Virus record (IMG/VR): IMGVR_UViG_3300046714_000572
Span: 1-54,698 of that record
Length of the DNA stretch: 54,698 nt
Direction: 5' to 3' (one strand)
Source of the DNA: a virus
Shown here: positions 1 through 54,698 of the stretch, piece after piece
Numbering within the stretch: the first letter of the stretch is position 1
Layout of the letters: each line of letters begins with the position of its first letter
Translations under genes and position numbers: made by a program
The notes under the pieces: model-generated
Told to the model about the DNA's origin: nothing
Database searches by the model: none
The model's input: the letters and a program-made list of their open reading frames with translations, nothing else

Positions 1-1080
1 GCCGGCCGCGAGGTCGCCGCGCGCTACCCGCTGTGGACCGGCGAGGCGCCCACGATCGCCGAGGCAGCCAGCGCCGCGCGCGAGGCCCTCGCCCCGCATG
101 TCGCCGACGCGCGCGCTGACACGGCCGTCGTGCACGTCTCGGACAACAAGGGCGGGAAGGTCACCTTCACCGAGTACGCCTCGGACGTGCGCGAGGGAAA
201 CTTCGCCAGCGCGGACAAGTCGACGCTGATGGCCGACTGCGAGCAGGTCTCGGAGGCAGACCGCAAGCTGGCGATCGACGAGCTGCGCCGGCAGGCCGTG
301 GCCGCCATGCCCGAGCTGAGGGCCAAGGCCCAGGCGGCGAAGGTCGCCGAGGGCGGCGCGACCGCGCCCGTGGAGCGCGACCCGCTCGCGGATTTCTTCG
401 GCGAGGGCTGGTCGCCGACGGTGAAGTCCGAGGCGGAGCCGGAGCGCCGTCGCACCGGGCGTCCGCTGCCCGAGCCCGAGGCGTTCACCCCGCACGCGAT
501 GACCGCCGAGGAGCGCGCACGGCTGAACCAGGCGATCCTCGAGTCGCATCGCCGCAACTACCAGGTCCTGAAGCCTAGGATATTCGCCACCCCAGGCAGC
601 GTCGTCGGCGTGAGACAGCAAGCGGAACAGGGCCACGTGATGCACGCGATCGAGGTGTGCCGGCAGAGGATGATGGACGACGCGGGCGTGGAGATGGACG
701 AGATCCGCCTGGGCCACAGGGCAGCGGTGTCGCTCGCGGGGGAGCTGGGGCACACCCTTCCGCGAGTGCTCAGGGTCGACGTGCACGGCGCTACGATCTA
801 CGGCGCGCGGGTCGTGGTCGACGACTCGATCGACGACGACTTCGTGCGCGTGCGCCACAACGTGTCGGAGCGGCCGGGCTGCATCCCATTCGACGCGCGC
901 TTCGTCCCAGATCTGACCGTCCACAAGAGCGTGGACGACCACGTGGACAACAGCTACATCATCATGAACGGGATCGCCAACATCCCGGACTCGACGTGGG
1001 ACAGCCTGAAGGCGGGCGTCCTGCGCGGCGACGCAGCGAGTATCGAACAGTTCAAGAAGGCAGGAGGCCGAATCGTATGA
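1..1080 (+). CDS. Hypothetical protein, 5'-truncated by the window edge
   Basis: The reading frame is open from base 1 to the TGA at 1078-1080, so the 5' end lies outside the window. An internal GTG at 130 is the first possible start inside it, but the sequence upstream already reads like coding protein. The visible part is about 359 residues: an acidic Glu/Ala-rich N-terminal half with charged helices, then a globular C-terminal half (roughly the last 180 residues) with alternating strand-like segments. No signal peptide, membrane segment or known catalytic motif is visible, and I do not recognise the family. It overlaps the next gene by ATGA, so it belongs to the same rightward operon. Confidence 0.7.
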   Translation, partial: AGREVAARYPLWTGEAPTIAEAASAAREALAPHVADARADTAVVHVSDNKGGKVTFTEYASDVREGNFASADKSTLMADCEQVSEADRKLAIDELRRQAVAAMPELRAKAQAAKVAEGGATAPVERDPLADFFGEGWSPTVKSEAEPERRRTGRPLPEPEAFTPHAMTAEERARLNQAILESHRRNYQVLKPRIFATPGSVVGVRQQAEQGHVMHAIEVCRQRMMDDAGVEMDEIRLGHRAAVSLAGELGHTLPRVLRVDVHGATIYGARVVVDDSIDDDFVRVRHNVSERPGCIPFDARFVPDLTVHKSVDDHVDNSYIIMNGIANIPDSTWDSLKAGVLRGDAASIEQFKKAGGRIV

Positions 1081-1430
1081 ACATCCACCGCACCTATCCG
1101 CAGCCCGACAGCCCCCGCCCGAACCTCGGCCCGCGCGAGCGCGCGATGGCCGTGTTCAAGTACCTGCTCGACCTCGAGCCCGGCGAGGCCATCGCGCATC
1201 CGCGCTTCGCGGTGATCGTGCACGCCTTCGAGCAGTCCGGTCGGCAGGGGTGGAACGCCCTGTTCCAGTTCCTCCGGGCGTCCAAGGAGGAGGGGAAGCG
1301 CGAGACCTACGGTGAGAAGGCTCTCGATCCGTCCTACTGCGACGAGCTGTCCGGCACGACCGACGTCGGCCCGACGCGCACTAGGCTCTTCGGCGAGGAG
1401 GCCGAGCAGCGTGGCGCAGCCGGCCTGTGA
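1077..1430 (+). CDS. Hypothetical protein (117 aa)
   Basis: The ATG at 1077 overlaps the stop of the preceding gene (ATGA), which points to translational coupling and fixes the start. The protein is small and soluble, with a helical middle section of alternating hydrophobic and charged residues and an acidic C-terminus. There is no Cys cluster, transmembrane segment or recognised motif. Its 3' end overlaps the start of the zinc-ribbon gene at 1411 in another frame. Function unknown. Confidence 0.65.
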   Translation: MNIHRTYPQPDSPRPNLGPRERAMAVFKYLLDLEPGEAIAHPRFAVIVHAFEQSGRQGWNALFQFLRASKEEGKRETYGEKALDPSYCDELSGTTDVGPTRTRLFGEEAEQRGAAGL

Positions 1431-1626
1431 CCGCTGCGGCGTAGGGCCGCTCGACGGCTCGGCGCTGGAGCCACTGGATGGCACGGCCCCGCGCCGCGAG
1501 TTCTGCCCCGCCTGCGCCTCCGTGGTGCGCGCGCTGGCGGCCAACCTGGACAAGAACGGCGCGAGCGTCGAGGAGATCCTCCGGAATATTTCCTTGAGAT
1601 TTTCCCGACCTCCGCTCGATAGGTAG
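1411..1626 (+). CDS. Zinc-ribbon mini-protein (71 aa)
   Basis: I chose the GTG at 1411 because a GGAGG-like Shine-Dalgarno site (1396-1400) precedes it and the Cys motifs start right after. The product has two CxxC knuckles, CDRC near residue 6 and CPAC near residue 31, as in a treble-clef or zinc-ribbon fold, followed by a helical tail. Such mini-proteins typically bind nucleic acid or protein partners, but no specific role can be assigned. The frame is also open upstream of 1411, where it overlaps the previous gene, so the longer 104-residue version cannot be excluded. Confidence 0.55.
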   Translation: MAQPACDRCGVGPLDGSALEPLDGTAPRREFCPACASVVRALAANLDKNGASVEEILRNISLRFSRPPLDR

Positions 1627-1634
1627 CGTACACT
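1594..1634 (+). promoter_or_regulatory. Possible promoter upstream of the outer-membrane-like gene
   Basis: A TACACT -10-like hexamer (1629-1634) lies 24 bases before the ATG at 1659. The same hexamer is the -10 of the clear promoters at 14543 and 10868. There is no good -35 at 16-18 bp; a TTGAGA lies 29 bp upstream instead. It may be a weak or activator-dependent promoter. Confidence 0.35.
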
Positions 1635-1658
1635 CGGACAAAGGAGACCTGCACAAAC

Positions 1659-2300
1659 ATGGACCAGACAGTCATCGTTCGCTCACAGTTCAGCCGCGAG
1701 GAGGTGCTCGCCGCCCTGCGCGCCCAGCACCCCTGGATCCCCCCGAACGGGGAGGTCAGCCTGGAGGCCGAGTCGGCGAGCGTCAAGAATTGCAGCATCA
1801 GCAACGTCGGCCAGCTCGTCGTCGAGTACACGAAGAAGGGCGCGTTCCTGCTCTCCCTCGTCGTGCTCTGCGTCGCCGGCTGCGCCGCGCCGAACTCCGC
1901 GTGGGTGGCAGGAGGATACCGCTCGACCGAGCTGGGCGTGACCGCACCGACGGTGCTGGGCGCGTTCCAGGTGGAGGCCTCGGTCGAGCGGCGCGCCTAC
2001 GACGTCGAGCAGTCGCGCGGCGGGCACATGCGGCCGGCTGGTCTCCAGGGCGGCGGCTCCGGCCGCAGGCTCGAGGGCCGCGCCTACGAGACCCAGTCCG
2101 AGGACCACTACCTCGGACGCGCAGGCCTGCGATGGTCGCCGCTCGACTGGGCGCACCTCGCCGCGGGGCTCACCGAGGAGCTGGGCGCGTACGCGCGCGT
2201 GGGGCTCGAGCGACGGCTGACGGAGAACTGCTCGATCGGGGTCGACGTCGTGTCGGACCGCGGCGAGGTCGCCCTCTTCGGCATCTCGTGGAGGCGCTGA
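1659..2300 (+). CDS. Cell-envelope protein with internal lipobox and beta-barrel-like C-terminus
   Basis: AAGGAGA precedes the ATG at 1659 with good spacing. The 213-residue product has three parts. Residues 1-60 look cytoplasmic and soluble. Residues 61-75 form a positively charged, then hydrophobic stretch ending in VAGC, a lipoprotein signal and lipobox (Cys75). Residues 80-213 are Gly/aromatic/Arg-rich alternating strands like a small outer-membrane beta-barrel or periplasmic beta-sheet protein. A lipobox that far from the N-terminus is odd: no in-frame ATG or GTG lies just before it, so two formerly separate genes may have fused. A phage-encoded envelope protein could alter the host surface, for example superinfection exclusion; that role is inference. 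Confidence 0.6.
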   Translation: MDQTVIVRSQFSREEVLAALRAQHPWIPPNGEVSLEAESASVKNCSISNVGQLVVEYTKKGAFLLSLVVLCVAGCAAPNSAWVAGGYRSTELGVTAPTVLGAFQVEASVERRAYDVEQSRGGHMRPAGLQGGGSGRRLEGRAYETQSEDHYLGRAGLRWSPLDWAHLAAGLTEELGAYARVGLERRLTENCSIGVDVVSDRGEVALFGISWRR

Positions 2301-2302
2301 TC

Positions 2303-2791
2303 ATGGCGAGCGAAGACTACGACGAGTACGACCTGGACAGCGACCGCCCGACCGTCGACCTGCGCTGGCTCGACGAGGCGCGGCGCAAGCGGAGCGAGGG
2401 GGCGGAGGCCTGCGCGGAGCCTGGACGCTTCGCGAAGGAGCAGACCTCGCGAGGCTTCCGCACAGTCGCCGAGAAGATGCGCGACGGGCAGCTCATCGTC
2501 GCGGCGAGGGGCGGCAACGGAGCGTACCGGGAGGGCTACGAGGACCCCGGCGCGAAGGCGATCTTCACCCTGGGGCGCGACGTGCACGGGCGCTGCCACG
2601 TGATCGAGGTCTCCCTGGCGCGACTGCCCGACGGGACGCTCGGCGTCCGCGTGGACGGAGGCGCGAGGAATCTCAGCATCTGTCCGAGCAGCTCCAACAG
2701 CTTCACGATGACGACTCACCGCCCGGACCGGATGCCGACGGCCTTCAAGGACGAGGGGCCGACGGTGGAGTCCTACGAGGGTCCCGTCTGA
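2303..2791 (+). CDS. Hypothetical acidic protein (162 aa)
   Basis: The ATG at 2303 lies two bases after the previous stop, and the TGA overlaps the next ATG (TGATG), so the gene sits in a tight operon between the envelope protein and the HD hydrolase. The N-terminal 20 residues are Asp/Glu/Tyr-rich. The middle is helical and basic, and the C-terminal half alternates strand-like segments. No known motif, signal peptide or transmembrane segment is visible. Function unknown. Confidence 0.65.
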   Translation: MASEDYDEYDLDSDRPTVDLRWLDEARRKRSEGAEACAEPGRFAKEQTSRGFRTVAEKMRDGQLIVAARGGNGAYREGYEDPGAKAIFTLGRDVHGRCHVIEVSLARLPDGTLGVRVDGGARNLSICPSSSNSFTMTTHRPDRMPTAFKDEGPTVESYEGPV

Positions 2792-3363
2792 TGGAGCACC
2801 CCGCCACCAAGCACGGCTACATCACGACGGCCTCGGGGCGCCGGGTGTACTCGCTCTCCTCGATCGACGTGCACAAGCCGGACATCGCGCACAGCCTGGC
2901 GATGCAGTGCCGATACCTTGGCCACGTCAGCGAGTTCTACAGCGTGGCCGAGCACTCCGTGCTGGTGTCGGCGCTGGCGGACGAGGCCGGGGAGACGGTC
3001 GAGTTGCAGCAGCTCGCGCTCCTGCACGACGCGCACGAGTCGTACTGCGGCGACTTCCCGAGCCCCTACAAGCTCGACCTGCCCGAGCACGCCGAGTGGG
3101 AGGACCGCATCGAGAGGCGCGTCCGCGAGTCGCTAGGCGTCGCCGGTACGGACTACGACTGGACGCGCGTGAAGCTCTACGACACGCAGGCGCTGCACCT
3201 GGAGGCCAGCGTGCTGCTGCCCGAGTCGGTCGAGTGGGTGGACCGCGACCTCGTCGCGAGCCTGCCGCGTTCGTGCCACGTGTGGTGTCACCACTGGCGT
3301 ACGGCGAAGAGCATCTTCATCAGGCGGGCTGCTCAGCTCGGACTTACGGGGTACGGATCTTGA
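2791..3363 (+). CDS. HD-domain metal-dependent phosphohydrolase (5'-deoxynucleotidase/YfbR-like)
   Basis: The 190-residue protein carries the HD-superfamily pattern: GHVSEFYSVAEHS (residues 44-56, metal-ligand His55) and the LLHDAHE signature (His79-Asp80), followed by helices typical of YfbR-like nucleotidases. Phage members of this family usually dephosphorylate deoxynucleotides and tune the dNTP pool. A related HD enzyme, DatZ, removes dATP in 2-aminoadenine phages, but motif inspection cannot separate these activities. The start is coupled to the upstream gene. The stop codon overlaps the -35 of the promoter at 3360. Confidence 0.85.
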   Translation: MEHPATKHGYITTASGRRVYSLSSIDVHKPDIAHSLAMQCRYLGHVSEFYSVAEHSVLVSALADEAGETVELQQLALLHDAHESYCGDFPSPYKLDLPEHAEWEDRIERRVRESLGVAGTDYDWTRVKLYDTQALHLEASVLLPESVEWVDRDLVASLPRSCHVWCHHWRTAKSIFIRRAAQLGLTGYGS

Positions 3364-3387
3364 CTGAGGGCCGAATCGGGGTAGAAT
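3360..3387 (+). promoter_or_regulatory. Sigma70-type promoter for the primase-helicase gene
   Basis: TTGACT (3360-3365), a 16-bp spacer and TAGAAT (3382-3387) form a near-consensus promoter overlapping the 3' end of the HD gene. Transcription would start near 3394, upstream of the primase-helicase ORF. Confidence 0.7.
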
Positions 3388-3476
3388 GAGGGGAACTACT
3401 CCTCGGCCGGGCAGAGATGCCCGAGGCGGCCGGCGCCCCGAGCAGGTGTCGGCCGCCGCCTTCTCGGCGTAGCATC

Positions 3477-6146
3477 ATGGAACCTGCACAGGAACCTGCA
3501 CCGGATCCGATCGTCGGCGTGATCCACGCCCGGGATAAGCACCCCGGCGCGTCGACCTTCGACGACATCGCCGACCCGAACCGCGCGTCGGTGGTGCTGT
3601 GCGACGACCACCTGCCGCTGTCGCAGGCGCTCGCGCGCGACTGGCCGCAGGACAGCCACCTCGTGATGTACCACCTCGCCGACGAGGACGGCGACCCCGT
3701 CTTCGCGCGCGCGAACAAGCGCTCGCCGCTCGCCGCGGACCTCGCGCGGCGCGGCTGCTCTATCAGGGTGCCGGTCCTGGTGTTCGACCACGACCTGCCC
3801 AAGAATCCGGACGGCTCCAAGGCCGTCTGGACGGAGGAAGGCCTCGGCGAGTTCGTGCAGGTCCTCGCCGGGGCCGACCTCCCTTCCCCCTCGCACTGGT
3901 ACACGACGCTGCACGGCAGCCGCTTCGTGTACGTGCTGGCGGCGCCGGTGTCGCACCTGCTGTGCGAGCCGCTCTGCGCCGCGATCGTGTCGCGCTTCGC
4001 CGCGGCCGGCGTGCAGCTCGACCCGGCGTGCAAGGACTGGACGCGCCTCTTCCGCCTGCCGCGCACGGTCCGCCAGGACACGGGCAGGACGTTCGCGACC
4101 GACCCCATGTTCGTCGCTCTGTCCGGCGGGCCTGCGCTCGACGCCTCCACGATCGACGTGTCCGAGGCGGCGCAGGAGAAGTTCGCCGAGGTGGTCCCCT
4201 ACAGCGCGGACATGCCGGACGCCGAGGCCTGCCGCGCGCTGACGCACCGTAAGGCGTCGAACGGCCGCGAGGTGCTCACCGACTGGGCGAAGGAGGCGAA
4301 GAAGTACCTGCAAGGCCGAGACGCCCACGGTCCGTGCTTCGAGGACGGCAAGGTCGACGTCTCCGCCGGCTGGAACAACGGCGTGGTCAAGCTCGTCGGC
4401 CAGGTCGTCGGCATGACGGCGCGCCTCGAGACCGCCACGCCCGAGGGCGTCTTCGCCCTGATCTACCCGGCGATCGAGCAGCTCCAGGCCGAGGAGGACG
4501 CCGGCCAGCGCGCGACGCAGTGGGCTCCGAAGGCCTGGGACATCGTCTGTCGCATCTGGGCCAACGAGCAGGCGCAGGTCTCCGCCGAGCTGGCGGAGCG
4601 CGAGCGCAGCGTGGAACGCGCCCGGGGCGTGCGCTCTGAGATCCTCGCGAAGGTCGCCGAGGACACGCCGCAGCTCGTGCCCTCCGACCCCGCCGACGCC
4701 GAGGAGTGGCTGCGCCAGCGCATGATCGCGAGCGACGGCCGCCACCACTACGTGATGCGCCCGGACTCCACGTACAACCTGCGCCCGGTGAGCGACTCCA
4801 TGCTCGTCCCGATGGTGAAGGAGCTGGGCATGGAGGACGTGATCGAGACGAACGAGCTGCGCGGCAAGCAGTGGGTCGCGCGAAGCTCACAGTCGATCCT
4901 GAACGACCACGCGACGCCGATCGCCTCTGTGACGTGCTCCTCGCTCGAGCAGTTCGCCTACATCGACGGCGAGCAGGGCGCGCGCACGCTGCACATCCCG
5001 GTGCACCGGCTGAACCCGCGCCTGGCGCGCGGCGGGGTGCGCGACGCGCAGTGCGAGGAGTGGCTGGCGGCGCTCGGCGGGGACAAGGCCGACCTGCTCC
5101 TCGAGTGGCTCGCGTGGTCGCCGGAGGTCAAGGCCCCGATCTGCGCGCTCAACCTGTTCGGCGCGTCGGGCGCCGGCAAGGGGATGCTCGCGCAGGGTCT
5201 CGCCGAGTGCTTCGACGGCGAGCGCGTGAACGACGGCCGCGCGCTCGGCAAGTACAACGAGGGACTGCTGCACTCGCCGATCATCAACTGCGACGAGGGC
5301 CTGCCGAACGTGCAGTCGGACGAGTCGCTCGCGATCGACCAGGCCTTCCGCTCGTTCGTGTCGGGCGGAAGGCTGACGATCCGCAGCATGTACCGCGACC
5401 CCTTCAACGCGCACGTCTACCCGCGCATCCTGTTCACCGGGAACGACCGCGACATCATGCGCTCGATCGTCGGGCAGCGCGACCTCACCGACGAGGACGT
5501 CCGCGCGATCGAGGTGCGGCTGCTCTCGCTGGAGGTCCCCGCCGCGGCTCGCGACCTGCTCACCTCGCGCGGCAACTACGCCTACACCGAGGGCTGGGTC
5601 GGCGGCAAGGTCCGCAGCACGTACCGCCTGGCGAACCACATCATGTGGCTGCACGCCAACCGCAAGCCGAGCCGCGGCGGCTCCGGCCGACTGCTCGTCG
5701 AGGGCGAAGTGCAGACGAGCCTCGTGCGCTCGATGCGCCTGCGCACCGCGGCGTCGCAGGCCGTGATGAAGGCGATCGTGAAGATGGTCGAGTCGCCCGG
5801 AGCGAAGAAGGGCCTGCACGTCGGGGCCGGTCGCGTGTGGGTGACGGCCAGCGGCGTGTGCGACTTCATCGCGAACGTGGCGTCGGGCATGACCGACCGC
5901 GTGACGCTGAGCAAGGCGGCGTCGGTGCTGCGCCAGTTCGCCGCGCCCGACGTCCCCGGCCAGAAGGCCGCGCGCCCGCCCGGCGAGCACAAGGGCCGCT
6001 GGGTCGAGGTGAACCTGCCGGTGATCTTCGAGGAGGGCCTGCGCTACGGCATGACGTGCGAGCGCATGGAGGGCCTGATCCGCCTCCAGCCCGGCGGCGT
6101 GAACGTCGTCGCCGCGATCCTGTCGCACGAGGGGGAGGAGTACTGA
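3477..6146 (+). CDS. Primase-polymerase / superfamily 3 helicase fusion
   Basis: This large replication protein (889 residues from the ATG at 3477) has an archaeo-eukaryotic-primase-like N-terminus. It shows a VLVFDHDLP metal-binding motif about 100 residues in, a downstream TLHGSRFVYVL segment and a DWTRLFRLPRT motif typical of prim-pol domains. A central linker is followed by a helicase half with Walker A GASGAGKG (nt about 5157-5180), a Walker-B-like INCDEGL and a downstream FTGN segment (sensor-type Asn), as in phage SF3/VirE-like helicases. It probably primes and unwinds phage DNA. Start choice is uncertain: the frame opens at 3417, but the extra 20 Pro/Arg/Ser-rich residues look non-coding and neither start has a clear Shine-Dalgarno site. 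The TGA overlaps the next ATG. Confidence 0.85.
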   Translation: MEPAQEPAPDPIVGVIHARDKHPGASTFDDIADPNRASVVLCDDHLPLSQALARDWPQDSHLVMYHLADEDGDPVFARANKRSPLAADLARRGCSIRVPVLVFDHDLPKNPDGSKAVWTEEGLGEFVQVLAGADLPSPSHWYTTLHGSRFVYVLAAPVSHLLCEPLCAAIVSRFAAAGVQLDPACKDWTRLFRLPRTVRQDTGRTFATDPMFVALSGGPALDASTIDVSEAAQEKFAEVVPYSADMPDAEACRALTHRKASNGREVLTDWAKEAKKYLQGRDAHGPCFEDGKVDVSAGWNNGVVKLVGQVVGMTARLETATPEGVFALIYPAIEQLQAEEDAGQRATQWAPKAWDIVCRIWANEQAQVSAELAERERSVERARGVRSEILAKVAEDTPQLVPSDPADAEEWLRQRMIASDGRHHYVMRPDSTYNLRPVSDSMLVPMVKELGMEDVIETNELRGKQWVARSSQSILNDHATPIASVTCSSLEQFAYIDGEQGARTLHIPVHRLNPRLARGGVRDAQCEEWLAALGGDKADLLLEWLAWSPEVKAPICALNLFGASGAGKGMLAQGLAECFDGERVNDGRALGKYNEGLLHSPIINCDEGLPNVQSDESLAIDQAFRSFVSGGRLTIRSMYRDPFNAHVYPRILFTGNDRDIMRSIVGQRDLTDEDVRAIEVRLLSLEVPAAARDLLTSRGNYAYTEGWVGGKVRSTYRLANHIMWLHANRKPSRGGSGRLLVEGEVQTSLVRSMRLRTAASQAVMKAIVKMVESPGAKKGLHVGAGRVWVTASGVCDFIANVASGMTDRVTLSKAASVLRQFAAPDVPGQKAARPPGEHKGRWVEVNLPVIFEEGLRYGMTCERMEGLIRLQPGGVNVVAAILSHEGEEY

Positions 6147-8215
6147 TGACCGAGTCGACGAACATGGTCATCAGCGCGTCGCAGCTCGACGACTTCCTCG
6201 ACTGCCCGCGGCGCTGGTGGTTCAAGAAGGTCCTGCACCTACCCGAGGTGCAGCGCGACTACTTCACCTTCGGCACGGTGCTGCACGCCTGCATCGAGCG
6301 CTGGATGGCGGCCGACGAGCAGGGGCGAGTGCCCGGTACGCAGCCGAGACAGCGAGACCCGGACTACATCGAGGTCGCCACCATCGGCAGCGGCCCGCTA
6401 GAGGGGCAGAAGTGCGGCGCGCCAGTCGACGTCTTCCCTCCCGGCTGGGAGACCATCGACGAGCGCGGCGCGAAGGCGAGCGTGACGCCGAACGAAGCGA
6501 AGCTGATCCGCCGGCTCTTCGAGGACGCCGTCGAGAAGGGCATCCTCGTGCGGAGCCGCGGCGTGAAGATTGAGCACGAGATCAACCTGCCGGTGATCCC
6601 AGGCGTGGACTTGACGGGCTTCCTCGACTGGTATGTGCCGAGCAAGACGATTGACCACGTCTCCACGGACGACTCGTCAGGTGGCCGGAAGCAGACCGTT
6701 ACTCGCCACGCCCTCAGTCTGGCCGAGATCCACGACCACAAGTCGTTCGGCGAGTCCTCCCTGCGCTACCTGAAGCAGCCCGGGCCGAAGGACGAGGCCG
6801 GCAACGACGTCGCGATCGACGCGCCGTACCAGAAGGACGACGGCACGAGCCCCAACTGCGTCGGGCACAACCAGCAGGTCCTCACGTACGGCGCGGCGAC
6901 GTCCATCCTGCACGGATACGACGGTGCGGTGCTGGTGCGCCACAACCAGTTCCCCAAGTTCAAGGACCCCAAGGGAGTCCGTAAAGTCCAGGCCGTCGTC
7001 TCGTCGAAGAGGCTGAAGGCACACTGGATCTTTGTACAGGAGACGGCCGCGCGCATGCTGAAGGTGCGGCAGGTCAAGCTGTGGACGGATACCCCCGGCC
7101 CGGAGTCCACGGACTCCTGCGCCAGGTTCGGGGGCTGCCCGTTCCAGGGGATCTGCGGGAAGAGGGAGACCGTGGAGGGGTATACTTCCAGGGTACGGGG
7201 ACAGACACAACAGAGGGCCGAGCGAACTCGCCCGAACATACCGATCGAACCGAAGAGTAGGAAAGGCAACGGAGGCAGCAACATGACGATGGACATTTTC
7301 GCGAACGCAAAGAACAAGAAGATAGGCGGGGGACCGCCGCCCGCGGCGCTGGCCGCGGCGAAGGAGGCCGCGCAGGCTCCGGCCCCGCCGGCCGAGGCGC
7401 CCGCCCCGGTCGCGACGCCGGCACCGAGCGCCGTGAACGCCGGCCCGACCGCGCCGACCGTGACGGTCGTGGGCGGAGCGCCGTGGGCGAACCCGAGCTG
7501 CCCGCCCTGCAAGGGGCTCGGCATGAACAAGCAGGGCCGCCCGTGCAAGATCTGCGACATGGTCGCGGCGAAGCTGAAGCGGCCCACGAGCGAGATGTAC
7601 GACGTGCAGATCACCGAGGTCGGCGCCTACGCCGTCGCCCGCGAGCAGCACGTCGAGGCGCTCACCGCGCTCGGCGCCGAGCTGGAGTGGGTCCAGGCCG
7701 ACGCCAAGGTGGTCGAGGCTGCGCCGGCACCGGCGCCCGCCCCGGCCCCCGCGCCGAAGGCCGCTCCCAAGGCGGCACCGGCTCCCAAGCCCGCGCCCGT
7801 CGAGGCTCCGTCCGCGTCGGTCGTCGAGGCCGTCGTCACGGCCGACCCCGTCGGCGAGGTCGTGGCCGCCGAGGAACAGCCGGCGAAGGCCAAGAAGAAC
7901 GGACGCCCGAGCGTCGGGCTCACGCTGAACCTGGGCTGCATGCAGCTCAAGGGCGTGAACCGCCCGGTCGTGATCGCGCAGGACCTGATGAACCGCGTCG
8001 GCTCCGAGATGGCGCTCGACATGAACGCCGAGTCCTACTGGGTCCTCGACCAGCACAAGCGCAAGGACCGCCTGCGCCAGCGGGGCGAGGCCATCGCGCA
8101 GTCGCTCGGCCGCTGCGTGGTCGTGTTCCCCTCGGGGACGAACGACTTCGACCTGGTGGCGCTCTTCAACGCGCTCGAGCCCTTCGCCGACACCGTGAAC
8201 GAGCGGCTGGGCTAG
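6146..8215 (+). CDS. Cas4/RecB-like PD-(D/E)XK nuclease, read through in frame into a zinc-knuckle protein
   Basis: The ATG at 6146 overlaps the preceding stop after GGGGAGGAG. Residues 1-350 are a Cas4/RecB-type nuclease: an early Cys in DCPRRWWF, the GFLDWY acidic motif, the core IHDHKS (Asp-x-Lys), and a C-terminal cluster SCARFGGCPFQGICG that with the early Cys would bind a 4Fe-4S cluster. This domain appears in phage replication modules near SNF2 helicases and PolA and probably trims DNA ends for recombination. No stop follows it. The frame runs on through 7283, where a strong internal start begins a second module (separate entry). The locus may therefore make a 689-residue fusion, a short C-terminal protein, or both. 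Confidence 0.75.
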   Translation: MTESTNMVISASQLDDFLDCPRRWWFKKVLHLPEVQRDYFTFGTVLHACIERWMAADEQGRVPGTQPRQRDPDYIEVATIGSGPLEGQKCGAPVDVFPPGWETIDERGAKASVTPNEAKLIRRLFEDAVEKGILVRSRGVKIEHEINLPVIPGVDLTGFLDWYVPSKTIDHVSTDDSSGGRKQTVTRHALSLAEIHDHKSFGESSLRYLKQPGPKDEAGNDVAIDAPYQKDDGTSPNCVGHNQQVLTYGAATSILHGYDGAVLVRHNQFPKFKDPKGVRKVQAVVSSKRLKAHWIFVQETAARMLKVRQVKLWTDTPGPESTDSCARFGGCPFQGICGKRETVEGYTSRVRGQTQQRAERTRPNIPIEPKSRKGNGGSNMTMDIFANAKNKKIGGGPPPAALAAAKEAAQAPAPPAEAPAPVATPAPSAVNAGPTAPTVTVVGGAPWANPSCPPCKGLGMNKQGRPCKICDMVAAKLKRPTSEMYDVQITEVGAYAVAREQHVEALTALGAELEWVQADAKVVEAAPAPAPAPAPAPKAAPKAAPAPKPAPVEAPSASVVEAVVTADPVGEVVAAEEQPAKAKKNGRPSVGLTLNLGCMQLKGVNRPVVIAQDLMNRVGSEMALDMNAESYWVLDQHKRKDRLRQRGEAIAQSLGRCVVVFPSGTNDFDLVALFNALEPFADTVNERLG
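7283..8215 (+). CDS. Internal-start product: Pro/Ala-linker protein with zinc knuckle
   Basis: GGAGGCAGCAAC precedes the ATG at 7283 inside the long ORF, a better ribosome site than most starts in this window, and a TATACT hexamer lies upstream at 7181. The product would be 310 residues: a Pro/Ala-rich disordered stretch, a CPPCKGLG...CKICD zinc knuckle like DnaJ Cys-rich repeats (about residues 74-93), a second Pro/Ala/Lys linker, and a compact alpha/beta C-terminal domain of about 100 residues. Position between the nuclease and the helicase suggests a replication or recombination accessory role. The family is not recognised. Whether it is separate from the nuclease needs protein data. Confidence 0.6.
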   Translation: MTMDIFANAKNKKIGGGPPPAALAAAKEAAQAPAPPAEAPAPVATPAPSAVNAGPTAPTVTVVGGAPWANPSCPPCKGLGMNKQGRPCKICDMVAAKLKRPTSEMYDVQITEVGAYAVAREQHVEALTALGAELEWVQADAKVVEAAPAPAPAPAPAPKAAPKAAPAPKPAPVEAPSASVVEAVVTADPVGEVVAAEEQPAKAKKNGRPSVGLTLNLGCMQLKGVNRPVVIAQDLMNRVGSEMALDMNAESYWVLDQHKRKDRLRQRGEAIAQSLGRCVVVFPSGTNDFDLVALFNALEPFADTVNERLG

Positions 8216-8262
8216 CAAACCGACGGACGCCCGGTAGGCGACCACAACAAAGCGAGGCAACG

Positions 8263-8439
8263 ATGACCATGAAGGTGACGATGACGAAGCCGAGCCGGGC
8301 GAGAATCGCCAGGCTCTACCGGGAGGGTGCGACGCTGCGCGACCTCCAGGAGCAGTACGGACACAGCCTGACGACGCTCCTGCGCATCCTGCGCAGCCGG
8401 CGAGTCAAGATCCGCCCGCGCGGGAGGGTCCCGGCGTAG
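8263..8439 (+). CDS. Small helix-turn-helix DNA-binding protein (58 aa)
   Basis: GCGAGGCAAC precedes the ATG at 8263. The product is very basic and is almost entirely one resolvase/homeodomain-type helix-turn-helix: a helix with IARLYREGATL, a turn, and a recognition helix around SLTTLLRILRS. It could be a regulator of phage promoters or a DNA-binding accessory of the replication genes. The TAG overlaps the GTG of the SNF2 helicase gene, so the two are co-translated. Confidence 0.7.
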   Translation: MTMKVTMTKPSRARIARLYREGATLRDLQEQYGHSLTTLLRILRSRRVKIRPRGRVPA

Positions 8440-10514
8440 TGAGCGACTCGGTCCTGGACCCCTTCGCTCGCGCGCGCAAGACGGCGAGGCACGATACGGC
8501 GCAGTCTCTCGAGATTGCCCGTATCGTGTCGCTGCCCATCGTGGAGCTGCCGACCGACGAGGAGGTCGAGGAGTTCTGCCGGTGCGAGGTCCAGGCCGAA
8601 TACTTCGAGGGCAAGGACGGCGAGCGACCGTTCCGGCTCTTCAACACCCAGGTCGGCGGCGTGCTGGCGTGGGACATGTACAAGGGGCTCTTCGGCTGCA
8701 TCGGCGTCGGCTGGGGCAAGACGCTCATCACGCTGATGATCGCCAACCGCGCGTACGAGTCCGGCGACTCGCAGCGCTCGCTCCTCCTCGTGCCGTCGCA
8801 GGTCTACGCGCAGCTCACTCAGCGCGACATCCCGTGGGCGCGCAAGCGCGTCGGCCTGCGCGTGCCGTTCGTGCTGATGGGCGGGCGCGACGCGGCCTCG
8901 CGGGCGTCCGCGGCGAAGTCGCAGAAGCGCGGCTGCTACGTAGCGCCGTACTCGCACCTCTCGACGAAGGACGCCGAGGCCGTGCTGCACGGCATCGCGC
9001 CCGACCTGCTGATCCTCGACGAGGCGCACAAGGTCAAGAACGCCAAGGCGGCGCGGACCGCGCGCGTGATGCGGTACCTGCGCGCCCGACAGCCCCGCGT
9101 GGTGGCGCTCTCCGGCACGATCACGTCGAAGTCGATCTCCGACTACCACCACCTGCTCACGTTCTCCCTCGGCGAGCGCAGCCCGCTGCCTCTCGAGGGC
9201 GCGCTGGCGCTGAACTGGTCCTACGTCCTCGACGCTAACGCCGACCCGAGCGACGCGCAGACCGGGCCGATCGCGCCGCTGATCGACTGGGCGCGGAAGG
9301 AGTTCCCGGCGGAGAAGCTGCCGAAGGGCGTGCCGGGATTCCGCAAGGCCTACCGCCTGCGGCTGAACACTTCGCCCGGCGTCGTCGCGACCGGCGACAA
9401 CGAGATCGGCGTGTCGCTGACGATCCAGAACAAGCCCGTCGACATGAGCGTCGTGGACGACAAGCCCGAGATGGTCCGCCTGCGCAAGCTGATGCAGGAC
9501 GTCGAGGAGCTGTGGCGCACGCCGTCGGGCGACGAGATCGAGTGGGGCTTCCAGAAATGGCGCTACCTCTACGAGCTGACGTCCGGCCTGTACAACAACC
9601 TGCGCTGGCCGACGACCGACGAGCTGATGCTGCGCGGCCGGCTCTCGCGCGACCAGGCCGTCGAGCACCTGATGCTCGCGAAGATGCACCACGAGGCGCT
9701 CCAGGAGTACCACAAGAAGCTGCGCCGGTGGATAGAGCGCGCCGGGCGCGCGAAGCTCGACACGCCGTTCCTGATCGCCGCGAACATGGCGAACCACGGC
9801 GCCGAGGACGTCGGCGAGGAGCTGTACGAGGCCTGGTGCGGCGCGAAGGACCTCGAGTTCGACGGCATGCCGTCGCGGCTCTCCGAGCCGATCCGCGTGT
9901 GCGACTACAAGATCCAGCACGCCGTCGCGTGGGCGCGCGAGCTGTCCGAGCGCAAGCCGGCGGAGGGCGGGCTCATCTGGTTCAAGCACGACGAGTCGGG
10001 CCGCTGGCTCGCCGAGGAGCTTCAGCGCCAGGGCCTCGGGGCGATCTGGGCGCCGGCCGAGTCGGTGCGCAAGGGGATGAACGAGCTGGTCGACTACAAG
10101 CCCGGCGAGACCCGCACGCTGGTCATCTCGATGGGCGGGCATGGCGAGGGCAAGAACCTCCAGCACGAGTTCTACAACCAGCTCTTCCTCGACTTCCCTC
10201 GCGACGCCAGCCTCGCCGAGCAGGTCCTCGGGCGCACGCACCGCAACGGTCAGAAGGCCGACGAGCTGGTGGCGCACACGATGAACACGCTCCAGTTCGA
10301 CCACCTGAACATGGCGGCGTGCCTGGTCGATGCGCTGTACAACCACCAGACGACGGGCTCGCGGCAGAAGCTCATCTACTGCTCGCACGACCCGCTGCCG
10401 AAGGTCTACCCGCTCGACTTCCTCCGCGAGCGGGGGTTCGTGGACGTCGCTCAGCTCGACGCAGAGGCCCGCGCCGCGCTGGAGGAGAAGTTCGGGCCGA
10501 TGACGAGGTCCTGA
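8439..10514 (+). CDS. SNF2-family DEAH helicase/translocase
   Basis: The GTG at 8439 overlaps the previous stop. The 691-residue protein has superfamily 2 motifs in order: Walker A GVGWGKT (about residues 88-95), DEAH box LILDEAHKVKN (about 190-201), motif III LSGTITS, and motif VI QVLGRTHRNGQ (about 594-604), the signature of SNF2/Swi2 translocases. Phage SNF2 proteins lie in replication modules with PolA, Cas4-like nucleases and SSB-like proteins and are thought to remodel or unwind forked DNA. No extra domain is evident. Length and motif order are normal for phage members. Confidence 0.9.
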   Translation: MSDSVLDPFARARKTARHDTAQSLEIARIVSLPIVELPTDEEVEEFCRCEVQAEYFEGKDGERPFRLFNTQVGGVLAWDMYKGLFGCIGVGWGKTLITLMIANRAYESGDSQRSLLLVPSQVYAQLTQRDIPWARKRVGLRVPFVLMGGRDAASRASAAKSQKRGCYVAPYSHLSTKDAEAVLHGIAPDLLILDEAHKVKNAKAARTARVMRYLRARQPRVVALSGTITSKSISDYHHLLTFSLGERSPLPLEGALALNWSYVLDANADPSDAQTGPIAPLIDWARKEFPAEKLPKGVPGFRKAYRLRLNTSPGVVATGDNEIGVSLTIQNKPVDMSVVDDKPEMVRLRKLMQDVEELWRTPSGDEIEWGFQKWRYLYELTSGLYNNLRWPTTDELMLRGRLSRDQAVEHLMLAKMHHEALQEYHKKLRRWIERAGRAKLDTPFLIAANMANHGAEDVGEELYEAWCGAKDLEFDGMPSRLSEPIRVCDYKIQHAVAWARELSERKPAEGGLIWFKHDESGRWLAEELQRQGLGAIWAPAESVRKGMNELVDYKPGETRTLVISMGGHGEGKNLQHEFYNQLFLDFPRDASLAEQVLGRTHRNGQKADELVAHTMNTLQFDHLNMAACLVDALYNHQTTGSRQKLIYCSHDPLPKVYPLDFLRERGFVDVAQLDAEARAALEEKFGPMTRS

Positions 10515-10516
10515 CC

Positions 10517-10837
10517 ATGCTGACCATTCGCGAGCTAGTCTTCCTCAGCTACGAGACGATCTCCCCCAAGATAATCGAGGACGGCTGGCGCCCGCTATGT
10601 ACGCGCCCCGGGTCCATGATCGGAGACACCGTCCTAGCCGTCCTGGTCGACACCAAGAACGAGCAGCAGGCGGAGGTGTTCCACGCCGTGCGGCCGGGCG
10701 ACGCGCTGCCGGCGCCGGCTGGCAAGGAGCTGGCGTTCGTGGGGGCGTGCGGGGACAAGTACCTCTTCCTCGAGCTTCCCGTCGAGGCCGAGGCGGACCC
10801 CCGCGGAGAGCGCCGGATCGGCCGCCCCGAGTGGTAG
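10517..10837 (+). CDS. Hypothetical protein (106 aa)
   Basis: The ATG at 10517 follows the SNF2 stop by two bases. The product is soluble, with mixed alpha/beta character, a Pro/Gly loop in the middle and a basic C-terminus. No motif is recognised. It ends shortly before the promoter at 10868 and is likely the last gene of the helicase transcription unit. Confidence 0.6.
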   Translation: MLTIRELVFLSYETISPKIIEDGWRPLCTRPGSMIGDTVLAVLVDTKNEQQAEVFHAVRPGDALPAPAGKELAFVGACGDKYLFLELPVEAEADPRGERRIGRPEW

Positions 10838-10867
10838 CCGTCTACCTGGGTTTCCTCAAGATTCCCC

Positions 10868-10895
10868 TTGCCCGCGCCGAAGATGGATGTACACT
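10868..10895 (+). promoter_or_regulatory. Promoter for the SSB-like gene
   Basis: TTGCCC (10868-10873), 16 bp, TACACT (10890-10895). A start near 10902 would give a leader of about 43 nt before the ATG at 10945. The TACACT -10 recurs at 1629, 11505 and 14565. Confidence 0.6.
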
Positions 10896-10944
10896 GTACG
10901 CGCCTGCAAGCAACACGGACAAGTACCAAGATAAGGACACTGAC

Positions 10945-11466
10945 ATGGGTGCATTCTCAGGGATGAAGGACGCGAAGCGCGGCTTCGCAAGCAACCCGCT
11001 CCGACCCGGCAAGTACGTCGTGCGCATCGACGCCTGCGACTTCTTCAAGTCGGACAACGGGGAGTACTGGAAGAACACGCTGACGATCCTGGCCGTCGAC
11101 CAGGGCGACCACAAGGTCGGGGAGGTGGTCAACACCTTCTTCAAGTTCAAGGACACCGCGGAGGGGCGGACGATCTTCCAGCAGAACCTCAAGTCCTTCA
11201 TGGCGGGTATCCTCGCCTGCGAGGACGAGCAGATCGACGAGTCCGCCGCGAAGCGCGCGAGCGGCGAGGAGCAGACGATGCGGGGGATGATCACCGTCGT
11301 CAGCGGCGTGATGCGCACGAGCAAGAACAAGGTCTACGAGGACGGCCCCCAGAAGGGGCAGCCCAAGCAGTACCCGGTCTTCTCGTGGGCGCCGTCGCTC
11401 GACGCCGAGGAGACCCTGGCCGCGATCGGCGCGGAGAACTACAAGAAGTTCTTCCCGAGCGGCTGA
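10945..11466 (+). CDS. Single-strand DNA-binding-like protein (DUF669/DUF2815-like)
   Basis: AAGGACA sits upstream of the ATG at 10945. The 173-residue protein has an OB-fold-like run of strands: GKYVVRIDACDFF, then WKNTLTILAV, VVNTFFKFK, and a late MITVVSGVMRTSKN segment with an acidic, disordered insertion (about residues 92-108). This layout and its position between the Cas4/SNF2 genes and the family A polymerase match phage DUF669 or DUF2815 proteins, which are proposed single-strand binding proteins. It would coat single-stranded phage DNA during replication and recombination. Assignment rests on pattern and neighbourhood. Confidence 0.6.
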   Translation: MGAFSGMKDAKRGFASNPLRPGKYVVRIDACDFFKSDNGEYWKNTLTILAVDQGDHKVGEVVNTFFKFKDTAEGRTIFQQNLKSFMAGILACEDEQIDESAAKRASGEEQTMRGMITVVSGVMRTSKNKVYEDGPQKGQPKQYPVFSWAPSLDAEETLAAIGAENYKKFFPSG

Positions 11467-11659
11467 GACTTGATGCGATCGGTCCGCCCTTGAAGCCCTT
11501 CGGGTACACTTCGGGGTAGGAGCATGCGGAGGAGCAGACCGAGCTAACTTCGCTCCAAGACGAACTGGACAAAGGAACGTGAAAGCCGGCGGACGTTCGC
11601 CACCAGGCTTGACGAGGGAGAGACCTCACCAGCACACAAACCACAGAGAGGATCTGCAC
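11467..11659 (+). promoter_or_regulatory. Leader region with a possible TACACT promoter
   Basis: This 193-nt gap contains TACACT at 11505-11510 and an AAAGGAACG stretch near 11570. As at 1594, a TTGA tetramer lies exactly 35 bp before the TACACT hexamer, with no standard -35 at 17 bp. A longer in-frame start (GTG 11579) for the next gene lies here but gives a low-quality, His/Arg/Pro-rich N-terminus. Confidence 0.35.
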
Positions 11660-12166
11660 ATGGCCGCACGTAAGGGAACGAAGAGGAAGTCGAGGGCTAG
11701 CCCGAAGACTCAGTTGACGACGGCGCAGAGCGTCGCTGCGCTCGAGCGCGTGGTGAGCGAGCTGCGCGGGGTCATCTGCTTCCAGCACGAGACGAGGCTG
11801 GAGGCGCTCGAGGAGAAGATGCGCCAGACGCAGGAGGGTCTGGGCGGCGCCGTCTGGCGCACGCAGCAGGGTCACGCGCGCTTCATTGCGCTGCTCTCGA
11901 CGCAGCACCTGAAGAACATCCTTGCGTGGCCGCGGGTCAGCGACCGGATCAAGAACCTGGTGGAGGCCGAGCTGGGCCGGCGCGAGGTCGACGCGCAGTT
12001 CCGCAAGGAGGAGTGCAGCAACACTTTCCAGGGGCCGTTGAAGGTGGCGCTCTTCTCGCATGGCATCCCGTGCGACCCGGCGCCTCTGAGCGTCTCGGAA
12101 CGCATCGACCTCCTGATGAAGCAGGTGGACAAGCTGACGCGGGCGATCGGACAGCTCCCGCGATGA
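11660..12166 (+). CDS. Hypothetical basic protein with coiled-coil centre (168 aa)
   Basis: I chose the ATG at 11660 because it follows AGAGGATCTGCAC, a leader nearly identical to the one before the gene at 51447. The N-terminal 20 residues are Lys/Arg/Ser-rich, as in DNA-binding tails. The middle is helical with heptad-like spacing, and the C-terminal helix ends in a Leu/Lys pattern. No catalytic motif is seen. It is coupled (ATGA) to the CxxC mini-protein and the DNA polymerase, so a replication accessory role is plausible but unproven. Confidence 0.6.
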   Translation: MAARKGTKRKSRASPKTQLTTAQSVAALERVVSELRGVICFQHETRLEALEEKMRQTQEGLGGAVWRTQQGHARFIALLSTQHLKNILAWPRVSDRIKNLVEAELGRREVDAQFRKEECSNTFQGPLKVALFSHGIPCDPAPLSVSERIDLLMKQVDKLTRAIGQLPR

Positions 12167-12309
12167 CCACCTGCGCCGTCTGCGAGGTCCTCTCCCCGGC
12201 CGCGGTCAACTGCCCCGACTGCGCCCGCTGGCTCTGTACCGACTGCTGGGGCAGCATCGCGGACAACAGGAACTGCGGCCTGTGCCAGGCCGGGGTAGGA
12301 GCAGCATGA
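12163..12309 (+). CDS. Four-CxxC zinc-binding mini-protein (48 aa)
   Basis: The ATG overlaps the preceding TGA. The 48-residue peptide contains four CxxC pairs (CAVC, CPDC, CTDC, CGLC), enough for two zinc ions in a RING- or double-ribbon-like fold. Its stop overlaps the ATG of the DNA polymerase gene, so the two are translationally coupled. It may be a polymerase cofactor or adaptor; the sequence gives no direct proof. Confidence 0.65.
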   Translation: MTTCAVCEVLSPAAVNCPDCARWLCTDCWGSIADNRNCGLCQAGVGAA

Positions 12310-14546
12310 CCCGCGTCGTCGCCTTCGACACAGAGACCCACCTCATCGGCCCCGGAGCCGTCGCCCCGCCGCTCGTGTGCGGCTCCTTCGCGTGGCGCAG
12401 CGCCGACGGCGCGATGGACTCCTCCCTGATGGGCAACCATCCCGACGACGGGCTAGAGGCCGCGATCGAGCGGATGTTGCTCGCCGACGAGGCCCTGATC
12501 GTCACGCACTCCGGCGGCTTCGACTGGACGGTCGTGTGCGCGAAGTATCCGCGTCTCTTGCCGCTGGTGTTCAAGGCGCTGCTCTCCGGTCACGCGACCG
12601 ACACGAAGTGGCGGGAGAAGCTCCTGAACCTGAGCACTACGGGGCGGCTCGACAAGGTCGCCCTGCCCGACGGCTCGTCGGCGGACATCAGCTACCACCT
12701 CGCCGACCTCACTCTCCAGTACACCGGCCAGGACCGCTCGCACCTCAAGGAGGGCGACGACATCTGGCGCCTCGCGTACGCCGCGCTCGACGGCTGGCGC
12801 GCCGCCGACTACCCGCAGGACGCCGCGGACTACGCCATCGGCGACGCGACGGACACCCTGCTCGTCTACGAGGCCCAGGAGCGACGCAAGGCCGAGTGGA
12901 AGATGGCCTCGACGGCGACCGAGGAGTTCCGCACCGCGGCCCACTTCGCCCTGTACTTGATGTCGGCGCACGGCGTCGAGGTCGACCCCGAGGAGACCGC
13001 TCGAGTGCGGGCGGAGGTCACCCGCCGCATCGACGAGGTCGAGGGATCGCTCGTGGCCGCGGGCTTCATCGAGCCGGCTGTCCCGATGCAGCCGTACAAG
13101 TCGCAGGGCAAGCGCCTCGACGCCTGGGCTAAGGCGAACTTCGGCGCCGTCGTCGAGCCGTCCTTCGACTGGTCGCCGTACCGGGAGGAGCTGGAGAAGG
13201 TCGGCGTCAAGTTCACCGAGGCGAAGAAGTCCAAGCGCAACACGAAGCCGATCCAGGAGTACGTCGCCGCGCTGTACAAGCAGCTCGGCGAGATTCCCAC
13301 GATGACCGACGGCGGGGAGAAGGCCGAGCCGCAGATCAAGCTCGACGGCGAGGTGCAGGAGTACCTCGCGTACAAGGACCCGCTAATGGAGGCCTACCAC
13401 GGGCGCCAGTCGCTCCAGAAGATCATCGAGCAGCTCGACGTCCTCGAGTCTGGTCCCGTGATCTACCCTCAGTACGACGTGCTGAAGGAGACCGGCCGCA
13501 CGTCGAGCTACGGCAACTCGAAGACCCGCGAGCCGCTGTACCCCTCGGCGAACATCCAGCAGGTCCCCGGGCCGCGCGACGGCCTCGACGTGCGCCGATG
13601 CTACCGACCGCGCGAGGGGCGCGTGTTCTTCGACGTGGACGTCACCGGCCTCGAGCTGGCGACGGTCGCGCAGGTCACCTACGACCTGTTCGGCACGTCG
13701 GTCCACATGGACCGGTACAACGCCGGGGTCGACCTGCACGGCTACCTCGGCGCGCAGCTCGGCCTACAGATCATGGACGACGAGCTGTCGCAGCACTTCC
13801 GCCAGCTCTGCAAGGCCGAGCGCATCGCGGACGACCCGATGGGCGTCTACGACGCCTTCATGCGCTGCAAGAAGCACGAAGACGAGCCCGTTCGGAAGTG
13901 GTTCAAGCACGTCCGCACGTTCGCGAAGCCGGTCGGCCTCGGCCTGCCCGGCGGCCTCGGGCCGGAGACTCTAGTGGACTTCGCCCGCAAGACGTACGGC
14001 GTGCTGATGACCGTGCAGCAGGCGAGCGACTTCCGCGAGGTCTGGCGCGCGACGTACCCGGAGATGCCTCGCTTCTTCGACTGGATCTCCGGCCAGACCG
14101 ACGAGCACAACGGCCAGAACGAGGCCGGCGAGAAGCTCTATTGGTACGAGACTCCGCTCGGCATGATCCGCCGCGGGGCGACGTACTGCGCCGCGGCGAA
14201 CGGGAAGTGCATGCAGTCGCCCGGCGCCGAGGTCGCGGAGACCTGGACCATCCTCGTGCAGCGCGAGTGCTACGACCCGACGCAGGAGTCCGTCCTGCTC
14301 GGAGCGCGGCCGGTCGCGTTCGTGCACGACCAGATCCTCGGCGAGACGACGCGCGAGGAGGCGCTGTGGCACGACCAGTGCATGCGCGTGAAGGCGATCC
14401 TCCAGGAGTGCTCGAAGCTGGTCCTGCCCGACGTGAACATCCGCTCCGACGAGGCGCACCTGACGCGCCGCTGGACGAAGGACTCCGTGCCGGTCTTCGG
14501 ACCGGACGGCCGGCTGATCCCGTGGGAACCCAAACAAACCGCTTGA
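12306..14546 (+). CDS. Family A DNA polymerase with 3'-5' exonuclease domain
   Basis: The 746-residue protein starts at the ATG at 12306 (GGAGCAGC upstream). The N-terminal exonuclease carries DTET (Asp8, Glu10), THSGGFDW (second site) and YAIGDATDT (third site), so proofreading looks intact. The polymerase part has motif A FFDVDVTGLELA (about residues 439-450), an O-helix-like KPVGLGLPGGLG stretch with a downstream KTYGV, and motif C FVHDQI (about 672-677). Motif A (DVTGLELA rather than DYSQIELR) and motif C (HDQ rather than HDE) differ from the textbook forms. This would be the replicative polymerase of the phage. Confidence 0.92.
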   Translation: MTRVVAFDTETHLIGPGAVAPPLVCGSFAWRSADGAMDSSLMGNHPDDGLEAAIERMLLADEALIVTHSGGFDWTVVCAKYPRLLPLVFKALLSGHATDTKWREKLLNLSTTGRLDKVALPDGSSADISYHLADLTLQYTGQDRSHLKEGDDIWRLAYAALDGWRAADYPQDAADYAIGDATDTLLVYEAQERRKAEWKMASTATEEFRTAAHFALYLMSAHGVEVDPEETARVRAEVTRRIDEVEGSLVAAGFIEPAVPMQPYKSQGKRLDAWAKANFGAVVEPSFDWSPYREELEKVGVKFTEAKKSKRNTKPIQEYVAALYKQLGEIPTMTDGGEKAEPQIKLDGEVQEYLAYKDPLMEAYHGRQSLQKIIEQLDVLESGPVIYPQYDVLKETGRTSSYGNSKTREPLYPSANIQQVPGPRDGLDVRRCYRPREGRVFFDVDVTGLELATVAQVTYDLFGTSVHMDRYNAGVDLHGYLGAQLGLQIMDDELSQHFRQLCKAERIADDPMGVYDAFMRCKKHEDEPVRKWFKHVRTFAKPVGLGLPGGLGPETLVDFARKTYGVLMTVQQASDFREVWRATYPEMPRFFDWISGQTDEHNGQNEAGEKLYWYETPLGMIRRGATYCAAANGKCMQSPGAEVAETWTILVQRECYDPTQESVLLGARPVAFVHDQILGETTREEALWHDQCMRVKAILQECSKLVLPDVNIRSDEAHLTRRWTKDSVPVFGPDGRLIPWEPKQTA

Positions 14547-14570
14547 CACATAACCAAACCGAGGTACACT
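14543..14570 (+). promoter_or_regulatory. Near-consensus promoter that may give a leaderless mRNA
   Basis: TTGACA (14543-14548), 16 bp, TACACT (14565-14570). The ATG of the next gene is at 14577, exactly where transcription would begin, with no Shine-Dalgarno site between. The -35 overlaps the polymerase stop codon. Confidence 0.75.
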
Positions 14571-14576
14571 GAACCC

Positions 14577-15245
14577 ATGAGCGAACAAGAGTCCGACTAC
14601 GACGCCTACTGCGACTCGCAGTGCTCGTTCACCCCTGCGCCAGCTCGGCCGGGCTCGCGGGACTACGACCTGAAGGACAGCGGCACCCGCCGCGAGTTCG
14701 ACACAGGCGCGAAGCGCGACGCGGCGACCGGCAAGGGGCGCTACGACCTGATCTCGCCGCTGGCGACGCGGCGCAAGGCGATCCTGCTCGAGAAGGGCGC
14801 GATCAAGTACGACGCCCGCAACTGGGAGAAGGGCATGCCACTGAGCGTGTTCCTCGACTGCGCGAAGCGCCACCTGGACAAGTACCTGGAGGGCCTGCGC
14901 GACGAGGACCACCTGGCCGCGGCGTCGTGGAACATCGACTGCATGATGCACTTCGAGGAGATGATCGCCCGCGGGCTGAAGCCGGCGGAGCTGGACGACA
15001 TGCCGAGCTACGTGCCGGCGCCGGTCGACCAGATCGAGATCACCGCTCCGCCGCCGGACGACCTCTTCCACGTCGAGGTGCTCGTGCCGGTCGAGGGAGA
15101 GGAGCCGCAGTGGGTCGAGCAGGGACACGGACGCGACAGCTTCCCAGTCGCGGTCGGTGCTGCGGAGCACCTGTTCGACACTCGCACGGATCACGCCATC
15201 CGCGTGAAGCACCGCGGGGTCATCCTCTGGACTTGCACCCGATGA
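14577..15245 (+). CDS. dATP/dGTP diphosphohydrolase-like protein
   Basis: Residues 40-130 match the phage dATP/dGTP diphosphohydrolase N-terminal domain: FDTGAKRDAATGKGRYDLI, then LLEKGAIKYDARNWEKGM, RHLDKYLEGLRDEDHLAAA and WNIDCMMHFEEM. These Asp/Glu/His-rich helices resemble MazG-type all-alpha pyrophosphatases. The family hydrolyses dATP/dGTP to the monophosphate and was linked to 2-aminoadenine phages, but it is widespread in others. Residues 150-222 form a separate beta-rich domain of unknown role. The gene has its own promoter at 14543 and possibly leaderless translation, and is coupled by ATGA to the helix-turn-helix gene. Confidence 0.8.
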   Translation: MSEQESDYDAYCDSQCSFTPAPARPGSRDYDLKDSGTRREFDTGAKRDAATGKGRYDLISPLATRRKAILLEKGAIKYDARNWEKGMPLSVFLDCAKRHLDKYLEGLRDEDHLAAASWNIDCMMHFEEMIARGLKPAELDDMPSYVPAPVDQIEITAPPPDDLFHVEVLVPVEGEEPQWVEQGHGRDSFPVAVGAAEHLFDTRTDHAIRVKHRGVILWTCTR

Positions 15246-15472
15246 GCCCGTCGCCGATCCCGCTGCGCGAGGGCGAGCCGCTCAGGAACGTCATCCTGAG
15301 ATTGCCGGTTCTCACCTTGCGCGAGGCGCGTCGGCAGTGTATTCTTACCGCGCTGAAGGTCAACGACGGGGACGCCACGGCCGCGGCCAAGCTCCTCGGG
15401 ATCAGCACGAGCAGCATCTTCCGACTGATCGGGGATCTGAACATAACTCGAGAGGAGCGCTACACGGGATGA
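15242..15472 (+). CDS. Fis/NtrC-type helix-turn-helix protein (76 aa)
   Basis: The ATG overlaps the previous TGA. The C-terminal half contains a Fis-type helix-turn-helix: NDGDATAAAKLLGISTSSIF, then RLIGDLNI, as in Fis or the DNA-binding domain of NtrC regulators. The N-terminal 30 residues look like a short dimerisation arm. It is a good candidate for a phage transcription regulator. A promoter-like element (15317-15345) lies inside the coding sequence. Confidence 0.7.
   Translation: MSPSPIPLREGEPLRNVILRLPVLTLREARRQCILTALKVNDGDATAAAKLLGISTSSIFRLIGDLNITREERYTG
15317..15345 (+). promoter_or_regulatory. Intragenic promoter upstream of the RuvC-like gene
   Basis: TTGCGC (15317-15322), 17 bp, TATTCT (15340-15345). 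The bases TCGGCAG before the -10 match one arm of the CTGCC-N5-GGCAG operators, with the other arm missing. The surrounding GAGATT...CGGTT...C..CTTG pattern resembles the virion promoter at 20487. Confidence 0.4.
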
Positions 15473-15558
15473 GGTCGGGGACGAGGACGGCACTGACGAA
15501 CACTCGCGCAGCTATGCTGCGCAACGAGGCGCCAGTCCAACTCCCCGACATCTCCTAA
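15469..15558 (+). CDS. Possible tiny ORF (29 aa)
   Basis: The ATG overlaps the stop of the helix-turn-helix gene and the frame closes 11 bases before the RuvC-like gene. The peptide is basic and Thr/Arg-rich, with no motif. It fills the gap and is coupled, but could be chance. Confidence 0.25.
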   Translation: MRSGTRTALTNTRAAMLRNEAPVQLPDIS

Positions 15559-15569
15559 CCGCGCGCACC

Positions 15570-16118
15570 ATGCTCACCATCGGCATCGACCCGGACCTTC
15601 ACGACCTCGCGGTCGGCTACTGGGACAATGGTCCTAGGACTGCGTACGTCACCCACGTCGCGCACCGCAAGGGGAGGATCGGACAGACGGCCGTGATGGA
15701 CATGATCCTCGCGATGCGCCTGGAGGTCCCGTTCATCGACCGCGACCATGATGTCGATGCCGTCGCCGTCGAGGCGCAGACCTTGATGCGTTCAGGCTCC
15801 AAGCAGCACAAGCGCCCTCAGGACATTGTGATCCTCGGGAACGTGGCCGGCGCCGTACTCGGGATGCTCGCTGGAGCTGGTTATCCCAGTATCCTCTTCC
15901 CGACGCCGGAGCAGTGGAAGGGCCAGCTCCCCAAGCACGTCATGCAGGCCCGCCTCTACGACGAGCTGGGCTGGGGCTACGAGATGTGCGCGTCGGACAG
16001 CTACGCCGTGCCGCTGCGCATCCCGAACACCTTCGAGCACATCACCAAGGGCCAGTGGAAACACGTGGGCGACGCGCTGCTCCTCGCGCGCTGGGCCTAC
16101 GAGAAGAGGACGAAGTGA
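15570..16118 (+). CDS. RuvC-like Holliday junction resolvase / RNase H-fold nuclease
   Basis: The 182-residue protein shows the RuvC-type acidic triad: GIDPDLHDLAVG (Asp7) on the first strand, VDAVAVEAQ (Glu69) on the next conserved strand, and KHVGDALLLARWA (Asp168) in the C-terminal helix. A long Gly/Ala helix and a Pro-Thr-Pro-Glu-Gln-Trp-Lys segment are also typical of phage RuvC relatives. It would cleave branched DNA made during replication or before packaging. Its GTGA overlap with the next gene shows co-translation. Confidence 0.8.
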   Translation: MLTIGIDPDLHDLAVGYWDNGPRTAYVTHVAHRKGRIGQTAVMDMILAMRLEVPFIDRDHDVDAVAVEAQTLMRSGSKQHKRPQDIVILGNVAGAVLGMLAGAGYPSILFPTPEQWKGQLPKHVMQARLYDELGWGYEMCASDSYAVPLRIPNTFEHITKGQWKHVGDALLLARWAYEKRTK

Positions 16119-17470
16119 CCAAGAAGAACGAACGCATCCGTCGAGACCCTGCCACCGAGAAGACGCCGCGGCAGCAGATGCTCCAGCGCTACGAGGCCAG
16201 CCTCATCGAGGCCGACAAGAAGCGCCTCGCGAACGCCGACCTGCGCGAGTCCTACCGCTCGAACCGCGCCAAGCGCGAGAAGGTCCGGCAGCTCCTGATC
16301 GCCGACCTGATCCACGTCTACCAGCACCCGGACAATCCCTACGCCGGCTGGGCCGCGTCGCGCAAGCGCTACCGCGAGCTGGGGCACTTCCCCGAGATCA
16401 TGGTCGCCGACCTCTTCGGCACGCACGCCGAGTTCGAGCGCGCCGCCGGCCTGCGCGACCAGCGCGGCACGTCGAAGGTCGGGCTGCTCACCGCGCGACT
16501 CCACTCCGAGCGCGAGATCCGCGAGTACGCCGAGGAGTCGGTTCTCGGCTCCGTCGGGCGCTGGACGAAGAAGTACCGCGAGACGTCGGGCGTCAAGCAC
16601 GTCATCGTCGGCAGCGACTTCCACGGGCAGTTCGTGGACCCGCTCGCCCTGCGCGTGTGGCTCGACACCATCCAGGACGTGCAGCCCGACGTCGTGGTCC
16701 TGAACGGCGACGTCACGGACTTCCCGCAGGTCAGCCGCTTCACGCTGATGCCCGGCGCCGGCTCGCTGTCGCTCCAGGCCGAGATCGACTGGACGCGCGA
16801 GAACATCCTGGCCCGCACGAGGAAGGCCGCGCCGAAGGCCGCGATCCTCTACGTGATCGGGAACCACGAGCACCGCCTGATCCGCTATCTCGCCGACACC
16901 GCGCCCGAGCTGGCGTCGCTGCGCTGCCTGCGCTGGGACACCCTCTTCGGGATCGAGGACCTCGGCATCGAGATGGTCTTCGGCGGCAACTTCCTCGCGC
17001 CGCGCCAGCGCGACCGCGTCGACAACACGCGGCGCAAGACGCACGCCGTGCTGTTCGACTCCCTCGTGGTCACCCACGGCAAGTCGCTCGCGGACAACGC
17101 GCCGAAGGCAGAGCTGGAGCGCTGGGGGATGTCGGGCACCTCGGGCCACACGCACCGGCCCGGCATCCAGACGCGCCCGACGCACGCCAATCCGCACCTC
17201 TCGTGGACCAGCACGCCGATGATGGCGGGCTTCGCGGTCGGCAAGGACTACGTGGACGGACCGAGTAGCTGGACGATGGGCTTCGCGGCCTTCACGGTCG
17301 ACGCCCGCGCCGGCATCGTCGTCCCGCAACTCATCCCGATCTACGAGGACTTCGCCTCGTGGAACGGCCACGTCTGGCGCCCGAGCGACAAGGCTCGCGC
17401 TATCCGCCGCACAATGTGGGGGGAACATGGGGACATAACGGCCAGCGAGCGCGGCAAGGACGTGATGTGA
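16115..17470 (+). CDS. Calcineurin-like metallophosphoesterase
   Basis: The GTG at 16115 overlaps the RuvC-like stop. All motifs of the calcineurin superfamily appear in order: GSDFHGQF (about residue 166), VVLNGDVTDF (about 193), VIGNHEHRL (about 246), VVTHGKS (about 316) and SGHTHRPG (about 343). A helical N-terminal extension of about 140 residues with WAASRKRYRELG suggests a DNA- or protein-binding segment. Phage members act as nucleases, nucleotide phosphatases or protein phosphatases. Next to a RuvC-like resolvase, a DNA repair/recombination nuclease (SbcD/Mre11-like) is the likelier choice, but the substrate is unknown. Confidence 0.85.
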   Translation: MTKKNERIRRDPATEKTPRQQMLQRYEASLIEADKKRLANADLRESYRSNRAKREKVRQLLIADLIHVYQHPDNPYAGWAASRKRYRELGHFPEIMVADLFGTHAEFERAAGLRDQRGTSKVGLLTARLHSEREIREYAEESVLGSVGRWTKKYRETSGVKHVIVGSDFHGQFVDPLALRVWLDTIQDVQPDVVVLNGDVTDFPQVSRFTLMPGAGSLSLQAEIDWTRENILARTRKAAPKAAILYVIGNHEHRLIRYLADTAPELASLRCLRWDTLFGIEDLGIEMVFGGNFLAPRQRDRVDNTRRKTHAVLFDSLVVTHGKSLADNAPKAELERWGMSGTSGHTHRPGIQTRPTHANPHLSWTSTPMMAGFAVGKDYVDGPSSWTMGFAAFTVDARAGIVVPQLIPIYEDFASWNGHVWRPSDKARAIRRTMWGEHGDITASERGKDVM

Positions 17471-17592
17471 GCGAGGTGCCCTTCGTCTGCCGGCGGTGCA
17501 AGTCGCAGGCGTGGTTCCTGTTCATCCTGGACAAGGCGAACCGGCCGGTCCTCGCCCGCTGCAAGGCGTGCGGGCACGAGGAGCTGCTGTGA
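17467..17592 (+). CDS. Zinc-ribbon mini-protein (41 aa)
   Basis: The GTG overlaps the TGA of the phosphoesterase gene. The peptide has two CxxC knuckles, CRRC and CKAC, spaced 21 residues apart, with hydrophobic strands between: a minimal zinc ribbon. No function can be assigned. It is one of several such proteins in the window. Confidence 0.6.
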   Translation: MSEVPFVCRRCKSQAWFLFILDKANRPVLARCKACGHEELL

Positions 17593-17663
17593 ACATCCTG
17601 ATCCTCGGCTTCGTCGTGGCCTGTCTCTGCGCGGCGTGGAGCTGCGCTGGCGGCTGGCGGTGA
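17589..17663 (+). CDS. Tiny hydrophobic peptide (24 aa), possibly lipoprotein-like
   Basis: The GTG overlaps the preceding TGA, and its own TGA overlaps the next GTG. The peptide is mostly one hydrophobic segment with several Cys residues (VACLCAAWSC). It could be a membrane peptide or a truncated signal sequence. Supported only by coupling. Confidence 0.35.
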   Translation: MNILILGFVVACLCAAWSCAGGWR

Positions 17664-17821
17664 AGCGCCTGGTGATAGTTCTCGGAGGCCTCGGGCTGGT
17701 GCTCGGGTACACGTTCATCTACGCGCTGCTCAGGGCAGCAGGAAGACAAAGACCATGTGGCAGGACATCGTTCTCTCGACCGTCGGCACTCTCTTCTGCG
17801 CGGCGCTGGTCCCGGCGGTGA
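17660..17821 (+). CDS. Small membrane protein (53 aa)
   Basis: The GTG overlaps the preceding stop. Residues 2-25 form one transmembrane helix rich in Leu/Val/Gly, preceded by Lys-Arg (inside-positive) and followed by a basic tail. The last third overlaps the next gene in another frame. It is a candidate for a lysis-related or membrane-regulatory protein; identity unknown. Confidence 0.4.
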   Translation: MKRLVIVLGGLGLVLGYTFIYALLRAAGRQRPCGRTSFSRPSALSSARRWSRR

Positions 17822-18015
17822 CCAACAAGTACAGCCGGATCCCGCGCAAGACGTCAGTCCCTACGGCCATCGGCCTCGCGGCGACGGCGTGCGCCTACGC
17901 CTCGCTCGGCCTCTCGTACGCCGCCGTGGTGTCGGCCGTGTGCTGCGGCATGTGGGCGTACATCGCGGTCTTCCGCCCGGCCGGCTCGCAGTTGCCGCCG
18001 GCCGAACTGCGCTAG
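17755..18015 (+). CDS. Two-helix small membrane protein (86 aa)
   Basis: From the ATG at 17755 the product has an N-terminal hydrophobic segment (about residues 5-22), a basic loop (NKYSRIPRK) and one long or two short hydrophobic helices (about 35-73). This topology resembles class II holins, but no family motif confirms that, and no endolysin lies beside it. AGGAAGACAAAGACC precedes the start. It is the last gene of the rightward replication block, just before the small-RNA unit. Confidence 0.55.
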   Translation: MWQDIVLSTVGTLFCAALVPAVTNKYSRIPRKTSVPTAIGLAATACAYASLGLSYAAVVSAVCCGMWAYIAVFRPAGSQLPPAELR

Positions 18016-18019
18016 GAAC

Positions 18020-18048
18020 TTGACCTTCTCGATCCGAGCAGGTATACT
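18020..18048 (+). promoter_or_regulatory. Strong sigma70-type promoter for a small RNA
   Basis: TTGACC (18020-18025), 17 bp, TATACT (18043-18048). It has optimal spacing and lies four bases after a stop codon. It points into a gene-free stretch that ends in a strong terminator. Confidence 0.75.
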
Positions 18049-18054
18049 GCTCGC

Positions 18055-18160
18055 GAGAGAAGTTGTTGTGCAGGTACTGCCACAAGTAGCTGACAACATC
18101 TACGCCGAAGCGGCGTGAAACGAGCCGGCCGGGGGAGTCAAACCCTCCGGCCGGTCTACT
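18055..18160 (+). ncRNA. Putative structured small RNA (about 105 nt)
   Basis: This segment lies between the promoter at 18020 and the hairpin at 18125. It folds into a hairpin of TGTGCAG-GTA-CTG-C-CACA (one bulged C) enclosed by GTTGT/ACAAC arms, a second hairpin ACGCCG-AAG-CGGCGT, and the terminal GC stem. The alternative is a 16-codon peptide starting at the GTG just after GTTGTT, with a weak AGAGAAG site. It sits between two convergent transcription units. Target unknown. Confidence 0.55.
18125..18154. terminator. Strong bidirectional GC-rich hairpin
   Basis: CCGGCCGGGGG pairs with CCCTCCGGCCGG (11 bp with one G-U) around an 8-nt loop, followed on the + strand by TCTACTT. It lies between the rightward small-RNA unit and the 3' end of the leftward head gene, so it can serve both. 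Confidence 0.7.
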
Positions 18161-18715
18161 TCACACGACGAAGTCCGCGCTGCCGCGCTCCGGCTTCACC
18201 AGCGCGTCGTCGTCCACGAGCCCCTGGATCGCGTCGTCGAGCGCGCGCCTCACCGGCAGGTCGGCCCGGTTGGCCGCGTTGCTCGCGAGCTGGTCGAAGA
18301 AGGGGTGCGCCGCGGCCGGGCCGACGCTGTCGACCACGAGCATGAAGGGCGGCTGGCCGGCCTTGCGCCGCGCCGCGTTCTCCTCGAGCCCCGCCTCGTA
18401 CTCCTCGCGAGTCAGCGTGCGGATGTCGAAGTCTCGCTCCGGGTAGCCGCCCGCCAGGCGCGGGTCGTCGCGAGGGTCGGCGAAGAACACCAGCTTGCTC
18501 GCCAGGATCGGGCCGAACCCCCGGCGGCCGTCGTGGTAGTACACGGCCCAGTAGTGGGGTATGTACAGCTCGGCACGCCCCTCGTTCGAGTCGACGATTA
18601 GCCTGATGGCCTCGCGCAGCGTCTTCGAGCCGATGAGCGACTTGACGCGCAGCAGCTCGGCCCCGCCGATCTCGGTGAGGATTCGCTGGTACAGCGCTGA
18701 ACGGTCGAGCGGCAC
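18161..18715 (-). CDS. Head/neck-associated protein (184 aa), HK97-gp10-like layout
   Basis: The GTG start at 18715 lies two bases after the portal stop, on the same strand. The upstream extension of the frame is a shadow of the portal gene. The protein has a helical N-terminus, then AVYYHDGRRGFGPILASKLV and FFADPRDDPRL, a His-Asp-Gly/aromatic segment reminiscent of neck or tail-completion proteins of the HK97 gp10 type, then charged helices. Transcription directly after the portal supports a virion assembly role. Resemblance is by pattern only. Confidence 0.6.
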   Translation of the reverse strand: MPLDRSALYQRILTEIGGAELLRVKSLIGSKTLREAIRLIVDSNEGRAELYIPHYWAVYYHDGRRGFGPILASKLVFFADPRDDPRLAGGYPERDFDIRTLTREEYEAGLEENAARRKAGQPPFMLVVDSVGPAAAHPFFDQLASNAANRADLPVRRALDDAIQGLVDDDALVKPERGSADFVV

Positions 18716-18717
18716 GA

Positions 18718-20433
18718 CTACTGCGCTGCGGGGTCGCTCGCCTGCCGGTCGTGCGCGCTGCCGAGCAGTCCCTGGTTCGGGTCGCGCCCAGAGCCGGTGA
18801 TCGGCTGGCGCATGCTCGCCATCGTGTTGGCCGCTGCCGGCGTCATGCCGTCGAGCAGCGTCTTGAAGCCGTTGCCAGGCGTGACGTGGATCGGCATCCC
18901 GTTCTCGTCCGTCGGCCCGCCGCCCCCGGCTCCGCCCGCGGCCATCGCCGCGTTCGGGTCCGGCGCGGCCACCGAGGGGCCGGTCGTGGTCTGCGACGCC
19001 GTCGGGCCGAGCGCGCCCGCGGCCTTCGCGATCGGCGACGTCGGAGCCGGTGCTCCGGCCGCCTGAGGCCCGGGCAGCGCCGGCGAGCCAGGAGCGCCCG
19101 CGGGCGCGACCGGCGGCTTCGCCTTGACCGAGCCGCCGAGGAACTGCTCGGCCCTGAGCTTCTCCTTCGAGCCGTCCGGCTGCGCGAACTCCGTCTCCTT
19201 CGCGCCCAGCGTGCGCGCGAAGATCGTGCTGAAGTTCCGCTGCGCCGGACCGATCTTGCGCTTCTGGATCAGCATGAGCGCGTTCGGCCCCTCGTTCACC
19301 GCGCCGATCTTCGCCGGCAGAGCCACGTTCGCCAGCATAGGCGGGACGCCGTGCGCCGTGGTGATGAGCATCGCGAGCGTCATCGACTTGTCGCTGAAGC
19401 CGTCCTTGCCGCCGTCGTCCATCGCGAGGCGCTCGATCTGGACGGAGGTGTCCTGCGTCGAGCTGGGGATCTGCACCGCGCACGTCTTGTGGGAGTTCCC
19501 CGAGCCCTGGCTCGCGCGCAGCATGTTCTCGAACTTCTCCCACGTCTTCGTGGTGGCGTTCGGGCTGATGAGGAAGGCGATGAACTCGGGCACCGCGCGG
19601 TTGAAGTAGAAGTCGAACTCGTGCTGCGTCATGCACTGCACCAGCTCGATCGACGGCACCGCGGACATGTAGTCGGGAAAGCCGTACCAACGCGAGCGGT
19701 TGCGCGACTGCCGGATGTGGATGACCTCCGAGTTGGTGATCGTGCCGCTCGGCGAGCTGCGCCGCGAGCGCTGCGCGTCGTTCGCGTTCACCGTGTTCGG
19801 GTCGACGCCGCCGTCGGTCTGCACGCCGAAGCGCTTCTTCAGCTCCGCGAGGTCTCCCCACTTCGCCATCACGGTCGTCATGCCGGAGGCCGTCTCGCCC
19901 TCGACGACGTAGTGGTACAGCTCGGAGTTGTTCTCCTCCTCGACCTCGACGCGACACTGGCGGGACTCGATGTGTCCGAGGCCCGTCACCAGGTTCGGGT
20001 TCGACTCGTCGTTGCGCACCACCTCGAGGAAGCACTCGCCGGTCTCCCAGTAGTCGTCGGCCATCGCGTCGAGCGTGTCCTGCCAGGAGAACTGGCACAG
20101 CGGGTCGAGGATCTCGTGGATCGTCTCGTCGCGGTGGCCGAGGCCCACCGTCGCCGACGCCTTCGCGTCGATGCACGCGGCGTGCGTGGTGTTCGCGTCG
20201 CGCAGCTCGCGCGCCACGTCCTTGTCGATCAGCGGCGTGCGCGCGCCGACGGCGATGCCCTGGTTCGTCTTGTCCTTCGGGTCGACCGGCTTCACCGCCT
20301 GCCCGTCGGCGGTGGACTTGCGCAGCAGGCGCCAGGTGAGGCCCTCGGCGCCGTAGATGTCCCGCGTCTTCCTCTCCGACCGGATGAGCTTGAAGTCGGG
20401 CTGGGCGGGGGCGGACGGCGTCTCGTCGCTCAT
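18718..20433 (-). CDS. Portal protein
   Basis: The 571-residue protein has the portal layout: an alpha/beta N-terminal region (THAACIDAKASATVGLG, then WETGECFLEVVRN), a stem/wing region with VIHIRQSRNRSRWYGFP and a helical stretch, and MLITTAHGVPPMLA, as in PBSX/HK97-type portals. The last 130 residues are a Pro/Ala/Gly-rich disordered tail. It forms the dodecameric DNA-entry ring of the head. Unusually, it is on the minus strand, divergent from the protease/capsid operon and about 23 kb from the terminase genes. Confidence 0.9.
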   Translation of the reverse strand: MSDETPSAPAQPDFKLIRSERKTRDIYGAEGLTWRLLRKSTADGQAVKPVDPKDKTNQGIAVGARTPLIDKDVARELRDANTTHAACIDAKASATVGLGHRDETIHEILDPLCQFSWQDTLDAMADDYWETGECFLEVVRNDESNPNLVTGLGHIESRQCRVEVEEENNSELYHYVVEGETASGMTTVMAKWGDLAELKKRFGVQTDGGVDPNTVNANDAQRSRRSSPSGTITNSEVIHIRQSRNRSRWYGFPDYMSAVPSIELVQCMTQHEFDFYFNRAVPEFIAFLISPNATTKTWEKFENMLRASQGSGNSHKTCAVQIPSSTQDTSVQIERLAMDDGGKDGFSDKSMTLAMLITTAHGVPPMLANVALPAKIGAVNEGPNALMLIQKRKIGPAQRNFSTIFARTLGAKETEFAQPDGSKEKLRAEQFLGGSVKAKPPVAPAGAPGSPALPGPQAAGAPAPTSPIAKAAGALGPTASQTTTGPSVAAPDPNAAMAAGGAGGGGPTDENGMPIHVTPGNGFKTLLDGMTPAAANTMASMRQPITGSGRDPNQGLLGSAHDRQASDPAAQ

Positions 20434-20486
20434 GTGTCGATCCTGGGGATAGTGCTACCCCCTCGAAAGAGATTCTCGGTTTTCCC

Positions 20487-20516
20487 TTGGCGGGCCTGCC
20501 ACATCGGCAGTATTCT
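20487..20516 (+). promoter_or_regulatory. Virion operon promoter with an operator in its spacer
   Basis: TTGGCG (20487-20492), 18 bp, TATTCT (20511-20516). The spacer holds the palindrome CTGCC-ACATC-GGCAG (20496-20510), directly abutting the -10. A second copy lies downstream at 20527. This promoter would drive protease, capsid and tail genes. Confidence 0.65.
20496..20510. promoter_or_regulatory. Operator copy 1, CTGCC-N5-GGCAG
   Basis: Perfect 5-bp arms, centre 20503. It lies in the -35/-10 spacer of the virion promoter, where a bound protein would block RNA polymerase. It is 31 bp (about three helical turns) from copy 2. Confidence 0.65.
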
Positions 20517-20540
20517 ACAGGCTTGGCTGCCAGGATGGCA
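20512..20540 (-). promoter_or_regulatory. Possible divergent promoter for the portal gene
   Basis: On the minus strand, TAGAAT (20512-20517) is a good -10 that overlaps the -10 of the rightward promoter. The expected -35 position falls inside operator copy 2 and is not consensus. The leader to the portal ATG at 20433 would be about 72 nt. Confidence 0.4.
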
Positions 20541-20541
20541 G
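20527..20541. promoter_or_regulatory. Operator copy 2, CTGCC-N5-GGCAG
   Basis: CTGCC-AGGAT-GGCAG, just downstream of the expected rightward start site and over the -35 zone of the leftward portal promoter. It could let one regulator control both divergent units. Confidence 0.65.
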
Positions 20542-20607
20542 TCCTTTCTCGGATTCCTGTCGCAGATGCCCACAGAACACGCCGCAGGCGCCGTCCCGGA
20601 GGCCTCC

Positions 20608-21915
20608 ATGCCGATCTCCAAGTCCGTCCTCGACGCCGCCGCCCGCAAGAAGATCCCCCACGGGGACTTCGCCGGCCCCGACGAGTCCTACCCCATCGAG
20701 GACGAGGCCCACGCCCGCAACGCGCTGGCGCGCGCGGCGCAGAACGGCGACCCGGCGCTGATCGCCCGCGTCAAGGCGGCCGTGCGGAAGAAGTACCCGC
20801 ACATCGCGGTCGACGGCGAGCCGACGTCGAAGGCGCGCCGCATCAAGGCCGCGGCCATCACCAGCATCGCGCTCTGCAAGCGCGGCGTCAACGGCTTCCG
20901 CACGCTGCTCAAGGCCGACGGCTCGCTCTGCTGGGAGACGCTCACCAAGACGGCCGGGGAGAACGAGCTGCTCAACGTGGTGTACGCGCCGGACCGCGAG
21001 GACGGCGACGGCGAGTTCGCCTCGGCCGAGGTCATCAAGGCCGCGGCCCACGCCTACAACCGCGACCACCGCGAGCTGGACATCGAGCACGACGGGAAGC
21101 CCCTCTCCAACGAGGACGCCTACGTCGCCGAATCCTTCATCGTGGCGAAGGGCGACGAGCGCTTCGCGGACTGGAAGGGCTACGACGGCCAGCCGGTCGG
21201 CGACCTCACGGGCGCCTGGGCCACGGTCATCAAGCTCGAGAGTCCGGTGCTCCAGAAGGCGTACCGCGACGGAGAACTCGACGGAGTAAGCATGTTCGGG
21301 CAAGCAGCCCTCGAGCGTGTCGATACCACGGCTGCCTCGAAGCGCGTCGCCGACAGGCTCGGCAAGTCGCGCGACGCACAACAGGAACAGGAGATCGAGA
21401 TGGACGAGAAGCAACTGAAGGAGATCCTCTCCGGCTTCAAGGCGGAGATGGTCGAGGTCGTGAAGAGCACCGTCGCCACGCTGTCGAAGCCGGCGGAGAA
21501 GACCGAAGAGAAGGCGACCGACGAGACCCCGGTCTTCAGCGGCGACGCGACGAAGCCGGCGGACCTCGAGGCCTTCGCGGGCGTCCTCAAGGCCCACGAG
21601 ATCAACAAGTCGCTCAAGAGCGGCAAGATGACCGCCGAGCAGATCGTCGCGCTGGCGAAGTCGCTCTCGGCCGTCGAGCCGTCCGACGAGGACGCGGGCG
21701 TCGTGGCCGGCGACTCGCCGGAGGTGATCGGCCTGAAGCGCCAGCTCTTCAAGGCGCAGCGCACGCGCAACGCGCCCGAGGGCGGAGCGTCCGCCGACGA
21801 GGGCGTCGAGTCGATCGCGAAGGCCGCGGCCGACGAGGGCCGCTCCATCGCGGCAGTCTACAACGAGCAGCGTGGGTCCCGGACCGAATCCGGCATGCGT
21901 CTCGTCAAGAGCTGA
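20608..21915 (+). CDS. Prohead protease (XkdF-like) with C-terminal scaffold region
   Basis: I chose the ATG at 20608 because GGAGG lies six bases upstream; an in-frame ATG at 20566 lacks a ribosome site. Residues 1-70 contain the IPHGDFAGPDESYPI and DEAHARNALARAA segment common in phage protease genes. The central part resembles XkdF-type serine proteases: VVYAPDREDGDGEFASAEVI, then LDIEHDG (catalytic-type His), YVAESFIV and GELDGVSMFGQA (Ser in the turn). From about residue 265 the protein is Glu/Lys-rich helix, as in scaffolds. It would mature the procapsid and scaffold the shell. Confidence 0.8.
   Translation: MPISKSVLDAAARKKIPHGDFAGPDESYPIEDEAHARNALARAAQNGDPALIARVKAAVRKKYPHIAVDGEPTSKARRIKAAAITSIALCKRGVNGFRTLLKADGSLCWETLTKTAGENELLNVVYAPDREDGDGEFASAEVIKAAAHAYNRDHRELDIEHDGKPLSNEDAYVAESFIVAKGDERFADWKGYDGQPVGDLTGAWATVIKLESPVLQKAYRDGELDGVSMFGQAALERVDTTAASKRVADRLGKSRDAQQEQEIEMDEKQLKEILSGFKAEMVEVVKSTVATLSKPAEKTEEKATDETPVFSGDATKPADLEAFAGVLKAHEINKSLKSGKMTAEQIVALAKSLSAVEPSDEDAGVVAGDSPEVIGLKRQLFKAQRTRNAPEGGASADEGVESIAKAAADEGRSIAAVYNEQRGSRTESGMRLVKS
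21400..21915 (+). CDS. Nested scaffold protein from an internal start
   Basis: Inside the protease ORF an in-frame ATG at 21400 follows CAGGAGATCGAG, a well-spaced Shine-Dalgarno site. It begins at the protease/scaffold boundary with MDEKQLKEILSGFKAEM, a charged amphipathic helix. The 171-residue product would be the free scaffold, as with lambda C/Nu3. The nested arrangement is common in phages; the internal start here is inferred. Confidence 0.5.
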   Translation: MDEKQLKEILSGFKAEMVEVVKSTVATLSKPAEKTEEKATDETPVFSGDATKPADLEAFAGVLKAHEINKSLKSGKMTAEQIVALAKSLSAVEPSDEDAGVVAGDSPEVIGLKRQLFKAQRTRNAPEGGASADEGVESIAKAAADEGRSIAAVYNEQRGSRTESGMRLVKS

Positions 21916-21964
21916 GCCACAGCTTCCACCGAACCAACTCAGACAACTCTAGGAGCAGAACAAA

Positions 21965-22711
21965 ATGGCACTGCAAAACGAACAGCTCGGCGGAGACGTG
22001 GTCAGTCAGACCCCGAACCTGCGAGCCTTCCCGTACCAGGACGGCATCCAGCCGGGCAAGCTGGCGTCCTACTCGCCCGACCGCGAGCTTCCGAACCTCA
22101 CTCCGCTGTTCTACGACGACGCGAACAGCCAGTGGGCCGTGTGGCTGGGACAGGGCAGCGAGGTCAACACCATCACGTCGAACGCCACCCCGGCCACCGC
22201 CGGCACGTTCACGCTGACGGTCAACGGCCAGACCACGGCCGGCATCGCGTTCAACGCGACCGCCGCGATCGTGCAGGCCGCCCTCGAGGCCCTCTCGAAC
22301 GTCGCCCCCGGCGACGTGGTCGCCGTCGCGACCTCGGGCGCGAACCTCGGCGTCGCCAGCGCGGTCGTCACCCTGAACTGGGGCGGCGCCTACGCTGGTC
22401 AGAACGTCACCATCACCGCCAACATGGCGGGCCTGACCGGCAACCCGCACGTCTTCGCGACGAGCACTCAGGGCGGCATCGCGCCGGCCGACGGCTCGAT
22501 CATCGACGGCTTCCTGTGGGCGCCGGAAGTCCCGCACACGGCCCTCGCGGCCGGCGAGACGCTGATCCAGGTCTTCAAGATGGGCGTCATCCACGCTGCC
22601 GACGTCCCCGTTCCGGACGGTGAGTCGCAGCTCGACCTCAACGAGGCCCTCCTGGGCTCGAGCCTTCGCGAGAAGGGCATCAACCTCCAGGGCCTTCCCG
22701 GAATCCACTGA
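21965..22711 (+). CDS. Head decoration-like protein (248 aa)
   Basis: AGGAGCAGAACAAA precedes the ATG. The N- and C-terminal parts (LRAFPYQDGIQPGKLASYSP and an Ala/Pro-rich middle) resemble capsid decoration proteins encoded just before an E-type major capsid gene. An inserted domain (about residues 68-168) reads TFTLTVNGQTTAGIAFNAT and VVTLNWGGAYAGQNVTIT, an Ig-like beta-sandwich module recurrent in phage surface proteins, so the particle may display an extra domain. Position between the scaffold and major capsid genes supports the call. Confidence 0.75.
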   Translation: MALQNEQLGGDVVSQTPNLRAFPYQDGIQPGKLASYSPDRELPNLTPLFYDDANSQWAVWLGQGSEVNTITSNATPATAGTFTLTVNGQTTAGIAFNATAAIVQAALEALSNVAPGDVVAVATSGANLGVASAVVTLNWGGAYAGQNVTITANMAGLTGNPHVFATSTQGGIAPADGSIIDGFLWAPEVPHTALAAGETLIQVFKMGVIHAADVPVPDGESQLDLNEALLGSSLREKGINLQGLPGIH

Positions 22712-22758
22712 TCGTGCTGAGCTGAACAAAGCACACAAGAAAGAACTAGGAGAATCAC

Positions 22759-23820
22759 ATGCCCACCAGTGCAGACGTTCTCAGTTACAGCACGCTCACC
22801 CCGGCTGTCAACGAGATGAAGAGCCCGAACTCCATGCTGAAGAACATGTTCTTCAGCAGGAACGTTCCGGTTGCCACCCGCAACATCGAACTGAGCTTCC
22901 TCCGGCGCGGCCGGAAGATCGCCCCGTTCGTCAAGCGCAACGGCGCGGGGATCATGACGAGCGGCCGGAACGAGGAGTTCCGCGTCGTGTCGCCGGCCCA
23001 CATCCGCGTCAAGCGCCCGATGACGCCGACCGAGCTGCTCAACAAGCGCCGCCCGGGTTCGGTCATCCACATCGACGCGGGCGGGATCGCCGCCGCAGCC
23101 CGTCAGTACATGGCCGACGAACTCGGCATGCTGATGGACGACGTGGACAACTCCGAGGAGTACCTGTGTGCGCTGGCCCTCCGCGGCTCGCTCAGCTACG
23201 TCGCGGAAGACGAAGCGGCCTTCGAGATCGACTTCCTCCGCAGCGCGACGCACGACGTCACGCTGACGGGAGCCGACCTCTGGTCCGCCACCACGTCCAG
23301 CCCGCGGGCTGACTTCCTCACCGCGCTCCAGCTCGTGAACGACGACGTGTCGCTCAACGTGACGGACGTGGTCCTCGGCGCCGACGCCGCGGATGCCTTC
23401 ATCTCGCACGCTCAGGTCCAGACCCAGCTCAACATCAACACCGGTGTCGCGCTTCGCATGGGCCTGATCGACATGACGAACCAGTTCCAGGAGTCGGGCG
23501 CGATGCTGCTCGGCGAGTTCGTCCACGGGATCCGCGTCTGGCGCTACGCGCGCCAGGTCGAGGTCGCCGGGGTCGCCGTCGACCTGATCCGTCCCGACCA
23601 CGCGGAGTTCATCGCCCGCACCCCGGCCGCGCAGATGGTCACGTACTACGGCGCGATCGAGGACATGAAGGCGATCGGCGCGGGCCAGGTCCTCCAGTCC
23701 AAGCGCTTCTCGAAGAGCTGGGAAGAGGAAGATCCGTCCGCTCGCATGCTGCTCGTCGAGTCGAACCCGCTGCCCTGCATGCGGCGTCCCGACGCGACGG
23801 TCTCGATGAAGGTCGTCTGA
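22759..23820 (+). CDS. Major capsid protein, lambda gpE family
   Basis: The 353-residue protein has the E-type fold features: LTPAVNEMKSPNSMLKNMFF at the N-terminus, RPMTPTELLNKRRPG, a central Glu/Asp-rich spine, a mid-protein domain with VVLGADAADAFISH, and a C-terminal region with IRPDHAEFIARTPAAQM and FSKSWEEEDPSARMLLVES, close to the conserved KSW...DP end of gpE proteins. CTAGGAG precedes the ATG. It forms the icosahedral shell and is likely highly expressed; a terminator follows at 23842. Confidence 0.92.
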   Translation: MPTSADVLSYSTLTPAVNEMKSPNSMLKNMFFSRNVPVATRNIELSFLRRGRKIAPFVKRNGAGIMTSGRNEEFRVVSPAHIRVKRPMTPTELLNKRRPGSVIHIDAGGIAAAARQYMADELGMLMDDVDNSEEYLCALALRGSLSYVAEDEAAFEIDFLRSATHDVTLTGADLWSATTSSPRADFLTALQLVNDDVSLNVTDVVLGADAADAFISHAQVQTQLNINTGVALRMGLIDMTNQFQESGAMLLGEFVHGIRVWRYARQVEVAGVAVDLIRPDHAEFIARTPAAQMVTYYGAIEDMKAIGAGQVLQSKRFSKSWEEEDPSARMLLVESNPLPCMRRPDATVSMKVV

Positions 23821-23841
23821 TCTTCGCGAGCTGAACCTACC

Positions 23842-23876
23842 AGGGGCCGGGCGCGCCCGGCGAGTGCCCGGCCCCT
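23842..23876 (+). terminator. Terminator after the major capsid gene
   Basis: AGGGGCCGGGC pairs with GCCCGGCCCCT (11 bp, 13-nt loop), followed by GCATTCTCTCC. The weak T-tract suggests partial termination, lowering expression of the downstream connector and tail genes. Confidence 0.65.
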
Positions 23877-23924
23877 GCATTCTCTCCCCGCCGGAGGCAG
23901 ACCATACAGACAATCGGAGGCAAC

Positions 23925-24509
23925 GTGAGTCAGTACAGGGTAGCAAGAGGGGTCATCAGGAAGCCCCGCGATCCGCTCTCCGCGCGCAAGGTCGCGACGG
24001 CGGCCGACTACATCGGCCAGGGCGAGGCGATCCCCGAGGGGATGCTGAGCGAGGCGGAGATCGCGAATCTCCTGGCGACGGGCTACATCGAACCGATCGG
24101 CCTGATCGCTCCGGGCGTGCTCGAGCCGACGGTGAAGCGCGGCAAGTGGAGCGTGGACCCGGCGGCGCTCGTGGCGAAGAGCCTCGAGGACATGCTCGTC
24201 ATGGTGCTCGAGATCGACCCGGACTACGACGTCGCGGCGCTCGAGACGGTGACGGCCGCGGCTACGCAGCTCACCGCCGACTGGAACCCGGCCTTCCGCG
24301 AGGCCGTGGCGCTGTCGAACGACCGCACGCGCCCGGCACCACTGCGCTCCACCGCGAAGGTGAACCGTGACGGCAAGGTCGTCGAGGTCCGCGGCGCGCG
24401 CGACGTGGCCGAGATCCCCATGAGCGACTCGTCGAAGGAGATCCTCGACCGCGCCAGGGCGCAGGCGGCCCAGCAGGCCCCCGGCAAGGGAGACCAGCCG
24501 CAGGGCTGA
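23925..24509 (+). CDS. Hypothetical head-region protein (194 aa)
   Basis: CGGAGGCAAC precedes the GTG at 23925. The first 70 residues form a compact domain (YIGQGEAIPEGMLSEAEIAN, then LLATGYIEPIG), a short helical motif seen in small phage head proteins. The middle is helical and acidic, and the C-terminal 50 residues are Ala/Gln/Lys-rich and probably disordered. It lies between the capsid and connector genes, so a head-tail interface role is likely, though unproven. Confidence 0.65.
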   Translation: MSQYRVARGVIRKPRDPLSARKVATAADYIGQGEAIPEGMLSEAEIANLLATGYIEPIGLIAPGVLEPTVKRGKWSVDPAALVAKSLEDMLVMVLEIDPDYDVAALETVTAAATQLTADWNPAFREAVALSNDRTRPAPLRSTAKVNRDGKVVEVRGARDVAEIPMSDSSKEILDRARAQAAQQAPGKGDQPQG

Positions 24510-24520
24510 GGAGCAGTGAC

Positions 24521-25072
24521 GTGACCGACCCGCTGTTTGTCCAGGACCTCGATACCCTGAAGAAGTTGGTGCGGCTCTCAGGAGTGCCCGCCAGCCGCGA
24601 GGACACCCTCGCGATCCTCGACGAGGCGATTCTCAACGCCCGCCTGGAGTTCTATCGCAGGCTGGGCAGACAGCGGGTCACCAACTTGGTCGGCATGGCG
24701 TTCGTCTCGAACCCGACCACGGAGGACGAGGTCGTGCGCGCGCTGGCGAACGTCGTCGAGACCGACCTCGTCTACGTGCAGCTCCTGCGCAAGCTCCCGA
24801 ACCTCTTCCAGGACGCCTCGGGCGACGCGCAGCGGCGCTGGAACGAGGAGGCGCCCTTCCGCGAGCGCGGCGGTACGCCGCTCCAGAAGGAGATCCAGAC
24901 CCGCCTCGACAAGATCGAGGAGAACATGGAGCTGCTCGCCGAGGAGGAGTCGATCCCCGACGAGACCCAGATCAAGACCTTCGACGGGACGCGCCTCACG
25001 CGGGCGCCTCGACCCGGCGACTCACTTCGACCTTTCCATCGTCGCTGCGGCGGCGTCTTTCCACAGGACTGA
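24521..25072 (+). CDS. Head-tail connector-like protein (183 aa)
   Basis: The GTG at 24521 follows GAGGAGCAGTGAC. The N-terminal helices (LDTLKKLVRLSGVPASREDT, then a four-helix-like region) resemble gp6/adaptor-type connector proteins. The C-terminal third is acidic then basic and low in hydrophobic content. Gene order (capsid, small protein, connector, tail) fits. It would join portal and tail. Confidence 0.6.
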   Translation: MTDPLFVQDLDTLKKLVRLSGVPASREDTLAILDEAILNARLEFYRRLGRQRVTNLVGMAFVSNPTTEDEVVRALANVVETDLVYVQLLRKLPNLFQDASGDAQRRWNEEAPFRERGGTPLQKEIQTRLDKIEENMELLAEEESIPDETQIKTFDGTRLTRAPRPGDSLRPFHRRCGGVFPQD

Positions 25073-25077
25073 TTCAC

Positions 25078-25479
25078 ATGGCAAACGCTCTCTACGGGCT
25101 CGGCCGAGCCGCCTTCGGCAACGCCGGCATCAACTGGACCTCGGACAACATCAAGGTCGCGCTGGTCGACTCGGCCGTGTACACGCCGAGCATCAACGTG
25201 GACGACTTCCTCAACGACATCGCCTCGGTCGTGGCGACGTCGGGCAACCTCGCGAGCAAGACCAACACGCTCGGCGTGATGGACGCCGCGGACATCACGT
25301 TCACGGCCGTCACCGGCGCGCAGAGCGAGTACCTCGTGATCTACAAGGACACGGGCACAGCCTCCACCAGCGCGCTGATCGCTCTGATCGACACAGCGAC
25401 GAACCTCCCGATCACCCCCAACGGCGGCGACATCACCGTGCAGTGGGACAACGGGGCGAACAAAATCTTCAAGCTCTGA
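25078..25479 (+). CDS. Conserved-type virion protein (133 aa)
   Basis: The ATG at 25078 lies five bases after the preceding stop. The beta-rich protein begins MANALYGLGRAAFGNAGINW, then VALVDSAVYTPSINVDDFL. This opening, in which a short strand region is followed by VALVD and a short helix FLNDI, recurs in small structural proteins of many siphoviruses. No enzyme motif is present. It is probably a minor virion or tail-interface protein; exact function unknown. Confidence 0.65.
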   Translation: MANALYGLGRAAFGNAGINWTSDNIKVALVDSAVYTPSINVDDFLNDIASVVATSGNLASKTNTLGVMDAADITFTAVTGAQSEYLVIYKDTGTASTSALIALIDTATNLPITPNGGDITVQWDNGANKIFKL

Positions 25480-25511
25480 TCGCGAGCTGAGGACCAAGGA
25501 GCCCAGAGACA

Positions 25512-28259
25512 GTGCAGTCCGTCATCCAGACCGTCCGCGCCACCGCTAATACCGGCGCGACGACTCAGGACGTCACGGTCTCTGGGTTCGGTACCGTCGT
25601 CGCGTGCTTCGGCAAGATCAGCCTGGCGACGGCCGACAACACGAACGTCGCGCACGGCTTCATCTCGGTCGGCATCTGGGACGGCACGAATACGCGCGGG
25701 AAGTCGACGTTCTCCGAGAACAACCGCACTGCCGTCACCGACACGAATCAGATGAAGCGCACCGACCGCTTCTTCATCGTGATGGCCGCGGCCGGCGTGG
25801 TCACGCGCTACGTCACCCTGTCGGCCGTCACCAACGGGGTGAAGCTGAGCTGGTTCGACTCCGCCGGCACGCCGACAGCACCGGGCGTGGCGTACAAGCT
25901 CGACCTGACGTTCGTCGGCGGGTCCGGAGCGCTGGCGGCCATCGTGGACGTCGCCGGGGCGATCACCTCTCGGGTCATCAGCTCGCTCAGCTTCCAGAGC
26001 GACTCCCTCGTCTGCCTCGGGCCGGGCGTGTTCGGTACGGCTGCTGCCGCGGCGCCGGGCCAGATGATCCTCGGGTTCGCCACGCGCGCGCCGTCGATCT
26101 CCCAGTGCTCGCTGAACTGGACGGACACGGACAACGTGTCGACGTCCGCCGCGATCTCGCTGCTGTCGGCGACGTCGGTCGCGGTGTTGACCGGCGCGAG
26201 CCAGGACAACGCGCGCGTCAGCGCCTTCTCGTCGACAGGCTTCACGTTCACGAACGACGTCCAGAACAACGCCTTCCCCGACTTCGCCGTCCTGGCACTT
26301 CAGCTCCCTGGCCTGTCGGTCCTCGCCGAGGTGATCTCCTCGCCGACCGGGACAGGCGTGCAGTCCTACACGAACCTCGGCATGCGCGGCCAGGCCGGCA
26401 TCCTGGCGATCTCCGGCGCGAGCGCGGTCGACACCGTCACGAACGACGACAAGGCGAGCACGTTCGCGCTGAGCTTCCTCGGAACGCCGACCGGCACGCC
26501 CGTCGAGAACGTCACGCACGTCCGCTCGAAGGACGCCGTCGTCATCAGCGGCCCGAGCCCGACGATCGCAGGCGCCATCGCCGACGCCAAGTTCGTGCGC
26601 CTGCACAACGGCGGCAACACCGCGCTGCTGGTCGCCAACTGGAACGCCTGGCAGGCGAGCGGGGTCGACGTCAACTGGACCACGGTCGACGGCACCGCGC
26701 GCAAGATCGCCGCGCTGTGGTTCAGCGCCGAGGTCGTGCAGCCCAGCGGCATCGCCTCCGAGGAGGCGTTCGGCTCGGCCACCATCGCCGCTACGATCGC
26801 GGTCAGCCCGAGCGGCATCGCCAGCGCCGAGGCCTTCGGCACGCCGACTCTGGCGGCCACCGTCACGCTGTTCCCCGGCGGCATCGCCAGCGACGAGGCC
26901 TTCGGCACGCCGACGCTCGCCCCAGGGGCGGTCGCGATCAGCCCGAGCGGGATCGCCAGCGCCGAGGCCCTCGGGAACCCCACGTTGTCTCCCGGCGCAG
27001 TCACGCTGTCGCCCGGCGGAATTGCCAGCGACGAGGCCTTCGGCACTCCGACTCTGGCGGCCGGCGAGGTCGTCGTGTCCCCGAGCGGCGTCGCCAGCGA
27101 CGAGGCCTTCGGCACGCCGACGCTCGCGGCCACCGCCACCGTCGACCTGAATGGCGAGGGCATCGCAAGCGCCGAGGCCTTCGGAACGCCGATGGTCGTC
27201 ACCGGCGCCGACATCTTCCCCAGTGGCATCGACAGCGAGGAAGCCTTCGGCACGCCCGACGTGCTGGCGCAGCCCGTGTTCCTCTCGCCGACCAGCATCG
27301 CGAGCGCCGAGGCCTTCGGCGACCCGCTGCTGAGCCAGGAGCAGCTCGTTCTGCCGGCGAGCATCGACAGCGAGGAGACCTTCGGCACGCCGTCGCTCTT
27401 CACAGGCCTGACGATCCTGCCCGACGGGATCGTCAGCGAGGAGGCCGTCGGCACGCCCGACGTGCTGGCTGGCGCGGTAGCGATCAGCCCGAGCGGCATC
27501 GCGAGCGCCGAGGCCCTCGGGAACCCCACGTTGTCCCCCGGCGCGGTCACGCTGTCGCCCGGCGGAATTGCCAGCGACGAGGCCTTCGGCCTGCCGGCGA
27601 TCTCGCCCGGCGCGCTCGTCCTCCTGGTCGACGCCATCGCCAGCGACGAGGCCTTCGGCACGCCCACGCTGCTCCAGGCCGGCGCGCAGATCATCGACCT
27701 CGACACCCAGGGCATCGCCTCGGGCGAGGCCTTCGGAACGCCGCTCGTCCTGTCCGATCAGCAGCTTGTCCAGCCCAGCGGCATCGCTAGCGGCGAGGCC
27801 TTCGGCCTGCCGTTCCTGCGCGGAGGATACATCCCCGTGACTCTGAAGAAGAAGGTCCACGACGCGCTCTGCCAGGCGGCGGAGCTGGGTACGTTCATCG
27901 AGGCGACCTACGACTCCGACGCCTGCGAGCTGGAGCAGGGCCTACAGGTCCGCCCTGGCTCGATCGAGGTGAACGAGCTGGACGCCAACTACGCCGTCAC
28001 CAGTCGCTACGGGCGCAAGTTCGCGCTCGATCCGACCGCGTGGAACTGGTTGCTCATCCTCCAGTTCAACGAAGAAGTCATCTGCGAGCCGTTCGTGCGG
28101 AGGCTGCTCGGAGATCCCATCTGTATTCCGCGCGGACAAGACGACCGTCAGGTTACCCTGAAGCTCGTCGACACCAAGTACGAGCACCCTCCTCGCGAAG
28201 GTGCGTCGAACGGGACGAAAGCATTCTTCCGCATCCAAGCGGAGCTGAGTCCTCGGTAA
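25512..28259 (+). CDS. Large virion surface protein with 16 EAFGTP repeats fused to a tail-terminator-like domain
   Basis: The GTG at 25512 follows AAGGAGCCC. The 915-residue ORF has three parts. Residues 1-410 are beta-rich with Thr/Ser/Gly, like a carbohydrate-binding or jelly-roll domain. Residues 411-770 contain 16 copies of a 22-residue repeat with core GIASAEAFGTPT. Residues 776-915 are a globular alpha/beta domain (LKKKVHDALCQAAELGTFIE, EEVICEPFVRRLLGD, FFRIQAELSP) that looks like an independent tail gene. A GTG with its own GGAGG site marks that boundary (27837). The repeat part probably forms a fibre or stalk on the virion. Confidence 0.75.
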   Translation: MQSVIQTVRATANTGATTQDVTVSGFGTVVACFGKISLATADNTNVAHGFISVGIWDGTNTRGKSTFSENNRTAVTDTNQMKRTDRFFIVMAAAGVVTRYVTLSAVTNGVKLSWFDSAGTPTAPGVAYKLDLTFVGGSGALAAIVDVAGAITSRVISSLSFQSDSLVCLGPGVFGTAAAAAPGQMILGFATRAPSISQCSLNWTDTDNVSTSAAISLLSATSVAVLTGASQDNARVSAFSSTGFTFTNDVQNNAFPDFAVLALQLPGLSVLAEVISSPTGTGVQSYTNLGMRGQAGILAISGASAVDTVTNDDKASTFALSFLGTPTGTPVENVTHVRSKDAVVISGPSPTIAGAIADAKFVRLHNGGNTALLVANWNAWQASGVDVNWTTVDGTARKIAALWFSAEVVQPSGIASEEAFGSATIAATIAVSPSGIASAEAFGTPTLAATVTLFPGGIASDEAFGTPTLAPGAVAISPSGIASAEALGNPTLSPGAVTLSPGGIASDEAFGTPTLAAGEVVVSPSGVASDEAFGTPTLAATATVDLNGEGIASAEAFGTPMVVTGADIFPSGIDSEEAFGTPDVLAQPVFLSPTSIASAEAFGDPLLSQEQLVLPASIDSEETFGTPSLFTGLTILPDGIVSEEAVGTPDVLAGAVAISPSGIASAEALGNPTLSPGAVTLSPGGIASDEAFGLPAISPGALVLLVDAIASDEAFGTPTLLQAGAQIIDLDTQGIASGEAFGTPLVLSDQQLVQPSGIASGEAFGLPFLRGGYIPVTLKKKVHDALCQAAELGTFIEATYDSDACELEQGLQVRPGSIEVNELDANYAVTSRYGRKFALDPTAWNWLLILQFNEEVICEPFVRRLLGDPICIPRGQDDRQVTLKLVDTKYEHPPREGASNGTKAFFRIQAELSPR
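26743..27820 (+). repeat. Tandem coding repeats, core GIASAEAFGTPT (16 copies)
   Basis: Sixteen degenerate units of about 66 nt encode x-GIAS-(A/D/E/G)-EAFGTP-x. A 110-bp segment at 26935-27044 recurs at 27481-27590 with only four mismatches, while neighbouring units are far more divergent. This shows recent duplication or gene conversion. Confidence 0.85.
27837..28259 (+). CDS. Possible separate tail-terminator-like protein from an internal GTG
   Basis: The GTG at 27837 follows GCGGAGGATACATCCCC in the repeat ORF. The product (140 residues) has the size and place (directly before the major tail protein) of a tail terminator or tail-completion protein, with a helix, a beta segment SIEVNELDANYAVTSRYGRK and a C-terminal strand region. 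No stop separates it from the repeat protein, so fusion or dual expression is possible. Confidence 0.5.
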   Translation: MTLKKKVHDALCQAAELGTFIEATYDSDACELEQGLQVRPGSIEVNELDANYAVTSRYGRKFALDPTAWNWLLILQFNEEVICEPFVRRLLGDPICIPRGQDDRQVTLKLVDTKYEHPPREGASNGTKAFFRIQAELSPR

Positions 28260-28281
28260 CCAACCTCTAGGAGAAACACAC

Positions 28282-29145
28282 ATGCCCGGAATCAATCTGA
28301 CCGGCGCGCCGAACGAACGCGACTATGTTCTCGGGCGTGGCAAGGTCTATCTCGCCAAGATCGACACGACGACGGGGCTTCCCGACGTGAACGGCTTTCG
28401 TGACGTGGGCAACGCCCCCGAGTTCACGATCTCCGTCGCCGTCGAGGACCTCCGCCACAAGAACTCGCGCGACTGCATCAAGTTCACGGACAAGCGGTTC
28501 GTGATCTCGCAGGAGATCGGCGTCGGCTTCAAGCTGGACGAGACCCGCAACTTCCAGAATCTCGCCGACTTCTTCAGCGGCGAGACCTCGGTCTACGACA
28601 ACCCGCACGACACGACCCACACCGACACCGTCATCTCGGCCGACGTCCACCTGGGCGCCTGGTACGAGCTGCGGAACGGCTCGGGCCTGCGCGTCTACAA
28701 TCTGGACGCGGCCGGCGTGGTCTACACGATCGAGATGGACGACACGATCGACGTCCTCTTGGTCGAGGGGACCGACTACGAGATCGACGAGCAGCTCGGC
28801 CTCGTGCGCTTCCTGCCCACGGCGACGAACATCGACGAGGGCGACCAGGCTCAGTGGAGCATCACGACCGGCGCTACGACCGCGAAGGACGTCGATGAAG
28901 TCGACGCGCTCACGAAGTCGGAAGTCACCGGCGCGCTCCTGTTCCTTCAGGACAACGCGGGTGACTGCGGCCAGCTCGTCGAGTTCCGGTTCCACCGGGT
29001 CTCGCTGTCGGCCGACGGCGACCTGGGCCTGATCGGCGACGAGGTCGCGACGATGTCCTTCAAGGGCGTCGCCGAGATCAACAACCTGGTGCCCGACGTG
29101 TCCAAGGTGCTCACCGTGCGCACCTACGACCCGATGGTCCCCTGA
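28282..29145 (+). CDS. Major tail protein
   Basis: CTAGGAGAAACACAC precedes the ATG. The 287-residue beta-rich protein begins with RDYVLGRGKVYLAKID, a strand typical of tail-tube subunits, followed by DVGNAPEFTISVAVEDLRHK and an extended, Asp-rich region; the C-terminus returns to tube-like strands (VSLSADGDLGLIGDEVATMS). The insertion at about residues 110-200 may be a surface domain. It polymerises into the tail tube. Position before the chaperone and tape measure genes fits. Confidence 0.85.
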   Translation: MPGINLTGAPNERDYVLGRGKVYLAKIDTTTGLPDVNGFRDVGNAPEFTISVAVEDLRHKNSRDCIKFTDKRFVISQEIGVGFKLDETRNFQNLADFFSGETSVYDNPHDTTHTDTVISADVHLGAWYELRNGSGLRVYNLDAAGVVYTIEMDDTIDVLLVEGTDYEIDEQLGLVRFLPTATNIDEGDQAQWSITTGATTAKDVDEVDALTKSEVTGALLFLQDNAGDCGQLVEFRFHRVSLSADGDLGLIGDEVATMSFKGVAEINNLVPDVSKVLTVRTYDPMVP

Positions 29146-29164
29146 TCTGAGACGGTCGAGAGGC

Positions 29165-29192
29165 GGCCCGGGGGCGACAGCGCTCCCGGGCC
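29165..29192 (+). terminator. GC hairpin after the major tail gene
   Basis: GGCCCGGG pairs with CCCGGGCC (8 bp, extended by two weaker pairs). It lacks a T-tract and is better seen as an attenuator or mRNA-stabilising hairpin. Confidence 0.45.
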
Positions 29193-29225
29193 ACGACCAC
29201 CAACAACAAGAGAGGCAAGGCAGAC

Positions 29226-29957
29226 ATGGCGAACAAGAACTGGAAGGCTCGCTTCACGTACAAGAGCAAGGTGTTCGTGGAGAAGACGATCGACGACAAG
29301 ACGTTCCGCTTCTACCCGAACCGGATCGCGCTGCTCGAGGAGCTGGCGGACGTCAGCAAGCCCATCGGGCACGCCGTCGCGACGCTCTTCGGCAAGGGCG
29401 GCGACGCCTCGAACTCCACGCACGAGACCTTCCGCGACAAGGTCCGTAAGGACGTCAAGTCCGGGATCGAGACCGCCGACTCCGCAGTCGACAAGATCAC
29501 CGTCAGCGCGCCGACGCCGGAGGTGTCCGAGTACCACCGCAAGGCGCGCGACCAGGCGATCGACGAGCTGATCGGCGCGTTCACCGACAAGCGCAACCGC
29601 ATCCTGTTCGGCAAGCTCCTGATGGACTCGCTCCGCGAGGAGTTCGAGTTCTCGAAGGAGCGCGACCCCGCCGAAGTCGAGGAGTTCCTCTTCGGCGACG
29701 GCACTGAGGCCTGGCAGGGCCTCGACCTGCCGATGACGGTGCAGCTCTGCACCGGCTGGCTCGCGGCGAACGCGAAGGTCTTCGGCGACGTGGGGGAGAA
29801 GGTGATCGCGCTCGTTCGGGGCAGGCTGGAACTCCCCCTGAGTCCCTCGCCCTCGGAGGAGACGCCGAGCACGGTCGATGGATCCAGCTCCAAGACTCCA
29901 TCGTCGCAGCCGTCCGAAGTGGATTCGACCTCGGTTTTGTCGAGCAGCTCGACCTGA
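29226..29957 (+). CDS. Tail assembly chaperone (G-like)
   Basis: GAGGCAAGGCAGAC precedes the ATG. The 243-residue helical protein lies between the major tail and tape measure genes, the standard place for the lambda G/GT pair. Its last 45 residues (Ser/Pro/Thr-rich) overlap a second frame that encodes the T part. Such chaperones coat the tape measure protein during tail assembly. The low-complexity C-terminus suggests that the bulk of the function resides upstream of the frameshift. Confidence 0.75.
   Translation: MANKNWKARFTYKSKVFVEKTIDDKTFRFYPNRIALLEELADVSKPIGHAVATLFGKGGDASNSTHETFRDKVRKDVKSGIETADSAVDKITVSAPTPEVSEYHRKARDQAIDELIGAFTDKRNRILFGKLLMDSLREEFEFSKERDPAEVEEFLFGDGTEAWQGLDLPMTVQLCTGWLAANAKVFGDVGEKVIALVRGRLELPLSPSPSEETPSTVDGSSSKTPSSQPSEVDSTSVLSSSST
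29832..29840 (+). other. Candidate -1 ribosomal frameshift site
   Basis: In the zero frame this reads CTC CCC CTG. A -1 slip on the run of five Cs would join the G frame to the T frame as LELPPES. The -1 frame is open from upstream of here to 30163. Confidence 0.45.
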
Positions 29958-30163
29958 TCCAGTTCAACGGCCTCATGGACTCCATCAACCGGCAGACCGT
30001 GGAAGAGAGGGTGGGCCTCGTGTTCGACACGATGGCCGGCGCCCAGCTCACCAGCAAGGGCATCCGCTCGTACGTGAAGGCGATGCGCGAGGTGGTCGGG
30101 GTCGAGGAAGAAGTGAAGAGCCAGACGAACGAGTTCATCAAGGACTTCGGGAAGGGTATCTGA
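29837..30163 (+). CDS. Tail assembly chaperone T part, -1 frame (ATG at 29975 is internal)
   Basis: The -1 frame relative to the G ORF encodes RWIQLQDSIVAAVRSG, FDLGFVEQLDLIQFNG and then the ORF visible from the ATG at 29975. The quality of the coding upstream of that ATG shows it is not an independent gene but the T extension of a GT fusion, made by -1 frameshifting near 29832. GT binds tape measure protein and tube subunits. It ends two bases before the tape measure GTG. Confidence 0.65.
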   Translation, partial: PESLALGGDAEHGRWIQLQDSIVAAVRSGFDLGFVEQLDLIQFNGLMDSINRQTVEERVGLVFDTMAGAQLTSKGIRSYVKAMREVVGVEEEVKSQTNEFIKDFGKGI

Positions 30164-30164
30164 C

Positions 30165-33100
30165 GTGGCAGTCGACCGCGGTGGCCTCCAGTACACGATC
30201 ACTCTCCGAGACCAGTTCTCGAAGACGACGGCGAAGTTCCGTCAGGAACTGGGGGCCACCAAGGCGGCGTTCGCGGAATTCCAGCGCGGCGCGTCCGTGC
30301 AGAAGCAGTCCGCGGACGGCTTCAAGAAGACGGCCGCTGCGATCGACGAGCAGCAGGCGGCGCTGCGACGCCTCCAGGCCGAGTCTCGCCGGCAGCAGGC
30401 CGTCGAGCGCACGGCGTTCCGCACGAACCAGGCTGCGCAGAAGGACGTCGCGAAGGCGCTCGCGCAGGAGGCCGCGCTCCGCAAGCAGGCCGCCACCGAC
30501 GCCGCCAGGGCGCAGCGCGACGAGCAGCGCGCGATCAAGGAGAAGGTCGACGCGCAGAACCGCGCCGCGAAGCAGGCGCAGGCCCTGAACGCCGCGCGCA
30601 TCAAGGACGAGAAGACCCTCCAGGCCCAGCAGGAGAAGGAGGCCCGCGCCAAGCAGGCCGCCGATCCCGGCTTCCTCGCGCAGAAGCGGATCAACGACGC
30701 TCTCAAGGAGGAGCAGGTCGTCCGCCAGCAGATCACGCAGCTCCGCGCCCGCGCGCAGCAGCAGTTCGCGGCCGGCGACCTCCTCGGCGGCGCGCGGTCG
30801 ATCAACCAGGCGAAGGGCCTCAAGGAGAGCCTCGACCAGATCGGCTCGAGCGCGAGCCGCACCTTCTTCACCTTCCGCCGGCTCGTCGGCATCCTCGCGG
30901 TGTTCACGATCGCCCGCCAGGCGGTGCAGAGCTTCAAGGACCTCGTCACGACGGCGCTCGCGTTCAACAACACGATCGAGTCGGCCCGCATCGGCATCGC
31001 CGGCCTGATCGTCACGAGCGCCGAGGTGCGCGACCAGTTCGGCCAGAACCTCACCGGCGCCGACGCCTTCAACCAGGCCCTCGCGGTCGCGCGCGTGCAG
31101 GTGAAGGCGCTGACGCAGGACGCCATCAAGCTCGGCGTCCCGTTCCAGACGCTCGTCGAGACGTTCCAGATCGCCGTCGCGCCCGGCTTCGGCGCCGGCC
31201 TGAACCTCGACCAGATCCGCCAGCTCACCGGCTCGATCGCGGCTGCCGCGAAGGCCATCGGCCTGCCGCAGAACCAGCTCGCCGAGGAGATCCGGTCTCT
31301 GCTCGCCGGCACGATTCAGGCGCGCACGACCCGCATCGCGACCGCGCTCGGCATCACCAACGCCGACGTCCGCCGCCTGAAGGAGACGGGACAGCTCTTC
31401 GACTTCCTCGAGAACAAGTTCAAGTCGTTCAACGTGGCCGCCCAGCGCGCCGCGCGCGGCACCCTCTCGGGCGTGCAGGAGGTCGTGCAGGGGATCCTCC
31501 AGCAGGTCCTCGGCCAGGCCGCCGGCCCACTGTTCCAGACGCTCATCGACCTCGGCAACGAGCTGCTGGACAAGGTCCTGACCATCCAGGACGCCACCGG
31601 GGAGATCAAGATCAACCCGAAGGTGGTGCAGTCGTTCCAGGTCATCTTCGACGCGCTGCGCGACGGCGTGCTCGCGATCCGTGCGGCCTTCGCCGACCTC
31701 GGCTTCAACGGGCTGAAGGACGCCTTCCAAGCCGCGGGCTCCGCGCTGGTCGCGTCGCTGCGCTTCGCGATCGGCTTCGCGCAGACGCTCTTCAAGGTCC
31801 TCACGACCGTCGTCGAGCTGATCCGCGGCATCGCCGGGGCCTTCGGCCTCACCGAGAAGGGACTCGGACAGATCGCCGGCCTGTTCGGCGGCATCATCGC
31901 GCTCACCGTGGTCTGGGACCACACGCTCGGGCTCACCGGCCTGAAGATCGGCACGATCCTCACCGGCCTGAAGGATGCCCTCGGGGCGCTGCTGAAGATC
32001 GACGGACCGGCGCTCACCGGCATCCTCACGAAGATGGGCATCTGGGCCGCGATCCTCGCGACCGTGGTGGCCGGGGCTGACCTCTTCCTGAGCAGCGTCT
32101 TCGACGTCAACCTGAACCTGCTCGAGACGATCCGCCTCCTGAAGATCGGGCTGCTCGGCGGCATCAAGGACGCCGCGCTCGCGCTGAAGACGACGGCCAT
32201 CCAGTTCAAGGGGGCCTTCACCTTCCAGACGCAGGAGGCGATCGACGCCGAGAAGATGCAGGCGGTCACCGACAGCCTCAGGGAGCAGAAGAAGCTCGAC
32301 GAGGAGATCGCCGCGATCACTACGAAGGCCGCGGAGCGCTCGAACCGCGGTCCCGGCTTCGATCCCGCGGCGCAGGCGAAGAAGAGCGCGCAGGACTTCG
32401 CCGGGATCATCTCCGGCGTCGCTCGTCAGGTGCGTGACCTCGACGCCCTCATCAAGACGATCGACGACGACCTGTTCAAGACCGGGCAGGAGTTCCGCCA
32501 GGCGTTCAACACCCAGGACATCCAGGGCTCCGCCGGCAAGATCCAGAACATCTTCAGCGAGCAGGCGACCACGCTCGCGGTGAACCTGAAGAAGATCCGC
32601 AGCGAGCAGGCGCTCGTCGAGAAGCAGATCGCCGAGATCATCAAGGGCCAGAACGTCACCGCAGAGCGCCGCGTCCAGCTCGAGGACGCCGCGTCGGGGA
32701 ACCTCGACGCCCGCCAGCTCGCGGCCCTGAAGGTCACCGCGGCCGAGGGTCAGCTCGTCTCGCTGTTCCAGGACGAGGCGGAGATCAACGACGCGATCAA
32801 CGGGATCCAGCAGAAGTCGGTCGACCTCGCGATCAAGAAGGCCGCGATCGTCGCCCTCGAGTCGTCGCGCGACCTGAACCGCGAGGCCGTCGTGTTGCGC
32901 GCGCAGGCGCAGGCCGAGCAGAAGATCAGCGAGGTCATCGTGGGCCGGCTCGGCGCGCGCCGACAGGCAACCGTCGAGGCCGAGAACGCGCTGCTCATCG
33001 CGCAGACCGAGAACCACCAGCAGGAGGAGTCCCTACAGCGCCAGATCCAGCTCACCCAGGAGAAGATCACGCTCGCCAACCGGACCGGCCCGGGCGGCCC

Positions 33101-34160
33101 GACCGCCGCGGAGCGCGCGGCCCTCGCCGGCCTGCTGACGTCGCTCCAGGATCGCCTCGCGATCGAGCAGCAGATCGCCACCGCGAAGGAGGCCCAGCTC
33201 GAGGCCGCCCGCAAGGAGGCCGCGCTCGTCGAGTCAGGCACGATCGGCCAGGGCATCAGCCGCGGCTTCGAGGACCTCGCGAAGGACCTGCCGACCGCCT
33301 TCGAGGCCGGCGTGGCGATCGTGAAGCAGAGCACGCAGCAGCTCGCCGACTTCATCTCGACGTCGATCGTGCAGGCGTTCGACCCCACGGTCGACCAGTC
33401 GCTCCAGGAGCGCTTCGCTCGCTTCCTCCAGAGCATCGCGCAGATCATCCTCCAGCAGATCGTGCAGCTCGCCATCGCGAGCGCGCTCCAGCAGGTGCTC
33501 GGGCAGACGAGCGCCGGTACGGTTCAGGTCGCGGCTGCCACGACCGCCGCGGCGATCACCACCACGGCCGCGACGACCGCCGCGAGCATCGAGATCGCCG
33601 CGGCCCAGACCGCTGCCGCGATCCGCGCCGCCAGCGGGGGGTTCGGTCTCCACGAGGGCGGGCTCGTGCCGCGCGGCTTCGCGGTCGGCGGTCTCGTCGG
33701 CCGGTCGCAGCGGGCCGCGGCCACGGCCGCCCACGCTGGAGCGCAGGGCCTGGCGATCGGCGGGCTCCCGCGCCCGTCGAACGTGCACCCGGCCGACACC
33801 ATCCCCGCCTGGCTCACCCCCGGCGAGTTCGTGGTGCGCAAGTCGGTCGTGGACAACCTCGGCCTCGGCTTCTTCAACCGGGTGAACGCTGGCGGCTTCT
33901 CCGCCCCGTCGGCGCCGCCCTCGGGCGCGCAGGCCGGCGAAGCGGCCGGCATGGCGCGCGGCGGGCTAGTCTCCGAGCGCGTGGCGCGGGCCGGCGTGTC
34001 TAGCGACGGCAACGGGAACGGCGAGATGGTGGTGCTGCCCACTCTCGTCGCCGGGGAGAAGGAGCTGGACCGTCTGCACGCGGGCGGCAAGAACGCCTTC
34101 ATCAAGACGATCAGGGACAACGCGACTACGATCAGGGGAATCCTCCAGGGAGGGAAGTGA
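30165..34160 (+). CDS. Tape measure protein
   Basis: The GTG at 30165 follows GAAGGGTATCTGAC. At 1331 residues it is the longest protein here and should set tail length (by the roughly 1.5 A per residue rule for helical tape measures, about 200 nm). The N-terminus is a Lys/Gln/Ala-rich coiled coil of about 220 residues. The centre holds hydrophobic segments (TFRRLVGILAVFTIARQAV; IAGLFGGIIALTVVW; IWAAILATVVAGADLFL) that may insert into the host membrane. Further coiled coil follows, then a Gly/Ala-rich C-terminus with HPADTIPAWLTPGEFVV, common in phage tape measures. Confidence 0.92.
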   Translation: MAVDRGGLQYTITLRDQFSKTTAKFRQELGATKAAFAEFQRGASVQKQSADGFKKTAAAIDEQQAALRRLQAESRRQQAVERTAFRTNQAAQKDVAKALAQEAALRKQAATDAARAQRDEQRAIKEKVDAQNRAAKQAQALNAARIKDEKTLQAQQEKEARAKQAADPGFLAQKRINDALKEEQVVRQQITQLRARAQQQFAAGDLLGGARSINQAKGLKESLDQIGSSASRTFFTFRRLVGILAVFTIARQAVQSFKDLVTTALAFNNTIESARIGIAGLIVTSAEVRDQFGQNLTGADAFNQALAVARVQVKALTQDAIKLGVPFQTLVETFQIAVAPGFGAGLNLDQIRQLTGSIAAAAKAIGLPQNQLAEEIRSLLAGTIQARTTRIATALGITNADVRRLKETGQLFDFLENKFKSFNVAAQRAARGTLSGVQEVVQGILQQVLGQAAGPLFQTLIDLGNELLDKVLTIQDATGEIKINPKVVQSFQVIFDALRDGVLAIRAAFADLGFNGLKDAFQAAGSALVASLRFAIGFAQTLFKVLTTVVELIRGIAGAFGLTEKGLGQIAGLFGGIIALTVVWDHTLGLTGLKIGTILTGLKDALGALLKIDGPALTGILTKMGIWAAILATVVAGADLFLSSVFDVNLNLLETIRLLKIGLLGGIKDAALALKTTAIQFKGAFTFQTQEAIDAEKMQAVTDSLREQKKLDEEIAAITTKAAERSNRGPGFDPAAQAKKSAQDFAGIISGVARQVRDLDALIKTIDDDLFKTGQEFRQAFNTQDIQGSAGKIQNIFSEQATTLAVNLKKIRSEQALVEKQIAEIIKGQNVTAERRVQLEDAASGNLDARQLAALKVTAAEGQLVSLFQDEAEINDAINGIQQKSVDLAIKKAAIVALESSRDLNREAVVLRAQAQAEQKISEVIVGRLGARRQATVEAENALLIAQTENHQQEESLQRQIQLTQEKITLANRTGPGGPTAAERAALAGLLTSLQDRLAIEQQIATAKEAQLEAARKEAALVESGTIGQGISRGFEDLAKDLPTAFEAGVAIVKQSTQQLADFISTSIVQAFDPTVDQSLQERFARFLQSIAQIILQQIVQLAIASALQQVLGQTSAGTVQVAAATTAAAITTTAATTAASIEIAAAQTAAAIRAASGGFGLHEGGLVPRGFAVGGLVGRSQRAAATAAHAGAQGLAIGGLPRPSNVHPADTIPAWLTPGEFVVRKSVVDNLGLGFFNRVNAGGFSAPSAPPSGAQAGEAAGMARGGLVSERVARAGVSSDGNGNGEMVVLPTLVAGEKELDRLHAGGKNAFIKTIRDNATTIRGILQGGK

Positions 34161-35203
34161 TGGCTGGAAAGTGGCTTGAGGGTTTCGAGTCCCACACGAA
34201 CTCGTCGCAGCTCGCGCGAAAGTACGCGACGTTCACCGGCTCGGTCAGCGTCCAGTCGGGGCGAGTGTTCGGCAACGCGGGGGGCATGGCCTCCACGGTC
34301 GCGGTGAGCGACAGCCTCGGGCTCGCCGACACCTGGATCGTCGGGTTCGGCGTGCGGATCACGTCGCGCCAGACGGCGCTGAACTCCGGCGCGCAGGGCA
34401 TCTACATCGAGAAGGCCAGCACCGAGCAGTTCCACCTCGAGTTCGTGAACAACGTCGGTAGCTTCGAGGTCCGCCTGATGCGCGGCGCGACGCAGCTCGC
34501 GATCACGACCGGCCTCTACGCCTACGGCAACTGGCACCACTTCGAGGTGAAGGTGCTCGTGAACACGGCGACCGGCACCTACGAGATCCGGCACGACGAG
34601 GTGCTCGCGGTCTCCGGCACCGGCGTCAACACGGCGAACGCGGGCTCGAACCAGGCCGACATCTTCGCGCTTCGATTCACGTCGAACGTCGGCACCACGT
34701 TCATGTTCGACGACATGAACGTCAAGGACGGCACCGGCGCGACCAACAACGACTTCCTCGGCGACTTCATCGTCGAGGCCTGCACCGTGAACGGCGCTGG
34801 CGCATCGACCCAGTGGACGAACGACGCCGGCAGCGGCTCGAACTTCAACAACGTCCAGGATCCCGGCAACGCGGCTCCGGACGAGTCCGGCGCTGGCGGC
34901 ACGAACAGCTCCGATACCTCCGGGCAGAAGGACCTCTACGCGCTGACCGACCTCGCGCACATCGACGGTTCGATCGCCTTCGTGCAGATCGGTGCGCAGC
35001 TCGGCATGCTCGCGGCCGGCTCGCGCAACGTGCTCGTGAAGTACCGCGACGACGGCGGGACCGACGCCACGGCCGCCACGGTGACGGTGGCCTCGACGAC
35101 CTTCGACGAGTTCCCGGTCGTGCTCGACCAGAACCCCGTGACCGCGACGCCCTGGGACGTCAGCGACATCAACGGCGGCCAGATCGGCGTGGAGGTGGCC
35201 TGA
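34160..35203 (+). CDS. Minor tail protein with ConA/LamG-like fold, copy 1
   Basis: The ATG at 34160 shares a base with the tape measure stop; AGGGAAG precedes it. The 347-residue beta-rich protein has the WLEGFESH...KYATF opening, ADTWIVGFGVRI, then WHHFEVKVLVNTATGTYEI and MFDDMNVKDGTGATNNDFLG, a jelly-roll lectin-like layout. The related gene directly downstream shares the same order of motifs. It is probably a carbohydrate-binding or structural tail component. Confidence 0.7.
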   Translation: MAGKWLEGFESHTNSSQLARKYATFTGSVSVQSGRVFGNAGGMASTVAVSDSLGLADTWIVGFGVRITSRQTALNSGAQGIYIEKASTEQFHLEFVNNVGSFEVRLMRGATQLAITTGLYAYGNWHHFEVKVLVNTATGTYEIRHDEVLAVSGTGVNTANAGSNQADIFALRFTSNVGTTFMFDDMNVKDGTGATNNDFLGDFIVEACTVNGAGASTQWTNDAGSGSNFNNVQDPGNAAPDESGAGGTNSSDTSGQKDLYALTDLAHIDGSIAFVQIGAQLGMLAAGSRNVLVKYRDDGGTDATAATVTVASTTFDEFPVVLDQNPVTATPWDVSDINGGQIGVEVA

Positions 35204-36339
35204 TGGCTCTCCGCTGGCTCGAGGCGGGTCAGGCCTGCCAGAACACCACGATCTTCTCCCGGCTCTACCCGACGCAGTCGGGGACTGTCGGCACCACCTA
35301 CACCGACGAGTTCGGTCGAACGGTGTTCGACTCGGCCTCCCTCCTGCTCCGCACCCCGGCGCTGGTCGGGTCGCCGAACAACACGTGGGTCATCGGCTTC
35401 GGCTTCCAGCTCACGCAGGACAGCACGCTGGACTCCTCGCCGTCGGCGTCGCCCTACATGTCGCTGCGCATCGCGGGCGGCGAGCAGCTCCGCATCGAGG
35501 CGATCGACGCCAGCGACTCTGGCAAGCCGGGCGGCAACTACTACAAGCTGCGCGTGATGCGCGGCGCGACCCTGCTCGCCACCACGAACGAGCGCTTCAA
35601 TGGCCTGACCGGCGCGCTGAACCTGTACCGCACGTACTTCCAGTTCAAGGCGGTGGTGCGCACCTCCACGAACGGCTCCTTCGAGCTGAAGTACCGCACT
35701 CGCAGGGGCACGACGCAGACCGCCACCTGGACGGCCGCCAACACCGGGATCAACACCGCGAACCAGGGCTCGGACGGCGCCGACCGCGCGGAATTCTCGT
35801 GGACGACGGGCGGCTCCGACACGCTGTCGCTCACGGACATCTACGTGCTCGACAGCACCGGCTCGGTCAACAACGACTACCTCGGCGTCCTCTACATGGA
35901 GGCCATGAAGCCGGACGGGACCGGGACCACGATGAACTGGACCCTCGCGGGCGGGGCCAGCGACATCGAGGACGCGCTCGACGAGGCCGCCGGCACGCAG
36001 AGCGGCACCGAGGACGACAAGCGCCTCACGTCCAGCACGGTCGGCCAGATCGCGCTCGCGACGATGTCGAACCTCTCCGGGAAGTTCGGAACGACGCCGA
36101 TCGTCGGGGTGCAGGTCAGAATGTACGGCAAGATGGACAGCACCGGCACGCGCGACGTGCAGTTCTTCTACCGCAAGACGACCGGCTCGCCCGCGCAGAC
36201 GAACGGCGGCACGCTGACGATGAACTCGACGGCGTTCGTGGGCCAGGCCGACACGACCGAACTCGACCCCAACACGAGCGCCGCCTGGGTGCTCGCCGAC
36301 ATCCAGGCCGAGCAGCTCGGCTGCAAGCTGAACGCCTGA
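35203..36339 (+). CDS. Minor tail protein with ConA/LamG-like fold, copy 2
   Basis: The ATG at 35203 overlaps the preceding stop. The 378-residue protein repeats the layout of copy 1: NTWVIGFGFQLT, YYKLRVMRGATLLATT, FELKYR and TDIYVLDSTGSVNNDYLG, ending with TSAAWVLADIQAEQLGCKLN, which parallels the WDVSDINGGQIGVEVA end of copy 1. The pair arose by an old tandem duplication and has diverged, perhaps to bind different receptors or to form a hetero-oligomer. Confidence 0.7.
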   Translation: MALRWLEAGQACQNTTIFSRLYPTQSGTVGTTYTDEFGRTVFDSASLLLRTPALVGSPNNTWVIGFGFQLTQDSTLDSSPSASPYMSLRIAGGEQLRIEAIDASDSGKPGGNYYKLRVMRGATLLATTNERFNGLTGALNLYRTYFQFKAVVRTSTNGSFELKYRTRRGTTQTATWTAANTGINTANQGSDGADRAEFSWTTGGSDTLSLTDIYVLDSTGSVNNDYLGVLYMEAMKPDGTGTTMNWTLAGGASDIEDALDEAAGTQSGTEDDKRLTSSTVGQIALATMSNLSGKFGTTPIVGVQVRMYGKMDSTGTRDVQFFYRKTTGSPAQTNGGTLTMNSTAFVGQADTTELDPNTSAAWVLADIQAEQLGCKLNA

Positions 36340-36357
36340 TCGGAGCCCGGAGGCACA

Positions 36358-38037
36358 GTGGTCGCAGTACGGATCTCGCGCGAGGTGGTGGAGGTCGGGG
36401 CGCTCGCCCCGGCGGTCGCCGACGTCGGCAGGATCGACGCCGAGGTCGCGACCCCTCTCCAGGACACCACCACCGGCAGGACCGAGGTCAGCCGCATGGT
36501 CGTCGAGGTCTGCGGCCGGAACCCCGGCACGGCCCGCGTGACCCGGCTCGACGCGGAGGTCGCTACGCCGCTCCAGGCCACGACCACAGGTCGCGCGGAG
36601 GTCAGCAGGCTCTCGATGGAGGTCGGCGCCCGCAACCTGAAGACCGCCGCCATGAGCCGCCTCGACGCCGAGGTCGCCACCCCCCTCCAGGCCGCCACCA
36701 CAGGGCGCGTGCGCGTCAGCCGGCTCGTCGGCGAGGTCACCGCCCACCGCGGCTCGAGCGGCCCCGTCGAGCCCCTGGCGGTCCCCGCCGGCTGGGAGCT
36801 GTTCCTGCACGACTGGGCCGACGACGCCGTGCTGCGCAGCTCGTACTCGACGGACGTCTCCAGCGCGCCGGCCACCGGCGCCGAGTCCCGCCGCGGACTG
36901 GTCTCCAAGCCCGACCGCACCATCAGCCTGCGCTGGCACCTCCACGCCGACGACGACGCCCAGCGCGCCAGGATCGACCGCCTGCTGGTGATGCTGCGGA
37001 AGATCACCGACGAGCGCGGCCCGATCCCGCTGTACATGGACCAGAAGGAGATCCCGCTCAGCTACCTGACGAGCGACGACACGGTCTTCTTCGACACGTC
37101 GAAGGGTCGCTACTTCATCGGCGGGCGCGTCGCGATCGTGCAGATGGACTACCGCGGCGTCTACGCCTCGCACACGTTCCACCTCATCAGCACGGTGCAG
37201 GACGATCGCCTGGTCTTCACGACCACGCTCGGAGTCGCGGTGCCGGCCGGCTCCATCATCATCCCGATGATGGACTGCGAGGTCACGCTCGAGGCGACGT
37301 CGAAGAGCCCGACGGCGCGCAACATGTCGGTGCAGATCGAGATGTCCGAGGTCGCCGGGCCGTCGCAGCTCCCGCCGGTCAAGACGGACTTCCCGACCAA
37401 CGCGCAGAGCCACGCCGACGCGCCCATCTTCGACTTCCAGCCCGACTGGCTCGAGGGCATCGAGAAGGGCCGCAACCGTCAGGGTCAATCGTACAAGCAG
37501 GGGCGCGCGAACCGCGTGTACAAGGCCGCCGCGCGCTCGCGCGAGACGCACAAGCTGAAGCTGACTGGACTGCGCGGCGACTGCGCCGACAGGCCGCTCG
37601 AGGACATCTGGCGCGTCGTGGAGTTCTGGGACACCCGTCGCGGGCGCCTGCGCTCCTTCTGGCTCGTCGACCAGGAGCAGGTCTGGGAGATGGAGTCGAT
37701 CGACGCGAGCGGGAACTTCCTCGGCATCAGCGAGTTCGGCGACTTCGCGGACTTCCAGGCCGAGCTTCAGGGCGGCTGGATCGGCCTGGTGATGGACGAC
37801 GGCACGGTCTACGTGCGCGACGCCGTCACGGTGCAGCAGGTGCTGACCGTCTACCGCGTTACGCTCAGTCCGGTCCTCCCGCCGAACCTCGACTTCCGCC
37901 GCGTCGTGCGCGTGGCCCGAGCCCGCCGCACCCGCTTCCTCAGCGACGAGCTGGAGGAGCGCTGGTCCAACGCGGGATTCCTCAGTGTAACCCTTGACTT
38001 CCTCGAGGTCCTCGAGGAGAAGAACGTGTCGACCTAG
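36358..38037 (+). CDS. Minor tail protein with N-terminal triple repeat
   Basis: CCCGGAGGCACA precedes the GTG at 36358. The first 125 residues are three copies of a 41-residue repeat with core RLDAEVATPLQATTTGRAEV. Residues 140-310 form a beta-rich domain, and residues 330-540 a second one with DIWRVVEFWDTRRGRLRSFW, typical of phage distal-tail or minor tail proteins of this gene order. It lies upstream of BR0599/NlpC/J-type genes and should form part of the tail tip. Confidence 0.7.
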   Translation: MVAVRISREVVEVGALAPAVADVGRIDAEVATPLQDTTTGRTEVSRMVVEVCGRNPGTARVTRLDAEVATPLQATTTGRAEVSRLSMEVGARNLKTAAMSRLDAEVATPLQAATTGRVRVSRLVGEVTAHRGSSGPVEPLAVPAGWELFLHDWADDAVLRSSYSTDVSSAPATGAESRRGLVSKPDRTISLRWHLHADDDAQRARIDRLLVMLRKITDERGPIPLYMDQKEIPLSYLTSDDTVFFDTSKGRYFIGGRVAIVQMDYRGVYASHTFHLISTVQDDRLVFTTTLGVAVPAGSIIIPMMDCEVTLEATSKSPTARNMSVQIEMSEVAGPSQLPPVKTDFPTNAQSHADAPIFDFQPDWLEGIEKGRNRQGQSYKQGRANRVYKAAARSRETHKLKLTGLRGDCADRPLEDIWRVVEFWDTRRGRLRSFWLVDQEQVWEMESIDASGNFLGISEFGDFADFQAELQGGWIGLVMDDGTVYVRDAVTVQQVLTVYRVTLSPVLPPNLDFRRVVRVARARRTRFLSDELEERWSNAGFLSVTLDFLEVLEEKNVST

Positions 38038-38045
38038 GAGGCAAC

Positions 38046-38894
38046 TTGGTCAACGCCAGCGAGAGCCCGGAAAAATCAAGTCACCTCCTGGTGACCATCA
38101 AGCACGGAGACCCGATCTCTCCGACCTTCGAGCGCTACACCGACTTCGACAGCGACGTCGAGGGGTTCGCGAGCACCCCGGCGATGGAGGTCGAGATTCC
38201 GGACAACTCGGGGACCTTCGACCAGCAGGAGGCCCGAATCATCCTGCCGATCGACACCTTCACGACGATCCTCTCGAGCGGCCTGCCGCACTCGCCGATG
38301 TTCGTGACGATCGACGAGGTCACGCAGGCGACGTTCATCGGCCAGACCGGCGGCCGGCGCACGGTCTATCGCGGTCGCGTGAAGCGGTCGCTGCGCAACT
38401 ACCAGGGGCGCAACGACTCCGTCGCGCTCTTCTGCCTCTCGATCAAGTCTCGCCTCGACGTCCCGATGGGGCTCCAGTGCAATCACCACTGCTTCGCGCG
38501 CCTGTTCGGTCCGCTGTGCCAGCTCGACCAGAGCGCGTTCCAGCAGCAGGGTCAGATCACGGCGATGGACGGCAAGGAGGTCACCGTCTCCGGGATCGGC
38601 GTGGAGATCACCCCGGGCGGGCGCAACGACCGCCTCTGGGAGCGCGGCTACCTCGAGAAGGACGGCCTGAAGATCGGCGTGCACATCTGGTCCGACGCCG
38701 ACCCGACCGTGTTCGTGCTGCGCCGCCGACCGCCCGACAGTTGGCTGCTCGCGGGCGCCGGCTCGATCAACTTCGTGCCGGGCTGCCACAAGACGATCCA
38801 GGACTGCCGCGAGGTCTGGGACAACGAGCAGCACTTCGCAGGCTACGGCTTCGCGATGCTCCCGTACAATCCCCTGTTCGAGAATCCGCAGTGA
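38046..38894 (+). CDS. Minor tail protein, phage BR0599/L-like, TTG start
   Basis: TAGGAGGCAAC precedes a TTG at 38046, the only start that suits the frame. The 282-residue protein contains Cys motifs CNHHCFARLFGPLCQLD and, near the end, NFVPGCHKTIQDCREVW, which match the Cys pattern of the BR0599/lambda L-type minor tail proteins (suspected metal or cluster ligands). It lies directly upstream of the NlpC/P60-like gene, as in lambda (L-K). The GTGA overlap couples them. Confidence 0.75.
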   Translation: MVNASESPEKSSHLLVTIKHGDPISPTFERYTDFDSDVEGFASTPAMEVEIPDNSGTFDQQEARIILPIDTFTTILSSGLPHSPMFVTIDEVTQATFIGQTGGRRTVYRGRVKRSLRNYQGRNDSVALFCLSIKSRLDVPMGLQCNHHCFARLFGPLCQLDQSAFQQQGQITAMDGKEVTVSGIGVEITPGGRNDRLWERGYLEKDGLKIGVHIWSDADPTVFVLRRRPPDSWLLAGAGSINFVPGCHKTIQDCREVWDNEQHFAGYGFAMLPYNPLFENPQ

Positions 38895-39406
38895 GGACCC
38901 ACACGATCATGGCGGCGACGTGGGAGCCCCTCCCGCCGGAGTTGCGCGCGGCGCAGGACCTCCTCGAGGCCGTCTGCGAGTCCTGGCGCGAGACCCCCTA
39001 CCGGAGCGGCGGATCGCTCCGCGGCGTCGAGGCCGACTGCCTCGGCTCCGTGTTCGGCGTGCTCGACGAGATGGACGGTCGCGGGCGACGCCGCGACTCC
39101 GACATGCCGCACGACACCTCCTTCCACAACCCGGCCGCGGCGTACCGCGCCCTGGTGCGCCTGCGCCGGCTCTACGCGCCCGTTCGTCGCCTGCGCGCCG
39201 CCGCGTATCAGCCGGGCGACGTCCTCGTCGTCGGCACCGGCGCCGGGGGTCCCGGGCACGTCATGCTCGTCGGCGCGCGCGAGAACAACGTGTGGCACAG
39301 CACCGCGGCCTCGGGCTGGGCGCAGTGCGGCTGGGCGCTCGGCCAGGGCTTCGAACGCCTCTTCGGCGCGTACCGCCTCGACGACAGGCACAGGTGGCTC
39401 CGATGA
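38891..39406 (+). CDS. NlpC/P60-like tail peptidase (lambda K-like)
   Basis: The GTG at 38891 overlaps the previous stop (alternative ATG 38909). The 171-residue protein shows the NlpC/P60 layout: WRETPYRSGGSLRGVEADCLG (catalytic-type Cys) and GGPGHVMLVGA with the His. Such tail-tip enzymes cut cell-wall peptides during DNA injection. The adjacent gene order matches lambda L-K-I-J. It is the only clear peptidoglycan-active enzyme in the window. Confidence 0.78.
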   Translation: MRTHTIMAATWEPLPPELRAAQDLLEAVCESWRETPYRSGGSLRGVEADCLGSVFGVLDEMDGRGRRRDSDMPHDTSFHNPAAAYRALVRLRRLYAPVRRLRAAAYQPGDVLVVGTGAGGPGHVMLVGARENNVWHSTAASGWAQCGWALGQGFERLFGAYRLDDRHRWLR

Positions 39407-42159
39407 TGACCAACGTACTCGGCTGCCCCGTCCGCCGCCCGGACCACTCGAGCCCGCGCTGCGGCGAGGCCTCGATCGCGATCTTCCTGATCGGAGTCGC
39501 GCTGTCGGTCCTCGCCGGCATGCTGCTGAAGCCCAAGAGCAAGTCGCCCGTCCAGGACGACAAGCCCACCACGCTGACGATCCGCGGGTCCTACATGGCC
39601 TGGCTCGTGGGCATCCGCGAGGTCGGCCCGGTCTTCGCGTGGGCCGGCGACCGCGAGCTGCGCTCCGAGCGCTCCGGCGGCGGGAAGGGCACGCCCGCGC
39701 CGCGCACCGACGTCTGGTACGAGGCCGGCTGGCACCAGGTCGCCACGGGCACCTGCGACGCGCTGCACACGATCCGCGAGGGCGGCAAGATCATCTTCAA
39801 GGGGCCGATCACGCGCGTCTCGCACCCCAGCGGCTCGACGATCCAGCTCAGCACGAACGAGTCTTTCACGATCTACTGGGGCGAGCCGAACCAGCCCGTC
39901 AACACGTTCCTCGGCGACGCCGACCGCGTGGGCATCAGCTCGCGCTGGCCCTACTGCTGCTACGTCGTGTGGAACAAGAAGCGTCTCGGCTCGAGTCCGA
40001 ACTGGGGCCTCATCAACTACGAGATGGAGCGCCGGCCCTCGAACTCCGTGCTGACGCAATCGGACGCATGGTACGACCCGACCGCCACGCTCGACGGTCC
40101 GACGCTCACGCTGACCGGCTCGCTGTCGAGCAGCCTGCCCGACGTCGGCTACCTGGAGGTCGCGGGCGACTACTCGCGCGACGTCGAGCCCGGCCTGCCG
40201 ATCCGCCTGACCGGCAACGGCCTGCCGAACGGGGACTACATCGTGCGCCGCGCGACGACCCTGCTCGTCGTCACGGGGACCAATCCGATCACCGGACTGC
40301 CGATCTACGCCACGCGCACGCGCATCTTCCTCGAGACCGGCACCCTCGGAGCGAACAGCTCCGGCACGCTCCAGCTCTACAGCTTCTCGACCGACGACGG
40401 CGTCAACATCGCGCACGCGACGGCCGAGCTGCTCTACGCCGACTACCCGATGGGCCTCCAGCTCGACCCGAACGGCCCGGAGTCCTGGGACCTCGAGTCC
40501 CTCGAGGCCCTCGGCGTCGAGGCGGAGACCGACGCCTGGCGCTCGTCGCTCGTCGCGGTCGACGGCGAGGAGGCGAAGGCGCTGCTCGCGGCCGTCATGC
40601 AGGACCACGGTACGCTGCTGCCGTTCGACACCACGAGCGGCAACCTGACCTTCCGTCGCTGTCGCGCGCCCGTCGGTACGCTGCCGAACCTGACGACCGA
40701 CCTCGAGGCCGACAGCCTGCCCGAGGTCGAGTCGATGCACGACGAGAAGCGCGTGGACAAGATGGTCTTCGCCTTCACCGACCGCGACCACAGCTACGCC
40801 GACATGACCATCGCGGTCGACGACGACAGCCAGATGGCCTACCTCGAGTACGCCAAGGCGAAGAAGATCCCGATCTCGACTACTACCAACTTCGCCACGG
40901 CCGCCAAGCTCACCGAGCTGCGCTCGCAGGAGGAGCTGGCCGGCGCCGGCGTCATCACGATGAAGGCCAACCGCGAGGCCCGCGACCTCATCCCCGGCGA
41001 CGACATCGTGTCGGCTAGCTTCGACGAGGTGCTGCGCGTGCTCGAGCTGGCATGGGATCCGCTCTCGGAGACCGTCGTGCTCAAGGTCACGCCGGACTTC
41101 TACGGCGCGCGGAAGTCCGACTTCGTGAACCAGCCTGGCGGCGGCACCCCGAACACGCAGGACGCCGAGCAGGATCTCCAGTTCCGGTTCGTCGAGCTGC
41201 CCGAACAGCTCCTGAGCACCGAGGAGATGTTCATCGTCACGCCGCGGATCCGCGCCCACGCGCAGATCATCGAGGCCGCGATCCACCTCTCGCGCGACAA
41301 CATCAGCTACACGCCGATCGGAGTCGAGACCGGCGTTGCCACGGGCGGCCTGACCGACGTCGTGATGTCGGCCAGCGGCAAGAACTACCTGGCGCTCGGA
41401 CCGACGTTCACGCTGCGCGGCCCGGACGTCGCGACGGCGATCGACCTGTCGGCGGACCCGACGAACTTCGGCCTCGGCCGCCAGGTCGTCGCGATCGTGT
41501 CCCTGGCGGGCGTCGAGGTCTGCTACGTGCAGAAGATCACGGCGGTTAGCGGGTCGCAGTACCGGCTCGACGGCCTCCTGCGGGCACGCTACGACACCCG
41601 CAAGCTCGCGCACCCGGTGGGCGCGGAGGTCTACGTCTTCCAGGACACCACGTTCTCGCCCTTCGACGACATCCTCCTCGTCCCCGACGAGGACCTGTAC
41701 ATGAAGAGCCAGCCGTCCACCTCGGGCGGCATCGTGGCGCTCGACTCGATCCCTCCGGCCTCGGATCACCTACGCGGCAAGGGCCTCGTCCCGATCGACC
41801 CAGAGAATCCCTACGTCTCCGCGCCGCACAAGGGCTCGCCGACGTACCAGACTGGCGACGACGTCACGGTGAAGTGGAACTGGTCCACGTCCTCGTCGTC
41901 GAACACCGGCGCCGGCTTCCAGAACGCCGGCAAGCCGACGAGCGCGCCCACCATCAAGGGGGCGTTCATCGTCGAGCTGCTCACCCCGCTGGACGTCGTG
42001 GTGAGCACGCAGACGCTCACCGCAGCTCAGGTCACGTACCCTACGGCCGCGCTCGCCGCGGCCCCGATCAGCAACGGTAACTTCAAGGTCAGGATCACGC
42101 ACACCAACAACGGCTACTCTTCTGAGCCGGTGGTCCTGACCGTCACTCACGTCACGTAG
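39403..42159 (+). CDS. Tail tip / host-specificity protein (lambda J-like)
   Basis: The 918-residue protein starts at the ATG at 39403 (overlapping stop). Residues 25-42 (AIFLIGVALSVLAGMLL) form a hydrophobic segment as in lambda I/J-type proteins. The middle carries beta-rich domains with DALHTIREGGKIIFKGP and long fibronectin-like stretches, and a C-terminal region (residues 830-918) of Thr/Val-rich Ig-like sequence. It forms the central tail fibre/hub that binds the host receptor. Confidence 0.82.
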   Translation: MMTNVLGCPVRRPDHSSPRCGEASIAIFLIGVALSVLAGMLLKPKSKSPVQDDKPTTLTIRGSYMAWLVGIREVGPVFAWAGDRELRSERSGGGKGTPAPRTDVWYEAGWHQVATGTCDALHTIREGGKIIFKGPITRVSHPSGSTIQLSTNESFTIYWGEPNQPVNTFLGDADRVGISSRWPYCCYVVWNKKRLGSSPNWGLINYEMERRPSNSVLTQSDAWYDPTATLDGPTLTLTGSLSSSLPDVGYLEVAGDYSRDVEPGLPIRLTGNGLPNGDYIVRRATTLLVVTGTNPITGLPIYATRTRIFLETGTLGANSSGTLQLYSFSTDDGVNIAHATAELLYADYPMGLQLDPNGPESWDLESLEALGVEAETDAWRSSLVAVDGEEAKALLAAVMQDHGTLLPFDTTSGNLTFRRCRAPVGTLPNLTTDLEADSLPEVESMHDEKRVDKMVFAFTDRDHSYADMTIAVDDDSQMAYLEYAKAKKIPISTTTNFATAAKLTELRSQEELAGAGVITMKANREARDLIPGDDIVSASFDEVLRVLELAWDPLSETVVLKVTPDFYGARKSDFVNQPGGGTPNTQDAEQDLQFRFVELPEQLLSTEEMFIVTPRIRAHAQIIEAAIHLSRDNISYTPIGVETGVATGGLTDVVMSASGKNYLALGPTFTLRGPDVATAIDLSADPTNFGLGRQVVAIVSLAGVEVCYVQKITAVSGSQYRLDGLLRARYDTRKLAHPVGAEVYVFQDTTFSPFDDILLVPDEDLYMKSQPSTSGGIVALDSIPPASDHLRGKGLVPIDPENPYVSAPHKGSPTYQTGDDVTVKWNWSTSSSSNTGAGFQNAGKPTSAPTIKGAFIVELLTPLDVVVSTQTLTAAQVTYPTAALAAAPISNGNFKVRITHTNNGYSSEPVVLTVTHVT

Positions 42160-42167
42160 GAGGCAAC

Positions 42168-42698
42168 ATGGCACGACCGACAATCACCCCGATCAACGCC
42201 GGCAACCAGGGCTGGGACGGCGTCATCGACGACGACTTCGACGTCCTGGCGAACGCGCCGATCCCCGTCTACGAGTCCGCCGCGCTCACCGAGGCGAACG
42301 TCGCCTCGACGTTCCCGCCGGCCAGCTACGACCGCTGCATGGTGTGGGTCAACCACACGACGCTCGGCTACACGCTGTACCGCTCGGACGGCACGAACTG
42401 GGCGCCGTTCGACGCGCAGCGCCGCGTGTCGCGCAACATCACCGGCGCGACGACGATCACGCTGGCCGAACAGGCCGCGCTCATCACGGCCAGCGGCACG
42501 CTGCCCTACTCGATCACGCTCGAGGCGGCCAGCCTCTTCCAGGGCCGCACGCTCATCTTCAAGACGCTCGTCGCCGGCACGCTGACCATCGCTCGCGCTG
42601 GAGGGGACACGATCGACGGCGCGACGACCCAGACGATCACGACCCAGTTCGGCGTGCTGAGGATCTACTGCAACGGCAGCACCTACTACGTCATCTGA
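42168..42698 (+). CDS. Small beta-rich tail or fibre protein (176 aa)
   Basis: TAGGAGGCAAC precedes the ATG. The protein begins with INAGNQGWDGVIDDDFDVL, a short motif common near the N-terminus of phage fibre proteins, continues with YTLYRSDGTNWAPF and ends in a Thr/Ile-rich beta segment. It lies directly after the J-like gene, where receptor-binding or fibre accessory genes usually sit. Confidence 0.65.
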   Translation: MARPTITPINAGNQGWDGVIDDDFDVLANAPIPVYESAALTEANVASTFPPASYDRCMVWVNHTTLGYTLYRSDGTNWAPFDAQRRVSRNITGATTITLAEQAALITASGTLPYSITLEAASLFQGRTLIFKTLVAGTLTIARAGGDTIDGATTQTITTQFGVLRIYCNGSTYYVI

Positions 42699-42710
42699 TC
42701 CAAGTGCAAG

Positions 42711-42728
42711 GGCGGCCTTCCAGCCGCC
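42711..42728 (+). terminator. Hairpin after the tail fibre gene
   Basis: GGCGGC-CTTCCA-GCCGCC, followed by TGTCTGCC. A weak terminator or processing hairpin in a 110-nt gap. Confidence 0.4.
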
Positions 42729-42808
42729 TGTCTGCCGCGGGCCTCGGGGGAATGCCTCCTCCTCCGGGGCCTGCACCTTCATCTGAGGGGCTTTCTGGAG
42801 ATTACCGC

Positions 42809-43105
42809 ATGGACACAAATCCGCTGGGCGCAATGTACACGCGCTACGACGCCCAAGTCATCGAGACCGAGGGCCACGCTGGCGACCCGACCTGGGCGCA
42901 GCGCCACGAGGACGAAGTCGTGGGCCGCTTCAAGGCGGTTCAGCCGGACCCCGCCAACCTGAACGAGATCAGCTCGAACTGGAACAGCGCGGACGGCCCC
43001 GAGGCGTTCGACTGCACGAAGACGAACGCGATGGACCAGATCCAGTGGGAGCGGCGCTGGGTGCGCCAGTTCCGTGCCATGAGCACGTCGTTCCCGCCGG
43101 TCTGA
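42809..43105 (+). CDS. Hypothetical protein at the end of the virion operon (98 aa)
   Basis: CTGGAG precedes the ATG at 42809. The product is soluble, Trp/Asn/Asp-rich and largely helical (YDAQVIETEGHAGDPTWAQR), with no recognised motif. A strong hairpin follows at 43116 before the convergent operon. Confidence 0.6.
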   Translation: MDTNPLGAMYTRYDAQVIETEGHAGDPTWAQRHEDEVVGRFKAVQPDPANLNEISSNWNSADGPEAFDCTKTNAMDQIQWERRWVRQFRAMSTSFPPV

Positions 43106-43115
43106 TCGGCTAGAA

Positions 43116-43139
43116 CCCGGGGGGCTGCACCCCTCCGGG
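43116..43139. terminator. Bidirectional terminator between the virion and packaging operons
   Basis: CCCGGGGGG pairs with CCCCTCCGGG (9 bp, one G-U) around a 6-nt loop. It lies exactly between the convergent 3' ends at 43105 (+) and 43141 (-). Confidence 0.7.
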
Positions 43140-43140
43140 C

Positions 43141-43605
43141 TCAGTTCGTGCTCGGCCCCGTCGGCGGCGGGATCATCTCGGGCGGCGGCTCGACGACAGG
43201 CTGCGCTCCTCGGAACGGCAGCGTCGCACGGTAGGCGGTCGAGAACGCCACGCCCCAGATGTCGTCGTGGGAGTTGATCTGGCTCGCGCCCCACACCATG
43301 CAGTGAGCCCACTCGTGGATGAGCGTGTCGAGGATCCCGCTCATCGACTGCCGGGCCTCGATCTGGACGTCGTAGCCGTCCTGGGCCTTGCGAGTCAGCC
43401 CGAGGTACGGACCCTCGATGATGCAGAGTCGGATGTGGACAGAGCCGTTGACCGGCGCGTTCTGGGCGAGGCCTTCGACGCAGCGGACGAAGAGCGCCTG
43501 ATCGAAGCCGTCGGAGAACTGCTCCACGATCACCGCGGGGCGCGGGTAGAACAGCGCGCACGACGGCGCGAGGGCGAGGCAGGCCAGCAGCAGCAACTTC
43601 TTCAA
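43141..43605 (-). CDS. Secreted lipoprotein-type zinc metallopeptidase (HEWAH), TTG start
   Basis: A TTG at 43605 follows ACAGGAGAAG, a clear Shine-Dalgarno site. Starting there gives a classic signal peptide: M-K-K, LLLLACLALAP, then SC (possible lipobox, Cys16). Residues 91-120 read ILDTLIHEWAHCMVW and SHDDIWGVAF: the HExxH zinc motif (His97, His101) with a downstream His113-Asp, as in SprT-like phage peptidases. The last 20 residues are Pro-rich. The product would act in the periplasm or outer membrane, perhaps in host-envelope remodelling or lysis. It is the last gene of the leftward operon. Confidence 0.7.
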   Translation of the reverse strand: MKKLLLLACLALAPSCALFYPRPAVIVEQFSDGFDQALFVRCVEGLAQNAPVNGSVHIRLCIIEGPYLGLTRKAQDGYDVQIEARQSMSGILDTLIHEWAHCMVWGASQINSHDDIWGVAFSTAYRATLPFRGAQPVVEPPPEMIPPPTGPSTN

Positions 43606-43793
43606 GGGGTCTTCTCCTGTGCCCGCTGCGCGCGGGCTCGAGCGCCGTCTCCCTTCGAGACGACTGGGGTGAGTAGCGTCTCGAGGCAGAACACGAGCCG
43701 GCACTTGTCGCAGTAGCCGCGCTGGAACTTCTGGTCCTTGAGGCCGTACGTGTGGGTGACGCGGATCGTTCCGCCGCAGCTCTTGTGCTTCAT
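43602..43793 (-). CDS. Zinc-ribbon mini-protein (63 aa)
   Basis: The ATG overlaps the terminase stop (ATGA) and is preceded by GGAGGAGC. An N-terminal Cys (KSCGG), a CDKC knuckle and a further Cys (FCLE) resemble a zinc ribbon of the kind found next to phage terminase genes. The C-terminal half is basic and Ala/Arg-rich. Function unknown. Confidence 0.65.
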   Translation of the reverse strand: MKHKSCGGTIRVTHTYGLKDQKFQRGYCDKCRLVFCLETLLTPVVSKGDGARARAQRAQEKTP

Positions 43794-45268
43794 CTGCTCC
43801 TCCGCACCTTCGAGCCCAGCTTGTAGGGCCGCCGGTTCATCCCGGCGATCTTGCCCTCGCGGCCGATGCGGCTGTAGAAGGACATGACGACCGCGTCGGC
43901 GCGGTCGGGCGACTCGTCGATCTCGGTGCGGTCGCGCCACTCGTCCTTCGTCTCGACCTTCAGCCTGCCCTTGCGGTCGGTGTAGTACTGGCGCGTCGAG
44001 AGCTGCTTGATGAGGCGCGGGTCGTTCGGGATGTGGACGATGTGCTCGACGACGAGGTTCCTGAAGTTCCACCACGCCTCGCTGTAGGCGTCGGCGTACA
44101 TCGAGCTGTCGCCCGCGACGCCCTGCGTGTGGAACTCGAACACCTGCTTGCCGCCCTCGTGGAACGAGTGCACGATGCCCTGGCCCATGCCGCCCGCGTC
44201 GGGGATGTACCAGCAGTCCTCGTTCTTCCAGCCCGCGTCGTACTGGAGGCGGAAGGCGTAGTCGGTCACCTCGCGCGGGTCGCACTTCACGAACACCTTG
44301 TAGTCGACGACCGCGAGGCCGCTGCGCCGCACGACGACCGACTCGTCGCTGCCGTAGCGCGCGTAGTCGATGCCGAACGCGCGGCTGATCGGCAGGATGT
44401 CCGTGATCGTCGCGCACCCGAACATCTGAGTCTTCGTGCACGCGATCAGGTCATCGATCGCCATCAGCGCGTTCGGGTCGCTGCGCGGGAACTCCCCGAG
44501 CACGCGCACGCGATATACGTCGCTGTCGCGGCCGTACTCCAGCTCGAGCGCCTTGTTGCGGCTGGGGTGCACGATGTGCGGGTAGTCGCGCGCGGTGTCC
44601 TCGGCGTTCCAGCCGAGCGTGTGCCACTGGTCCGCCTGCGTGGTGAAGAACTCGTGGAAGCCGCAGTCGGTGGTGTTCGGGTTGCCGATCGCGAGGAAGA
44701 GCGCGTCGGGGTTCGACAGCGTGCCCTTGATCGTCTCGATGATCGGCCGCGCGACGCCGGACGCCTCGTCGGCGATGAACGTCAGGCGCTTCTCGTGGAT
44801 CCCCTGGAGGTTCTGCGGGCGCGAGGCCGTCGCGGAGCGGATCCCCCAGATCGGGTTCTTGTTGATCTCCATCTTGGTGCCGTAGCACTCGACGAAGCCC
44901 TGGAGGAACGGGTGCGCGTCCTTCATTATGCGCCGCCCCTCGTCGATGAACTGCTTGCACTGCCGCATGTTCGGCGCCGTGACCACGCAGAGCGCGTCCG
45001 GGTAGCGGATGCAGCGCCACATCGCGACCGCGAAGCTGATCGCGGTCTTCCCCGGCCCCTGCCCCGAGCGCACGGCGATGCGCTTGCGCCGCTTGCCGAC
45101 CGGGAGCTGCGACTCGAGCTGCACGACGTCGAGGAGCTGCTTCTGCTGCCACGTCGGGCCGGTCCCGGGGTACTCCTGCCCGAAGTTGAGGCCCTCCTGG
45201 ACGAAGAAGTTGATGTCCTCGCGCCAGCGCTCGTACAGCGGCGTGAACTTTCGCTCGAACGCGGTCAT
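43790..45268 (-). CDS. terL: Terminase large subunit
   Basis: The 492-residue protein carries the terminase ATPase and nuclease. Walker A SGQGPGKT is at residues 68-75, Walker B LTFIADEAS at 162-170, and the C-terminal nuclease domain has GIDYARYGSDE (about 294) and ESPDRADAVVMS near the end with acidic ligands. It translocates DNA into the prohead with TerS and the portal, and cuts the concatemer. Coupled by ATGA to both the upstream membrane mini-protein and the downstream zinc-ribbon gene. Confidence 0.92.
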   Translation of the reverse strand: MTAFERKFTPLYERWREDINFFVQEGLNFGQEYPGTGPTWQQKQLLDVVQLESQLPVGKRRKRIAVRSGQGPGKTAISFAVAMWRCIRYPDALCVVTAPNMRQCKQFIDEGRRIMKDAHPFLQGFVECYGTKMEINKNPIWGIRSATASRPQNLQGIHEKRLTFIADEASGVARPIIETIKGTLSNPDALFLAIGNPNTTDCGFHEFFTTQADQWHTLGWNAEDTARDYPHIVHPSRNKALELEYGRDSDVYRVRVLGEFPRSDPNALMAIDDLIACTKTQMFGCATITDILPISRAFGIDYARYGSDESVVVRRSGLAVVDYKVFVKCDPREVTDYAFRLQYDAGWKNEDCWYIPDAGGMGQGIVHSFHEGGKQVFEFHTQGVAGDSSMYADAYSEAWWNFRNLVVEHIVHIPNDPRLIKQLSTRQYYTDRKGRLKVETKDEWRDRTEIDESPDRADAVVMSFYSRIGREGKIAGMNRRPYKLGSKVRRSR

Positions 45269-45441
45269 TTTCCCTGGCCGACGACCCGATCGACGCGATC
45301 GGCCATCAGCGAGGCGACTTCCGCGTGTCCGCGGGCCTCGGACGCGGATTTTTGGCTCTTCAGGGCCAGAATCGCGGCGACGACGGCCGCCAAGATGGCC
45401 GGAATGTTCACGAGGAGCGCGATCAGGACGTTTTCGTTCAT
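45265..45441 (-). CDS. Small single-helix membrane protein (58 aa)
   Basis: The ATG at 45441 begins a 58-residue ORF. Residues 5-26 are one strong transmembrane helix (LIALLVNIPAILAAVVAAIL), followed by a Lys/Ser/Ala-rich cytoplasmic-type tail. Its TGA overlaps the TerL ATG. Size and topology allow a holin-like or antiholin role, but nothing is diagnostic. Confidence 0.6.
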   Translation of the reverse strand: MNENVLIALLVNIPAILAAVVAAILALKSQKSASEARGHAEVASLMADRVDRVVGQGK

Positions 45442-45448
45442 TGTTTGA

Positions 45449-45991
45449 CTACCAGACGACGATTCGGGTGTGTTTCGGGTGCGTGGAGTGCTCCTCGAGC
45501 GCCTTGCAGGACTCGACGAAGGCCGGATCCGAGCCGCGGGCGCCGAAGACGACGCTCACGATGGCCTGCGGAGCCCTGTGCTGGACGATGTTCGCCACGT
45601 TCGCCATCATCCGCAGCTCCCAGATGGCCTGGCCGCTGAATCGGAGCACGTTCCAGCGCGGAAAACCCGTCACCGAGGCGAGCTGCGGGTTGATCCGCTG
45701 CGTCACGGACTCGAGGAACTCCATGATCTTGCCGTCTTGTCCGCGTCCCGAGGCCAGCATGATGCCCGAGGAGCACGGGACCGACAGCACGCGCCACATC
45801 GCGTAGACGAGGCACGCCCGGCCCATCTCGTTCCGGTCGTCGCCGACCGTCTGGTAGAAGGAGGGGTTCGTGCCGAGCACCCCGAGGACCTCCCGCTGCC
45901 GCGGCGTGGGCCGCAGCTCGAGCTGGTCGCACATCGTCAGGGGCGTCTTCAAGGCGTCTAGCCTCTCACGCAGGGCTGCGTCGGTCAGCAT
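45449..45991 (-). CDS. Degenerate terminase-ATPase-like protein (180 aa)
   Basis: The segment LELRPTPRQREVLGVL, then ACLVYAMWRVLSVPCSSGIM, then a Gly-Gln-Asp-Gly turn and KIMEFLESVTQ, resembles the first half of a terminase ATPase. At the expected Walker A position it reads GDDRNEMGR, so no P-loop lysine/threonine is present. It may be a non-catalytic terminase relative or an unrelated packaging protein. It lies between TerL and the membrane/coiled-coil protein, overlapping the latter by 26 nt. Confidence 0.55.
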   Translation of the reverse strand: MLTDAALRERLDALKTPLTMCDQLELRPTPRQREVLGVLGTNPSFYQTVGDDRNEMGRACLVYAMWRVLSVPCSSGIMLASGRGQDGKIMEFLESVTQRINPQLASVTGFPRWNVLRFSGQAIWELRMMANVANIVQHRAPQAIVSVVFGARGSDPAFVESCKALEEHSTHPKHTRIVVW

Positions 45992-46247
45992 GGAGCCTCT
46001 TGCACTCCTCGAGGTCGTCCTCGAGCGTGTTCACCTTGATCGCGAGGCGCGTGTTCGTCGCGTGCATCTCGTCGATCTTGTCCTCCAGCTCGCGGATGCG
46101 CCCGACGAGCGTGTCGCGGTAGTCGCTCTTCTCCAGGCGCTTGTTCTCGAGCCACACCGCGAGGAGCTTGGCGACGCCGGCACCGGCCAGCAGGGTGACT
46201 CCGCTCTTGAGCCAGGGCGGGAGTTCGTTGATGTCTGCGAAGATCAT
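45966..46247 (-). CDS. Membrane-anchored coiled-coil protein (93 aa)
   Basis: From the ATG at 46247 the product has a transmembrane segment at residues 14-32 (SGVTLLAGAGVAKLLAVWL) followed by a long Glu/Lys/Asp-rich coiled coil (residues 35-85). This is the layout of inner-membrane spanins such as Rz, although orientation and Cys content are not distinctive. The 3' end overlaps the next gene. Spanin or membrane-tethered structural protein are both possible. Confidence 0.6.
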   Translation of the reverse strand: MIFADINELPPWLKSGVTLLAGAGVAKLLAVWLENKRLEKSDYRDTLVGRIRELEDKIDEMHATNTRLAIKVNTLEDDLEECKRLHADRRSPA

Positions 46248-46294
46248 GTGAGGGGTTCTCGGGGAGGGGCGGCCGGAGGCCGCTCCAAAAAAGC

Positions 46295-46423
46295 CTACTC
46301 GAAGTGGGCGTTCACGTCCTCGGGAAAGACGGGACACGCCTGGTCCTCGGACTCGTCCTCCTCGAGGTCGAAGACGTCCTCCTCGGGGTCCATGCCGTCG
46401 ATGCCGTGGCGGTTGGGCCTCAT
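46295..46423 (-). CDS. Tiny acidic protein (42 aa)
   Basis: GGGGGAGGATC precedes the ATG, which overlaps the stop of the preceding gene. The 42-residue product is strongly acidic (DVFDLEEDESEDQ) with one Cys. DNA mimicry is a conceivable role for such acidic phage peptides, but this is speculation. Confidence 0.5.
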   Translation of the reverse strand: MRPNRHGIDGMDPEEDVFDLEEDESEDQACPVFPEDVNAHFE

Positions 46424-46902
46424 CGCGGGATCCTCCCCCCGAGCAGCCCGCGGGCCGTCGTCCTCGCGGTGCCGAGCGCGCTCTTGGTCACGGACTTCGC
46501 GGTCTCCCACGCCGACCCGAAGATCGCCGGGTAGTGGCCCCACGCGCGGAAGAGCGCGTACAGCAGCGCGCCGAGCAGCAGGCCCTTCCAGTCGAGCCAG
46601 CTCCCGCCCGAGCCGGCGACGGGGTTCCCGTGCGCGTCCACCTGCACCACTGGGCGCGGCGCCATCAGCGCGGCCCAGAGGGCGCCGGTGCCGGCGGCGA
46701 GCATCGCGCCGAGGAAGCCGATCGGGTAGAAGAGCCACGAGAGGCCCCCGACCACCGCGCCACCGCCGAGCTGGATGACGCGCTCACCCAGGTACTTCAG
46801 GCCCTGGCCGATCGCGAGGCAGCTCGGCAGCGCCAGGAGCAGGACCGTCCACGCCGCGAGCACCGCGCTCGTCCGCCTCAGCAGCCAACCTCGCACGCTC
46901 AT
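46420..46902 (-). CDS. Multi-pass membrane protein (160 aa)
   Basis: I chose the ATG at 46902 because GAAGGAAGG precedes it. The protein has an N-terminal signal/TM segment (residues 12-32, AVLAAWTVLLLALPSCLA), two more hydrophobic segments (about 50-95) and a hydrophobic helix near 115-130 before a Lys/Thr/Ala-rich tail. A small loop is Pro/Asp-rich. It could be a holin or a membrane component of the lysis cassette; no known family is evident. Confidence 0.6.
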   Translation of the reverse strand: MSVRGWLLRRTSAVLAAWTVLLLALPSCLAIGQGLKYLGERVIQLGGGAVVGGLSWLFYPIGFLGAMLAAGTGALWAALMAPRPVVQVDAHGNPVAGSGGSWLDWKGLLLGALLYALFRAWGHYPAIFGSAWETAKSVTKSALGTARTTARGLLGGRIPR

Positions 46903-47099
46903 CGAATACCTTCCTTCGCTCCGCCGCGCGCTCGGCACGCGAGCGCTCCCTGTCGGGGCAGTGGCCTCAACCCTTCCACCTGATGTCGCCCATCGTACTT
47001 CGATCCTCGGTTCTTGCGCCACGTCAGCCCCTCGCTCCGGTGGTGCGTGTACCGCGGGTCCATCTTGAACTTCTTGAGACTGCCGTCGTGGGTGCGCAT
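46899..47099 (-). CDS. Basic small protein (66 aa)
   Basis: The ATG at 47099 (or an in-frame GTG at 47135) leads a very basic product with KKFKMDPRYTHHRSEGLTWR, and the stop overlaps the next ATG. It might bind nucleic acid. It overlaps a competing ORF at 47024-47146 in another frame; I prefer this one because of its residue composition and ATGA coupling to the membrane gene. Confidence 0.5.
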   Translation of the reverse strand: MRTHDGSLKKFKMDPRYTHHRSEGLTWRKNRGSKYDGRHQVEGLRPLPRQGALACRARGGAKEGIR

Positions 47100-47146
47100 G
47101 AGGTCACGCGCACGCCTCCCACGGTCAGCAGCCACAGGTACCTCAT
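47024..47146 (-). CDS. Alternative small ORF coupled to TerS (40 aa)
   Basis: The ATG at 47146 overlaps the TerS stop and follows GAGAGGGAGAAC, a good ribosome site. The peptide begins with a short hydrophobic stretch (MRYLWLLTVGG), then Thr/Arg-rich sequence. It overlaps the previous entry, so at least one of the two may be spurious. Confidence 0.3.
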   Translation of the reverse strand: MRYLWLLTVGGVRVTSCAPTTAVSRSSRWTRGTRTTGARG

Positions 47147-48210
47147 GAGTTCTCCCTCTCGAACTCCGCGATCACCGCGGGGTCCTCGTCGTCCTCGCCG
47201 GTCGGCTCGAGCCTCGCCGGCAGCGCGGTGTACGTGCTCGGCTCGGCGCGCCCCGCGGTCGGCACTACCGTCGCCTGGACCTCCAGCATCTTCCTGTCCT
47301 GGCGCTGCGCGACGCCCGCGATGATCCCGGCGAAGGCGCGGCCGAGGTCCTCGGGGTCGGTGCGCGTCAGGCCCTGCACGCGGGCCAGCTCCTTCAGCGC
47401 GCGCAGCTCCTTGTCCGTGTTCATCTCCTCCTTCGCGCGGGCGACGAGGTCCTTGAGCTGCGCGACCATCAGCGCGCGGTCCTCCTCCACACTGCTCGAG
47501 CCCATCCGCATCGCGTCCGCGCGGGCCAGGCGGATCAGGCCCACGGCCTCCTTCCGCGCCAGGCCGTAGCGGTCGCGGAAGTGGTCGAGCGTCGGGCGCT
47601 CGCCGCACTCCAGGATCGAGCGGCCCGCCTCGTCGATCAGCATGTCCTCTAGGGCCAGCACCTGGCGCTCGGTCACGCCGGCGTGCACGCAGGTCCGATA
47701 GTCGAGCAGGCCGCGCAGGCCCGCGGCGCCACCCTCGGTGCGGGCGATCTTCAGCTCGTCGGCGAGCAGCGCCGCCACGCGGCACCAGGTGCGCGCCAGG
47801 TACAGCTCGGCCGGCGGGAGCAGCGCCACGCCGTCGCGGGCCAGGCGGTGCACCTCGGTCGCCTCGCCGAGGCGCACGAGCTGCTGCTGACTCGGGCTGA
47901 GCTTGGGCCTGGTCGGGAAGTGCCAGGGCGACTCGACCGCCTGGCCGTCGGCGTCCGTCGCGTGGTCCAGGGACTCGTCCTCCGCGCACAGCCCGAGCAC
48001 CAGGGCGATCGAGCGCGCCAGGCGCCAGCACACCATGATGCGCTGGGAGTGGTCCTCGGGCGCCGGCACCACGAGGTCGGGTCCGGGCGGCGCGAAGACG
48101 CGCTCGAGCGCGAAGCGCAGCTCCCCATCCACCAGCCGACGCGGAGCACCGGCGCTGAGGAAGGCCTCGAGCGCGGGCGTGGAGACGTCGACACGGTGCT
48201 GCTGGCTCAT
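47143..48210 (-). CDS. terS: Terminase small subunit-like protein (355 aa)
   Basis: The ATG at 48210 lies about 19 nt after the expected transcript start of the promoter at 48236-48264. The C-terminal 130 residues show a DNA-binding and oligomerisation pattern: HFRDRYGLARKEAVGLIRLA (helix-turn-helix-like), a helix with LKDLVARAKEEMNTDKEL, then LARVQGLTRTDPED, as in small terminase subunits. The first 220 residues are an extra helical domain with Cys and Trp residues, longer than usual. First gene of the packaging operon that includes TerL. Confidence 0.65.
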   Translation of the reverse strand: MSQQHRVDVSTPALEAFLSAGAPRRLVDGELRFALERVFAPPGPDLVVPAPEDHSQRIMVCWRLARSIALVLGLCAEDESLDHATDADGQAVESPWHFPTRPKLSPSQQQLVRLGEATEVHRLARDGVALLPPAELYLARTWCRVAALLADELKIARTEGGAAGLRGLLDYRTCVHAGVTERQVLALEDMLIDEAGRSILECGERPTLDHFRDRYGLARKEAVGLIRLARADAMRMGSSSVEEDRALMVAQLKDLVARAKEEMNTDKELRALKELARVQGLTRTDPEDLGRAFAGIIAGVAQRQDRKMLEVQATVVPTAGRAEPSTYTALPARLEPTGEDDEDPAVIAEFERENS

Positions 48211-48235
48211 CCGGGCGGGGTGTCCCGCAACTAGA

Positions 48236-48264
48236 AGAGTACGCCTGCCGATATGGCAGGGCAA
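48236..48264 (-). promoter_or_regulatory. Packaging operon promoter with operator in its spacer
   Basis: On the minus strand: TTGCCC (48259-48264), 17 bp, TACTCT (48236-48241). The spacer is almost entirely the palindrome at 48245-48259. Drives TerS/TerL and downstream membrane genes. Confidence 0.7.
48245..48259. promoter_or_regulatory. Operator copy 3, CTGCC-N5-GGCAG
   Basis: CTGCC-GATAT-GGCAG, in the spacer of the packaging promoter. This is the same position relative to -35/-10 as copy 1 in the virion promoter at 20 kb. Confidence 0.68.
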
Positions 48265-48524
48265 GAGGAATCCCGGAATCTGCAACTGGGCGCGCTCGAG
48301 CCGGGTCCGCGGAGCACGCACGCGGCGTCGTCGACTTTCCGCACGACAACCTCTAGCCCCAGATTTTTCACCCCGGGTTTTTCTCCCGGAAAATACCCCG
48401 CGCGATATAAGGGGGTGCACTTGGCCCGCTCAGAATCTCGCACGTGAAGGAACGTTCATGAAATATATTCCCCACAAGCCCCCGGGCAGGCCCTAGAGGG
48501 GTTGTTTTGCGTATATGTATGGTA

Positions 48525-48547
48525 ATAATAGCCTGCCAATATGGCAG
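48525..48547 (-). promoter_or_regulatory. Possible distal leftward promoter next to operator copy 4
   Basis: On the minus strand, TATTAT (48525-48530) lies two bases after operator copy 4, the spacing seen between operators and -10 at the other two promoters. No good -35 is present. On the + strand the same bases form an extended -10 (TGGTAATAAT). Confidence 0.4.
48533..48547. promoter_or_regulatory. Operator copy 4, CTGCC-N5-GGCAG
   Basis: CTGCC-AATAT-GGCAG, perfect arms, centre 48540. It is 20 bp from copy 5. Confidence 0.65.
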
Positions 48548-48552
48548 GTAGG

Positions 48553-48567
48553 CTGCCACTTGGGCAG
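48553..48567. promoter_or_regulatory. Operator copy 5, CTGCC-N5-GGCAG
   Basis: CTGCC-ACTTG-GGCAG, perfect arms, centre 48560. Paired with copy 4 at two helical turns, which would suit cooperative binding. Confidence 0.6.
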
Positions 48568-48613
48568 GTACCCCTACAGGTTGGGGGCTAACGGATACCT
48601 ACCACTATAAGGG

Positions 48614-48631
48614 CATTGTAATTTTACAATG
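48614..48631. repeat. CATTGTAA inverted repeat
   Basis: CATTGTAA-TT-TTACAATG has 8-bp perfect arms. A further CATTGTAA half-site occurs at 48656-48663 and TTACAATA at 48713-48720. A second candidate protein-binding family in the control region. Confidence 0.6.
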
Positions 48632-48681
48632 TTAGCATCTCATTTTCGAGAGTGACATTGTAAAGTGCCTCTCTAACTCCT

Positions 48682-48690
48682 TTATCCACA
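48682..48690 (+). promoter_or_regulatory. DnaA-box match TTATCCACA
   Basis: An exact match to the canonical high-affinity DnaA box, in an AT-richer gene-free zone close to direct repeats. One box alone can occur by chance, but its location fits an origin. Confidence 0.45.
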
Positions 48691-48928
48691 GTGGCCAAGA
48701 ATTCGGTACTTTTTACAATAGCTCATTTCCAGGATGCCCCGGCACGTTCTCGGATTATGAACCCGGACACCATACTGATTCCAGGAATGGCCTCGGCGAT
48801 AGTGCCACGAGGGGTAAATCTAGTCGCGACCACAAGCGGTAGTGGGGGTAGGTAGGAATTTCACACAATGTAAAGGGTCACTTTCGGTGTTGCTATGCTG
48901 CGGGATAGCAGAAGTGGCTCTATTCCTA

Positions 48929-48966
48929 GAAATGCGATAGCGCAGAAATGCGATAGCGCAGAAATG
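48929..48966 (+). repeat. 16-bp direct repeats (iteron-like), 2.4 copies
   Basis: GAAATGCGATAGCGCA occurs twice in exact tandem (48929-48944, 48945-48960), followed by GAAATG and an AT run. Iteron-like spacing (16 bp) next to an AT-rich stretch suggests replication initiator binding. Confidence 0.6.
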
Positions 48967-49162
48967 ATATATGAGGTCTGCTATACCCCATCATGCGCAA
49001 GGGCGTATTCCAGGGCACCTACCGGCCCTAACCCTTGTCCTCTAGCGGGTTAGCGCATTTCCTAACTTCGTAGTTACCTCCCACTCTTCTAGCAACCGTC
49101 GCAGGAATAGGAATCCTGATGGTTGATTCTCGGGCAACCCACCGAAATATCGGGTTTCTCTC

Positions 49163-49191
49163 TTGCCAACCTCGGGGCCGACCGATATACT
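49163..49191 (+). promoter_or_regulatory. Sigma70-type promoter for the accessory region
   Basis: TTGCCA (49163-49168), 17 bp, TATACT (49186-49191). A start near 49198 gives a leader of about 53 nt to the ATG at 49251. This is the main rightward promoter seen for the accessory genes. Confidence 0.7.
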
Positions 49192-49250
49192 GGGTTGTCA
49201 GCCTGAAACCCAGACCGCGAACCTACCCGAACCGACAAGGAAGCCAAGCC

Positions 49251-49382
49251 ATGAAGAACGCCCTCCAGACCCTGAGCCAAGCCAACCTCACCCCCGCCAG
49301 CCTGAAGCTCCTCGGCGCCGTCCCCTTCGTCGCCTTGGTCGCCTTCGTCGTCCTGAAGCTCGCGGAAGTCGTCCCGAGCTGA
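49251..49382 (+). CDS. Small membrane protein (43 aa)
   Basis: GACAAGGAAGCCAAGCC precedes the ATG, almost the same leader as for the gene at 49568. Residues 18-37 are one transmembrane helix (LLGAVPFVALVAFVVLKLA); the N-terminus is polar. It is the first gene after the strong promoter at 49163, so it is likely well expressed early. Function unknown. Confidence 0.6.
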   Translation: MKNALQTLSQANLTPASLKLLGAVPFVALVAFVVLKLAEVVPS

Positions 49383-49401
49383 TCAGGCGACCGCAGACCA
49401 C

Positions 49402-49476
49402 GAGCGGGGCCGGCTCGCGACTTGAGCCGGACGACCGACGGGCCGGATGGTCCAAGCTACCCGGCCGGCCCCGCTC
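49402..49476 (+). other. Long-armed inverted repeat: structured RNA element
   Basis: GAGCGGGGCCGG (49402-49413) is a perfect 12-bp complement of CCGGCCCCGCTC (49465-49476), enclosing about 50 nt that can form CGGCTC-7nt-GAGCCG. No T-tract follows, so a simple terminator is unlikely. It is not a tRNA: no T-arm or anticodon stem fits. Confidence 0.5.
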
Positions 49477-49567
49477 GCCTCAACCAACCCGACCGATCTA
49501 CCGATAATGTCCACGTTCTAGAAACCAGACTGCCCCGCCAAGGGCAAGAGAGACAAGGAAGCCAACC

Positions 49568-50500
49568 ATGAACCACGCACAAGTCGCGCACCGATGGGCG
49601 CAGCAGGACCCCAAGCGCACGAGCGGCAGGGGCTCGCGCATGTTCTACGAAGATGAGACGATCTACTCGCACGGTCGCCACTGGCCCATCGCGCGGTTCG
49701 TGAAGAACAAGCGCGGGCAGACGGCAGTAGTGGTGAACGTCCAGTCGCGATCGGTGAGCACGCGGCAGCATACCGGACACGTGCTGGATGCTCTGCGCGG
49801 GCTCGGCGTGCCTGTATTCGAGGTCCACTCGGACATTTCCTCGCACGTGCCCCCGGGGGAGGAAAAGGTCCTCAGCGACGCGCGCCACATGCTGAAGCTG
49901 GCGGGACTCGCCAACGCCACGGCGGCGCGCGCGAGGAAGGACTGGAACCGCGACCACTACGCCGCACAGTCTCTGGACCTATTCGAGCGCGCGCGAGCCT
50001 ACGCGCGCTTCTTCGGGTGCTCGTCCAAGCTCCGCCTCGGAGCCGACGCGCGCGCGGAGCTGGACAAGCTGGCGCTGAGGGAGAAGGCGATACGCAAGTC
50101 CGAGCTGAAGCGAGCCAAGGCGCGCGAGGCCGAGGCGCGGAGGCGCGACGCTGAGGACTTCGCGAGCTGGCGCGCTGGCACGCTGAACCAGTGCCCTAGC
50201 TCCTACATGGAGGACTCGCACGGTTCGGCGTACCTGAGAGTGAGCCTCGACGGTTCGGTAGTGAAGACCTCGCGAGGCGCCGAGGTGCCCCGCGACCACG
50301 CCGAACGCGCGGTGCGGTTCGTCCTCGCGGTGCGTGCCAATGGCTCGCCTTGGGTACGGAACGGACATACGCTGCACGTAGGAGTCTTCCAGGTGGATCG
50401 GATCGAGGCTACCGGAGCGGTCCGCGCGGGATGCCACTTCTTCACTTTCGAGCGGGTCGCGGAGCTGGCGAAGGCTCTGGGGATCGAGGTGACATCGTGA
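49568..50500 (+). CDS. Conserved-type phage protein of unknown function (310 aa)
   Basis: GACAAGGAAGCCAACC precedes the ATG. The N-terminal 80 residues contain MFYEDETIYSHGRHWPIARF and AVVVNVQSRSVSTRQHTGHV, a strand-rich module I have seen as a pattern in actinophage-type hypothetical proteins. The centre (about 150-205) is a very basic, Ala/Arg/Lys-rich coiled coil; the C-terminus has AYLRVSLDGSVVKTSRG and a further alpha/beta part. No catalytic motif is identified. First large gene of the accessory operon. Confidence 0.6.
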   Translation: MNHAQVAHRWAQQDPKRTSGRGSRMFYEDETIYSHGRHWPIARFVKNKRGQTAVVVNVQSRSVSTRQHTGHVLDALRGLGVPVFEVHSDISSHVPPGEEKVLSDARHMLKLAGLANATAARARKDWNRDHYAAQSLDLFERARAYARFFGCSSKLRLGADARAELDKLALREKAIRKSELKRAKAREAEARRRDAEDFASWRAGTLNQCPSSYMEDSHGSAYLRVSLDGSVVKTSRGAEVPRDHAERAVRFVLAVRANGSPWVRNGHTLHVGVFQVDRIEATGAVRAGCHFFTFERVAELAKALGIEVTS

Positions 50501-50865
50501 GCCTACTGGTATCCGAGGTGTTCGTGAACGCGGACAAGGGGTGCCAGTTTGGGGACTCCCCGCCCTACGAACCCTACACGCAGGATCGCGGGAGACTATT
50601 CCGCGACATGCAGAAGGAGTACGGTCGGTGCGTGTCTTCTCAGTACCTGGACAAGCCGGACGGGACCACGCAGCGGTGCGGGTGGGTCTTCTCCAAGCGA
50701 ATGGAGTACGAAGACTACAGGCCCTCGCGAGGCGGAGAGCGCTACTACACGCGGGAAGTGTGGGTGACCGTCCACACTGCCCCGGACGAGGTGAAGCGTA
50801 CGCGCCACATCGCGGACCTGGACTCTCCTGAGACTGCGGACGAGCCGTCGGAGGTGACCTCGTGA
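50497..50865 (+). CDS. Hypothetical protein (122 aa)
   Basis: The GTG overlaps the previous stop. It is Tyr/Arg/Glu-rich with two Cys residues (KGCQFGD, GRCVSSQ) and a third near RCGWVF, perhaps a metal site, then a beta stretch REVWVTVHTAPDEV. No family is recognised. Coupled by GTGA to the next gene. Confidence 0.55.
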   Translation: MSLLVSEVFVNADKGCQFGDSPPYEPYTQDRGRLFRDMQKEYGRCVSSQYLDKPDGTTQRCGWVFSKRMEYEDYRPSRGGERYYTREVWVTVHTAPDEVKRTRHIADLDSPETADEPSEVTS

Positions 50866-51323
50866 GGTGCACCGACGTGATAGCCTACGCCGTCGACTGC
50901 GAGCTAGTGTGCGCGGACTGCGCTAGCGACGCGGACAAGCGAGACGGATATCCCGTGTTCGCGGACTCCGAGGCAGACTCTCCGAACCACTGCCCGGGGT
51001 GTCGCGAGCTGATCCTCGAGGCTCTGACCTCGGACGGGATAGACTATGTCGCGGGGCGAATCCTGGACCACTTCGCGGACCCGAAGAACGGGAGCGTGGA
51101 CGTGCTCCGCGCTTGGGCGGAGGCCTTCGACGTGCGCGACGCCATCGCGGACGCGGTGCTCGCCTCGATCGAGGATCCGAACGCGGTGAAGCCGAACAAG
51201 CGCGCGCCTCCGCGCTCCGGCTTCGTCGAGCCCTCGCCGTTCGCGCTCCCGAAGGCGCCGGAGCGATGCTATGCGTGCCAGTCCCTAGACCACGCGGCGG
51301 AGGACTGCGGACGCGACGACTAG
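50862..51323 (+). CDS. Cys-rich hypothetical protein with putative zinc site (153 aa)
   Basis: The GTG follows CGGAGGTGACCTC and overlaps the previous stop. The first 50 residues contain CADC and CPGC pairs around PVFADSEADSPNHCPGC, a pattern common in small phage proteins that probably binds zinc. The rest is helical, ending in CYACQSLDHAAEDCG, a zinc-knuckle-like (CCHC) cluster. It may bind RNA or DNA. Function unproven. Confidence 0.55.
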   Translation: MRCTDVIAYAVDCELVCADCASDADKRDGYPVFADSEADSPNHCPGCRELILEALTSDGIDYVAGRILDHFADPKNGSVDVLRAWAEAFDVRDAIADAVLASIEDPNAVKPNKRAPPRSGFVEPSPFALPKAPERCYACQSLDHAAEDCGRDD

Positions 51324-51375
51324 AACAACGCGAGCGCTCCTCGCGCACTGGATGCGCGCGGGGAGGGCTTCCTTA

Positions 51376-51401
51376 GGGGTGCCGGTTGGCGCCGGCACCC
51401 C
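51376..51401 (+). terminator. GC hairpin before the beta-helix gene
   Basis: GGGGTGCCGG-TTGGCG-CCGGCACCCC, a 10-bp stem, in a 123-nt gap. No T-tract; likely an attenuator or mRNA-processing element. Confidence 0.5.
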
Positions 51402-51446
51402 ATCCCACAACTGGACGAAACAACTACTAGCACTGAGGACCTGCAC

Positions 51447-51932
51447 ATGTCGACGCTGAAGAAATACGAGCACACCAATCTGGACGGATCGAAGGCGACC
51501 ATATACCTAGGGGCCGGCGCGCGCATCGGGGCCGGCGCGAGCATCGGGGCCGGCGCGAGCATCGGGGACTACGCGCGCATCGGGGACTACGCGCGCATCG
51601 GGGCCGGCGCGCGCATCGGGGCCGGCGCGAGCATCGGGGCCGGCGCGAGCATCGGGGACTACGCGCGCATCGGGGACTACGCGCGCATCGGGGCCGGCGC
51701 GAGCATCGGGGCCGGGCAGTCTCTCCACGGAAGTACCGGGAGCTACTACTGGGATGTATACCTCGCGAAGGGCGGGATACCGTTCCTGCGCTTCGGATGC
51801 GAGGGCCATCCGCTCGCGAAGTGGACGGAGTCCTTCCAGAAGTCGAAATGTGCGGAGCACGACTGCGACGCGGCGTCAGACTTGCTGCGGGTGGTGAGGG
51901 CTGCGCGCGCGTTCCTGAAGGGACTGAAGTAG
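51447..51932 (+). CDS. Left-handed beta-helix (hexapeptide-repeat) protein (161 aa)
   Basis: GAGGACCTGCAC precedes the ATG, the same leader as at 11660. Residues 22-93 are 12 hexapeptides of the form G-x-x-A-(R/S)-I, with GAGARI, GAGASI and GDYARI units, the signature of left-handed beta-helices in acyl- or sialyl-transferases and some structural proteins. Residues 94-161 form a compact cap with WDVYLAKGGIPFLRFG and two Cys. No acetyltransferase His loop is visible, so an enzyme role is doubtful. It may be a structural or decoy protein. The repeat DNA is exactly duplicated (next entry). Confidence 0.75.
   Translation: MSTLKKYEHTNLDGSKATIYLGAGARIGAGASIGAGASIGDYARIGDYARIGAGARIGAGASIGAGASIGDYARIGDYARIGAGASIGAGQSLHGSTGSYYWDVYLAKGGIPFLRFGCEGHPLAKWTESFQKSKCAEHDCDAASDLLRVVRAARAFLKGLK
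51510..51689 (+). repeat. Exact 90-bp tandem duplication within the beta-helix gene
   Basis: Bases 51510-51599 and 51600-51689 are identical. Each contains five 18-bp units (one GGGGCCGGCGCGCGCATC, two GGGGCCGGCGCGAGCATC, two GGGGACTACGCGCGCATC). Exact identity over 90 bp means a recent expansion, likely by slippage or unequal recombination; it changes beta-helix length by 30 residues. Confidence 0.9.
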
Positions 51933-51944
51933 GGGACTCTCTAG

Positions 51945-52232
51945 GTGGACGCTATCCCTCCGCACCTCCGCGCTCGACTGGACGTGATCCTCGCGAGGCA
52001 CGCGAACAATCTAGCTACCCTCACCCTGATCATACGGGACCGCAACGCGCGAGCCTGCGCCCCGGACGTGCTGCGGGAGCGCATCGAGGCGCTCCGGCTG
52101 GAGGTGCGCAGGCTGAGCAGGGACTGGGAGCGCTTCCGCGCGGACGCGCTGGCGCTGGAGGACAAGGGGAAGATAGCGAAGGACTCATTCCGAGGACTTG
52201 AGATACCCGATACACTGCCGGAGGAACTGTGA
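51945..52232 (+). CDS. Helical hypothetical protein (95 aa)
   Basis: The GTG at 51945 follows GGGGACTCTCTAG weakly. The product is largely alpha-helical with Arg/Glu/Leu heptads from about residue 35 to 70 (VLRERIEALRLEVRRLSRDW), probably a coiled coil. It may be a partner of a neighbouring protein. Its stop overlaps the next GTG. Confidence 0.55.
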   Translation: MDAIPPHLRARLDVILARHANNLATLTLIIRDRNARACAPDVLRERIEALRLEVRRLSRDWERFRADALALEDKGKIAKDSFRGLEIPDTLPEEL

Positions 52233-52579
52233 GCATGGACGCGGACAAGCCGATCACGTACAGGGCGAGGGTGACACTGGTCGACGGGACCTCCCGTAGC
52301 TGGACGCTGCGCGCGTCGGACGAGTTCTGCGCTCGCGTATCCGCTTGGGTGAACCTCGTCGACTGCGGCGTGCTCCAGGTACGATCCATCGAGGTAACTC
52401 CCGAGCCGGACGCTCCGCACATGGACGCGGACTACTTCGACCGACGCTCGCTCGCGCTGCGCGACATGGTGGGCAGTCACTCGGTATATCGTGGCAGCCG
52501 CAGCATCCACAGAGTCATGTGGGCGCAGCTCAGGGAGCTGTACGTGGTGCCCGACTCTCTACTGGGGGAACTTCAGTGA
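52229..52579 (+). CDS. Hypothetical protein (116 aa)
   Basis: The GTG overlaps the previous stop; an ATG two codons later (52235) is the alternative. It has a beta-strand N-terminus (ITYRARVTLVDGTSRSWTLR), a helix with two Cys, and a helical C-terminus. No motif is recognised. Coupled to both neighbours. Confidence 0.55.
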   Translation: MSMDADKPITYRARVTLVDGTSRSWTLRASDEFCARVSAWVNLVDCGVLQVRSIEVTPEPDAPHMDADYFDRRSLALRDMVGSHSVYRGSRSIHRVMWAQLRELYVVPDSLLGELQ

Positions 52580-52779
52580 CGGACGCGCGCATAACGCACC
52601 TCGCGCGCTGGACGGACGCGCGGTACGTGCTACAGTCCCTCGGACTTGCGTCCGCTGACGGCAAGTCATGGGGATCGGTGAGAGTGCCCAACTCTGCGCT
52701 CACGGACGGCAGGCTGTGGGTGCGCTTCGTGGGTGGGCCGAGGGGCGGACAGACGCAGGGGTTCGTGGCCGATGGCTGA
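52576..52779 (+). CDS. Hypothetical protein (67 aa)
   Basis: GTG start at 52576 overlapping the previous TGA. A small protein with a helix, then SWGSVRVPNSALTDGRLWV and a Gly/Arg turn. The 3' end overlaps the start of the GGDEF gene by 8 nt, which may couple their translation. Confidence 0.5.
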   Translation: MTDARITHLARWTDARYVLQSLGLASADGKSWGSVRVPNSALTDGRLWVRFVGGPRGGQTQGFVADG

Positions 52780-53386
52780 TCTGTCTAGCGACGAGCACGA
52801 GCGCGCGCACGCGGAGCTGTCATTCGCCAGCGCGGATTCGACCGCCTACCGACGCTTCCTTGAGCGCCTCGCGCGGCTGCCCGAGGTCGAGCGCGAGGCG
52901 GAGCGCGCGGCGCGCGACGCGGAGGTGGACTCGCTCACCGGACTCTACAACCGGCGCGGACTGGTCCGCCGGACGCGCAGGCACGGCGGCGCGAGTTGGT
53001 TCGTGTTCTGCGACCTCGACGGCTTCAAGCGCGCGCAGGACGCGAACCCCGGCCACCACGCCTACGGCGACGACGTCCTGCGCGAGTTCGCGCACTTCCT
53101 GCGCGAGGGGACTCGCGGCGCGGACGTGACGCTGGCGCGCGAGGGCGGGGACGAGTTCGTGGTGCGCGTGGACAGCCGGGCAGGCGCCCGTCGGGTGCGC
53201 GACCTCGTGCGCGCGTGGCGCAGCGCCGACGGCGCGGTGAGCGCAAGCGCCGGGCTAGGCGCCGACGTGGACGCGGCAGACTGCGCCTGCCACCTGAACA
53301 AGGAAGACAGGCGGGCCGCGATGCTGCCGACATTTACGGCGGCGTGGTTCGAGCTGAGGAAGCAACTTCAACGGAGGATGTGGTAA
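52772..53386 (+). CDS. GGDEF-domain protein (putative diguanylate cyclase)
   Basis: The ATG at 52772 gives 204 residues. Residues 1-50 are a charged helical lead with no membrane segment. From residue 52 a GGDEF domain follows in full: VDSLTGLYNRRG, FCDLDGFKRAQD (metal-binding Asp81), GHHAYGDDVLREF (Asp100, guanine contact), AREGGDEFVV (signature at 125-129), SASAGLG and a C-terminal helix with NKEDRR. It would make c-di-GMP from two GTP if active as a dimer. Deviations: the usual Asn contacting guanine (FKxIND) is Gln89, and the RxxD inhibitory site (RGAD) is one residue further from GGDEF than usual. No sensor domain is attached. Confidence 0.85.
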   Translation: MADLSSDEHERAHAELSFASADSTAYRRFLERLARLPEVEREAERAARDAEVDSLTGLYNRRGLVRRTRRHGGASWFVFCDLDGFKRAQDANPGHHAYGDDVLREFAHFLREGTRGADVTLAREGGDEFVVRVDSRAGARRVRDLVRAWRSADGAVSASAGLGADVDAADCACHLNKEDRRAAMLPTFTAAWFELRKQLQRRMW

Positions 53387-53390
53387 CCCT

Positions 53391-53699
53391 ATGAACGACT
53401 GGCGTATGCTGCGCGTTGTGCTACTGTCCATCGTGGCCGGGCTCGTCCTGGCCGTGGCCGTCTCCTCCTGCGCCGCGCCCCCGCGCAGCGTCGTGACGCT
53501 GGGGACCTCGACCGAGGCCGACGTGCGCGCGGCCTTCCCGAGGGAGACCTTCTGCACGGTGCAGCGCCAGGACGGCACCGCGCTGCTGGTGGTGTTCTTG
53601 CGCCCGCGACCCGCTGCCCCTGGGGGCGGCAGCCTGAGCTACGTGCTGGACGCGCGGGGCGTGGTCGTGGCCCGCGGACCCATCGTCGTCCTGAATTGA
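53391..53699 (+). CDS. Small lipoprotein, BamE/SmpA-like (102 aa)
   Basis: GGATGTGGTAACCCT precedes the ATG, five bases after the GGDEF stop. The signal sequence (MRMLRVVLL-like; residues 6-26) ends in VAVSSC, a lipobox (Cys27). The rest, LGTSTEADVRAAFP and DGTALLVVFL, resembles the two-helix/three-strand BamE or SmpA lipoprotein fold. As the partner of a GGDEF gene it might be an envelope effector, or an exclusion lipoprotein. Fold assignment is tentative. Confidence 0.65.
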   Translation: MNDWRMLRVVLLSIVAGLVLAVAVSSCAAPPRSVVTLGTSTEADVRAAFPRETFCTVQRQDGTALLVVFLRPRPAAPGGGSLSYVLDARGVVVARGPIVVLN

Positions 53700-53700
53700 C

Positions 53701-53728
53701 TTGACTGTCGGACCGGACGCTGTACAAT
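53701..53728 (+). promoter_or_regulatory. Near-consensus promoter downstream of the lipoprotein gene
   Basis: TTGACT (53701-53706), 16 bp, TACAAT (53723-53728). A second TTGACT overlaps it five bases upstream and the lipoprotein stop codon. It starts a new unit that includes the genes from 53787 onward. Confidence 0.75.
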
Positions 53729-53786
53729 GCTGGCGCGAGACTGATCGACTTCTGACTGGACTACCGGACGAAGGGACTGCACTCCT

Positions 53787-54107
53787 ATGCTGGGAATTTT
53801 CGGAGGGATGGAGCGCTGGCTGCGCGAGCGACTGTCGCGCGGGACGAGCGCAGACGCCGGCCAGGTCGGCGCGATGGCGCAGGCGAGCCGGCGCGGGGTG
53901 CAGATGCCCTCGCGCGAGGTGCAGCACGCGGCGCCGCCGACGCGGCGCGACGCGATGCGCCTGAGCATGGACGAGTTCGTCGTCAAGCGCAAGCTCGGAC
54001 CGAGCCACTTCACGCGACGCCAGACACCGGGCACGCGCTCGCGGCGGGTGTCGATGCTGAGCAAGGCCGAGCGCGCGATCGCGCGGGCGCGGGGATGGAT
54101 CTGGTGA
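53787..54107 (+). CDS. Basic hypothetical protein (106 aa)
   Basis: The ATG at 53787 is about 52 nt after the expected transcript start. The first 20 residues include an amphipathic helix (MLGIFGGMERWLRERLS); the rest is Arg/Ser/Gln-rich with low complexity, probably disordered until about residue 85. No motif is recognised. Coupled by GTGA to the next gene. Confidence 0.5.
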   Translation: MLGIFGGMERWLRERLSRGTSADAGQVGAMAQASRRGVQMPSREVQHAAPPTRRDAMRLSMDEFVVKRKLGPSHFTRRQTPGTRSRRVSMLSKAERAIARARGWIW

Positions 54108-54208
54108 GCAAGAAGCGCCGCAAGTACGTGAACGGCCGGCTGCTGCCGATGAGGCTCCGCAGCGGCTCGGCCGCCCGCAGGCGCAGGGCTCGGAGGCTCT
54201 GGCAGTGA
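54104..54208 (+). CDS. Tiny, very basic peptide (34 aa)
   Basis: GTG overlapping the previous TGA; the peptide contains about 14 Arg/Lys residues (RLRSGSAARRRRARRLW). Its TGA overlaps the start of the UDG-like gene. A nucleic-acid-binding peptide or chance ORF; coupling favours a real gene. Confidence 0.4.
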   Translation: MSKKRRKYVNGRLLPMRLRSGSAARRRRARRLWQ

Positions 54209-54698
54209 CCGCTCGCCTCCTCTTCGTCGGCGAGGCCCCGACGCCCGCCACGATCAGCCACCCGCTGCACCCGGACTACTGCGACAGCGGACGCAGGCTG
54301 CTCGAGTACACGGGCTGGTCGCGAGAGGAGTTCCTGCGACTGTCGGACCGGACGAACCTCATCGGCCATCCCTTGCCGCTGCTCAGGAGCGGCGCGACGA
54401 TCTGGGACACGGGGGAGGCGAGGCGATCGGCCGATCGGGTGTGCAGGCCGGAGCACTACCACGTCGTGCTTCTCGGCCGCAAGGTGTCCGCGGCCTTCGG
54501 CGCGCCGACGAGCCAGGCCTTCTTCCAGTGGTGCCCGCGACTGACGAAGGAGATGACCCACTTCGGCAAGATCGCTATCTGCCCGCACCCGAGCGGTCGC
54601 AACCGCTGGTGGAACGACGCGCACAACAGAGACCAGGCGAGGAAGTTCTTCAACCGCCTCGCGACCGACGTCTGGACGCCTCAGTCGAGCCCGGCGAT
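54205..54698 (+). CDS. Uracil-DNA-glycosylase-like protein, 3'-truncated by the window edge
   Basis: The GTG at 54205 overlaps the previous stop; the frame is open to the window end. The N-terminal LLFVGEAPTPA matches the water-activating/phosphate-binding motif region of UDG-fold proteins (GxxPG-like VGEAP), and HPSGRNRWWND near residue 135 matches the C-terminal HPS motif of that superfamily. It may be a DNA repair glycosylase or a UDG-fold protein with another role. Sequence after residue 164 is not in the window. Confidence 0.65.
   Translation, partial: MTARLLFVGEAPTPATISHPLHPDYCDSGRRLLEYTGWSREEFLRLSDRTNLIGHPLPLLRSGATIWDTGEARRSADRVCRPEHYHVVLLGRKVSAAFGAPTSQAFFQWCPRLTKEMTHFGKIAICPHPSGRNRWWNDAHNRDQARKFFNRLATDVWTPQSSPA

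Follow-up and report, generated by a model that had tools for sequence, protein, structure and literature searches.

Paired palindromic operators at the late promoters of a virus, with a lone HTH_8 protein as candidate reader and a matching heat-shock box in some Gemmatimonadota

We know of almost no account of how phages of uncultured phyla time their late genes. The stretch of viral DNA analysed here (IMG/VR record IMGVR_UViG_3300046714_000572, positions 1 to 54,698, hereafter the window) raises the question in a concrete form, as the perfect palindrome CTGCC-N5-GGCAG recurs beside the operons for portal, capsid and terminase, and one may ask which protein reads it and with what effect on those genes. 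The genes and sites concerned were as follows.

18718..20433, minus strand: portal protein gene (PHROG portal families)
20608..21915, plus strand: g25, at the head of the rightward capsid/tail operon
22759..23820, plus strand: major capsid protein gene (phrog_29)
43790..45268, minus strand: terminase large subunit gene (phrog_2)
47143..48210, minus strand: g54, at the head of the leftward terminase operon, no function assigned
20496..20510, no strand: site 1, CTGCCACATCGGCAG, between the -35 and -10 of the rightward capsid promoter, also covering the start of the portal promoter (leftward)
20527..20541, no strand: site 2, CTGCCAGGATGGCAG, over the -35 of the leftward portal promoter
48245..48259, no strand: site 3, CTGCCGATATGGCAG, between the -35 and -10 of the terminase-operon promoter (leftward); kept in the relative G018
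48533..48547, no strand: site 4, CTGCCAATATGGCAG, in a non-coding region; kept in G018
48553..48567, no strand: site 5, CTGCCACTTGGGCAG, 20 bp from site 4; this second copy is degenerate in G018

All five perfect 15-bp palindromes listed by a first-pass annotation of the sequence were found again, and their number was clearly above background, since dinucleotide shuffles held 0.22 copies on average (maximum 2) and none of 100 reached five. Copies with one mismatch showed no enrichment (7 against 4.06 expected, with 10 of 100 shuffles reaching 7). By the gene calls, only 4,511 of the 54,698 bases (about 8%) are non-coding, and all five perfect copies lie wholly inside them; among all palindromes with 5-bp arms and gaps of 0 to 12, CTGCC/GGCAG alone exceeds two non-coding copies. 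The spacings within pairs of phage sites are mostly near whole helical turns (20-22, 31-33 and 53 bp). The same palindrome was also seen in unrelated large viral contigs.

Three sigma70-like promoters were recognised around sites 1 to 3.

20487..20516, plus strand: capsid/tail operon promoter, weak, TTGGCG-18-TATTCT, found by eye, boundaries approximate
20512..20541, minus strand: portal operon promoter, CTGCCA-18-TAGAAT, from the promoter scan, facing the capsid promoter
48236..48264, minus strand: g54-terminase operon promoter, weak, TTGCCC-17-TACTCT, found by eye, boundaries approximate

The portal promoter was the sole promoter-like match of the scan in the portal/capsid region, and the proposal that copy 2 covers its -35 was borne out. 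The placement of copies 1 and 3 in promoter spacers held in part: both promoters are weak (8 and 7 of 12 consensus bases, respectively, by eye) and absent from the list of the scan, but they are supported by the recurrence of the position in relatives, as the capsid promoter position is matched in G001 and G018 shows TTGACC-[site]-CG-TACGCT in the corresponding position of the terminase promoter. In contrast, the further leftward -10 that had been placed next to copies 4 and 5 was not recovered, the promoter search beside them giving none; copy 4 appears in the scan as a minus-strand stem resembling a terminator.

The sites are kept in diverged relatives. The comparison covered 21 contigs, namely the window and those protein-homology relatives with a readable portal/capsid gap, fetched without use of the motif; in that gap, 13 carried perfect sites, two carried variants, and six carried none. 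On the capsid tree this distribution corresponds to one gain and one loss of the operator, a count as low as that being reached in none of 500 label shuffles. In addition, the close relative G018 retains the terminase-promoter site and the pair at 48.5 kb. The sites at these promoters, portal/capsid and terminase alike, thus form a real operator family, and, as it occurs at both late units and is conserved, one DNA-binding protein could control both. The geometry varies among relatives: in those of the G016 type, two sigma70-like promoters face each other across the pair, each transcript has both sites at its start, and the sites begin 8 bases past the -10 and not within the spacer. In G017 and L020, both portal/capsid promoters are intact and the operator block is cleanly missing between them; no operator site was found anywhere in the G017 record. 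This contig also carries ten tandem sigma54 promoter-like boxes. Phage sites were further found 45-86 bp upstream of middle promoters (G016 4664, G006 2955, G018 11681), where simple blocking is not expected. The CTGCC-N5-GACAG copies at G016 14656 and G006 11656 were rejected as operator sites because they follow conserved g11 codons, which recur in the operator-less G017.

Two small helix-turn-helix proteins had been named as candidate readers.

15242..15472, plus strand: g17, 76 aa, a lone HTH_8 domain of the NtrC/Fis type, the favoured candidate binder
8263..8439, plus strand: g10, small HTH protein (HTH_58), judged no candidate

The second of these was dropped, as it was found only in the window and in G018 (52%) and is missing from the other relatives. 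The case for g17 stands in part. Encoded within the replication gene block, it matches Pfam HTH_8 at 26.1 bits (cut-off 22), a match shared by all nine g17 members (E <= 0.01), and its nearest solved relative is the DNA-binding domain of NtrC (1ntc, E 2.9e-6). The predicted model (pLDDT 86.8) points to the fold seen in the DNA-binding domains of NtrC or Fis, with sigma54-activator domains as its best Foldseek matches, at a probability near 1.0, although with E values of 0.08 or worse. It has neither an ATPase nor a receiver domain and, as the AAA+ Sigma54_activat domain is absent, g17 is not a complete sigma54 activator. All 10 operator-bearing contigs that cover its locus have the gene; among operator-less contigs, it is absent from G019 and L025 but persists in G017 and L020, which counts against g17 as the reader. 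The letters of its recognition helix are identical in G017 and in the site-bearing G002. That helix reads AST-MYRK (TSS-IFRL in the window), against ERTLYRK in the activators found beside host boxes. No phage gene tracked the operators exactly among the relatives compared. The putative secreted metallopeptidase g45, present in five of five operator-bearing contigs and missing from G017 and G019, was set aside as not of a DNA-binding type. An A/T-rich element before the -35 is conserved in relatives; the palindrome AAATC-NNN-GATTT, considered as a g17 site, was rejected for its few exact copies. No g17-like genes were found in the unrelated contigs with paired boxes.

On the host side, tandem CTGCCANNNTGGCAG boxes were found, unexpectedly, upstream of dnaK, clpB, hsp20 and lon in some Gemmatimonadota. 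The first-pass annotation had overlooked that this heat-shock box and the phage operator have their arms in common. Gemmatimonadota pairs lay upstream of one of these four genes in 10 of 25 cases and in 8 of 10 further regions, and only 12 of 121 sampled genomes bear such pairs; some host boxes sit between gene ends, and one adjoins uvrA. A sigma54 -24/-12 element follows the boxes at dnaK (7/7) and hsp20 (3/3), with 10-11 of 12 positions matched and a shuffle fraction <= 0.01, and therefore the box looks like an activator site there; none of eight clpB promoters showed the element. In nine of ten Gemmatimonadota genomes the best match to the g17 profile was one activator orthologue, which carries an AAA+ Sigma54_activat domain and stands beside hslVU in all six regions fetched, with a box in the hslVU cluster in three of them. 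In Gallionella and in a beta-proteobacterium, a pair adjoins the gene for an AAA+/HTH_8 activator. HrcA/CIRCE and, by its HAIR pattern, HspR were rejected as host readers, no CTGCC, CIRCE or HAIR sequence being found near hrcA at six loci; a CIRCE core had one match in each of four of five genomes.

Searches by homology gave little on the host of the phage: the capsid profile, run over genome contigs, returned no confirmed relative and no confirmed prophage, the terminase matched in 11 of 298 genomes at 25-29% identity, and neither search found a close phage relative among the genomes. No integrase or CI-like repressor was detected among the 29 window proteins compared with PHROGs and the 10 compared with Pfam. 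A Gemmatimonadota host is suggested by the shared motif only.

The explanation we favour, tentatively, is that an HTH_8 protein, most likely g17, represses the late promoters by way of a box that it has in common with a stress activator of host type. The palindromes would be paired DNA operators for a dimeric protein of the NtrC/Fis type, overlapping the core or the start of the face-to-face portal and capsid promoters and of the terminase promoter, so that binding to a pair would shut RNA polymerase out of all these late promoters together. The protein bound there would be g17, its effect would be repression, and relief might come through titration by replicated genomes. Several of the observations above weigh against it, namely the operator-less contigs that keep g17, the letters of its helix, the sites ahead of middle promoters, the host boxes between gene ends, the clpB promoters without a sigma54 element and the host link by motif only, as do the two differences between phage and host boxes given below, in the centre and in sigma54 elements. 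A stress-regulator box and a detached DNA-binding domain would thus serve late-gene repression and, as the arms of the phage and host boxes match, a borrowed stress-response box may set the timing of the viral assembly genes.

Much of this evidence also bears on a different reader, the hslVU-adjacent sigma54-type activator of the host or a relative of it, which may bind the phage boxes itself and repress the overlapping sigma70 promoters, in which case the phage would sense the stress state of its host. We consider this possible, if rather unlikely. The phage arms equal those of the boxes at dnaK, clpB, hsp20 and lon, with sigma54 elements at dnaK and hsp20; the constant position of the orthologue beside hslVU, with a box there in half of the regions, and the box-beside-activator arrangement, seen independently in two proteobacterial contigs, point the same way, as does the lack of a phage DNA-binding gene that follows the operators exactly. 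However, the AAAAT centre is almost constant among the host boxes (78 of 95 sites) but rare in phage boxes (1 of 27), and none of 20 phage sites had within 200 bp a sigma54 -24/-12 element matching 10 of 12 positions (best 9); moreover, the pairs are confined to a small part of the sampled Gemmatimonadota, and the host phylum is itself deduced from the motif. A regulator of an unrelated family (LexA-like, TetR-like or LuxR-like, for example), of phage or host, whose likeness to the activator box would be coincidental, appears doubtful: CTGCC-N5-GGCAG is a generic palindrome of dimer size that recurs in unrelated large viral contigs, and many phage genes have no assigned function, but the adjacency to HTH_8 activators and the sigma54 elements support the class of the host-side reader.

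Two readings without a transcriptional regulator were also weighed. That the palindromes act as RNA hairpins, in 5' end protection, attenuation or termination, agrees with their five strong pairs and 5-base loop, with both sites beginning both transcripts in G016-type relatives, with the terminator-like score at site 4, and with the left-arm C-to-T variants of L010 and G006, which would preserve a G-U pair. It seems very improbable, as site 3 and its G018 counterpart lie within a promoter spacer and therefore outside that transcript, the variants of L015 and G018 are not confined to positions that keep RNA pairing, and the site set is symmetric, as for a protein. Least likely of all is that the sites belong to a locus for replication or partition and not to promoters: the only perfect DnaA box (TTATCCACA, 48682-48690; 0.02 expected) does occur about 115 bp from sites 4 and 5, which lie in an AT-richer non-coding stretch, but the most conserved pair is some 28 kb away, between the portal and capsid promoters.

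Repression by g17 could be part of a broader scheme, which we regard as unlikely in its entirety. Lytic Gemmatimonadota phages would have taken the DNA-binding domain out of a sigma54 heat-shock activator of their host and placed the host box between their face-to-face late promoters; the late repressor could also occupy host chaperone enhancers, wiring late transcription to the protein-folding state of the host, and one lineage (G017) would have lost the whole regulon, its ten sigma54-like boxes being able to soak up sigma54 polymerase. Among the literature matches listed, we recognised no precedent for a phage NtrC-like late regulator or for sigma54 decoy arrays, nor, among the best 10 of 162 matches, a paper on a Gemmatimonadota sigma54 heat-shock regulon; a literature search by motif spellings returned none, and the accessible part of a sigma54-regulon survey (PMC12316311) never names Gemmatimonadota. 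The analysis defines an operator that overlaps both late promoters, and it supplies natural relatives without the operator, suited as controls, and two short-listed readers. In addition, the tandem box, the sigma54 elements at dnaK and hsp20 and the hslVU-adjacent activator predict a sigma54-driven heat-shock regulon in Gemmatimonadota; if phage and host share the reading of the box, late-gene control would be tied to stress sensing.

Among known systems, NtrC represses at glnAp1, where its site overlaps a sigma70 promoter. Its consensus box, TGCACCAnnnTGGTGCA, as given in the accessible part of PMC8743547, has in common with the phage box the core CCAnnnTGG, a palindrome of 15-17 bp and, if g17 is the reader, an HTH_8 dimer, and the two differ in their outer bases, CTG in the phage and GCA in NtrC. 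NtrC also differs in that g17 has no AAA+ domain and the phage sites no sigma54 promoter. The activator HsfA is reportedly an NtrC-like two-component protein. A title in the reference list of PMC9548883 has it activate lonD, a heat-shock gene of Myxococcus xanthus. HsfA thus resembles the proposed Gemmatimonadota activator in kind and in turning on a heat-shock protease gene, and it differs in belonging to another phylum and in involving no phage. The repressor of phiC31 acts at multiple operators, which are conserved inverted repeats. Here, too, one palindromic operator family would serve several phage promoters, but no integrase or repressor of that kind was recognised among the proteins scanned, and the proposed reader is of the NtrC type and acts on late promoters. 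In phi29, the early/late switch depends on p4, a small phage protein that controls late transcription from between opposing promoters; p4 activates its late promoter, and its family is unrelated to that of g17. Finally, Fis of Escherichia coli, which is among the Foldseek matches of g17, is likewise a small stand-alone HTH_8 fold, but its sites are degenerate and A/T-rich, whereas the arms of the phage box are fixed and G/C-rich.

The CTGCC-N5-GGCAG palindromes form a genuine family of operators, conserved and located at the late promoters of the phage, and the core idea of the first-pass annotation, that such a family is shared among these promoters, was right. All five exact copies reported there were confirmed, against 0.22 expected by chance, and none of 100 shuffles reached five. 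The elements concerned in the window are the following:

8263..8439 (+): g10, first proposed reader
15242..15472 (+): g17, second proposed reader, a 76-aa HTH_8 protein
left of 20,433: portal operon (PHROG and gene calls)
20496 and 20527: palindromes, copies 1 and 2
right of 20,608: capsid/tail operon (PHROG and gene calls)
43141-43605: putative secreted metallopeptidase, with a HEWAH motif seen by eye
48,210: start of the leftward terminase operon with its first gene, g54 (PHROG and gene calls)
48245, 48533 and 48553: palindromes, copies 3, 4 and 5
48682-48690: sole perfect DnaA box

All five copies are non-coding, a class covering 8% of the record, a virus contig of 54,698 bases, by our gene calls, which were made with our own codon score. 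Relaxed copies showed no enrichment in the window, and no other palindrome with 5-bp arms and gaps of 0 to 12 exceeded two non-coding copies there. The promoter scan showed that copy 2 contains the -35 of the portal promoter, as had been claimed. Copies 1 and 3 do lie within the spacers of weak capsid and terminase promoters, respectively, but both promoters fall under the scan threshold and are assigned by position only. The phage promoters, identified visually or with a simple scan, resemble those of sigma70, and the sites overlap them. Copies 4 and 5 lie within a 1-kb non-coding stretch that also houses the DnaA box (0.02 expected); an AT-richer stretch near these sites and repeated ATTGTAA motifs, seen by eye, accompany the box, and this is likely a replication origin.

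Conservation in related phages had been proposed as a check, and the sites are indeed kept in their portal/capsid gaps. Relatives were gathered by protein searches, and 25 gaps were read, window included, from mostly incomplete contigs, some of them near-copies of one another. At least one perfect site was found in 17, variants only in two (L010 and L015), and none in six (L007, L020, L025, L026, G017 and L169/G019). Since four of the 17 (L050, L078, L113 and L131) were first located by the palindrome-pair scan itself, a less biased tally is 13 perfect, two variant and six without sites among 21 gaps. The close relative G018, with a portal 71% identical to that of the window, has the terminase-promoter site, the 48.5-kb pair (second copy degenerate) and one additional site close to a middle promoter; sites are present also in the relatives G016, G006 and G002. 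With up to one mismatch to CTGCCANNNTGGCAG allowed, copies numbered five in the window, five in G016, four in G018, four in G006, one in G002 and none in G017 or G019. The seven genomes total 19, whereas 39 rearranged arms averaged 2.3 and reached 17 at most. G019 has one perfect-arm copy with different central bases. On a capsid-protein tree (n = 23), the operator label requires two changes (5.3 in shuffles; 0 of 500 as low). These amount to a single gain and a single loss rather than to repeated evidence, since near-copies favour such clustering, the number of label changes is small and most inner branches lack firm support.

An alignment of ten relatives showed two promoters facing each other at the portal/capsid gap, the rightward one being TTGACA-17-TAnGGT in most of them and the leftward one laid out likewise, with a conserved A/T-rich element ahead of both. 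In contig L009 and similar ones, each first site begins 8 bases past a -10; G017 and L020 retain both promoters and lack the operator block. Directly ahead of both -35s, L009, L013, L014, L022 and relatives carry an A/T-rich near-palindrome, approximately AAATC-NNN-GATTT, conserved equally in operator-bearing and operator-less relatives.

Of the two proposed readers, g10 is not supported, as it occurs in the window and G018 only. In contrast, g17 is of the right class and co-distributed with the sites, although its tracking is not exact: it was found in 10 of 10 operator-bearing contigs covering its place (variants counted), but also in the operator-less G017 and L020, and was missing from the operator-less G019 and L025. 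It matches HTH_8 in the window and in 9/9 aligned family members, among solved structures it is closest to the NtrC DNA-binding domain (E 2.9e-6), and its predicted model best matches sigma54-activator domains, with weak Foldseek E-values. In the compared genomes, no further gene for a DNA-binding protein tracks the operators. The putative metallopeptidase gene was present in five of five operator-bearing genomes and absent from G017 and G019.

Unexpectedly, a similar box occurs in bacteria. When genome contigs were scanned for CTGCCANNNTGGCAG boxes occurring as two copies 3 to 18 bp apart, 37 stretches were found, and Gemmatimonadota or the BD2-11 clade accounted for 25 of them. Single boxes numbered 4 to 21 in each of fourteen genomes of this group, picked because each has a pair (reversed control, 0 to 2). 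Only 12 of 121 sampled genomes of the phylum have a pair within 30 bp (control, 0/121); the box is therefore a feature of part of the phylum. Among the 25 pairs, ten lie upstream of dnaK (4), clpB (4), hsp20 (1) or lon (1), as do, for dnaK, clpB or hsp20, 8 of ten further regions (five pair clusters of genome G104 and one from each of five others). Pfam was run as a check on a single representative of DnaK, ClpB, Hsp20 and Lon each, and the rest were named from sequence. Other boxes are found at metabolic genes or between the ends of genes. Two contigs labelled Gammaproteobacteria (L266 and L292) are probably misbinned, since their box flanks closely resemble, by eye, Gemmatimonadota clpB and amidohydrolase loci.

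Sigma54 activator sites are tandem palindromes ahead of a -24/-12 element. Searching between box and start codon over 12 consensus positions, we found elements matching 10 or 11 at 7/7 dnaK and 3/3 hsp20 promoters (shuffle fraction ≤0.01), an element at 1/3 lon promoters (0.02), and none at eight clpB promoters or one uvrA promoter. In a Gallionella and a beta-proteobacterium, the pair directly adjoins an AAA+/HTH_8 activator gene ending in ERTLYR[KR], with a -24/-12 near. Pairs of CTGCCANNNTGGCAG in stretches L281:1316-2862 and L283:4606-6088 precede cydA-like genes, named by eye, and are accompanied by a -24/-12 and an adjacent gene for a PAS/AAA+/HTH_8 sigma54 activator. In 9 of 10 Gemmatimonadota genomes, the g17 profile gives its best match to one orthologous activator. 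This protein is encoded in an hslVU-argF-gcvT cluster in 6/6 fetched regions (L396-L401), with a box in the cluster in three of the six, and is a candidate heat-shock activator.

Other repeats were seen in viral contigs. The operator-less G017 carries, in non-coding sequence upstream of its g54/terminase operon (contig 31206-31494; L152:11206-11494), ten same-strand sigma54 -24/-12 consensus copies, of which nine read TGGCACG-N4-TTGCT; the spacing is mostly 26-28 bp. No copy was found in the window or six other genomes searched. Two sigma54-like boxes within 20 bp were found in 69 viral stretches (L195-L262), and three or more in a row at 27 of 68 examined loci, most commonly spaced 26 bp; these are possibly RpoN decoy arrays, or repeats merely resembling the element. 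Low-GC contigs among L029-L144 (e.g., L052, L082 and L101), some above 180 kb and without homology to the window's genes, carry CTGCCATTTTGGCAG-N14-CTGCCATTTTGGCAG about once per kb, perhaps as intergenic hairpins of large viruses.

The sites of the phages and of their putative hosts have common arms and different centres: AAAAT occurs in 1 of 27 phage versus 78 of 95 host sites, the latter partly selected by a pattern fixing A and T. In all 27 phage sites, hand-collected and hand-oriented, position 6 is A or position 10 is T. None of 20 phage sites has a -24/-12 element matching 10 or more positions within 200 bp. The simplest reading of these sigma70-like promoters and the sites that overlap them is that an NtrC/Fis-class repressor would bind the sites, and g17 is the favoured candidate, since the phage itself encodes it, its class fits and its distribution follows that of the sites. 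A sigma54 activator of the putative host is to be taken seriously as another possible reader of the phage boxes, because the sites are not tracked exactly by any phage gene, G017 retains a g17 whose recognition-helix letters are those of the G002 protein and yet has no site, and the ERTLYRK letters are missing from g17. Both g17 and the host activator could read the boxes at once.

The proposed link to a sigma54 stress regulon had no precedent in the literature searched, and is testable. NtrC binds TGCACCAnnnTGGTGCA (PMC8743547), to be compared with CTGCC-N5-GGCAG for the phage box.

Follow-up and report, generated by a model that had tools for sequence, protein, structure and literature searches.

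The canonical GGDEF diguanylate cyclases, among them PleD, WspR, Dcsbis and SiaD, are the best described relatives of the protein reported here. The guanine contacts of PleD are D344 and N335, the latter of which has been reported to be essential for GGDEF activity (PMC7288161). The RxxD inhibition site, canonically situated five residues before GGDEF, is not universal among active enzymes (PMC7911125). A changed base-contact residue has been seen before in the Hypr GGDEF enzymes (Geobacter GacA), in which replacement of Asp344 by Ser constitutes the known route to cGAMP, and whose structure identifies the fourth residue of GGDEF as the general base acting across the dimer (PMC6456294).

Phage GGDEF proteins are already on record. 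That of Bacillus phage G, gp350, is annotated as a GGDEF-motif diguanylate cyclase and, like those of Bacillus phage SP-15 and Bordetella phage CN1, is matched by fold to the protein described below; a GGDEF domain is also found in a Mu-like marine virus (PMC7785012). The view of the earlier note that such proteins are rare in phages is thus right only in part, as annotated examples exist. Phage polyvalent proteins likewise carry GGDEF domains, for which interference with host nucleotide signals has been proposed (PMC5512222), and we observed one of this type in the phage contig L004 (positions 7853-15241), a protein of 2462 aa with an internal GGDEF domain that keeps the canonical Asn. In these polyvalent proteins GGDEF is a single module within a very large multidomain chain, whereas the protein described here is small and stands alone. 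It shares that character with mCpol/OptS of the Panoptes defence, also a small stand-alone palm-domain nucleotide cyclase involved in phage-bacteria conflict, although OptS is bacterial and nearly devoid of a GGDEF motif, whereas the present protein is phage-encoded with a full one. The intact GGDEF rules out membership of this degenerate-GGDEF group of minimal CRISPR polymerases, and PADLOC gave no match between the protein and known anti-phage defence proteins.

The window, by which we mean the whole stretch of 54,698 nucleotides analysed, is an entire IMG/VR virus record of 68% GC whose genes include a major head protein, protease, terminase, tail proteins, DNA polymerase and helicase. The structural genes bear out the earlier claim that a GGDEF protein lacking a sensor is encoded by a true phage and, together with the phage relatives described below, rule out host contamination. 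The GGDEF gene runs from the ATG at 52772 to a TAA stop ending at 53386 and encodes 204 aa. The features of the region, all on the plus strand, are as follows.

51945-52232, +, small upstream gene (95 aa) ending in PDTLPEEL, with a weakly similar counterpart upstream of GGDEF in related phages
52229-52579, +, upstream ORF of 116 aa to which no function is assigned
52576-52779, +, small ORF of 67 aa; its stop and the start codon of the GGDEF gene overlap (ATGGCTGA), as read from the sequence
52772-53386, +, stand-alone compact GGDEF protein, by profile, fold and sequence
53012-53071, +, codons 81-100: metal Asp81, Phe85-Lys86, Ala88-Gln89-Asp90, the two-residue loop insertion and Asp100
53144-53158, +, codons 125-129, the GGDEF signature hairpin
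53391-53699, +, small lipoprotein-like gene with an SSC lipobox and a homologue only in L002/L003
53787-54107, +, gene of 106 aa with conserved KRKLGxSxFT; wherever a related phage has the GGDEF gene, this gene adjoins it
54205-54696, +, gene of the uracil-DNA glycosylase superfamily, truncated where the contig ends

The overlap between the 67-aa ORF and the GGDEF gene looks as in a coupled operon. The two contig ends (window 1-130 and 54205-54698) have the appearance of a circular permutation point, and as the neighbour of the uracil-DNA glycosylase gene in L002 is the gene at window position 1, the record is taken to be circularly permuted; the glycosylase gene, used as a query for relatives, found no match among viral contigs. 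A megablast of 24.7 kb of the window against isolate phages likewise gave no match, and the nearest isolate-phage terminase and capsid proteins are less than 35% identical and span many hosts, so that they point to no particular host. Two other genes of the window stand out. One (51447-51932) encodes a 161-aa protein of tandem GAGARIGAGASIGDYARIG repeats, hexapeptide-like and probably a left-handed beta-helix, with a 52% relative in L009/L010. The other (18751-21915) is an ORF of 1054 aa whose GC pattern across codon positions is unusual; its head-protease-like match is confined to residues 626-880, and it may hold a fusion or a frameshift.

The protein consists of an N-terminal helix (residues 23-50), a GGDEF core (residues 50-181) and an extra C-terminal helix (residues 187-203), with no sensor domain. 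It matches Pfam PF00990 at 51.5 bits (1.3e-13; curated cut-off 23.8 bits) and NCBIfam TIGR00254 at 57.9 bits (9.8e-16; curated cut-off 37.4 bits), and six relatives also lie above the PF00990 cut-off. An AlphaFold model built from seven relatives has a mean pLDDT of 85.8, exceeding 90 across most of the domain, with the helices and strands in the order of a GGDEF domain; VIA-align superimposes it on the GGDEF domain of the diguanylate cyclase Dcsbis (4zmm) with a Z of 17.8 and 1.6 A over 129 residues. The earlier description of a complete GGDEF domain, with Asp81, Asp100 and the signature at residues 125-129, is therefore upheld with its numbering exact, and the structure prediction called for at that time returned the GGDEF fold. 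The profile and fold matches, the homologues and the dN/dS values given below rule out a chance motif or a spurious ORF. The domain is compact: GGDEF is followed by the next conserved Ser after 30 residues, most often 40 in the bacterial set described below, and the last beta strand is absent from the model.

With the canonical cyclases the protein has in common the fold, the hairpin, the metal Asp, the FK lysine, the Asp of D344, a DxLTxLxNRR start and a helix before the domain. It differs from them in that Gln replaces Asn335, the pocket loop is longer by two residues, RxxD is separated from GGDEF by at least one residue more, the part after GGDEF is shorter by about ten residues, and a sensor domain is lacking. 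Asp81 corresponds to the metal Asp D327 and is, with the GG(D/E)EF hairpin, invariant in the family, as is Asp100, the equivalent of PleD D344; across seven aligned relatives the invariant residues are Asp81, Lys86, Asp90, Asp100, GGDEF and the NR of NRR. Lys177, equivalent to the phosphate contact K442, is kept, whereas Arg181, the equivalent of R446, is present in the window protein and L002 and not in most relatives, in a part of the alignment that is loose. Asp100 stands where Hypr enzymes have Ser, which rules out membership of that group of cGAMP synthases: the Hypr change affects Asp344, whereas the present family retains that Asp and has its change at Asn335. The Hypr general-base position is kept in the window protein.

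The residue at the guanine-contact Asn position (PleD N335) is Gln89, as had been pointed out previously; what had escaped attention is a two-residue insertion in the pocket loop before GH. Together these give the family signature FKxAQDxxxxGHxxGD, in which residue 95 is His in the window protein and Gly in the other members. Both the Gln and the longer loop were seen in all seven phage relatives in the alignment, and subsequently in 14/14 family rows. The comparison set comprised 80 bacterial GGDEF domains, picked by similarity to the family and not at random, and three other phage domains; all 83 have Asn at this position, and 82 of them show the canonical spacing between it and the GD pair. 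Since the defining residue Asn335 was looked for and Gln was found, the protein is a member of the GGDEF domain family and not a canonical diguanylate cyclase.

When 2.9 million viral contigs were searched for back-translated FKxxQDxxxxGHxxGD, GGDEF not being required, 14 contigs were returned, in every one of which the match lies inside a stand-alone compact GGDEF ORF and Ala precedes the Gln even though the pattern left that position free. As L002 and L003 share one protein, the 14 matches represent 13 distinct phages, plus the window, which itself escapes the pattern in having HH instead of GH. The Gln motif with the canonical loop length matched none of the viral contigs, so that the change from Asn to Gln and the insertion appear to go together. 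In a tree of 97 domains the 14 family rows fall on one side of a branch with support of 98/92, and of 95 when the signature columns are dropped, while gp350, of 254 aa and with the canonical Asn and spacing, groups with the bacterial enzymes outside the family; the phylogeny suggested earlier as a check therefore places the window family in one clade. Judged by sequence, then, the window protein belongs to a monophyletic, phage-only GGDEF family with a rebuilt base pocket. No description of this family or its signature was found in the literature searched, and it is the family with its own pocket signature, rather than a GGDEF protein in a phage, that appears to be new.

GGDEF genes are very common in bacteria, and one might suppose that an ordinary bacterial diguanylate cyclase gene had newly been picked up by the phage, or that a host contig had been misbinned as viral. 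We consider this highly improbable in view of the head, protease, terminase and tail genes in the record and the clade just described, which holds when the signature columns are left out. Furthermore, the best bacterial proteins are at most about 50% identical, over short stretches, compared with 77% for a phage relative found in two contigs that share the GGDEF region, and the motif is absent from 396 genomes of the phylum of a Williamsia genome and from 398 of the phylum of a Nitrobacter genome (two phyla, 794 genomes altogether). Close pairs within the family have a dN/dS of about 0.2-0.4, with dS partly saturated (for L027/L035, dN is 0.07 and dS 0.34), and are under purifying selection, which fits any kept function.

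The gene also has conserved places. In the lineage of the window, six phages share one arrangement, in which a small gene is followed by GGDEF, then by a gene for a small membrane protein or a lipoprotein (in L028 no such membrane protein was recognised) and then by the KRKLG gene; several of the phage contigs among the relatives are fragments, and L035, L036 and L038 were added as relatives by alignment. A search with the KRKLG gene found six contigs, all six with the GGDEF gene adjoining, and L137 is a further contig with both genes. In a set of phages gathered separately on the basis of a related terminase, both records of at least 40 kb carried the GGDEF gene, as did L002/L003; a related record of 38 kb (G007) lacks it and may be a fragment. 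The label "accessory" given in the earlier note hence does not suit a gene with a conserved place in related phages where the region is present. Nor did its suggestion of the downstream lipoprotein as an effector hold up well: this gene has a homologue only in L002/L003, and other relatives encode an alternative small membrane protein at its position, which makes the lipoprotein an unpromising candidate.

In a sister group a gene for a ClpP-like protease precedes GGDEF (L126, L132 and L139, and L127 by its sequence), and upstream of it lies a metallophosphoesterase gene homologous to the window's own at 15914-17470. The cassette of metallophosphoesterase, ClpP-like protease and GGDEF occupies the following positions.

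L126, 6501-9396, followed by a MazG/PRA-PH gene
L132, 2653-6180, followed by a MazG/PRA-PH gene
L139, 708-3792

A MazG/PRA-PH-like pyrophosphohydrolase gene comes after GGDEF in L131 and L038 as well, and a dNMP kinase gene lies near GGDEF in L131. This position among nucleotide-handling genes argues against a random passenger. In L131, an SPFH/Band 7 membrane protein gene (7690-8283) adjoins the GGDEF gene.

Because the metal, phosphate and general-base residues are kept, we consider it likely that the window protein is an active cyclase. Of its possible products we lean towards c-di-GMP as the most likely, since the protein retains the Watson-Crick contact Asp100, the general base and the NRR arginines, and since Gln89 could plausibly replace Asn, given the lengthened loop that carries it. 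Counting against c-di-GMP synthesis are the loss of N335, reported to be essential, from every family member, the lack of the R446 equivalent in most of the family, and the fact that no phage-encoded receptor or off-switch was seen: PilZ and EAL domains (c-di-GMP receptor and phosphodiesterase respectively) are absent from the seven related phage records, so that any receptor for the product would have to be one of the host.

The fixed replacement of Asn by Gln, coupled to the insertion in 14/14 family rows and absent from all 83 comparison domains, strengthens an idea put forward previously, that base choice may differ. The rebuilt pocket could thus have changed the substrate, giving another dinucleotide (cGAMP, c-di-AMP, or a deoxy or linear product) that perhaps confuses or saturates host cyclic-nucleotide immunity or is the phage's own signal. 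In related polymerases Ser or Asn at base-contact positions steers the choice between adenine and guanine (PMC12657218), and the pyrophosphohydrolase and dNMP kinase genes adjoining sister members would be in keeping with such a change. However, neither the Watson-Crick Asp (PleD D344) nor the NRR arginines have been lost, and the Asp to Ser change known from Hypr is not seen here; a changed product is in our estimation unlikely. We are similarly doubtful that the pocket was rebuilt once and kept across many phages for a nucleotide other than c-di-GMP, serving as a phage signal or an immunity decoy.

The loss of an Asn reported to be essential, the compact form without a last strand and, in most members, an RxxD motif ahead of GGDEF that resembles an inhibition site would also suit a catalytically dead domain, acting as a regulator that binds GTP or c-di-GMP, or as a sponge. 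In the window protein, however, this motif (RGAD) is six residues before GGDEF, one further than in PleD, and it is lost in L131; moreover the metal aspartates, the FK lysine, both GGDEF acids and Lys177 are kept across very different phages, unlike in degenerate GGDEF domains, and we regard a dead domain as improbable.

Returning to the reading of an active cyclase, we propose a model in which this phage-specific GGDEF branch consists of a short helix, probably forming a dimer, and a compact cyclase domain lacking a sensor, encoded near phage genes concerned with replication and nucleotides. The active form would be a head-to-head pair in which Asp81/Asp127, by way of metals, and Lys86/Lys177 hold one NTP per copy; Glu128 from one partner would then activate the 3'-OH on the NTP bound by its counterpart, yielding a cyclic dinucleotide. 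Having no sensor, the enzyme would be switched on by expression alone, and its most likely role would be to determine the second-messenger state of the cell during infection; the host manipulation or action against immunity put forward in the earlier note is a matter of inference.

A GGDEF protein in a phage may readily be taken for a host gene picked up by accident. That a coherent phage-only clade has a distinctive active-site signature and keeps its gene in fixed places indicates instead that phages have retained and reshaped the enzyme, which is more than a transient acquisition. This opens the questions of whether a phage sets the level of c-di-GMP, or of another dinucleotide, in its host, and whether a GGDEF enzyme can work without the Asn thought to be essential.
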